A stretch of DNA of 36,331 nucleotides from Clostridia bacterium (GTDB lineage: Bacteria > Bacillota > Clostridia > Christensenellales > Borkfalkiaceae). The notes under the pieces are model-generated. The model saw only the letters and a list, made by a program, of their open reading frames with translations. It was not told the DNA's origin and made no database searches. Where the stretch lies: NCBI GenBank assembly GCA_021204625.1, contig JAJPZA010000153.1, forward strand, positions 1 to 36,331, written 5' to 3'. How positions within the stretch are numbered: the first letter of the stretch is position 1; every line of letters starts with the position of its first letter. A program made the translations under genes and the position numbers. Positions 1-36,331 of the stretch are shown piece after piece.

Positions 1-30
1 TAATTCGCTTGACTCTCGGTAAATTTGTGT

Positions 31-130
31 GCAAGGCTTTGCGGTTTGATATTATATGACAATCAGTCTGTAATCTGTGAGTATGGATTTAGATGGCTGT
101 CAGGCTTGTGGTTCGCGCTTGGTGTAGTTG
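31..130. repeat. Left copy of the clpC 3'-end direct repeat
   Basis: This 100-bp segment matches 2931-3030 at exactly 2900 bp spacing without gaps; I count 88 identical positions of 100. The right copy covers the last 31 bases of clpC plus 69 bases of its downstream flank. Here only a degenerate clpC tail survives: read on the minus strand it ends K-R-E-P-Q-A-stop, against R-R-E-A-Q-A-stop in the real gene. The match begins at one arm (GCAAGGCTTT) of the clpC terminator; the other arm is absent on this side. Seen directly; its reading as an insertion boundary is inference. Confidence 0.85.
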
Positions 131-281
131 CAGAAGATGTTGCCTGCATCTCCTTGTTTTAGGCATGTCTTCTTGTTTTTTTGATTATGCCGGATTGCAT
201 CCGGAATCATTTTGCCTTGTAAAGTGTTAAAGATTACAGGTCGAAAAACACGGATTGGACAATTCCACGCTTGCGTGGCCA

Positions 282-827
282 TCATACATCCTCAGACGCA
301 TCTGATCTCTTGGACCAATCTATTCCCTCCTCAAAAACATATGCAAATACTGGATTCCCTTCATGGTCGTAAGCGGTGACCTTCATTTCATCTTCTGAGA
401 TTTTGTAGCTGTACTTGTGCGGGATATGATATACGAACCAGTCCAATGTTAAGTCGTGAATTGCTTCTGTGTATGGATAGACTTCCACTGCACTGTACAC
501 GCAAAGAGAGTTTGTCTTCTCGCTCTCTGCAGGAATTCTCTTGGTCCGTTTGTATATCCTTATCACTCTTCCAGTCCTGGTTTCAACCTCATGAACACGC
601 TTGCATTTGGGGCAGTACCAGTATTCCATTTCCTCGCTGCGCTGAAAGTAATTGCGTCTGCTTTCCGTAAGCGGATCCCAACCACATATAAAGTCAAACC
701 ATTCCAAAGTCGGGCAGTATGTTATAGCATCCTGCACTTCTTTCTCAATGTATACATATAGCTCACACGGAGACGGGCATGTGCTGTCGCTCATTTCATA
801 TCCGCATTTGCATAATAATCCTGCCAT
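282..827 (-). CDS. Cysteine-rich zinc-ribbon-like protein, candidate immunity partner
   Basis: A protein of 181 residues that I do not recognise by family. The start at 827 is chosen because AAGGAG lies just upstream; a longer frame to 866 lacks a comparable site. The N-terminus has closely spaced cysteines (C6, C8, C17, C21) and a C-P-K-C pair at residues 72-75, suggesting zinc-binding knuckles. The rest is rich in aromatic and acidic residues, with no signal peptide or membrane segment. It follows the toxin-like gene at 871-1368 on the same strand after 43 bp, the usual order for a polymorphic toxin domain and its immunity protein. That role is inferred from position and composition only. 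Confidence 0.6.
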   Translation of the reverse strand: MAGLLCKCGYEMSDSTCPSPCELYVYIEKEVQDAITYCPTLEWFDFICGWDPLTESRRNYFQRSEEMEYWYCPKCKRVHEVETRTGRVIRIYKRTKRIPAESEKTNSLCVYSAVEVYPYTEAIHDLTLDWFVYHIPHKYSYKISEDEMKVTAYDHEGNPVFAYVFEEGIDWSKRSDASEDV

Positions 828-870
828 TTTATATCTCCTTAGCCAAATTAGACAATATCGTATCAAACAA

Positions 871-1368
871 TTATCTATTCTTTAAAGGCAATGGCTCACG
901 CCCATTATACGAATAGATAATATTTGAATTATCTGAAAACCATACTCTGATGGGACCTTTTATGTATCCCTTCCGATTAGCATAATCTATTCCCTGTTGA
1001 ACAAGATTACGAGAAAAGGCGTTGTTGCTCAACCCAGATAAACACAACTCAACTGTCCCAGAGTAGCCATTATTAAACTTGACGAAACCTTTGTTGATTT
1101 CTTTAGCTATTTGCCCCGGGTGTTCAGTGGCGAGACTTTTCACCTCAACCCTGTCTAAAATCTCGTCCCTGTCTGTTGCCTTTACTACTAAGTCGTATGT
1201 TTTTACGCCTTGCTTGTCTCCTTCGTGACGGAACACAACTCGATACTTTGCATCCAGATATTTTTCCGCGACATATATTGCTCCCTGGTCTTTCACCTTA
1301 TAGTTCTTGGTGTCAGCATACCTGCCATCTTCAGTAACAGCATAATATCCGCCCATCCCCCTTCCCAT
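871..1368 (-). CDS. Orphan nuclease-like toxin module (CdiA-CT/PD-(D/E)XK-like)
   Basis: A protein of 165 residues. The middle holds a Y-D-L-V-V strand (D59) followed by V-E-V-K (E75, K77), the spacing of D...ExK active sites in restriction-endonuclease-fold nucleases, including C-terminal toxin domains of contact-dependent and other polymorphic toxins. The glycine-rich start and the conserved-looking tail (V-W-F-S-D, residues 142-146) fit a detached C-terminal toxin domain rather than a full effector: no delivery domain, LXG region or signal peptide is present. The start ATG at 1368 has only a weak GGGG upstream; an internal ATG at 1356 directly abuts AAGGGGG. The gene precedes the putative immunity gene. 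The fold assignment is by motif only, and a non-toxic nuclease is possible. Confidence 0.55.
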   Translation of the reverse strand: MGRGMGGYYAVTEDGRYADTKNYKVKDQGAIYVAEKYLDAKYRVVFRHEGDKQGVKTYDLVVKATDRDEILDRVEVKSLATEHPGQIAKEINKGFVKFNNGYSGTVELCLSGLSNNAFSRNLVQQGIDYANRKGYIKGPIRVWFSDNSNIIYSYNGREPLPLKNR

Positions 1369-1409
1369 ACTATTTACCCCACTTCATTTCACAATAGGAC
1401 TTGCATACA

Positions 1410-1592
1410 ATGATAGGCACGGGAAGAAGATTTCTCCAGGCTTCAGGAAAACGCCCATATACGCCTGCTCCGAAGCCGGAAAAGCCTGTCGAAGAGTTAG
1501 GCAAGTCTCATGAGAACACCCATGAGAAAGAAAATGACCCGGAGAAATCAAAGGATCCGTCATCAAACGATCCGAAGAAGTCCGAGTCATAA
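1410..1592 (+). CDS. Small hydrophilic hypothetical protein
   Basis: An open frame of 60 residues on the strand opposite its neighbours. It is very rich in K, E, P, S and D (for example P-E-K-P-V-E-E-L, then runs such as N-D-P-E-K-S-K-D-P), so it would be disordered and soluble. No clear Shine-Dalgarno sequence is seen before the ATG. It lies in the gap between the toxin-like gene and the broken ImmA/IrrE gene and ends 9 bp before a large inverted repeat. It may equally be fortuitous. Confidence 0.25.
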   Translation: MIGTGRRFLQASGKRPYTPAPKPEKPVEELGKSHENTHEKENDPEKSKDPSSNDPKKSES

Positions 1593-1601
1593 GTCTAAGA
1601 C

Positions 1602-1651
1602 AAACGCTTGGCTGCGCTGTCAAACGTTAATCTCAGCGCAGCTTCGCGTTT
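1602..1651. repeat. Imperfect inverted repeat, possible bidirectional terminator
   Basis: The arms are AAACGC-ttg-GCTGCGCTG and CAGCGCAGC-ttc-GCGTTT, separated by a 14-base loop; 15 base pairs form with one 3-base internal bulge on each side. A partial T run follows on the plus strand (GCGTTTCC). It separates the plus-strand small frame from the minus-strand broken ImmA/IrrE gene. Terminator activity is inferred. Confidence 0.5.
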
Positions 1652-1739
1652 CCTGGGAACCCCATTCCCCAGGGTAACGCGCATTACATCCAAATTTTAC
1701 AACATCAGACACTACAAAACAAGTGCATTTTACATGAGA

Positions 1740-2177
1740 TTAAGTCTCACTATGGCCTCTGGGCACCCTCAAAATTTTTTGGTCAGGAAAGGGGTTATGT
1801 ACTTGACAAGGGCGCCGGTTCACAACTGTAAAAAGTCCCTTACGAATCCTTTGCTCATCTCCACTTCCCTTAAACTGCTTATCCAGCACGATGCTTCCTG
1901 CACGATACAACTCCTTATGCGGAAGCATTCCAGGATAATATGGAACAGACGGCCATACATAGTACATAGTGTCCCCACATACAGCCATCCCAAGTTTTGA
2001 CATGTCAGGAGTTAAGTATGCTAAAGTCAGGCTATAATTTAGAGCATCTACTAAAGCATACGGATCAAACCGCATTGGCTTGACAAGTCTTTCAGGATTG
2101 TATTTCCTGTTGAGTTGATCTGCAATATTTTCAAGATCCTTTGTTGTATAGCTCTGAAAACGCATCACTCCTGTCAA
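1740..2177 (-). pseudogene. Truncated ImmA/IrrE-family protein lacking its HExxH site
   Basis: A frame of 145 residues beginning like the ImmA/IrrE (DUF955) proteins that accompany XRE repressors: a Y-T-T-K-D-L-E helix, then F-D-P-Y-A-L-V-D-A-L and a K-E-L-Y-R-A-G-S-I-V-L-D strand before Q-R-I-R. In intact members the next segment is F-T-V-V-H-E-x-x-H, the zinc protease motif. Here it reads F-T-V-V-N-R-R-P and then continues in unrelated sequence to a stop, so the metal site and the C-terminal part are missing. The start lies 3 bp after the XRE stop codon, so the pair is co-transcribed. It is almost certainly inactive as a protease, though a short protein could still be made. Confidence 0.65.
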
Positions 2178-2180
2178 ATA

Positions 2181-2561
2181 TTACTCACCCCCTGGATTTT
2201 CTCCTTTCTCAAGCATTTCAATCACCTTCTCCCACTCCTTTTCGCCGCAGCCATTATCCCTTGCTTTGCGCAGCGCGATGCGGGCAGCCTTCGTGCTCAT
2301 GATATACTCTGCGATATCAGGGGAAACATTGTTCTTCTTGCCTGCGGCCAGATCAAACAATGTATCCGTCTCTTCCTGTGTCAACTGAAGGCACCTGGCA
2401 ATAATCTCAATCTTTTCCCTGTCAGGCGGGTAGCGGTGATCTTTTTCAATATCGCTCATGTAGGCCGGCGCAATACCCAGATCCTCTGCCAATTTTCTTA
2501 AATTGACTCCCTTTGCAAGCCTCTTGCTTCGCACATAACTCCCGAAAGTCTCCTCTGTCAT
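2181..2561 (-). CDS. XRE-family helix-turn-helix regulator
   Basis: A protein of 126 residues with an N-terminal Cro/C1-type helix-turn-helix at about residues 8-60: R-S-K-R-L-A-K-G, L-R-K-L-A-E-D-L-G-I, then Y-M-S-D-I-E-K. The C-terminal half is helical and charged. It forms an operon with the broken ImmA/IrrE gene (3-bp gap), the standard pairing in which the protease cleaves the repressor to induce genes of a mobile element. Since the protease is broken, this repressor may be locked on, or controlled otherwise. A GGGAGA-containing leader precedes the start. It probably regulates itself and the insert between the direct repeats. Confidence 0.85.
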   Translation of the reverse strand: MTEETFGSYVRSKRLAKGVNLRKLAEDLGIAPAYMSDIEKDHRYPPDREKIEIIARCLQLTQEETDTLFDLAAGKKNNVSPDIAEYIMSTKAARIALRKARDNGCGEKEWEKVIEMLEKGENPGGE

Positions 2562-2610
2562 CTTCCTGTCTGTCTCCCTTCCTTTTGCTTATTCGCTAAT
2601 TTATAACGTA

Positions 2611-2619
2611 ATTATATCA
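2611..2619 (-). promoter_or_regulatory. Extended -10 promoter of the XRE gene
   Basis: The minus strand reads TGATATAAT, a perfect TATAAT with a TGn extension, 50 bases before the XRE start. No convincing -35 hexamer is visible, which is typical of extended -10 promoters. The flanking sequence is strongly AT-rich. Confidence 0.55.
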
Positions 2620-2905
2620 TAACTAAAATCAAAAATCATGTGTCTGAACGCAGTTGTTTTTACGAATTTTACAATTTTACTACACATTTTTCATCAATAA
2701 GAATGCCTACACCTTCACACTACAGCACTTGCCGGGTTTCTTCTTAGCTTAGCATTCCAGAGTAGGCGTGTAATCTGGTAAATTCTTAACTGGTAAATTT
2801 CGCTATCCTACCATAATTTGCCCGTAAACTTTTAAATCGACATATACAACACATGAAATGTAGGAGCTTTTGGTCATTTTACAGGTCTGAGAGAGTTTTC
2901 GCCAA
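2620..2905. other. AT-rich intergenic region of the insert
   Basis: No gene is supported here. The only structure I see is a short direct repeat CTGGTAAATT at 2775-2784 and 2790-2799 (15-bp period). Confidence 0.5.
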
Positions 2906-2940
2906 GGAAAAAGCCCTGCGCCGGACGGGTGCAAGGCTTT
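2906..2940 (-). terminator. Rho-independent terminator of clpC
   Basis: On the minus strand AAAGCCTTGC pairs with GCAGGGCTTT (10 bp with one G·U) around an 11-base loop, followed by TTTTTCC. It starts about 60 bp after the clpC stop codon. Its promoter-proximal arm is the first ten bases of the 100-bp direct repeat, so the duplication breakpoint falls inside this hairpin. Confidence 0.85.
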
Positions 2941-2999
2941 GCGGTTTGGTATTATATGACAATCGGTCTGTAATCTGTGGTTATTGATTTGGATGGCTG

Positions 3000-5546
<2,547 letters not shown>

Positions 5547-5701
5547 AGTTAATTACCTCCGTCTGTTAAAAAATGTATGTCTTCTGTCTTCCCGCCCTCC
5601 GGTCCGATGAATCCGGTCATGAAACCCGCATATATGCCGGGCTCCGGCGGAAAACACGTTATGTGCACTGTTGTTTTTTTGGCTCTGGCTTGCATGATTT
5701 G

Positions 5702-5805
5702 GGCCGGCTGTTTGGACCGGCTGTCCAGGCCGGCTGTTTGGACCGGCTGTCCAGGCCGGCTGCTTGGGCCGGCTGCTTGGGCCGGCTGCTTGGGCCGGCT
5801 GCTTG
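5702..5805. repeat. Eight-unit 13-bp minisatellite between mcsB and clpC
   Basis: Exactly 104 bp (8 x 13). The first half is two identical 26-bp double units (a GGCCGGCTGTTTG-like unit followed by a GACCGGCTGTCCA-like unit); the second half is four identical GGCCGGCTGCTTG units. Each unit holds a GCCGGC or ACCGGC core, so the transcript could form alternative hairpins. It lies 12 bp after the mcsB stop inside the operon. The minus strand is open here as a Pro/Gln/Ala-rich frame, but no start site supports a gene. Confidence 0.9.
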
Positions 5806-5817
5806 GCTCCGTATTGG

Positions 5818-6831
5818 CTAGGAAACAAGGCTCTTAAGGCACTTGCCGGTCTGCTCCGCGCGGTACACGTCCCTCTCCGTCGCCGTGAGTTCGCGCTCGG
5901 CTGCGTCTGTTATGTTGGAGGGGCGCATGCGGATTACCAGGTCATCTATTGCCGTTATGTCCCGGATGGGGATGTAGCCTAAGACGGCTCCGAGCTTCAC
6001 ATATGATGAGTATTTCTGCAGTTCGCCGGAAGTGAGGCGGGCGCAGTTGGTGAGGATGCCGTATGAGCGCATGCACTGGTCCTTTATGGCAAGAGCGTTT
6101 TCGCCGAGAGTGAGGTCCCTTCTTCTCTGGCTCTCAAGGTCGCAAACCTGGCGGACCACGTTGTACACCTTCTCAAGAATCTGCTCTTCGGTGAGGCCTA
6201 AGGTCACTTCGTTGGAAATCTGATACGTGTAGCCTTCGGCGTCGCTCCCCTCTCCGTACGTGCCGCGGACGGTCAGGCCAAGGCGGGATGCGCTGCGGTT
6301 CACGCTCTGCATGAGGCCGCAGATGGAAAGGGCCGGAAGGAAAAGCATGACGGACGCCCTGAGGCCTGTGCCCACGTTCGTGGGGCAGGCTGTAAGGTAC
6401 CCCAGCTGCTCGTCATAGGCGAACTTCATGTATGAGGAAAGGGCGTTGTCGATGGCGGACATTCTGTCATATGCCTCAGTGAGCTTGAGCCCTTTAATTA
6501 TGCACTGCTCCCGCAGGTGGTCCTCTTCGTTTATCATTATGGAGACACTCTCGTCCGCGTTTATGAGGACGGCCGAAATGCGCTTGGTCTTCAGAAGGTT
6601 CGGGGATATGAGGTGGTTCTCCACAAGGGACTGTGCCTTTGCGTCCGAGATGGTGTTCATATAGTACAGGTTGAAATCATCATGACTGTACTTTGAGATG
6701 GCGCTGGCAACATTGCGCCTTATCTCATTTGCCTGCTTCTCATCCTTGAAATGCCCCGGGAAGGGGTACCCCTCTATGTTTCTCGCCAGCCTCACTCTTG
6801 TGGAGATTACAGTCTTGTCAAAATCAGACAT
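5818..6831 (-). CDS. mcsB: Protein-arginine kinase McsB
   Basis: A protein of 337 residues related to phosphagen (guanido) kinases; it phosphorylates arginines on proteins and so marks them for ClpC-ClpP. The nucleotide-binding S-T-R-V-R-L-A-R-N block is at 10-18, N-E-E-D-H-L-R at 101-107, and the signature C-P-T-N-V-G-T-G-L-R-A-S at 149-160 with the reactive cysteine. The C-terminal part carries the McsB-specific helical region rather than a creatine-kinase tail. Its start overlaps the mcsA stop by 8 bp (translational coupling), in keeping with McsA being its activator. Confidence 0.96.
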   Translation of the reverse strand: MSDFDKTVISTRVRLARNIEGYPFPGHFKDEKQANEIRRNVASAISKYSHDDFNLYYMNTISDAKAQSLVENHLISPNLLKTKRISAVLINADESVSIMINEEDHLREQCIIKGLKLTEAYDRMSAIDNALSSYMKFAYDEQLGYLTACPTNVGTGLRASVMLFLPALSICGLMQSVNRSASRLGLTVRGTYGEGSDAEGYTYQISNEVTLGLTEEQILEKVYNVVRQVCDLESQRRRDLTLGENALAIKDQCMRSYGILTNCARLTSGELQKYSSYVKLGAVLGYIPIRDITAIDDLVIRMRPSNITDAAERELTATERDVYRAEQTGKCLKSLVS

Positions 6832-7330
6832 CTTCCCCTCCTTCCCCGGCGGCGTCCCCCGGGTTGAGCTCCGCGTTGATGGCGTTTATCTGCTCATAGA
6901 TGTCGTTGGCCTTCATAAACTCCTTGTTGCGGATGGCCTCTTCAAGCTGCTCCTGCAACTGGCTGAGCTTGCGGTGATAGCCGCTCTTGTCCGCATTGGT
7001 GTTTGCCTTGCCCACATGCTCCGTATGGCCCTGCAGATGCTCTATGGCAGGCATGAGCTCCGTCTTGAAAGCGTCATAGCATGAAGGGCATCCCAGAAGG
7101 CCGGTCCTCTGGTATTCGCTGTAACTGGTCCCGCACACCGGGCATCTCTTCTCCGTCTTTCTGACTCTCGGCGAAAGAAGGTCCGTGAGTATGTCCGCGT
7201 TTGTGGCGTTAAGGCCTCCGAACATCTCCTGGTAGCATGCCGGGCAAAGATGGTACTCGAACACCTTGTCCCCTATTATCTCTTTATAATCCACTGTGGC
7301 CTGGTTTTTCTTGCAGCGCTGACAAAGCAT
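6824..7330 (-). CDS. mcsA: McsA, zinc-finger activator of the McsB kinase
   Basis: A protein of 168 residues. Four CxxC pairs (C3/C6, C29/C32, C63/C66, C81/C84) form two zinc-binding modules, followed by a UVR domain at about 122-157 (L-Q-E-Q-L-E-E-A-I-R-N-K-E-F). This is the McsA layout. The start at 7330 is chosen because GGAGAAG lies 5 bases upstream and because the known family begins M-x-C-x-x-C; a longer frame runs to 7408 through the promoter. It heads the mcsA-mcsB-clpC operon. Unlike in Bacillus, no ctsR gene precedes it. Confidence 0.95.
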   Translation of the reverse strand: MLCQRCKKNQATVDYKEIIGDKVFEYHLCPACYQEMFGGLNATNADILTDLLSPRVRKTEKRCPVCGTSYSEYQRTGLLGCPSCYDAFKTELMPAIEHLQGHTEHVGKANTNADKSGYHRKLSQLQEQLEEAIRNKEFMKANDIYEQINAINAELNPGDAAGEGGEDV

Positions 7331-7375
7331 GATTTCTTCTCCATAGGGCCGCAAATCGCAAACCCCTTCACTATA

Positions 7376-7381
7376 ATTATA
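7376..7381 (-). promoter_or_regulatory. -10 element of the mcsA-mcsB-clpC operon
   Basis: The minus strand has a perfect TATAAT 46 bases before the mcsA start; the -35 region (GTTTAG or TGTTTA at 17-18 bp) is poor. The tandem GGTCAAA heptads of a CtsR operator are not seen. Downstream, GGTTTGCGATTTGCGG is a short direct repeat that could be a regulator site. Confidence 0.5.
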
Positions 7382-7442
7382 AACACTTTTCGACTGTTCT
7401 AAACACAAACGGGAAAACTTTGTGAAATATTTTTATTGGCTG

Positions 7443-8792
7443 TCAGTTTGGGGAGAATCCAGAAAGGAACTCTTTGGTCAGAAATGCACAGAAGTGAGGA
7501 AATGTAATTATATTATTCTTATATCCTACATTTCCACGTATAAACTTCATCCCATAAATAATATCCTTATAATTCGGACTGCTTATGAGAGTTGCCAAAG
7601 ATTTGGACTGGTTGTTCTGTGCCTTGACCTCAATGGGAACAATATTATTATTGTTGCGAACAATAAACTCCTCCTGCAACGGGGAATTTTCTTTCTTGTA
7701 ATAGTAGAGCATTTTATAGCCGCCCTTAATAAGAGCTTCCCCTATTATGCATTCAAATAGACCGCCCTTGTATGTCCCAAGATTTTTGTTTGTCTTGAAG
7801 TCTTTCTGTGATTCTTCGTCCAGCTGAGACAGCAGCAGGCCGCTGTCCGCATAATAAATCACACATACACCAGGCAGACAATTTCCTTTCAAAGGTAATT
7901 CGAGAGGATTCAAAGCATGACTGATATTGATTATGCCGGCATCCAAGAGCCAGTCAAATGCTCCGCTGTAATCATTAAAAGTTGCAGTTTTTTTAATTTT
8001 GGATACCTGAAACTTCTTGTTTGCTTTGCCAAGCTGCGAAGGAATGTCTCTGAAGACAGCCTCGATTCTGGCCTTGTCTATACCTGTTGAGTACTTTTTT
8101 ATATCCTCCTCATAGCCCTCGACTATCAGCTCCTGAAGTTTAAGAGTGTCTTCAAAGGTGCCCTTCCGGACAAAGTTGGAAACAACCTGCGGCATGCCTC
8201 CTGTAATGCAATAGTCAGTGAATAAATCATCATAGTGATTTAATGCAGCATTAGAGAACGGGCTGAAGGTGCGCATATGCTCAAGCATGTCATCTCGTAT
8301 AGAATTGTCATATCCAAGTGCCCAGAGGAACTCATCAAAATCCATGGATTTCATTTCAACTTCCTCTTTATAACCGACACTTATGCTTGATATGCTATGA
8401 TAATGAACACCCAATAATGATCCGCTGCATATGACGTCATAACGGCCATCTATGGCGAAGCACTTGAGTGTTGTAGTGATATCCGGAAACGCTTGGATTT
8501 CGTCAAAGATTAAAAGCGTGGCATTATCAATAAACTGAGCTTTGCTATTTATCCTCGAAATGGCTTTTATAACATTGGGAACAGTATAACCATTATCAAC
8601 GATTTGCTTGTACTCGGGCATGGTTGCAAAATTAATCTCAATGATGCTCTTATAGTTCATTGAGGCAAAGTGTTCTATTGATGCGGTCTTCCCCACCTGT
8701 CTGGCTCCTTTGATAATCAAAGGAAGATGGTCCGGATTAGCTTTCCATCGTTCAAGATAATTATCTATCTTTCTCTTCAAATAATCAGCCAT
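7443..8792 (-). CDS. AAA+ ATPase with DUF4143 (ATP-binding protein)
   Basis: A protein of 449 residues. Walker A is G-A-R-Q-V-G-K-T (29-36), Walker B L-L-I-F-D-E-I-Q (93-100), and S-G-S-L-L-G (123-128) follows, all typical of the large prokaryotic 'ATPase plus DUF4143' family, whose C-terminal half has a nuclease-like V-P-I-E-V-K (near residue 404 here). Cellular roles in this family are poorly known; links to toxin-antitoxin-like and mobile functions are suspected. The start at 8792 follows GAGGG. The gene is visibly more AT-rich than its neighbours and occupies the place upstream of mcsA where ctsR is often found, suggesting acquisition by transfer. Confidence 0.88.
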   Translation of the reverse strand: MADYLKRKIDNYLERWKANPDHLPLIIKGARQVGKTASIEHFASMNYKSIIEINFATMPEYKQIVDNGYTVPNVIKAISRINSKAQFIDNATLLIFDEIQAFPDITTTLKCFAIDGRYDVICSGSLLGVHYHSISSISVGYKEEVEMKSMDFDEFLWALGYDNSIRDDMLEHMRTFSPFSNAALNHYDDLFTDYCITGGMPQVVSNFVRKGTFEDTLKLQELIVEGYEEDIKKYSTGIDKARIEAVFRDIPSQLGKANKKFQVSKIKKTATFNDYSGAFDWLLDAGIINISHALNPLELPLKGNCLPGVCVIYYADSGLLLSQLDEESQKDFKTNKNLGTYKGGLFECIIGEALIKGGYKMLYYYKKENSPLQEEFIVRNNNNIVPIEVKAQNNQSKSLATLISSPNYKDIIYGMKFIRGNVGYKNNIITFPHFCAFLTKEFLSGFSPN

Positions 8793-8860
8793 ATAACCCT
8801 CGTGATAAAATAATATGGTCATTTTAGCATATATATCCAGATAAATCAAGTCATATATGG

Positions 8861-8988
8861 AAAAAAATGAACCACTTTTTTTGAAAATATAAGATTTTAT
8901 GAACGACTTTCTTAAGAAAATAGAGATTTTATGAACGACTTTTTTGAAAAAATAAAGATTTTATGAACGGCTTTCCTGCGCTCCGTAA
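8861..8988. repeat. 32-bp tandem repeats upstream of the DUF4143 ATPase gene
   Basis: Three head-to-tail units begin with GATTTTATGAACG at 8893, 8925 and 8957 (exact 32-bp period), preceded by a more degenerate 32-bp unit from 8861 (ATGAACCACTTTTTTTGAAAAT in phase). Each unit holds a T run followed by GAAAA. They lie in the 5' region of the ATPase gene and end before the plus-strand Fe-S gene. There are no unique spacers, so this is not a CRISPR array. Confidence 0.8.
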
Positions 8989-9183
8989 TATTTCATGCAT
9001 ATCCGTCCGGGTCACTCAATGCCTCCGGGCTCCTGGATATATGCCCGTACGGCAGACGGGCTACCTGGCATTGCTGCGCGGATATGCCCCCTTCGCTGTC
9101 CACGCGCCGGTGTGAGAAAGAAACAGCCGGATGACCGGATTATGAGAATTGCGAGAATTTTGCAGCAAGGGGGCGTGTAATGG
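8989..9183. other. Intergenic region before the Fe-S scaffold operon
   Basis: No gene is supported. A short inverted repeat GCCCGT (9043-9048) / ACGGGC (9056-9061) is the only evident structure; frames here are short and lack start signals. Confidence 0.4.
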
Positions 9184-9212
9184 TTGTTTTTAATTGAAGG
9201 AGCTGATATACT
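9184..9212 (+). promoter_or_regulatory. Promoter of the Fe-S scaffold-GGGtGRT operon
   Basis: TTGTTT at 9184-9189 and TATACT at 9207-9212 are separated by exactly 17 bp, a good housekeeping-sigma promoter. Transcription should start near 9219, about 39 bases before the first ATG, with GGAGG at 9242 as ribosome binding site. Confidence 0.7.
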
Positions 9213-9213
9213 T

Positions 9214-9233
9214 ATGAGTATAAGATTACTCAT
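9214..9233. promoter_or_regulatory. Palindrome at the transcription start, candidate operator
   Basis: ATGAGTATAAGATTACTCAT has 7-bp arms (ATGAGTA/TACTCAT) around a 6-base centre and covers the predicted start point just after the -10 element. A repressor bound here would block the promoter. Because the operon encodes a cysteine-rich Fe-S scaffold-like protein, an Rrf2/IscR-type or redox regulator is a reasonable guess, but no regulator gene is nearby. Confidence 0.55.
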
Positions 9234-9257
9234 TTATGTGTCGGAGGAATTAAAGTA

Positions 9258-9983
9258 ATGCAATACTCGAAAGAAGTTGAGAACATGGTTTGCGTTGCCA
9301 AGGGCGTGTCCGGCAAGTTCGAACATGGCCCCGCCCCCATCCCCGAGGAAGGACAGTGGATCCAGGCCAAGGAAATCAGGGACATAAAGGGCCTCACGCA
9401 CGGCGTTGGCTGGTGCGCTCCCCAGCAGGGCGCCTGCAAGCTCACTCTCAATGTCAAGGACGGAATCATTCAGGAAGCTCTGATAGAGACAATAGGATGC
9501 TCCGGCATGACGCACTCCGCGGCAATGGCAGCGGAGATTCTGCCCCACAAGACAATCCTTGAGGCTCTCAACACAGACCTCGTGTGCGACGCCATCAACA
9601 CGGCAATGCGCGAGCTCTTCCTTCAGATAGTATACGGCAGGACGCAGTCCGCGTTCTCGGAAGACGGCCTTCCCATCGGATCGGGCCTCGAGGACCTCGG
9701 AAAAGGCATGCGCTCACAGGTCGGCACAATGTACGGAACAGCTCTCAAGGGAGCAAGATACCTTGAGATGACAGAGGGCTATGTGCTCGGACTTGCTCTG
9801 GACAAGAACAGCGAGATCTGCGGATACAAGTTCGTGTCCCTCGGCAAGATGACGGACTTCATAAAGAAAGGCCTTACCCCCAACGAGGCTTGGGAGAAGT
9901 CCATCGGCACATACGGCAGATACACAGCTGAGCAGGGAGCCGTAAGGCATATTGACCCCAGAACAGACAAGGAGGTTGACTGA
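9258..9983 (+). CDS. Iron-sulfur cluster scaffold-like (NifU_N/IscU-related) protein
   Basis: A protein of 241 residues annotated in many Clostridia as an iron-sulfur cluster assembly scaffold protein and regularly paired with GGGtGRT proteins. Candidate cluster or metal ligands are C53 and C60 (W-C-A-P-Q-Q-G-A-C) and C81 in I-G-C-S-G-M-T-H-S-A, the last resembling the G-C-x-x-S motif of IscU/NifU N-terminal domains. There is no signal peptide. GGAGG precedes the ATG; the stop TGA shares its last base with the ATG of the next gene, so the two are translationally coupled. Its exact reaction is not known. Confidence 0.85.
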   Translation: MQYSKEVENMVCVAKGVSGKFEHGPAPIPEEGQWIQAKEIRDIKGLTHGVGWCAPQQGACKLTLNVKDGIIQEALIETIGCSGMTHSAAMAAEILPHKTILEALNTDLVCDAINTAMRELFLQIVYGRTQSAFSEDGLPIGSGLEDLGKGMRSQVGTMYGTALKGARYLEMTEGYVLGLALDKNSEICGYKFVSLGKMTDFIKKGLTPNEAWEKSIGTYGRYTAEQGAVRHIDPRTDKEVD

Positions 9984-10984
9984 TGGCACTGTTTGAAAAC
10001 TATGAAAGACGTGAGGCCAAAATCCTCGCCACACTGAAAGAGTACGGCATCGGCACTATTGAGGAGTGCCGTGACATAACCCTTGCAAAGGGAATCGACG
10101 TAGAGGCCATCGTCCGCGGGACCCAGCCCATATGCTTCGACAACGCCGTGTGGGCATACACCGTGGGAGCCGCCATCGCCATCAAGTGCGGATGCACGAA
10201 AGCAAACGACGCGGCGGCAAAAATCGGCATCGGCCTCCAGTCCTTCTGCATTCCCGGATCTGTAGCAGAGAACAGAAAGGTAGGCTTGGGCCACGGCAAC
10301 CTCGGCTCCATGCTTTTATCCGAAGAGACAGACTGCTTCTGCTTCCTCGCAGGCCATGAGTCCTTCGCTGCAGCCGAAGGCGCAATCAAGATTGCAGAGA
10401 ACGCCAACAAGGTCCGCGTAAAGCCCCTCCGCGTCATCCTCAACGGACTCGGCAAGGATGCAGCTTACATCATCTCCAGAGTCAACGGATTCACATACTG
10501 CAAGACCGTATTCGACCCCTTCACAGAGACCGTAAAGGTCACGGACATGGTTCCCTTCTCAGAAGGCGCCAGGGCAAAGGTCCGCTGCTATGGCGCGGAC
10601 AACGTTCCCGAAGGCGTTGCCATCATGAAGCTTGAAAAAGTGTCCGTCTCCATCACCGGAAACTCCACGAACCCCACGAGATTCCAGCATCCCGTTGCCG
10701 GCACGTACAAGAAGTGGTGCACAGAGAACGGCGTGAAGTACTTCTCCGTAGCCTCCGGCGGCGGCACGGGCAGAACCCTTCATCCGGACAACATGGCGGC
10801 CGGCCCTTCCTCTTACGGCATGACCGACACGATGGGCAGAATGCACTCAGACGCCCAGTTCGCAGGCTCCTCCTCCGTTCCCGCTCACGTTGAGATGATG
10901 GGTCTCATCGGAATGGGCAACAACCCGATGGTAGGCGCAACAGTCGCAACCGCCGTTGCAGTCCAGGAAGCCATGACGAAGTAA
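9983..10984 (+). CDS. GGGtGRT protein
   Basis: A protein of 333 residues named for its signature, here G-G-G-T-G-R-T at 259-265, followed by L-H-P-D-N-M-A. A second conserved block, L-G-H-G-N-L-G-S-M-L at 102-111, and several cysteines (C51, C69, C71, C89, C118, C120) are visible. The family is widespread in anaerobes, has no established function, and travels with the upstream Fe-S scaffold-like gene (1-base overlap). It is cytosolic by composition. A strong terminator follows at 11021. Confidence 0.93.
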   Translation: MALFENYERREAKILATLKEYGIGTIEECRDITLAKGIDVEAIVRGTQPICFDNAVWAYTVGAAIAIKCGCTKANDAAAKIGIGLQSFCIPGSVAENRKVGLGHGNLGSMLLSEETDCFCFLAGHESFAAAEGAIKIAENANKVRVKPLRVILNGLGKDAAYIISRVNGFTYCKTVFDPFTETVKVTDMVPFSEGARAKVRCYGADNVPEGVAIMKLEKVSVSITGNSTNPTRFQHPVAGTYKKWCTENGVKYFSVASGGGTGRTLHPDNMAAGPSSYGMTDTMGRMHSDAQFAGSSSVPAHVEMMGLIGMGNNPMVGATVATAVAVQEAMTK

Positions 10985-11020
10985 CCCCCGCAGGAAAAAC
11001 ATTGGCATTATAACGAATTC

Positions 11021-11048
11021 AAGCCATCCGCTAGCGGATGGCTTTTGT
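11021..11048 (+). terminator. Terminator of the GGGtGRT operon
   Basis: A perfect 24-base palindrome with half-site AAGCCATCCGCT, followed directly by TTTGTT, 37 bp after the stop codon. Confidence 0.88.
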
Positions 11049-11073
11049 TGTCTGGCCCATGATGCTAACACAA

Positions 11074-11118
11074 GTGTTACTAACTCGTGTGTTACCAACT
11101 CGTGTGTTACTAACTCGT
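11074..11118. repeat. Three 15-bp tandem repeats
   Basis: GTGTTACTAACTCGT is repeated three times head to tail (11074, 11089, 11104); the middle copy has one change (ACC for ACT). It lies between the two converging terminators, so it is not in a coding region. Confidence 0.85.
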
Positions 11119-11140
11119 GATTTGACAAAGCATCATTTGA

Positions 11141-11167
11141 TAAAGCCCCGCATCTCTGCAGGGGCTT
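11141..11167 (-). terminator. Terminator closing the twenty-gene array
   Basis: On the minus strand AAGCCCC and GGGGCTT pair around GC-rich inner bases (TGCAGAGATGC) and are followed by TTTATC. It lies about 125 bp after the stop codon of the last array gene and is the only clear terminator I find between 11292 and 30440 on that strand. Confidence 0.7.
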
Positions 11168-11291
11168 CAATATTGCAGTATCAAGCATCCTCGTTAAGAT
11201 GCGCATATATGCGTTCCAAGTGTTGTTCCGTCATTTGCACTTCAGTCTGGCATCAGCATCATGAATTGGCAATAATCATTGGAAAACAGGG

Positions 11292-12365
11292 TCAATAAGT
11301 GTCATCGTCATAGTCATCATCGGTCACATACTTTGGCGGACGCACATAGAAGGATTTGCGGACATATTTCAGGTCATCGGTCATGAATCCCATCTTATCC
11401 TCTTCCTCCATGTCATCAAGCTGCCGCCTGTACTCCCTGCTTTCTATATCCAGGTCCAAGGCCAGCCGGATCAGGCGGATGCTGCTGTACGGAATCACCT
11501 TGTCATCCGTGCACTCCTCATTCTCTATAGGATTATACCTGTCATCCACAGGCAGAAGCGTAAAGGCCTCAGGGTCTTCATTATCGAACGGGACATAAAA
11601 TCCCTTGAGATACGTGCCGTCAGCAAGGACACACTCAACGGCCTTGTAGCTGAACATTATCTTCATGAGGGGGAAGATGTCTTCCTGCCATATTCCTCTG
11701 TTCAGCACATGACTGACATGACTGCTAAGATCTTCCATCCAGCCGAAATAGGCTGAAACGGTGCCGAGAGAAAATACATAGTTGTCTTTTCCGTCGCTCG
11801 GATTGATGACAAAGTAGAAGCTTCCCGGGCCCTCCACATAATCCAGCGAACAGTCCAGCGGCATTCTGTCAGGCTTAAGGCCTTCAAGCTCCGGTATTTC
11901 CGTCAGGCACTTGCGGGAATACAGCGGGGAAATCAGATTGTCCGGTAAATACCTTGTCTCTGATTCAGGCGCTCCCGTGACCTTTTTCCAGCCGCGCATC
12001 TCCTGTGTTTCCTTTGCGGGAAGATCTGCGGACTGCATGAAGATGTTTGTTGTGATTCTTGCATCCTTGTCCCAGCGTTCACAGTAGAAAAGGTCGCAGT
12101 GCCTCATTGCGCTCACGGCGCCTGCATAGCGGAACTCGCTGTCCGGATTCTTCGTAAGCGCCTTTATGCGTTTGTTGAAGTCGCTCACCAGCATTTTGCC
12201 GTTGGCGTCATCTGTGAGCATTTGGATGACCATATCCAGATACCCGTCTGTCAGGACATCCTCCGGATCCTTCGCATACCTCTGAAGAAATCTCCTGAGG
12301 GCAATGCGGTTCTCATCCGTGAGGAATTCCTTTGCATCATAAATGATGCACCTGTCTATTTTCAT
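11292..12365 (-). CDS. Array paralog P20, SseB-like/Sm-like protein with C-terminal extension
   Basis: The last and longest member (357 residues). Landmarks: T-D-E-N-R-I-A-L-R-R-F-L (16-27), A-M-R-H-C-D-L-F-Y (86-94), P-L-Y-S-R-K (147-152), F-V-I-N-P-S (185-190), Q-E-D-I-F-P-L-M (227-234) and E-C-V-L-A-D-G-T-Y-L-K-G (244-255). After the barrel comes a unique extension of about 55 residues (303-357), ending in Tyr- and Asp-rich sequence. It is the close sister of P14 (both have I-Q-[IM]-L-T-D-D-A-N-G and V-E-C-x-L-x-D-G-T-Y-L-K-G), although five genes of another subfamily lie between them. Spacing to P19 is 139 bp. Function unknown. Confidence 0.88.
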   Translation of the reverse strand: MKIDRCIIYDAKEFLTDENRIALRRFLQRYAKDPEDVLTDGYLDMVIQMLTDDANGKMLVSDFNKRIKALTKNPDSEFRYAGAVSAMRHCDLFYCERWDKDARITTNIFMQSADLPAKETQEMRGWKKVTGAPESETRYLPDNLISPLYSRKCLTEIPELEGLKPDRMPLDCSLDYVEGPGSFYFVINPSDGKDNYVFSLGTVSAYFGWMEDLSSHVSHVLNRGIWQEDIFPLMKIMFSYKAVECVLADGTYLKGFYVPFDNEDPEAFTLLPVDDRYNPIENEECTDDKVIPYSSIRLIRLALDLDIESREYRRQLDDMEEEDKMGFMTDDLKYVRKSFYVRPPKYVTDDDYDDDTY

Positions 12366-12504
12366 TCATCACCGTTGTGCCCGTTATTTATCGCGCGTGC
12401 GCCTCTATGGCTTGCACAAACCGCTCCCGGCACAGACACAGGCCGGATCCTTCCTTATGGCAAATGCCAGACTGGTGATTTTGGAACCTGAATTATGTTC
12501 GGAA

Positions 12505-13329
12505 TCACTCTCCTTTATCCCCGGACGGCAGTTCCCGGATCTCAACTATCTCATCCAGTGGAACATACACTGTCCTTCCGCCGGAGGTCCGGATATTGTA
12601 TCCGGGGGCCTGCCAGGATTTGTAGGGGGCTGCAATTCCTGTGACTTCTTTCTCATTGCTGCCGTATATGCAGCATACGTTCCGGTCCAGAAAGTCCTGC
12701 GCAAGGAGCGGGAAAAGATATGAGCCTTCCACTCCGCTGTGCCTGAGGTTTTTCCAGAATTCGTCCACGACCTCAAATTCCTCAAATGCGGACCGGATGT
12801 CTTCAGCGGAATAATAGGCCTTGTTATATGAATGGTTGAGAGTGAGCGTGTCCACTTCCGCGCAGTCGCACTGGTCCAGAATATCGAAGATGTTCGTGCG
12901 GTGCCAGTGGAATTTGCTTATTAGGTCCTTTTCAATCCACTTGCTGCGCGTGTACAGCGGAATGCACTTCTCTCCTTTCAAGCCTTTGCTAAGGATGCTG
13001 TCTCCGTATGCGCTGGTCTCCGCGGAAAGGAAGACAATGTCTGCATAACGCAGATGATTGAGGACGGACAGGTAATAGGTTTCGTCGTAAAAATTGTCCA
13101 GGGCGCATTGTATGGCCGTTTCAAGCCCCTCGGTTGTTGTAAGCTCCGGATCACTGTAATCAGCCAGGACGCGGAGGAAGCATCTGACTGCGTCATTCAA
13201 AGCCTTTTCCTGGTCCGCATCCCCGTCCACGGGTATCATCCGGGCATAATCCCCAAGTATCCTGCGCATGGCCCGGCAGTTTTCCGGGGTGTCCGCTTTG
13301 TTTGTGTCATACTCGGTACTGAAATCCAT
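12505..13329 (-). CDS. Array paralog P19, SseB-like/Sm-like protein
   Basis: A protein of 274 residues in the P15-P19 subfamily: T-P-E-N-C-R-A-M-R-R-I-L (14-25), F-L-R-V-L-A-D-Y-S-D-P (51-61), N-H-L-R-Y-A-D-I-V-F (91-100), P-L-Y-T-R-S-K (124-130), H-W-H-R (141-144), L-F-P-L-L-A-Q-D-F-L (205-214) and a C-terminal barrel ending V-Y-V-P-L-D-E-I (254-261). The usual N-P of the middle domain is N-H (165-166), a departure from the family. The barrel is nearly the same as those of P18 and P15 (W-Q-A-P-G-Y-N-I), while the middle domain is much more diverged. AGGGGTAGG precedes the start. Confidence 0.88.
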   Translation of the reverse strand: MDFSTEYDTNKADTPENCRAMRRILGDYARMIPVDGDADQEKALNDAVRCFLRVLADYSDPELTTTEGLETAIQCALDNFYDETYYLSVLNHLRYADIVFLSAETSAYGDSILSKGLKGEKCIPLYTRSKWIEKDLISKFHWHRTNIFDILDQCDCAEVDTLTLNHSYNKAYYSAEDIRSAFEEFEVVDEFWKNLRHSGVEGSYLFPLLAQDFLDRNVCCIYGSNEKEVTGIAAPYKSWQAPGYNIRTSGGRTVYVPLDEIVEIRELPSGDKGE

Positions 13330-13368
13330 ATAACCTACCCCTGCAGCACGCCGCCCGGCTTCGCGGGC

Positions 13369-14211
13369 TTACTCTTCTTCCTCTTCTTCATCCGGCAGTT
13401 CCTGGATGAACTTTATTCTGTCCAGCGGAACATACACCGTTTTGCCTCCGGCAGTCTCAATGTTGTATCCGGGAGCCTGCCAGGTTTTGTACGGGGTTAC
13501 ATATCCTGTGGCCTCTCTCTCGCTTTTGCCGTATACGCAGTACACGTTCCTTCCAAGGAAATCCTGGGCAAGAAGCGGGAACAGGTCTTCCCCTTCCACT
13601 CCCATCTTTCTGATTCCGTCCCAGAACTCGTCTATGTCATAGTATTCCTCAATGCAGTATCTGAGGTTGTCAATATGAAATGTGTTTTCTATATCCGGCG
13701 GATTGATTGCCATTCCGTCAATCCCTAAATCGTCACAGATGCTTATTATTTCGTCTATGCCGGCATGAAGGAAGCTGAAACCGGCGGCCATGTCCTCCCC
13801 TGCGAGTTCCTCGCGTGTGAATAAGACAATCCCTTTTCCGGTACAATCCTCATACTCCATCTCACACGGGGCAGGCGTTCCGGCAGTGTCGCCGGGCACT
13901 GCGGCATATATCAGGTCCGCATATCTCAGACGGTCAAAAACAGCCACAAAGTATGTGTCCGCACCCTGATCCTGATTCCAAAGCGCCAAAGCAGCCTCCA
14001 GGCCTTCAGGCGTCCCAAGATCCGGGTCAGAGTAATCTGCCAGAACACGGAGATAGATGCCCACTTCCGTGTTTTTACTGCCCTCAGGGTCGCTGTACAC
14101 AGGCACGGACCCGTCTTCACTCTGTGCATATTTCATGAACAGCCGCACCATGCCTCTGCGGTTTTCCGGCGTGTCCACTTTTGTCGTATCGTACTCAAAT
14201 TCGTAATCCAT
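13369..14211 (-). CDS. Array paralog P18, SseB-like/Sm-like protein
   Basis: A protein of 280 residues. It shows the subfamily pattern clearly: T-P-E-N-R-R-G-M-V-R-L-F (14-25), I-Y-L-R-V-L-A-D-Y-S-D-P (52-63), D-R-L-R-Y-A-D-L-I-Y (93-102), V-L-F-T-R-E-E-L (129-136, close to the F-T-x-x-E of SseB), A-I-N-P-P-D (168-173) and V-E-G-E-D-L-F-P-L-L-A-Q-D-F-L-G-R (205-221). The barrel carries Y-C-V-Y-G-K-S (224-230) and V-Y-V-P-L-D-R-I (259-266). It ends in six glutamates after E-L-P-D. AGGAG precedes the start. The acidic end matches that of P16, two genes away, more closely than those of its direct neighbours. Confidence 0.9.
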   Translation of the reverse strand: MDYEFEYDTTKVDTPENRRGMVRLFMKYAQSEDGSVPVYSDPEGSKNTEVGIYLRVLADYSDPDLGTPEGLEAALALWNQDQGADTYFVAVFDRLRYADLIYAAVPGDTAGTPAPCEMEYEDCTGKGIVLFTREELAGEDMAAGFSFLHAGIDEIISICDDLGIDGMAINPPDIENTFHIDNLRYCIEEYYDIDEFWDGIRKMGVEGEDLFPLLAQDFLGRNVYCVYGKSEREATGYVTPYKTWQAPGYNIETAGGKTVYVPLDRIKFIQELPDEEEEEE

Positions 14212-14236
14212 GCAGCGCTCCTATAGTATATGCAGG

Positions 14237-15070
14237 TCATTTTGTTTTATTCGGCAATTCATAAATTCCAATCAAATTGCTTAACGGAATGTACACCCTT
14301 TGGCGGCTGTCAGTTAATATGACGTATCCGGGAGCCGTTCCCGTGCTGTACGGCAGGCAGTAACCCTGGACTGTTTTGCCGTTTCCGTATATGCAGCCTA
14401 CTTTCCGCTGCAGGAAGTCCTGTGCAAGGAGCGGGAACAGGTCCTCACCTGAAACGCCTCCATGGCGGATGCCGCTCCAGAATTTGTCTATCTGACGGTA
14501 TTCATCAATGCATGTATTAAGATTGTCTGCAAGAAAGATTCCGTGGTTTTCACCGGGATTGAGCACAACATGTTTAACGCCTTCCCGCTCACACGTGTCT
14601 ATGATTTCCTCTATTTTGATATGGTGGCAATAGAACGTGCCGGTAAAGTCATTTGCCGCCTTCTTTCTGCGGGTGTACACCGGGAGGCATCTGATATCTT
14701 TTCCGTCCTTGACAAATGAGGTGAAAACAGGCCATCCCAGTCTGTCTGAATCCTCTGACACATATATCATGCTGGCGTATCTCATACGGTCAATGACGGC
14801 AACCATGTTAGTATGAACATGAATATCCTTTTGCCAGAGCTCCACGGCAGCCTCCAGGCTTTCAGGTTTGAGAATGTCCGGGTCACTGTAATCAGCCAGA
14901 ACACGCAGATATATGGTTACGGACGGATCATCCCAACCCTCCGGGTCATTGAACTTCGGATGCTTGCCGTCCGGTCCTAGCGTGTTCTTCTCAAAAAAAC
15001 GCACCATGCCCCTGCGGTTTTCCGGCGTATCCACCTGTGTTGCGTCATACCATCTGTTATAATCCGGCAT
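14237..15070 (-). CDS. Array paralog P17, SseB-like/Sm-like protein
   Basis: A protein of 277 residues. Two ATGs are adjacent (15073 and 15070); AGGAGG is 1 base from the first and 4 from the second, so 15070 is chosen. Landmarks: T-P-E-N-R-R-G-M-V-R-F-F (15-26), I-Y-L-R-V-L-A-D-Y-S-D-P (53-64), P-V-Y-T-R-R-K-K (130-137), C-H-H (148-150), V-V-L-N-P-G-E-N (168-175), S-G-E-D-L-F-P-L-L-A-Q-D-F-L (207-220), C-I-Y-G-N-G-K-T-V-Q-G (226-236). The C-terminus lacks the acidic tail of P16 and P18 and ends P-N-K-T-K. The gap to the P16 stop is 25 bp. Confidence 0.88.
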   Translation of the reverse strand: MPDYNRWYDATQVDTPENRRGMVRFFEKNTLGPDGKHPKFNDPEGWDDPSVTIYLRVLADYSDPDILKPESLEAAVELWQKDIHVHTNMVAVIDRMRYASMIYVSEDSDRLGWPVFTSFVKDGKDIRCLPVYTRRKKAANDFTGTFYCHHIKIEEIIDTCEREGVKHVVLNPGENHGIFLADNLNTCIDEYRQIDKFWSGIRHGGVSGEDLFPLLAQDFLQRKVGCIYGNGKTVQGYCLPYSTGTAPGYVILTDSRQRVYIPLSNLIGIYELPNKTK

Positions 15071-15095
15071 CATCCCTCCTGCCCTTTTCCCGGGA

Positions 15096-15935
15096 TTACT
15101 CTTCTTCCTCTTCGTCCGGCAGCTCCTGGAGGAATTGTATCTCCGCCAGAGGGACCCGGACCATTTCATGGCTTTCCGTATCTATGAAAAACATAGGAGC
15201 ATTGTACCCTTCGGCGTACGGAACGCAGGTTCCTATGGCCTCCTGGCCGTCTCCGTATATGCAGCGGACGGTCCTGTATAGAAAATCCGTTACGAGAAGC
15301 GGGAACAGGTCACCGCGAATGACGCCGCCGCGCCTCAGGCTCTTCCAGAACTTGTCTATCTCCTCGTATTCCTCAATGCAGGCCTTGAGGTTGTCCGCTT
15401 CGAATGTCTCATCCGTGGTGTCCGGATTAATCATTATGTCGTTGATGTCCTCGGCCTCGCAGACGTCAAGAAGATCGAATATGCTGGCATGATGCGTGTA
15501 CATGCCTTCCATGATCTCCTTGCCTATCAGTTTTCTGCGAGTGAACACGGGAAGGGCTCCGGCTTCCTCGCCGTCAACGCCTATCATGCAAAAAGCGGGC
15601 CAGGCGTCGCTGCCCTTGTCCGGAGACAGGTATATGAGGTCTATATATCTCAGATGGTCAAAAAGAGACGTGAAATAGGTGTCGGAATCCTTGTTCTTCT
15701 CCCATATCTCATAGGCGGCCTCCAGGCCTTCAGGCTTGTCCGATGCCGTGTCGGAATAATCCGCCAGCACCCGGAGATAGACGCTTACGGCCATGTCGTC
15801 CGTTCCTTCGGGGTCTTCATAAACCGGGCTTCCGCCGTCCCTGAACTTTGTGTACCTCTCCAGAATGCGTACCATTCCGCGGCGGTTTTCCGGTGTCTCA
15901 ACTTTCGTTGTGTCATACTCTCTCTCGTAATCCAT
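15096..15935 (-). CDS. Array paralog P16, SseB-like/Sm-like protein (relic second start upstream)
   Basis: A protein of 279 residues from the ATG at 15935, which has AAGGGGAA upstream. Landmarks: T-P-E-N-R-R-G-M-V-R-I-L (14-25), V-Y-L-R-V-L-A-D-Y-S-D (52-62), P-V-F-T-R-R-K-L (129-136), T-H-H (147-149), I-M-I-N-P-D-T-T (167-174), R-G-D-L-F-P-L-L (207-214), C-I-Y-G-D-G-Q-E (225-232) and a terminal run of glutamates. The frame is open 14 codons further, to an ATG at 15977 inside P15; those codons (M-D-C-E-F-E-H-D-I-T-K) imitate the start of P18 (M-D-Y-E-F-E-Y-D-T-T-K), so they look like a leftover second copy of the 5' end. Confidence 0.88.
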   Translation of the reverse strand: MDYEREYDTTKVETPENRRGMVRILERYTKFRDGGSPVYEDPEGTDDMAVSVYLRVLADYSDTASDKPEGLEAAYEIWEKNKDSDTYFTSLFDHLRYIDLIYLSPDKGSDAWPAFCMIGVDGEEAGALPVFTRRKLIGKEIMEGMYTHHASIFDLLDVCEAEDINDIMINPDTTDETFEADNLKACIEEYEEIDKFWKSLRRGGVIRGDLFPLLVTDFLYRTVRCIYGDGQEAIGTCVPYAEGYNAPMFFIDTESHEMVRVPLAEIQFLQELPDEEEEE

Positions 15936-15960
15936 GTCTTCCCCTTTGGTGATGTCATGT

Positions 15961-16839
15961 TCAAATTCGCAATCCATGCGATAAAATCCCCGCTAAAATC
16001 TGTTGCTGCTTCTCATCCGCAGGTTCACATATCTCCACTATCTCACTCAAAGGAACATACACAGTCCTGCCGTTTGGGGTCAGGATGTTGTACCCTGGAG
16101 CCTGGCCGTCCGTGTACGGGGAGGCAATGCCTGTTACTGTTTTCACGCCGCTGTACTGGCAGGCAATGATTTTGTATGTGAAGTCCTGTGCAAGGAGCGG
16201 GAACAGGTCTTCTCCTTCCACGCCGCTGACTCTGACGTTTTTCCAGAATGTGTCCACAAGATCACAATAACCGATAAACGTCCTTATATCCTTTAGATTA
16301 TATGCCAAGGTTGTGCTGTACGGATTGATAATGATGTGTTTTATTCCCCCGGCCTCGCACGCTTTGAGAAAACTGGAGACAGTCGCCTGGTGGACATGTT
16401 TTCTGTCGGCAGCTTCATCACGCATCTGTTTTACACTTGTGAATAAGGCAAGCGCTTTCTCAGGCCCATAATCCCCGGAAATATCGCATGATTCAATCTT
16501 GGCGCCTTTATCATCAGCCGATTCATAGAACAGCTTGTTGTATCTCAGACGGTTGCACACTGTCATCATGCATTCAACCGACATCGGATTTTGCTCACGG
16601 AGTTTAAGCGCAGCTTCAAGACTTTGCGTATTGTTCCGCGGCTGGCTGGCATAATCCGCCAGCACACGGAGATAGATGCTCACAGTCAGGTCAACCTTGC
16701 CGTCTTGGTCCGTATATACAAACTTTTCGCCGCTTTTCAAATCCTTCCCATACTTCTCCAGAAGATGAACCATCCCCTTGCGGTTCTCGGGGGCATCAAC
16801 CTGGGTGGGGTCATATTTTCTGCTGTAGTCCAGCGCCAT
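15961..16839 (-). CDS. Array paralog P15, SseB-like/Sm-like protein
   Basis: A protein of 292 residues and first of the P15-P19 block. Landmarks: A-P-E-N-R-K-G-M-V-H-L-L-E-K-Y (16-30), I-Y-L-R-V-L-A-D-Y (55-63), N-R-L-R-Y-N-K-L-F-Y (96-105), A-L-F-T-S-V-K (131-137, very like SseB), I-I-I-N-P-Y-S (169-175), E-G-E-D-L-F-P-L-L-A-Q-D-F (208-220), and a barrel with T-V-T-G (234-237), A-P-G-Y-N-I (247-252) and V-Y-V-P-L-S-E-I (260-267). The tail after the barrel is short, Gln-rich and not acidic. GGAGG precedes the start; the gap to P14 is 15 bp. Confidence 0.9.
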   Translation of the reverse strand: MALDYSRKYDPTQVDAPENRKGMVHLLEKYGKDLKSGEKFVYTDQDGKVDLTVSIYLRVLADYASQPRNNTQSLEAALKLREQNPMSVECMMTVCNRLRYNKLFYESADDKGAKIESCDISGDYGPEKALALFTSVKQMRDEAADRKHVHQATVSSFLKACEAGGIKHIIINPYSTTLAYNLKDIRTFIGYCDLVDTFWKNVRVSGVEGEDLFPLLAQDFTYKIIACQYSGVKTVTGIASPYTDGQAPGYNILTPNGRTVYVPLSEIVEICEPADEKQQQILAGILSHGLRI

Positions 16840-16854
16840 ATCATCCTCCGCGCG

Positions 16855-17721
16855 TTACTCTTCCGTCCCGTCCTCTGCATCATCTGCATCCGCATCTTCG
16901 TTTGCGGGGTCTTCCTCCATAAAGCGGATGATCTTCAGGTCCTCGTAGCGCACGAAAACCTCTTCGCCATCGTCCGTGGGGTATCCCTCGTCATCCACAG
17001 GAAGAAGGATGAATCCGGCATAGTCCAGGCTCAGTGGCTTGTCAAAAACGCCCTTGAGATATGTGCCGTCCTCCAGGAAACACTCCACCGCGGCACATGT
17101 GAACTGCGCCTTTATGATGGGGCACAGGTCTTCCTTGGAGACACCTTCATACAGGACGTCCGCAAGGCGCCCGGAAAAAACATCCTCCCAGGCGTAATAT
17201 CCGCAGGCATCCTCCAGATCCAGCACGCATCCGTGTGTTCCGGGATTGAGCACGAAGCAGTCCGCTCCGCTGTCCGCTATCCAGTCCTGGATATCGTAGA
17301 AGACATCCTCTTCAAGTTCATAACCTTCAAGCTCCGGGTCATGGGTGAGAGCCTTGCGCGTGTACACGGGGAAGATGGTTCTGCCGGGGAGCTCATCCGA
17401 TTCCATCAAAGGATATGTCACGCCCCCATCATCCCATGAATCGAAGGTGTACAGGTTGACGTGCGCAAGGCCGCTCATAACAGCGCCGTAAAGGAAATCA
17501 TTGCCCTCGTCTGCCATGAAGGCCTTTATGCGCCTGTGGAACTCACTTACCATAACGGTCCCGTTGGCGTCATCCGTGAGAATCTGGATGACGTCGTTCA
17601 AAAAGGCTTCATCCATTTCATCCTGCACGTCTATATATTTGCTTATGAACTTCTTAAGGCCCTCGCGGTTCTCATCATTGAGAAACTGCTTCACATTGTA
17701 CATATCATCTTTGGCTGCCAT
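16855..17721 (-). CDS. Array paralog P14, SseB-like/Sm-like protein
   Basis: A protein of 288 residues. Landmarks: N-D-E-N-R-E-G-L-K-K-F-I-S-K-Y (15-29), I-Q-I-L-T-D-D-A-N-G (45-54), M-S-G-L-A-H-V-N-L-Y (82-91), F-P-V-Y-T-R-K-A-L (117-125), F-V-L-N-P-G-T-H-G (156-164), K-E-D-L-C-P-I-I (196-203, where C replaces the F of L-F-P), E-C-F-L-E-D-G-T-Y-L-K-G (213-224). It ends in an acidic tail (from about 268). It is closer to P20, six genes away, than to either neighbour. GGGAG precedes the start. Confidence 0.9.
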   Translation of the reverse strand: MAAKDDMYNVKQFLNDENREGLKKFISKYIDVQDEMDEAFLNDVIQILTDDANGTVMVSEFHRRIKAFMADEGNDFLYGAVMSGLAHVNLYTFDSWDDGGVTYPLMESDELPGRTIFPVYTRKALTHDPELEGYELEEDVFYDIQDWIADSGADCFVLNPGTHGCVLDLEDACGYYAWEDVFSGRLADVLYEGVSKEDLCPIIKAQFTCAAVECFLEDGTYLKGVFDKPLSLDYAGFILLPVDDEGYPTDDGEEVFVRYEDLKIIRFMEEDPANEDADADDAEDGTEE

Positions 17722-17789
17722 ATAAGCATCTCCCTGTATCGTATATATTCTGCGGGGTACATTTCTCTTTTCCTGCTCTTGCGGCGGCC

Positions 17790-18611
17790 TTAATCCTGCG
17801 GGCCGGAGAAAGGCTCAAAATCCTCAATGGGAGGGAAATCATCCATGAAGGAGCATATGTGCATTATGTCCGGGATGAGGACAGAGATGTTTTCGCCGGC
17901 CTGTGTGCGAACGGTGAGCATCTGCTCCATGACGGGCCTGTCCCTGCGCCAGGGCATCACGTCCCCTATGAATTCCTTGTTGTCCTTCATGAGAACTTTC
18001 ACATGGTCATGAACGAGGGCTTCCAGAAGCTCCGGGAAGAGGTCTTCGCCCAGAACGCCCTGCTCCATGGACGTGCTTACGAACTCATCCATTTCATAGA
18101 AGGTCTCAAGGGCCTCCTCTATGCTTGAGACGGAGATCTTCACGTTGTCCTTCTCCGGGTTGAAGAGTATGAAGCGGAGCTCGTTCTCCTCGCACACCTT
18201 TATGATGTCATCCAGGTCCGTGTCATAGAAAGTGGCGTCATCCAGGGAGGGCACGTTTGTGGCCTCCTCAGACGTGTACACGATGAGGGAGTCCATCTTC
18301 TTCTCGCCGGTTCTGCGGACCTGTATCTGCATCCTGCCGTTCTTGTATCTTGCGGCATACCGCAGAGTCTTGTAGCTGAGGCCACTTATGAGCACGTTGA
18401 GCGCAAAGGTGCTCTTAGGATTCTCCCTGTACTTTGCAAAGCGGACCTTGATCTCGGCATCGTCCGGCTCATATTCGCTGACGCTGTCCGCAAGAGCCAG
18501 CAGAGCAGTCCGGACGTCATTGTCCGTGACGTTCCCGCCTTCCATCCTCGTGAACAGCTTTTTCATGCCCTCCACATTCTCCGGCATGAAGATAATGTCA
18601 TAAATATTCAT
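17790..18611 (-). CDS. Array paralog P13, SseB-like/Sm-like protein
   Basis: A protein of 273 residues starting at 18611, chosen because GGGGGAGAG is just upstream (the frame is open to 18659). Landmarks: M-P-E-N-V-E-G-M-K-K-L-F (9-20), I-S-G-L-S-Y-K-T-L-R-Y (75-85), L-I-V-Y-T-S-E-E-A (109-117), D-L-D-D-I-I-K-V-C-E-E (132-142), F-I-L-F-N-P-E-K-D (147-155), L-G-E-D-L-F-P-E-L-L (187-196). The Y-T-S-E-E-A and following helix-strand-N-P block give the clearest resemblance to SseB's N-terminal domain in the whole array. The barrel is less typical: M-K-D-N-K-E-F-I-G (208-216). It groups with no neighbour closely. Confidence 0.9.
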   Translation of the reverse strand: MNIYDIIFMPENVEGMKKLFTRMEGGNVTDNDVRTALLALADSVSEYEPDDAEIKVRFAKYRENPKSTFALNVLISGLSYKTLRYAARYKNGRMQIQVRRTGEKKMDSLIVYTSEEATNVPSLDDATFYDTDLDDIIKVCEENELRFILFNPEKDNVKISVSSIEEALETFYEMDEFVSTSMEQGVLGEDLFPELLEALVHDHVKVLMKDNKEFIGDVMPWRRDRPVMEQMLTVRTQAGENISVLIPDIMHICSFMDDFPPIEDFEPFSGPQD

Positions 18612-18704
18612 ATTCTCTCCCCCGAAATCCGGCCGGCAAAGACGGCCTGCGGCCGCCAATGGGCAGCCTGCAAACGCGCATATGCGCCGTTAATCCGTTA
18701 TCCG

Positions 18705-19589
18705 TTAATTGAGATCCGGGCTCTCCCCGTCCTCATCTTCCTCCGGCTCCTCCGGAGCCGCCTGGCTTATGCTGGCAACGTCCGACTTCATTACAAGGAC
18801 CTCCTCGAGGTCCTTGTCCTCGTCCTCCGCCTCTATGTCCTTTATTATTGTGAAACTGTCCGCATCCGGAACGGCCGCCGCTTCGTTCTCCGAAATCTCA
18901 GTCCGGGGAAGGACCAGGACGCCGGAAACCTGCGTGCCGTCCTTGAGGCTGCACACCACGTCCGTGCCGTCCAGGCAGGCGCAGACAAGAGAGAAAAGGT
19001 CCGTTCCCTCTATGCCGTCCGTGAGTATTGCCTGGAACATTCCGCTGGTCTCCTCGCAGGCCCCCACATATGCCGCCGTCTCCTCTATGTTGAAGAGGAA
19101 TCCGTTCGTGTCCGGGTTTATTACGATGTCCGCGCAGCCGCTCCCGTCCGTGATGTCCGCAATCCTGGCGAATTCCGCATGATGCGAGCGGAAACTCTTG
19201 AAGGCAGGATTCAGGGCCATCTTCCTGCGGGTGTACACCGGAAAAGCCCTCTCGCTGTCATTGTCCGGGTCCTCCTGCAGCATGGGATACATGATGCCTT
19301 CCGCGTCCTTTTTGTCAAAATACACGAGCTTCACGTACCTTAAGCAGTTCATGACGGCCGCATATGCGGCATCGTCCTCCGGGTCATCGCAAAGAGCTTC
19401 CAGCGCGCCCTCCAGATCCGCTTCATCCAGGTCCGTCTCAGCGGCGTCCGCCGTGGCAATCTGGATTATGAAATCCAGGTCATCGTCCGGAACGTCCTTC
19501 GCCTCACCGGCGCAGTCCGTGTATTTTTCCAGGAGCCTGCGCACTCCCTCTCTGTTCTCTTCCGTTACAAACTTGTTTATCTCAAGCAT
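18705..19589 (-). CDS. Array paralog P12, SseB-like/Sm-like protein with acidic tail
   Basis: A protein of 294 residues. Landmarks: T-E-E-N-R-E-G-V-R-R-L-L-E-K-Y (9-23), N-C-L-R-Y-V-K-L-V-Y (81-90), F-P-V-Y-T-R-R-K-M (116-124), S-H-H (135-137), I-V-I-N-P-D-T-N (155-162), G-T-D-L-F-S-L-V (195-202, where S replaces P), C-S-L-K-D-G-T-Q-V-S-G (213-223). The barrel has a long acidic insertion (about 231-262) and the protein ends in another acidic stretch, making it one of the most acidic members. AAAGGAG precedes the start; the stop lies 93 bp before P13. Confidence 0.9.
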   Translation of the reverse strand: MLEINKFVTEENREGVRRLLEKYTDCAGEAKDVPDDDLDFIIQIATADAAETDLDEADLEGALEALCDDPEDDAAYAAVMNCLRYVKLVYFDKKDAEGIMYPMLQEDPDNDSERAFPVYTRRKMALNPAFKSFRSHHAEFARIADITDGSGCADIVINPDTNGFLFNIEETAAYVGACEETSGMFQAILTDGIEGTDLFSLVCACLDGTDVVCSLKDGTQVSGVLVLPRTEISENEAAAVPDADSFTIIKDIEAEDEDKDLEEVLVMKSDVASISQAAPEEPEEDEDGESPDLN

Positions 19590-19607
19590 GCTGTTGCTCC
19601 TTTGCGT

Positions 19608-20459
19608 TTATAGTCCGGCCTCATCCGGGTCATATCCGGCGGCTTTGAGAAGGTCCATAGCCTCATCCGATGTGAAGCAGTTAATGTTGCTGATGCTGAA
19701 GAACGAAATGCGCGTTTCGCCCGCTCCGTCCTTATTCTCTATAATCAGGCTGTGCGTTCTCCAGTCTGCCGACTTTGCCAGCCCCTTTGCCTCTTTCCCG
19801 TTTTTGAGCGTGCATTGAACAGGGAAGCCGACATACAGGTCCGCAAATATCGGAAACAGCTCCGCTCCGCTCACTCCCATCATGTAGGCCATTGCAACGA
19901 TTGCCTCCGAAAGAATCATCTCATCCAAAGCGCCCAGAAACTCTTCCGCTGAGATATCCAGGGGGTCCGTGAAAGCGTTTATGGAAATGGCGGAAAAATC
20001 ATTGCGCTGCTTCTCTGTGAGCGCCTGCCTCACCCGGTTCATCCTAACCTTGCGTACCTGTCCTGACTTGCGCATGTCATCCGGGATGGCGTCCTCGCCC
20101 GTGAAAATCAGCAGTGTTTTCCTGTCCACTCCTTCCATCCGTATCGTAATATACGGGATATGTCCGTCTGAATCCTCAAGAATGTAAAAAGGCGTCACCC
20201 TGAGCGCGGAGAATACGGACACGGCCAGCAGAGAATCAAGCCCTCTGGCCTTGGTCTCCCTGATGCGCTCCAGAATTTCATCCTCATCTATATCCGGGGA
20301 ATGGCGGAGATCCAGAATGCTCCGGAGCATGATGGACACTCCTTCCTCGTCACGGTCATAGGACTTCGCGCCGAACTTCTTCAGCATGCGTTTCATCCCG
20401 TCCCTGTTCATCCTGTTGTATATGCTGAGCTCTCTCTCAAACTTAGGGTCTAAAAGCAT
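19608..20459 (-). CDS. Array paralog P11, SseB-like/Sm-like protein
   Basis: A protein of 283 residues of the P9-P11 subfamily, marked by a D-P-K-F-E-R-E-L opening (4-11). Landmarks: M-N-R-D-G-M-K-R-M-L-K-K-F (17-29), L-L-I-F-T-G-E-D-A-I-P-D-D-M (116-129), I-S-I-N-A-F-T-D-P-L-D-I (158-169, replacing the N-P loop of other members), S-G-A-E-L-F-P-I-F (197-205), C-T-L-K-N-G-K-E-A-K-G (216-226). In this subfamily the segment between the F-T-G-E and N-x-F-T-x-P-L-D-I blocks is basic. The gap to P10 is 18 bp. Confidence 0.9.
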   Translation of the reverse strand: MLLDPKFERELSIYNRMNRDGMKRMLKKFGAKSYDRDEEGVSIMLRSILDLRHSPDIDEDEILERIRETKARGLDSLLAVSVFSALRVTPFYILEDSDGHIPYITIRMEGVDRKTLLIFTGEDAIPDDMRKSGQVRKVRMNRVRQALTEKQRNDFSAISINAFTDPLDISAEEFLGALDEMILSEAIVAMAYMMGVSGAELFPIFADLYVGFPVQCTLKNGKEAKGLAKSADWRTHSLIIENKDGAGETRISFFSISNINCFTSDEAMDLLKAAGYDPDEAGL

Positions 20460-20477
20460 GGCTGCAGGTTCCTTTCC

Positions 20478-21344
20478 TTATGCTGTTGGTTTCTTCCGTC
20501 TCTTTCCGCTGCCCTGTGTCCTGCCGGATCCGAGGTCATGTGCGGAAAGCGATATATGCTCTATATCCGCGAACGGAATGTCTTTCACAGGTCCTTTTCC
20601 GCAATCTATCCTGATGAAGCGCCCGTCTTCGTCATCGCCCCCGCTTTCAGAAAAGCCTGTGGACACGGCTTTGCCGTCTGCAACGGATCCGCTTGATAGC
20701 CGGCATGATATGCCATGGCCTGCGAAATGGGCCGCGATTGCCTGGAACAGGGCCTCTCCGTCCACACCGTTTTCAAAGGCATAGGCAATGGCATCTCCTG
20801 TACGGTCCAAATCCCTGAAGACATTTGCAAAGTCATCCTTGCCGAATGTAAGCAGGTCTTCGCCGGAGTTTATGGCTATGCCGGTGAACGCTCTGCTGCG
20901 CTTTTCCAGCTTTTTGCATATCTGTGCAATGCCAGTCCTGTGAACGGAATACTCGTCAAGCAGATCCTCCGGAATCATGGCTTTGCTGGTGAAAAAGGCA
21001 AGGCAGGTGCGGTCTCCCCAGACTTCATCAAAAATGAACACCGGACTCTTTCCGTCTTCATTCTGCAGACAGTACAACTTCAGATACCGCATGGCGGAAC
21101 AGGCGCTTATGATGAGGTCATCGTCATACGGCTCCTCAGCCAGCCTCCTGCCTCGGAGAAGAAATTCTTCCTCGTCAATGTCGGCTGCATAGATGGCATC
21201 CGCAAGCCCGCGCAAAAGAGCCGTCCGGCCATTGTAATCATTCTCAAAGCCTTCGCCGAAGCATTTTCTCATGAATCTTCTGGCGGCATACAAGTCATCC
21301 TCGCTGCCTTCAGCCAGTTCTTTGTATTTCGGGTCTGTTATCAT
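20478..21344 (-). CDS. Array paralog P10, SseB-like/Sm-like protein with basic tail
   Basis: A protein of 288 residues, the most diverged of the P9-P11 subfamily. The opening is D-P-K-Y-K-E-L, but the E-N-x-x-G motif is changed to E-D-D-L-Y-A-A-R-R-F-M (15-25). Landmarks: S-A-M-R-Y-L-K-L-Y (83-91), A-F-F-T-S-K-A-M-I-P-E-D-L (116-128), I-A-I-N-S-G-E-D-L (156-164), D-G-E-A-L-F-Q-A-I (195-203), C-R-L-S-S-G (214-219). Unlike the acidic tails elsewhere, it ends in a basic patch (K-R-R-K-K, 281-285). Such a switch of tail charge suggests different partners. GGAG precedes the start. Confidence 0.88.
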   Translation of the reverse strand: MITDPKYKELAEGSEDDLYAARRFMRKCFGEGFENDYNGRTALLRGLADAIYAADIDEEEFLLRGRRLAEEPYDDDLIISACSAMRYLKLYCLQNEDGKSPVFIFDEVWGDRTCLAFFTSKAMIPEDLLDEYSVHRTGIAQICKKLEKRSRAFTGIAINSGEDLLTFGKDDFANVFRDLDRTGDAIAYAFENGVDGEALFQAIAAHFAGHGISCRLSSGSVADGKAVSTGFSESGGDDEDGRFIRIDCGKGPVKDIPFADIEHISLSAHDLGSGRTQGSGKRRKKPTA

Positions 21345-21365
21345 TTCCGCTCCATGTCCTGCGGC

Positions 21366-22208
21366 TCAGTTGCCGGGGCCGAATTCACTGAGGGTGTCCA
21401 TGACGCCTGCCGGGATATGGATGGCAATGTTCTGTATGTTGCCCACAGGAACGCTCATGTCCTTTCCGCCCGCACCGAGGCTTATATGGATTGTGCCGTC
21501 CGCGTAATCCGTCACTCGGCCGGTGACTTCTATGCCGTTTTTAAGGGAGCATGCGACGTTGCGGCCGATGAAGCCGTCCGTGATGATGGGGAACAGGTCC
21601 TCTCCGTCTATCCCGCCTATCATTATCAGAAGCGAGGAGAGTCTTGCGTTGTCCATGTCTCCCATGGCATCCATGAAGTCATAGATGTCTATGTCCAGAG
21701 GGCTTGTGAAAGGGTTTAAGGACAGGGCCCTGAATCCCTCCAGCATACCGCCGTTGTACTTCTGGAGGACAGACGGGAGATTCCCTTTCCTCACCCCGTG
21801 GTCCATCCGCACCTGGGGCGGAATCTGGCCCTCGCCCGTGAAGGCGAGAAGGGACTTGTACCTTCTGCCGGCTATCCGGACCGGGATTACGGGTATGACT
21901 TTCTTTCCCTGCTCGTCCTCGTCCTCAAGGTAATACACGTCCATGTTGTGCAGGGCGCTCATGACGGCATACAGGCGCATGTCATCCTCCGGATCTTCCT
22001 GCGTGTCCTTTATACGCTTCAAAAGCTCCGGCTCGTCTATCTCCGCCGCATGATGGGTGTCCAGAATGCACCTTAGAAACATGGGCACGGTGCAATCATC
22101 CCCGTCCAGGTCTTCCCCGTTGTACTTCTCCAGGAAACGCCTCGCGCCCTCCAGGTTTTCCCGGCTGTTTATGTCCAGCTCTTTTGAAAATTTAGGGTCT
22201 GAAAACAT
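21366..22208 (-). CDS. Array paralog P9, SseB-like/Sm-like protein
   Basis: A protein of 280 residues. Landmarks: D-P-K-F-S-K-E-L (4-11), S-R-E-N-L-E-G-A-R-R-F-L-E-K-Y (15-29), M-S-A-L-H-N-M-D-V-Y-Y (83-93), L-L-A-F-T-G-E-G-Q-I-P (120-130), L-S-L-N-P-F-T-S-P-L-D-I (162-173), D-G-E-D-L-F-P-I-I (201-209), C-S-L-K-N-G-I-E-V-T-G (220-230), then V-P-V-G-N-I-Q-N-I (253-261). It is the most canonical member of the P9-P11 group and keeps both the E-N-x-x-G and G-E-D-L-F-P motifs. The tail is short and uncharged. AGAGGAAG precedes the start. Confidence 0.9.
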   Translation of the reverse strand: MFSDPKFSKELDINSRENLEGARRFLEKYNGEDLDGDDCTVPMFLRCILDTHHAAEIDEPELLKRIKDTQEDPEDDMRLYAVMSALHNMDVYYLEDEDEQGKKVIPVIPVRIAGRRYKSLLAFTGEGQIPPQVRMDHGVRKGNLPSVLQKYNGGMLEGFRALSLNPFTSPLDIDIYDFMDAMGDMDNARLSSLLIMIGGIDGEDLFPIITDGFIGRNVACSLKNGIEVTGRVTDYADGTIHISLGAGGKDMSVPVGNIQNIAIHIPAGVMDTLSEFGPGN

Positions 22209-22234
22209 GTCTTCCTCTGTCTGTCCTGCCGCCT

Positions 22235-23179
22235 TCAGTTAAGCAGACCGCCCGCAGGATCATCCGGATCTGTATCCGGATCTGTATCCGTGTCCGGATC
22301 CAGGTCCAGGTCTGAATCCGTGTCCGTATCCTGGCCTGAATCCTCATCCTCCTCTTCGCCGGGCCGGTCCTTTGTCATGGCCCTGTTGAGATTGCTCAAA
22401 GCTTCTTCCATGGCCTTGCGCTCCTCCTCATTGTTGAGGGGCAGGGCGCGTATGCTGGCTATCTCGTCTATGCCGGCTATTGTGGAGCCGTCCGCCGTCT
22501 TGACGCGGATGGATGTGACGTCCCCCAGGTCTCCGTATATGAGATCCGTGACGTGCCCTTCGCAGAAGGCCCCGTCCTTGAAAAACATCTCCACGTCCCG
22601 GTCTTCAAACCAGGCGAATATCATGGGGAACAGGTAATCTTCCGGAATGCCCTCGCGAAGGCAGTCCTCAAAGAAGCCGTACATCGTGGAGAAGTTCATG
22701 AAGAAGCTCTCTATGTCCTTCGTTTTCACCACGAAGTTCACCGTTTCGGGACTGATAATGATGCCCTCCACATTCTTGTGCTCTTCCAGAAAGTCCGCCA
22801 CATGAAAGATTGTCGTGGCCACAACAGTCACTCCCTCATAACTGGGGCAGTCCCCGGGCGAGGTGAACAGCGGCATGAGCTTGATTTTCCTGCCATCTAT
22901 CTCAACCTCGCCTAATACGTTCTCCCCGTCATCCATGAGCTTGTATATTGGCAGGCTGCTTACCGCGCTCATCACCTTCACGCCGCCCAGATAGTCCGTT
23001 TCCCCGTTCATATAATTGAGCAGCCTCTTTTCCAGATCCTGCCTTGAGGGCCTCATGCCGGGCGTGAGGTCCGAGAAGGCTATCCAGAAGATATCCCTCA
23101 AAAGGGAGTCATCCGGCAATGCCGGGAAATCCTTCATTATATGGGTGTAGAGCTTGTCAAATCCCTCTGTGTTGAACAT
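22235..23179 (-). CDS. Array paralog P8, SseB-like/Sm-like protein with Asp-rich repeat tail
   Basis: A protein of 314 residues and strongly diverged. The E-N-x-x-G opening is missing; the middle domain shows L-M-P-L-F-T-S-P (101-108) and I-I-S-P-E-T (141-146, with S for the N of N-P), then P-E-D-Y-L-F-P-M-I (179-187) and F-F-K-D-G-A-F-C-E-G (199-208). The last 40 residues are an extremely acidic, low-complexity tail of alternating D, T, S and P, encoded by CCGGAT/CTGTAT-type hexamer repeats at about 22255-22330. The tail looks like a recent repeat expansion. GGGAG precedes the start. The gap to P7 is 155 bp. Confidence 0.85.
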   Translation of the reverse strand: MFNTEGFDKLYTHIMKDFPALPDDSLLRDIFWIAFSDLTPGMRPSRQDLEKRLLNYMNGETDYLGGVKVMSAVSSLPIYKLMDDGENVLGEVEIDGRKIKLMPLFTSPGDCPSYEGVTVVATTIFHVADFLEEHKNVEGIIISPETVNFVVKTKDIESFFMNFSTMYGFFEDCLREGIPEDYLFPMIFAWFEDRDVEMFFKDGAFCEGHVTDLIYGDLGDVTSIRVKTADGSTIAGIDEIASIRALPLNNEEERKAMEEALSNLNRAMTKDRPGEEEDEDSGQDTDTDSDLDLDPDTDTDPDTDPDDPAGGLLN

Positions 23180-23334
23180 TCATATTCTCCCAAACAGGCC
23201 TGAAAGCCGCATGTGCGGCTCCGTGCGGCCATCCAGCCATGCCACTGTTTCTGGCCCGCCCGGAGCGGCTGGCCATTATATTCCATTCATAGCCCGGTTT
23301 TATATTCCGTCCAATGGCCAAAGGCCAAAAGGCG

Positions 23335-24186
23335 TTATGCAGGCAGGTTCCCGCCGTCCTCAGGCACATCTTCCGCGGAATCCACTTCGAGCCCGTACTC
23401 CCCGTAATCCGCCTCCTCCTGGGTGCGTATCATGGCAAGGTCCTCAAGGCGCACGATGACATCCTCGTCCTCATCCGTCTCAAGCTCAAAGCCGTCTATG
23501 GAGTCATCCTCGGGAAGGAGCACGAGGCCGCTCACAACGGAGCCGTCCTTCATTTTGCAGTCCACGTTGCGGAAGAAGAACTTCTCCACAAGGGCGGGGA
23601 ACAGCTCCTCCGCCTGGATGCCGTCTGCCATGGCCGTGTCTATGCAGTCATCTATATCGTCGAAGAAGGAGACAACCATCCCGGTCTTCTCTATGTCCAG
23701 CAGCACGGGCGTGGTGTCCGGATTTACGATGACGTACTTGAACCCGCTCTCCTTAGCCGCCGCGAGCACTGTGTCCAGGTCCGTATGGTGCCAGTGAAAT
23801 GAAGAGAAATCCTGGGCGACCATCTTTTTGCGTGTGTACACAGGCATTGCCTCTGACTCCACTCCGTCCCCCTCTATTCCTTCATACACAAGGCTGGGGC
23901 CGCACATCTGGCCGTTCTCTTTCGCGGAGAAGTATATGAGCGGCGTGTAGCGGAGGCCGCTTATTACGTAGAAGTTGAAGACGCCGCCGTTCTCATCCAT
24001 GAGTTCCGTCATCCTCTCCTCCATCTTCTTCTGGTCCATGAGCTCGCAGTTGACCGTGTCATACATTGCGAACAAGCAGTACCTGACCTCAGCTTCATCC
24101 GAATCCGGATTGCCTTCACATATCCTCTTGAGGAGCTTTTTCATTCCCTCCAGATTCTCTTCCGTGAACAAGCTGTCTGTATACAT
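23335..24186 (-). CDS. Array paralog P7, SseB-like/Sm-like protein
   Basis: A protein of 283 residues. Landmarks: T-E-E-N-L-E-G-M-K-K-L-L-K-R (8-21), S-G-L-R-Y-T-P-L-I-Y (76-85), M-P-V-Y-T-R-K-K-M (114-122), H-W-H-H-T-D-L-D-T (131-139), V-I-V-N-P-D-T-T (152-159), A-E-E-L-F-P-A-L (191-198), C-K-M-K-D-G-S-V-V-S-G (210-220). The tail is acidic. The middle domain, with its Y-T-R-K-K and H-H pair before the N-P strand, is close to P12 and P17 although these are in other blocks, showing that it is the ancestral pattern. GGGAG lies 8 bases before the start. Confidence 0.9.
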   Translation of the reverse strand: MYTDSLFTEENLEGMKKLLKRICEGNPDSDEAEVRYCLFAMYDTVNCELMDQKKMEERMTELMDENGGVFNFYVISGLRYTPLIYFSAKENGQMCGPSLVYEGIEGDGVESEAMPVYTRKKMVAQDFSSFHWHHTDLDTVLAAAKESGFKYVIVNPDTTPVLLDIEKTGMVVSFFDDIDDCIDTAMADGIQAEELFPALVEKFFFRNVDCKMKDGSVVSGLVLLPEDDSIDGFELETDEDEDVIVRLEDLAMIRTQEEADYGEYGLEVDSAEDVPEDGGNLPA

Positions 24187-24274
24187 AAATCTTTCTCCCG
24201 TGCGCCAATATGCGCTTTGTATCTGTTAATTCTGTTATATCTCTGCCCTTCCCCGGCCAGCGCCGGCGGACGGG

Positions 24275-25044
24275 CTAATCATATGCCAAATGCATTTTGA
24301 CCCATTTAAGGTTTTCCTTGCCTGCAGGAACAACTTTGCCGTCCCGAGTGCTGACGGCAAACGAGTCCGTATAATTGTCCGGAACGGACACCGCTATTCC
24401 GGTGACAAAAGTGCCGTCCTTCATCTTGCAGTCCACGGCCTTCATGTTCATATAGGTGACTATTGCCGGAAACAGCATGTCCCCTGGGATACCGTTCATA
24501 ACAAGAGCATAATTGACCATGCCTTTCGCCCTGTCCAAAGCCTCGCGGTTCTCCTCATACTGATCCAGGCAGAACATCATGACATTTGAATCCGGATTGA
24601 GCATGAACGCCGTGACGCCGGCTTCCGCGCACATGTCCAGCAGGTTGTCCAGGTCCACTTCGTAAATGTCCGCGTCCGGAAATTTTTTGTCCTCGACATC
24701 CTCATTGGTGTTCACGAAAGTGACGGCATCCCTCCCGAAAAAATCCGTTTTTACAAGCTTGCCCGTGTCACAGTCCACAGCGCAGCAGAACGTGGCGTGC
24801 TCCGCTCCAGGCCGCTCATCACCGCATAATACTTGTTCTCCTTGAGGCCGCCGTTCAGCTCCCTGATCCGCCTTTCCATCTCCTCTGCCGAAATCTGATC
24901 CGCGCATGCCTCGTCCACGATGGTCTGGATCATCAGCAGGAGAATGCCGCCGTTCGGCGCCGGCCCTTTCTTCTGGCTGTATTCAAACAGACGCTTCATG
25001 CCGTCAAGATTCTCTTTTGAATATACAAGCTCAAACGGACTCAT
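24275..25044 (-). pseudogene. Array paralog P6, broken by a frameshift
   Basis: The 5' frame starts at 25044 (M-S-P-F-E-L-V-Y-S-K-E-N-L-D-G-M) and is in register with P5 up to G-L-E-R-S-T. The family then continues in another frame from 24790 (F-C-C-A-V-D-C-D-T-G-K-L) through F-M-L-N-P-D-S-N and G-D-M-L-F-P-A-I-V-T-Y-M to the stop at 24275. Against P5, five extra bases (CCACG on the minus strand, plus-strand 24791-24795) sit between the two parts; removing them restores a protein of 254 residues with P5 spacing. It overlaps the P5 stop by ATGA. Either a recent pseudogene or a sequencing error. Confidence 0.85.
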
Positions 25045-25904
25045 GCGTCATCCCCCTGTCCGTCCGGCGCGCTTCCGTCCGGCGCATCTGTCATATACAC
25101 CCTGAGCCATTCAAGCTCCCCTTCCTCCGGATCAACAAACATGGACTGCCGCCCGTTAAGGTCCAGGACCGTGAAGACGGTAGAAAAGTTGTCCAGAAGG
25201 GACACAAGGCAGCCTGTGAACTCCCTGCCGTCCTTCATCCTGACATCCACAATCATCTGGTACATGTAGGTCACAAGCGCAGGGAAAAGCAAATTCCCGG
25301 GAATGCCTTTGTCCAGAACATGATTGACGGCATTTCTGGATGTGTCAAACAGCTCAACGGCATCCTTGTACTCTTCAACCGAGAACACTATGTCTTCGTC
25401 TGCCATGCATATCATGAAGTCATCCCAGCCTTCATTCTCGCATCTGGAGATGAAGTCCGGCATCTTCGTCTCAATTGTTCTGCCCTCTGCCTTGTAACGG
25501 TCCGACTCAGCCTTCTGGGACAATGCAATGCCCGACACAAAATAATTATCCCTGGAACGCTTCGCATCAATCAGCAGCCTGCCTGTTTTCTTGTCCTCGG
25601 CACAGTATACCGTGGAGTGCTGCAGCCCGCTGAGCACAGCATAATACTTGTCCTGCGGTATCCTGGTTTTCTTTTCCAGCCGGATTGTCCCTTCTTCCAG
25701 GGCGTCCAGGCGTTTCTTTATTTCATCGGCGTCCACGAAAATGGCGCACGCCTCATCCACAAGGGACAGGATCATTATGTAGACGGATATCGAATCAAGC
25801 TTTACTGCATCCCCGAACCAGTAACCCATGAGGCGCAGCATGCCGTCAAAGTTATCTTTTGAATATATCAGCTTGAACTGGTCCGGCATCGGCTCTTTTG
25901 CCAT
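25041..25904 (-). CDS. Array paralog P5, SseB-like/Sm-like protein
   Basis: A protein of 287 residues, sister of the broken P6. Landmarks: Y-S-K-D-N-F-D-G-M-L-R-L-M (14-26), L-S-G-L-Q-H-S-T-V-Y (91-100), M-I-C-M-A-D-E-D (164-171, replacing the usual N-P), I-P-G-N-L-L-F-P-A-L-V-T-Y-M (201-214), V-R-M-K-D-G-R-E-F-T-G (221-231). The usual Y-T-R-K in the middle domain is not recognisable (F-V-S-G-I-A-L-S-Q-K), so this copy may have lost whatever that loop does. CAAGGAG precedes the start; a 15-base match to this leader is found in the P3-P4 spacer. The stop overlaps the P6 start. Confidence 0.88.
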   Translation of the reverse strand: MAKEPMPDQFKLIYSKDNFDGMLRLMGYWFGDAVKLDSISVYIMILSLVDEACAIFVDADEIKKRLDALEEGTIRLEKKTRIPQDKYYAVLSGLQHSTVYCAEDKKTGRLLIDAKRSRDNYFVSGIALSQKAESDRYKAEGRTIETKMPDFISRCENEGWDDFMICMADEDIVFSVEEYKDAVELFDTSRNAVNHVLDKGIPGNLLFPALVTYMYQMIVDVRMKDGREFTGCLVSLLDNFSTVFTVLDLNGRQSMFVDPEEGELEWLRVYMTDAPDGSAPDGQGDDA

Positions 25905-25968
25905 TTTATGTCTCCTTGCCTGCTGTTTTCCGCCTGGCTTTATGCCTGCTGCGGATGTGCTGCGAATC

Positions 25969-26787
25969 TTAAACTTCCCCGCGGTCTATCTCCTTGATCC
26001 ATTTGATTGCGCTCACCGGCATATTGTACTCCTTGTCCGTATTGTAGTTATATATTGAGACGGCCATCTCATTGCTCTCGCGGTCTATGAAAAGCACTCC
26101 GGTCACAATCTTGCCGTTAAACTTGCATTTCACATAATTCTCGCTGAACGTCATGAGCAGAAAATCAAAGAAGTCCTCTCCGTTAAAACCCTCCCCCTTC
26201 TGCCTGAGGATAAATTCCAGAGAGGAATCCAGGTTTTCCAATGTATGTTCTATGCCCTCAATGGAAAAAACACGGCTTTTGTTATATGTCGGATCCAGAT
26301 ACACATAATCCACCCCGGCATTGCGGCACATTTTCATGACAGCCTTGAGATTTGTCTGGTGCATGGACGTGTCCGGCACCAAAGGGTTCCTGCTATGCCG
26401 CTTGCTGGAGTACAGGGGCATCACCGGCAGATGCTTCTCCTTCATATCCTCTTCGCCGGGCTCGATAAGATTTACAAACACCGGTCTGCCCGGTTTCCCT
26501 TTGGCTCCGGACTTTTCGGAGAGATATACAAGTTTGGCATATTCCATGCCGCTCACGAGAGGCAGCCAGGTCTCCGCTGACGGATTATTGATGTAACCAT
26601 CCAGGCGCATCTCCATGTCATACCAGCCAATCCCGCTCATGCGGTCGCAAAGCACGCATATCACCGCGCTTGCGAAATAGTCAGCCTCGTCCTCAGGATA
26701 GGAGCCTGTCCGGGCCGCGTATTTCTTCAACAGTCTTTTCGCTGCCTCATGGTTTTCCGGCGTGTTGTAAAACAGGGTAATGTTCAT
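25969..26787 (-). CDS. Array paralog P4, SseB-like/Sm-like protein
   Basis: A protein of 272 residues of the P1/P3/P4 subfamily, which opens Y-N-T-P-E-N-H-E-A-A-K-R-L-L (7-20). Landmarks: S-G-M-E-Y-A-K-L-V-Y (79-88), M-P-L-Y-S-S-K-R (123-130), M-H-Q-T (142-145), Y-V-Y-L-D-P-T-Y (161-168, D-P for N-P), N-G-E-D-F-F-D-F-L-L (202-211), C-K-F-N-G-K-I-V-T-G (221-230) and I-K-W-I (261-264). The L-F-P of other members is F-F-D. The gene ends right after the barrel with no extra tail. CGGAG precedes the start. Confidence 0.9.
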   Translation of the reverse strand: MNITLFYNTPENHEAAKRLLKKYAARTGSYPEDEADYFASAVICVLCDRMSGIGWYDMEMRLDGYINNPSAETWLPLVSGMEYAKLVYLSEKSGAKGKPGRPVFVNLIEPGEEDMKEKHLPVMPLYSSKRHSRNPLVPDTSMHQTNLKAVMKMCRNAGVDYVYLDPTYNKSRVFSIEGIEHTLENLDSSLEFILRQKGEGFNGEDFFDFLLMTFSENYVKCKFNGKIVTGVLFIDRESNEMAVSIYNYNTDKEYNMPVSAIKWIKEIDRGEV

Positions 26788-26861
26788 CTTCCGCTCCGTC
26801 TGCCCGCAGCCGGGGAATGGCTCATATCAGTCTTTTCCTTCTGTGATCATTATGGAATTCG

Positions 26862-26909
26862 TCACTGTCCATTGTGCAAAAACTGGCCAGGCATCCGGGC
26901 CGCAGCCAT
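26862..26909 (-). pseudogene. Relic 5' end of a lost P5-like paralog
   Basis: In the 157-bp spacer between P3 and P4, the minus strand has CAGGCAAGGAGACAT (26913-26927), identical to the leader of P5 (25908-25922), followed 4 bases on by an ATG and the codons M-A-A-A-R-M-P-G-Q-F before a stop. P5 begins M-A-K-E-P-M-P-D-Q-F after the same leader. The ribosome binding site, start codon and M-P-x-Q-F are thus preserved without a gene behind them. Confidence 0.65.
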
Positions 26910-26944
26910 TGCATGTCTCCTTGCCTGTTTTTTTCCTGCGTGAG

Positions 26945-27745
26945 TCAAGCTTCGATTTCATTGATTGATATGACTTCTCTCATTGGCAGCTTGAGCTCAA
27001 TGCCGGTCTTTGAGTCGCGCAGCGTGAAATCAGTTAAATATTCATCATACAGATATCCGTCATCGTCTAATGAAACCTTTCCGGAGAAAACGCCGCCGGG
27101 GATTTCGCATCTTGCATGCTTTCCGCTGAATGACATCAGCAGGGGATAAAAAAGATCCTCCCCCTTGATTCCCGCGCGCCTGATCATTCTGATTGTACCC
27201 GCGGCCGTGTTCAGATGCCAGGTGTAATGCTTGACAGTATCTGTGCAAATGCTGACCGCATCTTTTACCGGATCTATGAGCAGACTGTCAACTCCTGCCT
27301 CGTCACACAGATTGAGAATGACATTGAGATATGTGCGGTGCATTGCCTGTGACGGTTCAATCCAGCCAAAGCCGCCGAATTCTGCGGTGAGCAATGTCAT
27401 CACGTCACATTTTCTCTTTGTGCCGTCATCTGCAACCATGTTGACGGTTCTGATTACGGGCTTTCCGGTTTCCCTGTCTTCAATACAAATAAGCTGGGAA
27501 TACCTCAATCCGCTTATGACAGCCATAAGATTTTCATCAGAGTCATCCCGGCAATACTTCAGCAGGCGTCCTTCTATTTCATCGGCGGCAAGTCCGCCGC
27601 ACATATCGTCGCAGAGAGCGCATAAGAATGCGCTGGCAAAGAAGTCATACTCCTCTGCATCATACTGCTCAGTGGCGTGCTCCATCAGCAGTTTTTTCGC
27701 CTTCTCCAGATTTTCCTGTGTGTTGTACAGTTCAAGCAAATCCAT
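26945..27745 (-). CDS. Array paralog P3, SseB-like/Sm-like protein
   Basis: A protein of 266 residues, the shortest intact member. Landmarks: Y-N-T-Q-E-N-L-E-K-A-K-K-L-L (7-20), F-A-S-A-F-L-C-A-L-C-D-D-M (36-48, shared with P4's F-A-S-A-V-I-C-V-L-C-D-R-M), I-S-G-L-R-Y-S-Q-L (77-85), A-M-H-R-T (134-138), S-L-L-I-D-P-V-K-D (154-162), K-G-E-D-L-F-Y-P-L-L (194-203), C-E-I-P-G-G-V-F-S-G (213-222). Instead of Y-T-R-K it has L-L-T-A-E-F. It ends directly after the last barrel strand. The gap to P2 is 22 bp. Confidence 0.9.
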   Translation of the reverse strand: MDLLELYNTQENLEKAKKLLMEHATEQYDAEEYDFFASAFLCALCDDMCGGLAADEIEGRLLKYCRDDSDENLMAVISGLRYSQLICIEDRETGKPVIRTVNMVADDGTKRKCDVMTLLTAEFGGFGWIEPSQAMHRTYLNVILNLCDEAGVDSLLIDPVKDAVSICTDTVKHYTWHLNTAAGTIRMIRRAGIKGEDLFYPLLMSFSGKHARCEIPGGVFSGKVSLDDDGYLYDEYLTDFTLRDSKTGIELKLPMREVISINEIEA

Positions 27746-27767
27746 CTTCCATCCCCTGCCATGCCGC

Positions 27768-28661
27768 CTATGCCTTCTTGTAGCTCTTGCTGCCCTTGGG
27801 CGCAGGAATATGCTTTATGGTGCCAAGATTATCAGTGTAAATGACCTTCGGGCCTTTTTCCGTCCTTAAAACAAATCCCTTCGGCCACCACACGTCCGGA
27901 ACTTCATATGCTTCAACCCAGCCGCCGAAAACCGTGCCGTCCTTCATGGCGCATTCTGCGTATCTGCCGTAATACTGCTCCATCAGTGCAGGAAACAGGT
28001 CTTCCCCGGACATCCCCGCCTGGATAACCTCCTGCAGCTTCTTCTCCAGGCTGAACAGCCTGGAACCCGCATCATTGATTTCCTCGAACGTGAAGCTTAG
28101 ATTATATGTGTCCGGATTAAGCACAACCGTGGAAATTCTGCGCATGCCGCATGCAAACAGCAGACTCGAGTAGCTGTAGCGGGAGCAGTCTCCCTTATAT
28201 TGTGGTGAAACATGTTTTGGCGTGGTATATATATACGCCTTATAGTTCTTTCCATCCACATAGGCCCTCAGGAAATTCCCTTTGAAAATGCCGGTTTCTC
28301 TAAGCAGCACTGTAGTGTGCCTCAGCCCGCTTAGCACAGACATTCTGGCAACGGAGATCATATTGGACACATTTATGCGGGCCTGCATGTCCGCATCATC
28401 CATTACCTTGAAGAGCTGCATGAACTGGTCATACAAATCCGGCTTCTGATTAAGCACGTTCCAGTAATATTTGACTCTCTTGTCATACTCAGCGGATGCG
28501 AGCCTCCCTCTGCCGGAATCCACAAGGGTCAGAACAATAGCGTTGATAAGAATATCCGGATCATAATTCTCATCCGTGCCGCCGTACAGCCTTTCGGCCA
28601 GTTTATAAGCCCCTTCAAAATCATAATCGGGCTCTTCGTTAAGATCCACTTCTTTCGCCAT
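27768..28661 (-). CDS. Array paralog P2, diverged SseB-like/Sm-like protein
   Basis: A protein of 297 residues with a different N-terminal region: the E-N-x-x-G motif is absent and about 30 residues are added before M-S-V-L-S-G-L-R-H-T-T-V (107-118). From there the plan is normal: Y-I-Y-T-T-P-K (143-149), V-V-L-N-P-D-T-Y (179-186), M-S-G-E-D-L-F-P-A-L (217-226), Y-Y-G-R-Y-A-E-C-A-M-K-D-G-T-V-F-G-G (230-247). The C-terminus is basic (K-S-Y-K-K-A). It separates P1 from its relatives P3 and P4, so a divergent copy lies inside that block. AGGGGG precedes the start. Confidence 0.88.
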   Translation of the reverse strand: MAKEVDLNEEPDYDFEGAYKLAERLYGGTDENYDPDILINAIVLTLVDSGRGRLASAEYDKRVKYYWNVLNQKPDLYDQFMQLFKVMDDADMQARINVSNMISVARMSVLSGLRHTTVLLRETGIFKGNFLRAYVDGKNYKAYIYTTPKHVSPQYKGDCSRYSYSSLLFACGMRRISTVVLNPDTYNLSFTFEEINDAGSRLFSLEKKLQEVIQAGMSGEDLFPALMEQYYGRYAECAMKDGTVFGGWVEAYEVPDVWWPKGFVLRTEKGPKVIYTDNLGTIKHIPAPKGSKSYKKA

Positions 28662-28679
28662 TTATGCAATCCCCCTGCG

Positions 28680-29504
28680 TCAGTCCGTGCCGGTGCCTTT
28701 TTCTTTAGAAACAGCATATGTGACCTTGATTTCCTGGATGCTCTTGATGCTGTCCACAGGCATTGTGATTGTCACAGAGGGCCGGAAATTCTTAATAGTA
28801 ATCCTGTTGTCACAATCTGCGGAGATGTATGCCATTCCTTCCATTATCCCTTCACCCTGTGCGCATCTTACGGGGCGGCCGTCGAAGGACAAGAGAAGCG
28901 GAGTGAACAGTTCATCCCTGCTGAATCCGTAAAACCTTGTTTTTCTCACTACCTCTCCGGCTGCATCCAGCTGAACTGAGCAGCTTTCTATCTCTTCAGG
29001 CCCGAAAACAATTGCCTCCGGAGAAGGGTCTATAAGGAACAGGTCCAGTCCGGCTTTGTCACACATTTTAAGAATGCTGTTAAAGCCGGTCAGATGCATG
29101 GAATCTCCGTCTTCCATCCATCTGTTATGCTTGGATTTCTCATAAAAGAGCGTCACGGCATCCATCACTTCAACACTGCCGTCATCCTGCAGTATGTTCG
29201 TTGGACATGTCTTAATCTTCCCGTCCGGACCCGCAATATAGGCAAGCCTTGCATGCCTCAGCCCGCTTATGACAGCCATGAGGCCATCATCGGACGGATT
29301 ATCGTAATAATCATTGACGCGGCTGGCTATCTCATGCTTGTCCAGCCCGCTGCTCAGGCTGTCACACAGCTCATACATGAGTGCGTTTGCAAAGAAATCA
29401 TAGAACCCCTCCTCATACTCATAGGCCGGATCCGCAAATTTTTTCAGCAGTTTCTTTGCCGCCTCGTGGTTTTCCGGAGTGTTGTATATCTTAAGCAAAT
29501 CCAT
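28680..29504 (-). CDS. Array paralog P1, SseB-like/Sm-like protein, first of the array
   Basis: A protein of 274 residues directly behind the Zn-macrodomain gene (34-bp gap, no terminator between). Landmarks: Y-N-T-P-E-N-H-E-A-A-K-K-L-L-K-K-F (7-23), I-S-G-L-R-H-A-R-L-A-Y (79-89), T-L-F-Y-E-K-S-K (118-125), M-H-L-T (136-139), L-F-L-I-D-P-S-P (155-162), R-D-E-L-F-T-P-L-L-L-S-F (196-207), I-K-S-I-Q-E-I (253-259). As in P3 and P4, D-P replaces N-P. The barrel's first strand reads V-R-C-A-Q-G-E-G without the D-G of other copies. AAGGTGAAG precedes the start. Confidence 0.9.
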   Translation of the reverse strand: MDLLKIYNTPENHEAAKKLLKKFADPAYEYEEGFYDFFANALMYELCDSLSSGLDKHEIASRVNDYYDNPSDDGLMAVISGLRHARLAYIAGPDGKIKTCPTNILQDDGSVEVMDAVTLFYEKSKHNRWMEDGDSMHLTGFNSILKMCDKAGLDLFLIDPSPEAIVFGPEEIESCSVQLDAAGEVVRKTRFYGFSRDELFTPLLLSFDGRPVRCAQGEGIMEGMAYISADCDNRITIKNFRPSVTITMPVDSIKSIQEIKVTYAVSKEKGTGTD

Positions 29505-29538
29505 TCACTTCACCTTCTGTGTCACGCCCCGGCATGAG

Positions 29539-30315
29539 TCATCCCTTCAGCAGACCTTCATAAATGCCGTAATCCCTCTGCGAAAACACGTTGAATATCA
29601 CCTTCATATCCGTGCCGTGAGACCCAAGATATTCCCGCACCGCATGCACCGCAATCCTTGCGGCCTCTTCCTGGGGGAATGAGAACACCCCTGTGGATAT
29701 GCAGCAGAAGGCTATGCTCTGCACGCCGTGAGACACGGCCGTGTCCAGGCAGGATGTGTAGCAGGACTTCAGTGCCTTGCGCTCTTTGCTCGTGAGAGTG
29801 CCGTATACTGTGGGGCCAACGGTATGGATTACGTAATCGCAGGGCAGATTGTACGCCCCTGTGATTTTGGCCCTGCCCACAGGCTCCTCTTCTCCCTGCT
29901 CCTTCATAATCCTGGCGCATTCCAGGCGGAGCTGCATTCCGGCGTACGTGTGGATGCAGTTGTCTATGCACCCGTGCAGGGGCTGGAAACATCCCAGCAT
30001 TCCGGAATTGGCGGCGTTCACTATGGCCCCGCATTTAAGCGTGGTTATATCCCCTTTCCAAAGATACAGAGAGCCTTGAACGGGAGTGAGATCCTTGATG
30101 TCCGTTATGCCTTTTCTGCGCGTCTCTTCCTGCAGGTATTCATCCTGGACTGCAAGGACTTCATCCGGAACGGGCAGCGGCATGCGGATGTTCATGAGAG
30201 CCCGCAGAATGTTTTTCTGCCCCTCTTCATCCTCCGGAACCACCAAACCTTTCAGATTTGGCATGTCCTTGGATATCTCGCGTATAAGGTACGCTCTCTG
30301 CTCTTCGTGGGTCAT
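29539..30315 (-). CDS. Zn-dependent macrodomain protein (protein-ADP-ribose hydrolase)
   Basis: A protein of 258 residues matching the bacterial Zn-macro (SauMacro-like) class, which removes ADP-ribose from protein side chains in the cytosol. The macrodomain spans about 79-258: G-D-I-T (88-91), V-N-A-A-N-S-G-M-L-G-C-F (99-110), P-L-H-G-C-I-D-N (112-119) with likely zinc ligands C109, H114 and C116, then I-T-G-A-Y-N-L-P (151-158), I-H-T-V-G-P (163-168) and I-S-T-G-V-F-S-F-P (206-214). The N-terminal 75 residues are the helical cap of this class. The start at 30315 follows AGAGGCGG. No lipoylation or SirTM genes adjoin it, unlike in some Firmicutes; instead the P1-P20 array follows immediately. 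Confidence 0.93.
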   Translation of the reverse strand: MTHEEQRAYLIREISKDMPNLKGLVVPEDEEGQKNILRALMNIRMPLPVPDEVLAVQDEYLQEETRRKGITDIKDLTPVQGSLYLWKGDITTLKCGAIVNAANSGMLGCFQPLHGCIDNCIHTYAGMQLRLECARIMKEQGEEEPVGRAKITGAYNLPCDYVIHTVGPTVYGTLTSKERKALKSCYTSCLDTAVSHGVQSIAFCCISTGVFSFPQEEAARIAVHAVREYLGSHGTDMKVIFNVFSQRDYGIYEGLLKG

Positions 30316-30366
30316 GATCCGCCTCTGCCCGGCCCCCTGCGAAGGAACTTCCAGGCACACTTGAAA

Positions 30367-30395
30367 AGTATAACATTGCAGACACCAAAAAGCAA
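30367..30395 (-). promoter_or_regulatory. Promoter of the macrodomain gene and probably the P1-P20 array
   Basis: On the minus strand TTGCTT (30390-30395) and TATACT (30367-30372) are separated by 17 bp. The predicted start gives a leader of about 45 bases. No other equally good promoter was found on this strand before P1, so the array may depend on it. Confidence 0.65.
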
Positions 30396-30440
30396 TTGCA
30401 TATGCCTCACTATACAGCCGCAAATCATGCCCGTATGTGC

Positions 30441-30474
30441 GAAAACAGCGGATGCCGCGCTTGGCATCCGCTGT
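30441..30474 (-). terminator. Terminator of the MATE fusion gene
   Basis: A perfect 12-bp stem, ACAGCGGATGCC with GGCATCCGCTGT, around a 6-base loop and followed by TTTTC on the minus strand, about 35 bp after the stop codon. It separates the MATE gene from the macrodomain promoter. Confidence 0.88.
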
Positions 30475-30508
30475 GTTTCTCATATTGGTTACTCTGTTCC
30501 ATATGGAA

Positions 30509-33115
30509 TTACTTGTCTCCGGCCTTTTCGTCCGCAGAAGCCGCGGGAGTTATTTCCCTTACAAGGCCCTGCTCCAGAAGCTCTTCCGTAGTCTGGTACT
30601 TGTAGCTTACATCCGCCGTCTTTCCGCCTTTCTGGGCGCCAAGGCGGTCCATCATTACGTTGATGAGATGCTTTGCGTACGTGAGCTTTCTGCCGGATGT
30701 GATGTTCATGAGCAGAGGAGTCTTGGCGAATTTCTTTCTGCCGGCCATGCTCCTTCCATGATACTTGGTCTGCTCAAACTCCTTGGGATCCAGGGCAAGG
30801 GCCATGGCAAGGGTCCTGCCTCTGAACAGTATAAGCGCAATCCTGGCATTGTCATATGTCACGGCGCACTGCTTCCAGGTGAGTCTTGTATTCGTGCCCT
30901 TGTATGACTGGAACTGGTTGATGATTTCCGCATATCTGGCGCGCTGGTCTTCCGGAGCCTGCATTATCCTGGCGATAAAGCTGTAATCATACCTGCGGCC
31001 ATCATCTGCTGCTGCATCGGCTTCCGCTGCAACAGGAGCAGCCTCTGCGGCCGCGTCTGTGTCTGCAGAGTCATCCGCGTCATCGTCTGCCAAATCGTCA
31101 GAGGAATCATCAGAGAAATCATCCGGGGTTTCGTCCGCACTGGCTCCAAACTCGTCTGAGGGCTCTCCTTCCGCATCATCTGATGTTGCGGGAGCTTCCT
31201 CGTCTGCAGGAACATCTTCTGCAGGAGCATTTTCTATAGCGGGTTCATCCGCAGGCTCTTCCTGCACGGGAGCATTTTCTGCAGCGGCCTCATCCGCGGG
31301 TTCTGCAGCAGGAACTTCGGCTGCCGGTTCTGCAGTGACCTCTGTGCTGTCTTCGGATGCAGGAACTTCATCTGCAGTCTCTTCCGCAGGGGCTTCATCC
31401 GCTGCGGGTTCTGGAGTTGAGCACGGCTCAGCAGGGGATTCCGTCACTTCGGCATCATCCGCAAAAGGATCTTCGGCAGGAGTATCAGCCGCGGGTGCTG
31501 CGCTGAGGGAAGATGATGCGCCTGCATCATACAGAACATTGTCTGCTGCATTGTCTGCGGCTGTGGGTGTGCTTCCGTCTGCTCCGGCTGCCGCTGTTGC
31601 AAGAGCGGGCTGGCCGTTGGTCTGTTCGGGAAGAATGTCAGGGTCTTTAGGCGCCTTGGCAAGCTTGATGACTGTGGGAAGCACAAGGATTATGCAGAGC
31701 AGGCATGCTGCGGAGTCTGCGCTGCATCCGGCATAAAGGACGCCGTTCATTCCGAAGAACAAAGGAAGTATGAGAATGAGCGGAAGCTGGAAGATAATCT
31801 GCCTGGATATGGAGGCGATGATGCCTCGTATAGGCATGTTTATGGACGGGAAGAAGTTCGAGACGGTTATAGGAATTGCAGTCAGGAACACGGCTCCCAT
31901 GAATATGCGCAGATACTGCGTGCCGAATTCATCATACAGGTCATCTCCTTTCTGGAAGATGTGAAGTATGGGCTTCGGGATTACCTGGAAGAGCGTGAAC
32001 GCAACCAGTCCTACGATCAGCGCGATGACTACTATCTCAAGGAAAGTCTTCAATACTCGGTGGTACCGTTTGGCACCATAATTATAGCCCAGGACCGGTT
32101 GGACGCTGGTTGCAATGCCGTAAATTGTAGCATTGAATATCGAGTTTACTTTGGCGACAACACCCGCGACCGCAAGGGCCGTCGCGCTTGAATATGATAT
32201 GATGGCTGCTTCTGTGGCCACACCGTCAACGAGATACTCTTCAGGAACCGTCATGCCGTTCTCGGTTACGACATTGACGAGATCCGACTCACCGTACTTG
32301 CTGAGCATGTTGTTCATTATGGTCTGGACAATCATAATGGCGAACTGCATAAGTCCTGCTGCAAGTCCGAGACGGAATATCTGTCCTGTCGCCTCGCCCT
32401 CAGGAAGCATGTACTTTGCCTTGAACTTTATGGTCTTGAACCTGAAGAAGTATGCAAAACATATGATGGCAGATATAATCTGGCCGATGATTGTAGCGAG
32501 GGCTGCGCCCTGGATTCCCCAGCCGAAAACCATCATGAAGAGGGCGTCAAGGCCGATGTTCAGGATGGCGCCGGAAAGGGTTGTCATCATGGAGTATGTG
32601 GGGCTGCCGTCCGCACGGATGATGATTGCTCCGCCGGCCGCGAACATCTGGAACGGCATGCCTATGGCAATAATCCAGGTATAGTCGCATGCGTAGCTGA
32701 GAACCGCTTCATTGTCCCTGGCTCCGAAAAGCTTCAGAAGAGGCTCCTTGAAGCAGAGGACTATGATCATGAGCACAATGCCCACGGCGAGGAGCCAGAA
32801 AAAGCCGTTTCCGACTACCTTGCCCTGCTTCTCCTTGCTCTCCCCTTCGCCCTGTTCAAGGCTGAACTTGGACGCGGCGCCTGTGGAAATTAAAACATAG
32901 CAGGCCGTCATGAAGAGCACGAGCATGTATGCCACCTGTGAGGCTGCAGTGCCCTCGGTGCCTATGTTCTGCCCTATGAATATCTGGTCTACTATGTTGT
33001 AAATTGACGCAACCAGGTGCGAAAGTATGGACGGTATGGCGAAGGTGAGTATCAGCTTGCCTATCTTCGCATTGCCTAAATCAATCGGCTTCTTTTCCTT
33101 TTTAACAACTCCCAT
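30509..33115 (-). CDS. MATE-family transporter fused to an acidic linker and a C-terminal soluble domain
   Basis: A protein of 868 residues. Residues 15-485 are a full MATE (multidrug and toxin extrusion) transporter with twelve membrane helices by eye; typical blocks include P-S-I-L-S-H-L-V (28-35), V-Q-P-V-L-G-Y-N-Y-G-A (338-348) and the N-terminal V-D-Q-I-F-I-G. Residues 490-707 are a low-complexity linker of A, E, D, P, T and S, strongly acidic toward the end. Residues 708-855 form a soluble domain (Y-S-F-I-A-R-I-M-Q-A, S-Y-K-G-T, R-G-R-T-L-A-M-A-L-A-L-D-P, Y-A-K-H-L-I-N-V-M-M), a pattern that occurs in other Clostridia proteins without known function. Normal MATE proteins are about 450 residues. 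The start at 33115 has GAGAGGG upstream. Substrate unknown. Confidence 0.92.
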   Translation of the reverse strand: MGVVKKEKKPIDLGNAKIGKLILTFAIPSILSHLVASIYNIVDQIFIGQNIGTEGTAASQVAYMLVLFMTACYVLISTGAASKFSLEQGEGESKEKQGKVVGNGFFWLLAVGIVLMIIVLCFKEPLLKLFGARDNEAVLSYACDYTWIIAIGMPFQMFAAGGAIIIRADGSPTYSMMTTLSGAILNIGLDALFMMVFGWGIQGAALATIIGQIISAIICFAYFFRFKTIKFKAKYMLPEGEATGQIFRLGLAAGLMQFAIMIVQTIMNNMLSKYGESDLVNVVTENGMTVPEEYLVDGVATEAAIISYSSATALAVAGVVAKVNSIFNATIYGIATSVQPVLGYNYGAKRYHRVLKTFLEIVVIALIVGLVAFTLFQVIPKPILHIFQKGDDLYDEFGTQYLRIFMGAVFLTAIPITVSNFFPSINMPIRGIIASISRQIIFQLPLILILPLFFGMNGVLYAGCSADSAACLLCIILVLPTVIKLAKAPKDPDILPEQTNGQPALATAAAGADGSTPTAADNAADNVLYDAGASSSLSAAPAADTPAEDPFADDAEVTESPAEPCSTPEPAADEAPAEETADEVPASEDSTEVTAEPAAEVPAAEPADEAAAENAPVQEEPADEPAIENAPAEDVPADEEAPATSDDAEGEPSDEFGASADETPDDFSDDSSDDLADDDADDSADTDAAAEAAPVAAEADAAADDGRRYDYSFIARIMQAPEDQRARYAEIINQFQSYKGTNTRLTWKQCAVTYDNARIALILFRGRTLAMALALDPKEFEQTKYHGRSMAGRKKFAKTPLLMNITSGRKLTYAKHLINVMMDRLGAQKGGKTADVSYKYQTTEELLEQGLVREITPAASADEKAGDK

Positions 33116-33140
33116 ATATCTCAACCCTCTCTCTCATGCC

Positions 33141-33160
33141 CCGCCGCCTTTTTCCGGCGG
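33141..33160 (-). promoter_or_regulatory. Hairpin in the MATE leader next to the ribosome binding site
   Basis: CCGCCG and CGGCGG pair around an 8-base loop, ending just upstream of the GAGAGAGAGGG ribosome binding region of the MATE gene. It lies in a leader of about 190 bases. No known riboswitch consensus was recognised. Confidence 0.4.
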
Positions 33161-33313
33161 AAAAGACTGTCATTATTGTGGTGTGAAGCACCTTCCGGCG
33201 CTGACTCAAGATTTGAAAGGATCTCCCCTTTTTCCGGGTGGGATTCTGCGATGCCGCGTGGTTTTTCAGGGCGCCGGCCCTGTCTTTGCGCTCTTTTCTC
33301 TATAACGGCACAC

Positions 33314-33342
33314 ATTATAGCATCCAACTTTTTTGCCGTCAA
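33314..33342 (-). promoter_or_regulatory. Promoter of the MATE fusion gene
   Basis: On the minus strand TTGACG (33337-33342), 17 bp, TATAAT (33314-33319): the most consensus-like promoter in the window. Its start point lies about 190 bases before the ATG. Confidence 0.82.
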
Positions 33343-33516
33343 ACGATAAACAACAATTTTGAAAACTCCAACAAAAAGAACTGCAATGTTTGTTTCATAT
33401 TCTTGCAAAATGAACGGTAAAAAGACCGCTCAAAACGCATAATTTCAAATATAATCGACACAGTGCCGCACATTTCTCCCGCCGGGCGGGCCGGCCGGGA
33501 CACGCGCACGCAGCAA

Positions 33517-33539
33517 GGCGCCCCTTTTTAAGGAGCGCC
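33517..33539 (-). terminator. Possible terminator after the NusG domain II gene
   Basis: GGCGCCCCTT and AAGGAGCGCC form a 10-bp stem with one G·U pair around a tiny loop, 75 bp past the stop codon. There is no good T run on the minus strand, so it may be a processing or pausing hairpin instead. Other than this, the MATE promoter and the leader, the 500-bp gap 33116-33614 holds nothing I can support. Confidence 0.35.
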
Positions 33540-33614
33540 CCGGAGCCTTTGATATGAAAAAGTTCAGATCTTGCTGGTTTGGAATTCCGCCGCTGCCATT
33601 GGCTATGCCATTGG

Positions 33615-34118
33615 CTAGCCGATTGTAATGTTGCCGTTATCATTTGCAGTATAATCCGCTGGAATGATTTTGAGTGAGTGCGGCGAGCAGTATATGATTC
33701 CGTTGTTGTCCGTAATGGCTGAAGTGTACACGCAGTCCCTGCTGCGGCAGTTGGCCTCCGTTACGGAAACGGACGGGCCGGAAAGGTCTATCTCCACCAC
33801 GTTGTATGCGGAGCCGGAGGCAATGCGAAGGGTTATGGAGGATGAGGTCTCCTCCTCCACCGAGACCGCATCCGAATAGACGTTGTATGAAGAGTCTTCA
33901 AAGGAGATGTCAAAGACCAGCTCGTTCCTGAGGTATATCTCCACGCCTTCAAGAGAGCTCGTGTCCCTTGTGAAGAAAACGGCGCAGAATATGGCCACGA
34001 TAATCACCGCTATGACAGCGTATACAACAAGGTCCCATACCCTGAACCCCTTGTCTTTTTTGATGTGGTCTATCTGCTTGATCATCTTTCCGCTATGCCG
34101 CCCCGGGGCTTGAATCAC
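33615..34118 (-). CDS. NusG domain II-containing membrane-anchored protein
   Basis: A protein of 167 residues: a short cytosolic start, one membrane helix (about 29-50, V-V-Y-A-V-I-A-V-I-I-V-A) and an extracellular NusG_II domain with C124/C129 (N-C-R-S-R-D-C-V) and C144 (I-Y-C-S-P-H-S-L-K-I), the cysteine pattern of that family. Such proteins commonly accompany ApbE, FMN-binding and Rnf-type electron-transfer proteins in Clostridia. A GTG at 34118 overlaps the apbE stop (GTGA), suggesting translational coupling; an ATG at 34085 is an alternative start with a weaker site (GCGGAAAG). Confidence 0.9.
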   Translation of the reverse strand: MIQAPGRHSGKMIKQIDHIKKDKGFRVWDLVVYAVIAVIIVAIFCAVFFTRDTSSLEGVEIYLRNELVFDISFEDSSYNVYSDAVSVEEETSSSITLRIASGSAYNVVEIDLSGPSVSVTEANCRSRDCVYTSAITDNNGIIYCSPHSLKIIPADYTANDNGNITIG

Positions 34119-35356
34119 TCCAGTTCGCCCTTTATCCTGCTAACTGTCCTGAGACTGTCCATATTGGTTTCTGTCTCATATTTTCCGCCGCTGCATGTGA
34201 CCATGACGTACTCCAGGTCCGGCAGATTCTCATTTATGTACGCCAGAGCCTGCTCTCCCCCCATGGCCATGAGGGCGGTTGTGTATGCGTCGTCCTCCAC
34301 GGCCAGCCCGCCGGCAAGCGTGACGGTAACAACGCTGGAGCCCGTATCATCCGAGCCGGTGTTTATGGGAGATCCGGTCTTCGGATTTATGATATGGCAG
34401 TACAGAACATCGTCTATCCTGTAATACTGCTCATAATCCCCGCTTGTGGACAGCACAAAGTTCTTGCCCTTGAACTGCGCATAGTTCTTGCCGTACACCC
34501 TGGGATTGGTGAGGCTTATGGTGTACAGGCCATCGTCCGTGCCGTAATACTCCTTCACGGCAAGCGAGCTGCTTCCGAAAGTGAAGTACCCGTATTTGAA
34601 ATCCCCGGGATACCTTGCGTTGTACTCATCTATGAGACTGCTCACGATGTCAGTGGCATATCCCTTGCCTATTCCGCCCAGGTCTATCTTCATGGCGAGA
34701 GTCGCGCCATCCACCGTTGCGGTATTTTCCGGCTTGGTGGCATAATATGCGCCGGTCTCCTCATCCTTACGGATTTCCACGTCCCCGAAGTGCCCGGCGA
34801 GGTCTGTGTACGCCTCAATCTCTGCCTCCGTGGGAAGATCTCCGGCTTTTTCCGGATACGTTCCGTCTTCCCCGAAACCGTATGCGATGACGTTGTAATA
34901 CACGGCGGGGTTGTAATACCCGTCCGTTTTCTCATACATTTCCAAAGCTATGCGGAGAAGGTCATAGGTGTAATAATCTATCTGGACGGAATCTCCCGGG
35001 TCCGCCTGGTTGAACCTGTACACGCAGTATGTGACATCCTCTGTGGACTCCAGATCCGCAAGCTCCGAACTGGTGAGCGAAGTGGAAAGGTCCTTGTCCA
35101 GTGTGCCGAGGATTTCATTGGATTCCGCGACAAGCTCATCAAACTCGCCGCGCACCTTGTCCGCATACCCCTCCTCCGTCCTGGACGGGTCCACTGTAAC
35201 GGAAAGGGAAGCCGCAGCGTCCATATACAGCGAACTGGAATTGTATGTCTGCGCATTGGTGCCGGAGCACCCTGCGACAGAGAGGACGCAGGCGCCGGCG
35301 CATACGGCAGCGAGCGAGCATAAAAGCGCGCTCCTGCCCTTAATCTTCTTCAGCAT
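34115..35356 (-). CDS. apbE: FAD:protein FMN transferase, lipoprotein (ApbE family)
   Basis: A protein of 413 residues that attaches FMN from FAD to threonine residues of extracytoplasmic flavoproteins. A lipoprotein signal peptide (hydrophobic 10-29) ends in V-A-G-C with C30 as the lipidated residue. Family motifs: K-I-D-L-G-G-I-G-K-G-Y-A-T-D (223-236), S-T-S-G-D-Y (303-308), H-I-I-N-P-K-T-G-S-P-I (321-331) and the Mg-binding region D-A-Y-T-T-A-L-M (356-363). It is somewhat longer than usual, mostly between the signal and residue 110. The start ATG at 35356 lies at the predicted transcription start and has no Shine-Dalgarno sequence. It is followed by the NusG_II gene. Confidence 0.95.
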   Translation of the reverse strand: MLKKIKGRSALLCSLAAVCAGACVLSVAGCSGTNAQTYNSSSLYMDAAASLSVTVDPSRTEEGYADKVRGEFDELVAESNEILGTLDKDLSTSLTSSELADLESTEDVTYCVYRFNQADPGDSVQIDYYTYDLLRIALEMYEKTDGYYNPAVYYNVIAYGFGEDGTYPEKAGDLPTEAEIEAYTDLAGHFGDVEIRKDEETGAYYATKPENTATVDGATLAMKIDLGGIGKGYATDIVSSLIDEYNARYPGDFKYGYFTFGSSSLAVKEYYGTDDGLYTISLTNPRVYGKNYAQFKGKNFVLSTSGDYEQYYRIDDVLYCHIINPKTGSPINTGSDDTGSSVVTVTLAGGLAVEDDAYTTALMAMGGEQALAYINENLPDLEYVMVTCSGGKYETETNMDSLRTVSRIKGELE

Positions 35357-35362
35357 ACCCAA

Positions 35363-35391
35363 ATTATATAACCAGACGTCCTAAAAAGCAA
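35363..35391 (-). promoter_or_regulatory. apbE: apbE promoter, predicted leaderless
   Basis: On the minus strand TTGCTT (35386-35391), 17 bp, then a perfect TATAAT (35363-35368). Only six bases (TTGGGT) separate the -10 from the ATG, so the usual +1 is the A of the start codon. The same -35 hexamer and spacing occur at the macrodomain promoter. Confidence 0.6.
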
Positions 35392-35413
35392 GCGCAGGCA
35401 CACCGCCCGCGCT
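35381..35413 (-). terminator. Terminator of the partial gene at the right edge
   Basis: On the minus strand AGCGCGGGC pairs with GCCTGCGCT (9 bp, one G·U) around GGTGT, followed by TGCTTTTTAG. It lies 40 bp past the stop at 35453 and overlaps the apbE -35 element, so terminator and promoter share bases. Confidence 0.65.
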
Positions 35414-35452
35414 ATTCATAACAATTTCATATACGGATGCAAACAAACCGCA

Positions 35453-36331
35453 TTATACGCTGTTTGCGGCATTCTCATAGCCGCTGAAATCCGCTGGCAT
35501 TAGGGAATCCAGGTACTCATATGAGAAGCATACGGATGTTGAGATGCTGACCGTAACAGAACCCGTGAGATCTGTGCCGTCCGTGACAGCAGTTCTGAAC
35601 TCGTCTGTGTCTATGCGGGATATCATGGGGTCATTGCTTCCTTCCAGCATGTCCGTGGAAATGTCCATGGATAATGTTCCGGAATATGTGACATCGGACA
35701 ATATGCCGTCCTCCGAGAGCTCCGTAGTCTCATATGTGTAATCCACGGTGTATGTGCGGATGTTCGAATCCCTGGTGAAGCATATGGCTGTGCTCCAGCT
35801 TTTGTACGGGGCAGAGGATTCATATGCGGAAAATGTGGAAAGGTATTCCGCTATGTCGGATACGGAGCCGAATGATGAAGGGGCGTCCGCAAAAAAAGCG
35901 CTGCCTGTTTGCCGGTATGTGTCATACCTCTCCTGCGCGGCCTCTGCCTCCGCGCCGTCCAGAATTTTTTGCACGGACGGGGATATGCCCAGGCTGTCCA
36001 GATACTCGTAATATACAGAGCCGCCGTCCGGGCCGTCCGGAACGTGATACAGCCCTTGCCGGGTGTCTTCCGTGACGTCGTCCTCCTCCGTTGCATACTC
36101 ATATATGACCTCCGCCCTTTCCTGCGTGTCCGCGCTGAGGGTCATGATATCATAACGGGATTCCTGCATGTACGGATCTCTTGAGGCTTTATGATAACTG
36201 TTTGCCGTCCGGTTGTGCCATGCGGTGTATGAGCCCTCATATGACGCCGTATTGGAGAGAGCCTCGTTGAAGACGGATAAGTTTGAAACAAATTGCCTTG
36301 TTCGGAGAGCGTACTCCCCAAAAATTTGTAC
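35453..36331 (-). CDS. Partial hypothetical protein, probably extracytoplasmic, cut by the window edge
   Basis: The frame is open from the stop at 35453 through the right edge (at least 292 residues), so the internal ATG at 36169 is not the real start. The visible part is rich in Y, S, T, D and E with few basic residues. It has helices with A-E-A-E-A-A-Q-E-R-Y (near the middle) and beta-like stretches (Y-T-V-D-Y-T-Y-E-T-T) ending D-F-S-G-Y-E-N-A-A-N-S-V. I do not recognise a family. Composition and its position before apbE suggest an exported or membrane-associated protein, perhaps part of the same flavin or electron-transfer locus. The N-terminus is outside the window. Confidence 0.75.
   Translation of the reverse strand, partial: VQIFGEYALRTRQFVSNLSVFNEALSNTASYEGSYTAWHNRTANSYHKASRDPYMQESRYDIMTLSADTQERAEVIYEYATEEDDVTEDTRQGLYHVPDGPDGGSVYYEYLDSLGISPSVQKILDGAEAEAAQERYDTYRQTGSAFFADAPSSFGSVSDIAEYLSTFSAYESSAPYKSWSTAICFTRDSNIRTYTVDYTYETTELSEDGILSDVTYSGTLSMDISTDMLEGSNDPMISRIDTDEFRTAVTDGTDLTGSVTVSISTSVCFSYEYLDSLMPADFSGYENAANSV

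Follow-up and report, generated by a model that had tools for sequence, protein, structure and literature searches.

Twenty consecutive genes on the minus strand (P01-P20) fill the whole interval 11292-29504 and belong to one protein family with a predicted three-part plan. Their order is conserved in a related species, and in a recently expanded cluster divergence is concentrated in a single domain. We suggest, with a probability of about one half, that the copies are a diversified group of adaptors, or chaperone-like proteins, that bind other proteins, display varied SseB faces on a common scaffold and are made from one operon.

One family in tandem

The host is a gut Clostridia genome. The window (the whole stretch of DNA analyzed) is 36,331 nucleotides long. 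The initial annotation had described twenty same-strand genes, one of them frameshifted, that share a protein plan, and the open reading frames and profile searches bear this out. Nineteen of the twenty frames are open; P06 alone is split over two (24275-25044). The claim depended on profile similarity among the copies, and such similarity joins all 19 intact ones, with E-values from 5e-25 to 9e-74 when each is scored against the HMM built from the remaining 18. P06 was searched as two separate pieces against the profile of all 19 intact copies, giving E 9.6e-14 and 5.8e-31. As a control, 950 shuffled sequences were compared with the full profile and gave a best E of 0.0086, the nominal database size being 1000 throughout. 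All twenty earlier readings of the GEDLFP-type motif are correct; its start lies at 56-74% of protein length in the 19 copies that are intact. The 19 intergenic gaps have a median of 25 bp, a maximum of at most 157 bp and in 11 cases a length of 30 bp or less, figures that depend on the starts chosen for P13, P16 and P17. The proteins are acidic, and no signal peptide was seen in them by eye. The copies are listed below with their leave-one-out HMM E-values; Q01-Q12 are the copies of the sister array described later.

28680..29504, minus strand, P01, copy 1, 274 aa; E 1.9e-46; groups with sister Q01
27768..28661, minus strand, P02, 297 aa; E 2.4e-25; ortholog Q02
26945..27745, minus strand, P03, 266 aa; E 9.8e-47
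25969..26787, minus strand, P04, 272 aa; E 4.2e-48
25041..25904, minus strand, P05, 287 aa; E 3.3e-34; ortholog Q03; near relative P0047
24275..25044, minus strand, P06, broken, overlapping frames 24751-25044 and 24275-24907; pieces E 9.6e-14 and 5.8e-31
23335..24186, minus strand, P07, 283 aa; E 7.8e-57; ortholog Q05; top window match of P0043, P0044 and P0045
22235..23179, minus strand, P08, 314 aa, long acidic tail; E 5e-25; ortholog Q06
21366..22208, minus strand, P09, 280 aa, the modeled copy; E 1.5e-49; relative P0004
20478..21344, minus strand, P10, 288 aa; E 1.5e-36; ortholog Q07
19608..20459, minus strand, P11, 283 aa; E 1.4e-40
18705..19589, minus strand, P12, 294 aa; E 3.2e-53; Pfam SseB 26.2 bits (cut-off 21); ortholog Q08
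17790..18611, minus strand, P13, 273 aa, frame open to 18659; E 6e-47; ortholog Q09
16855..17721, minus strand, P14, 288 aa; E 6.6e-43; ortholog Q10, 80% identical
15961..16839, minus strand, P15, 292 aa; E 8.5e-65; Pfam SseB 22 bits (cut-off 21); ortholog Q11
15096..15935, minus strand, P16, 279 aa from a later ATG; E 8.9e-74, computed with the start at 15977, to which the frame is open
14237..15070, minus strand, P17, 277 aa, frame open to 15169; E 3.2e-71; SseB 19.2 bits, under the cut-off
13369..14211, minus strand, P18, 280 aa; E 2.8e-71; SseB 18.2 bits, under the cut-off
12505..13329, minus strand, P19, 274 aa; E 4.2e-66; ortholog Q12
11292..12365, minus strand, P20, copy 20, 357 aa; E 1.7e-37

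Predicted domain plan

The array proteins are predicted to begin with a helical part, continue with an SseB-type domain and end in a barrel of the Sm/Hfq fold. This prediction is based on an AlphaFold2 model of P09, the sole copy modeled, together with profile searches. In the model (pLDDT 88, pTM 0.84) helices occupy residues 16-87, the SseB domain 89-174, a linker helix 175-198 and the Sm barrel 199-265. The predicted barrel has the five strands and N-terminal helix of Sm/LSm/Hfq proteins, and the GEDLFP landmark is its first helix. The three parts seen earlier can therefore be named by prediction. Calling the family uncharacterized was not quite right, because the middle domain is of SseB type by profile and the landmark helix is predicted to begin a barrel of the Sm/Hfq fold. 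The literature searched yielded no description of the SseB and Sm-barrel pairing or of such an array.

The SseB profile PF07179 (SseB standing for 'enhanced serine sensitivity') scores P12 and P15 above the cut-off and P17 and P18 just below it, and gives no match in the other 16 of the twenty copies, of which 18 were scanned at E<=1 (P06 through its 3' piece) and two at E<=0.01. When a 19-row profile of the array was aligned by hhalign with ten SseB stretches, the two families matched over 110 columns (95.4%, E 1.8e-8). PF14581, the SseB C-terminal domain, had no Pfam match in the array copies scanned; the predicted Sm barrel stands there instead. Foldseek gave no significant match for the N part and the middle fold (families listed by VIA), and a search for solved structures with two classical SseB stretches returned none that was relevant.

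If the barrels formed homo- or hetero-oligomeric RNA-binding rings, the locus would encode RNA-associated Sm-like proteins, perhaps in place of Hfq. The predicted fold agrees with this, as does the failure to find Hfq (PF17209) anywhere in a genome that is about 94% complete, a family that 5 of 14 control genomes match. Two solo copies of the family also have RtcB as a neighbor and, in the case of G000, a DUF2828/DUF7788 gene. However, the net charge of the Sm segment is 0 to -15 in all 19 window copies considered, with +1 and +2 in two of the twelve copies of G025, and because of this charge we disfavor a replacement of Hfq by RNA-binding rings. Nor did any copy match a Pfam Hfq or LSM family (18 copies at E<=1, P06 by its 3' piece only, and two at E<=0.01). 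Sm-like proteins can, moreover, work by binding protein: Rof (YaeO) binds Rho (PMC11018626). Taken together, RNA rings appear unlikely. We favor instead the view that the Sm barrel serves as a scaffold. EDC3 is another member of the Sm superfamily that binds protein.

Conserved order and the location of variety

A related species carries 12 copies (Q01-Q12) at the same site, on JAJPZC010000132.1, a contig with the same proteins as G025:C173. Since this separate assembly has a collinear array, an assembly artefact is an unlikely source of the one described here. Eleven of the 12 sister copies pair with window copies in identical order, leaving 8 of the 19 intact window copies without a counterpart. 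The cluster P15-P19 expanded recently and is represented in the sister array by two copies, Q11 and Q12. Over the eleven ortholog pairs dN/dS (NG86) is 0.08-0.39, well below 1 in every case.

The family seems to be under selection for variety, as proposed in the initial annotation, and in recent copies the variety lies mostly within the middle domain. Within P15-P19 identity is 26% in the SseB domain, 48% in the N part and 55% in the Sm barrel; the SseB region is aligned with less certainty than the rest, and a second calculation from independent pairwise alignments gave this result again. P05 and its near relative P0047 likewise differ mostly in the SseB domain. In other clusters the excess of SseB divergence is weak or absent, and between species the SseB domain and the N part are conserved to the same degree. 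Domain swapping between copies, a conceivable source of the SseB variety, was judged by pair identities only, in which P15/Q11 and P19/Q12 are closest in SseB too.

These observations are best accommodated as follows. Each copy would present a different SseB-type binding face through its middle domain, the N-terminal helical part and the Sm-fold barrel would be the scaffold common to all, and the copies would be produced together from a single operon. After a duplication the SseB domain might diverge towards a new partner, and the new copy would then be held by purifying selection. The SseB domain is probably the part that binds a partner, which we infer to be a peptide or protein, be it one of the cell's own or a foreign one such as a toxin or phage protein. 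The retention of eleven copies in the same order in both species suggests that such partners are stable. One can go further and imagine that the Sm barrels of different paralogs join up, so that mixed rings or chains show many SseB faces at once for protein capture, the faces being renewed by duplication and SseB-only diversification; this addition is a long shot.

Would decoys, or relaxed and nearly neutral duplicates, look the same? Fast amino-acid change, the broken P06 and a patchy presence (arrays in 2 of the 93 genomes of the genus) might be expected of them. Yet 19 of the twenty frames are intact, and because eleven copies persist as collinear orthologs under the constraint given above, the decoy role entertained earlier is very unlikely; like the RNA rings, it is disfavored. 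Another thought is that the genes encode subunits of one fixed hetero-oligomeric machine. Their single orientation, small gaps, conserved order and one conserved candidate promoter would suit it. The eight copies that lack a sister counterpart, the breakage of P06 and the recent expansion of P15-P19 would not, and we consider such a machine quite improbable.

Flanking features

Upstream of the array lie the following.

30445..30474, no strand assigned, hairpin with a 13-pair stem between the MATE gene and the macro gene plus array, a possible terminator; listed by the scan on the plus strand only
30367..30395, minus strand, promoter candidate for the array operon, hexamers TTGCTT and TATACT 17 bp apart, with TG one base before the second; read by eye
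29542..30315, minus strand, macro-domain protein-ADP-ribose hydrolase, first gene of the presumed operon; NCBIfam NF003163, 353.9 bits (cut-off 272)

The consensus promoter scan did not list the candidate promoter; its hexamers and spacing are identical in the sister genome, although the reading frame behind it has decayed there. On the minus strand, TTTC comes after the hairpin in this genome and TTTTT in G025. The genes presumably form one operon. The macro gene was considered as a necessary partner and rejected, because in the sister genome it is broken while the array and the candidate promoter persist. The array of this genome adjoins a GGGtGRT gene. No RNA family reached its gathering score in the window.

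Occurrence and the question of immunity

Members of the family occur in three genomes of the genus (G000, G025 and G094), in a set with one genome per species, many of them incomplete, searched with the array profile, by which distant solo copies may be missed. In a sample of the order 4 of 396 genomes matched, the host included, and the other three have one copy each. In a sample of the class a solo-copy profile matched 1 of 391, the host itself; counts from this class search are lower bounds, since it scored just 7 of 22 candidates in the window's own genome. PF07179 was found in 14 of 397 other sampled genomes of the phylum, with at most three matches each and those on separate contigs, and divergent arrays could be missed because this profile detects only 2 of the twenty copies here. 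Pattern searches of genome contigs returned nothing for the P09/P0004 pair and, for P15-P19, one hit, the sister genome.

A viral origin was rejected after patterns of the P15-P19 type were run against viral contigs and none of 51 stretches was confirmed; BFVD had no match at E<=0.001 (best 3.6e-3). Annotation as a defense system was likewise dropped, the best PADLOC match (E 0.0068, one member each) not being of note. An NCBIfam search of the array gave nothing better than E 0.018.

The initial annotation had also considered immunity. In a homogeneous polyimmunity locus each copy would neutralize a different phage protein or toxin delivered by neighboring bacteria, with SseB as the toxin-binding part. 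PMC3482391 describes such loci as distantly related tandem paralogs in one orientation, with small gaps and no toxin genes between them, from families that include SUKH, Imm6 and Imm11. The array has this layout. Its proteins are acidic, its change is domain-specific and its copy number differs between the two species compared (20 versus 12). RHS-core genes are present in 21 of 93 genus genomes searched, and G001 has two RHS matches at a distance of about 3.5-4.6 kb on the downstream side of GGGtGRT. Still, none of those 21 genomes encodes a family member, and the three member-bearing genomes are without an RHS core. No LXG or WXG100 was found in the window's genome, and no recognized toxin gene in the scanned subset of neighbors of nine solo copies. 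The scanned ORFs that flank the array in the window include no recombinase. A recombinase adjoins several known polyimmunity loci, not all, and the term SseB was not found in the available text of that paper (PMC3482391). The stable partners suggested by conserved order also argue against this role. What stands of the immunity proposal is the layout; a link to toxins, secretion or mobile elements was not found in the genes and genomes examined, and we regard the role as possible but doubtful. Beside one solo copy stands an HTH-nucleotidyltransferase, and proteins of this type can be part of toxin-antitoxin pairs.

Comparison with known systems

The large tandem arrays known to encode intracellular binders are chiefly immunity loci, whose function is betrayed by a toxin link. 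In this array no such link was found, the order is kept between species and the variety of recent copies is concentrated in one domain. It differs from polyimmunity loci in its conserved order and in that no toxin link was found and no recombinase recognized. If the SseB face is the part that confers specificity, the twenty copies would be natural variants for finding SseB ligands, a question that the passages of PMC9503650 on it answer only by prediction. That source describes ADP-ribosylation systems whose genes include SseB and TY-Chap, and with these systems the locus shares an SseB-type domain and an adjacent upstream macro ADP-ribose hydrolase; a difference is that the macro gene here is not a necessary partner. 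With classical SseB (PF07179) the copies share the middle domain, and they add to it the N-terminal helical part, the C-terminal Sm barrel and the tandem arrangement. Compared with the Sm/LSm/Hfq superfamily, the barrels are mostly acidic, sit inside a larger protein and have no Pfam Hfq/LSM match. Heteromeric Sm rings are the counterpart in design of the mixed rings imagined above, whose use here would be protein capture.

Array layout and family relatedness

The features of the window that concern us here are the following.

11292-29504, minus strand: twenty successive ORFs in the ORF listing of the window, copies P01 to P20 of one protein family, running from 29504 down to 11292
24275-25044, minus strand: P06, the sole broken copy, split over two frames (24751-25044 and 24275-24907); its best match in the window is its neighbour P05
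29542-30315: protein-ADP-ribose hydrolase (macro), intact in the window and decayed in the sister genome G025 (L019:700-1510), the stretch upstream being conserved
30509-33124: 871-residue MATE-type transporter, whose long C-terminal extension has no Pfam match above cut-off

The other 19 array ORFs are open. Among the 19 intergenic gaps the median is 25 bp and the longest 157 bp, with 11 at or below 30 bp, figures that depend on the starts chosen for P13, P16 and P17. The initial annotation read these twenty genes as one diverged family sharing a GEDLFP helix; checked against the array ORFs, all twenty of its motif readings are correct. Its claim of common descent is borne out as well. Each intact copy was left out in turn and searched with a profile of the remaining ones, and for all 19 the match has E <=5e-25. 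The two pieces of P06, searched separately against the profile of all 19, give E 1e-13 and 6e-31; with the full profile, no shuffled control out of 950 scored better than E 0.0086.

The MATE gene is separated from the macro gene and the array by a hairpin, which on the array strand has TTTC after it in the window and TTTTT in G025; the scan reported this hairpin solely for the strand opposite to the array. TTGCTT-17-TATACT, with TG before TATACT, may be the promoter of the array. This candidate was read by eye and is absent from the 16 hits of a consensus promoter scan, which are not above chance. Its hexamers and spacing are identical in G025, in which the macro ORF that follows has decayed.

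Occurrence and conservation of the array

Members of the family occur in three of the 93 genomes of the genus: the window's genome (the array and solo copies on three further contigs), G025 (12 copies in an array and two solo) and G094 (one). Single copies are present in 3 of 395 other genomes of the order sample, and none was found in 390 other genomes of the class sample. The window's genome is 2.84 Mb with 5.35% contamination, the other 92 of the genus being 1.1-2.4 Mb; no Hfq was found in the whole of it.

The solo copies, used as queries, matched 36 proteins. Several proteins known from further contigs each have a single window copy as their clear best match: P0004 (P09) and P0043 (P07), which carry the locus tags LUD51_05700 and LUD51_05710 and whose contigs are 107,589 bases long; P0044 (P07) and P0048 (P05), from contigs of 56,770 bases; P0045 (P07), contig of 37,888 bases; and P0047 (P05), contig of 1,980 bases. 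We infer that the equally long contigs of each pair are the same contig.

The array in G025 lies in the same setting, bounded by GGGtGRT and McsA-McsB-ClpC at one end and by a macro remnant and MATE at the other. In the tree 11 of its 12 copies pair one to one with window copies in strictly identical order, and best BLAST hits concur, P01/Q01 being the least clear pair. Six congeners examined have other genes, varying between ORF listings, flanking GGGtGRT, and no family members were found in them.

Divergence by domain

Array proteins of the two species share 38-80% identity; their dN is 0.12-0.59 and their dN/dS 0.08-0.39 (NG86; dS is near saturation). For the flanks dN is 0.007 (GGGtGRT), 0.10 (ClpC), 0.14 (McsB), 0.16 (McsA) and 0.30 (the compared tail of MATE). 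Given this last value, the array is not alone in changing fast. It is the comparison by domain that is informative. The predicted plan is an N-terminal helical part (N), an SseB-type domain, a linker helix and an Sm/Hfq-fold barrel (Sm); the linker, the least conserved segment between orthologs and in three of the four clusters, was left out of the comparisons below.

Mean identity by domain
Pairs; N; SseB; Sm; SseB lowest
P15-P19 (recent cluster, ten pairs); 48%; 26%; 55%; 10/10
Orthologs (11 pairs); 56%; 56%; 63%; 6/11

The SseB/Sm ratio differs between the two sets (p 2e-4, the pairs not being independent), and multiple alignment gives the same contrast as pairwise comparison. Within P15-P19, five of the six SseB strands are 12-24% identical and the first 32%. 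The extreme close pair is P05 and P0047, identical at 85/96 residues in N, 24/24 in the linker and 68/71 in the barrel, but at only 38/77 in SseB. SseB falls below both N and Sm in 120 of all 171 window pairs. In the other three clusters SseB-specific divergence is weak or absent, and the P07 orthologs show no divergence concentrated in SseB. Our reading of these comparisons is that new copies would diverge in SseB and would then be held.

Solo relatives and the question of immunity

Solo and short relatives have the following settings.

L020:3349-7392 (window's genome, G000:C24): solo relative directly before RtcB and a DUF2828/DUF7788 gene
L024:1267-9339 (G025:C56): the same arrangement, with a WCX-domain gene and a Schlafen AlbA_2 gene upstream
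L022:5586-6200: short relative, first helices and GEDLFP-Sm kept, SseB missing, tail very acidic
L024:5666-6412: short relative of the same build
L041:3249-8275 and L042:143-5433 (genomes G186 and G265): solo copies after type I restriction subunit R

RtcB and DUF2828/DUF7788 were assigned by Pfam in the window's genome and by likeness to the listed sequence in G025; these surroundings look RNA-repair-like. In G186 and G265, which are close genomes, subunit R is of different kinds and a similar gene lies between it and the solo copy.

The array might be a poly-immunity locus, and its layout fits the definition in PMC3482391. However, LXG, WXG100 and RHS core were not found in the window's genome, and none of the 21 genus genomes (of 93) with RHS cores has a family member. 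The neighbours of the nine solo copies examined are RtcB with the DUF2828/DUF7788 gene, an HTH-nucleotidyltransferase and a metallophosphatase, genes after type I restriction subunits, an unrecognised 1186-residue protein and EF-G (named by eye). These neighbours and the toxin search, which covered LXG, WXG100 and RHS cores, make poly-immunity less likely. RHS-core genes reach 10 matches per genome in the genus; in G001 (G001:C6:78544-79904) two RHS matches are located some 3.5-4.6 kb downstream of GGGtGRT, the flank that the array occupies in the window's genome.

Proposed function and comparison with known systems

Most likely, helical part and Sm barrel would form a common scaffold on which each copy displays an SseB face of its own. 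The partners may be endogenous or foreign. The net charge of the Sm segment is 0 to -15 in 19 of 19 window copies and slightly positive in 2 of 12 G025 copies; since the segments are neutral to acidic in all 19 window copies, a classical RNA ring is argued against.

We file the array as a diversified tandem paralog locus, a known kind; for the SseB-Sm pairing, or such an array of it, we found no description in those parts of the literature on SseB and Sm-like proteins that were searched. Among known systems, poly-immunity loci as defined in PMC3482391 resemble the array in layout. Action through protein binding has a precedent among Sm-fold proteins in Rof, whose partner is Rho (PMC11018626).
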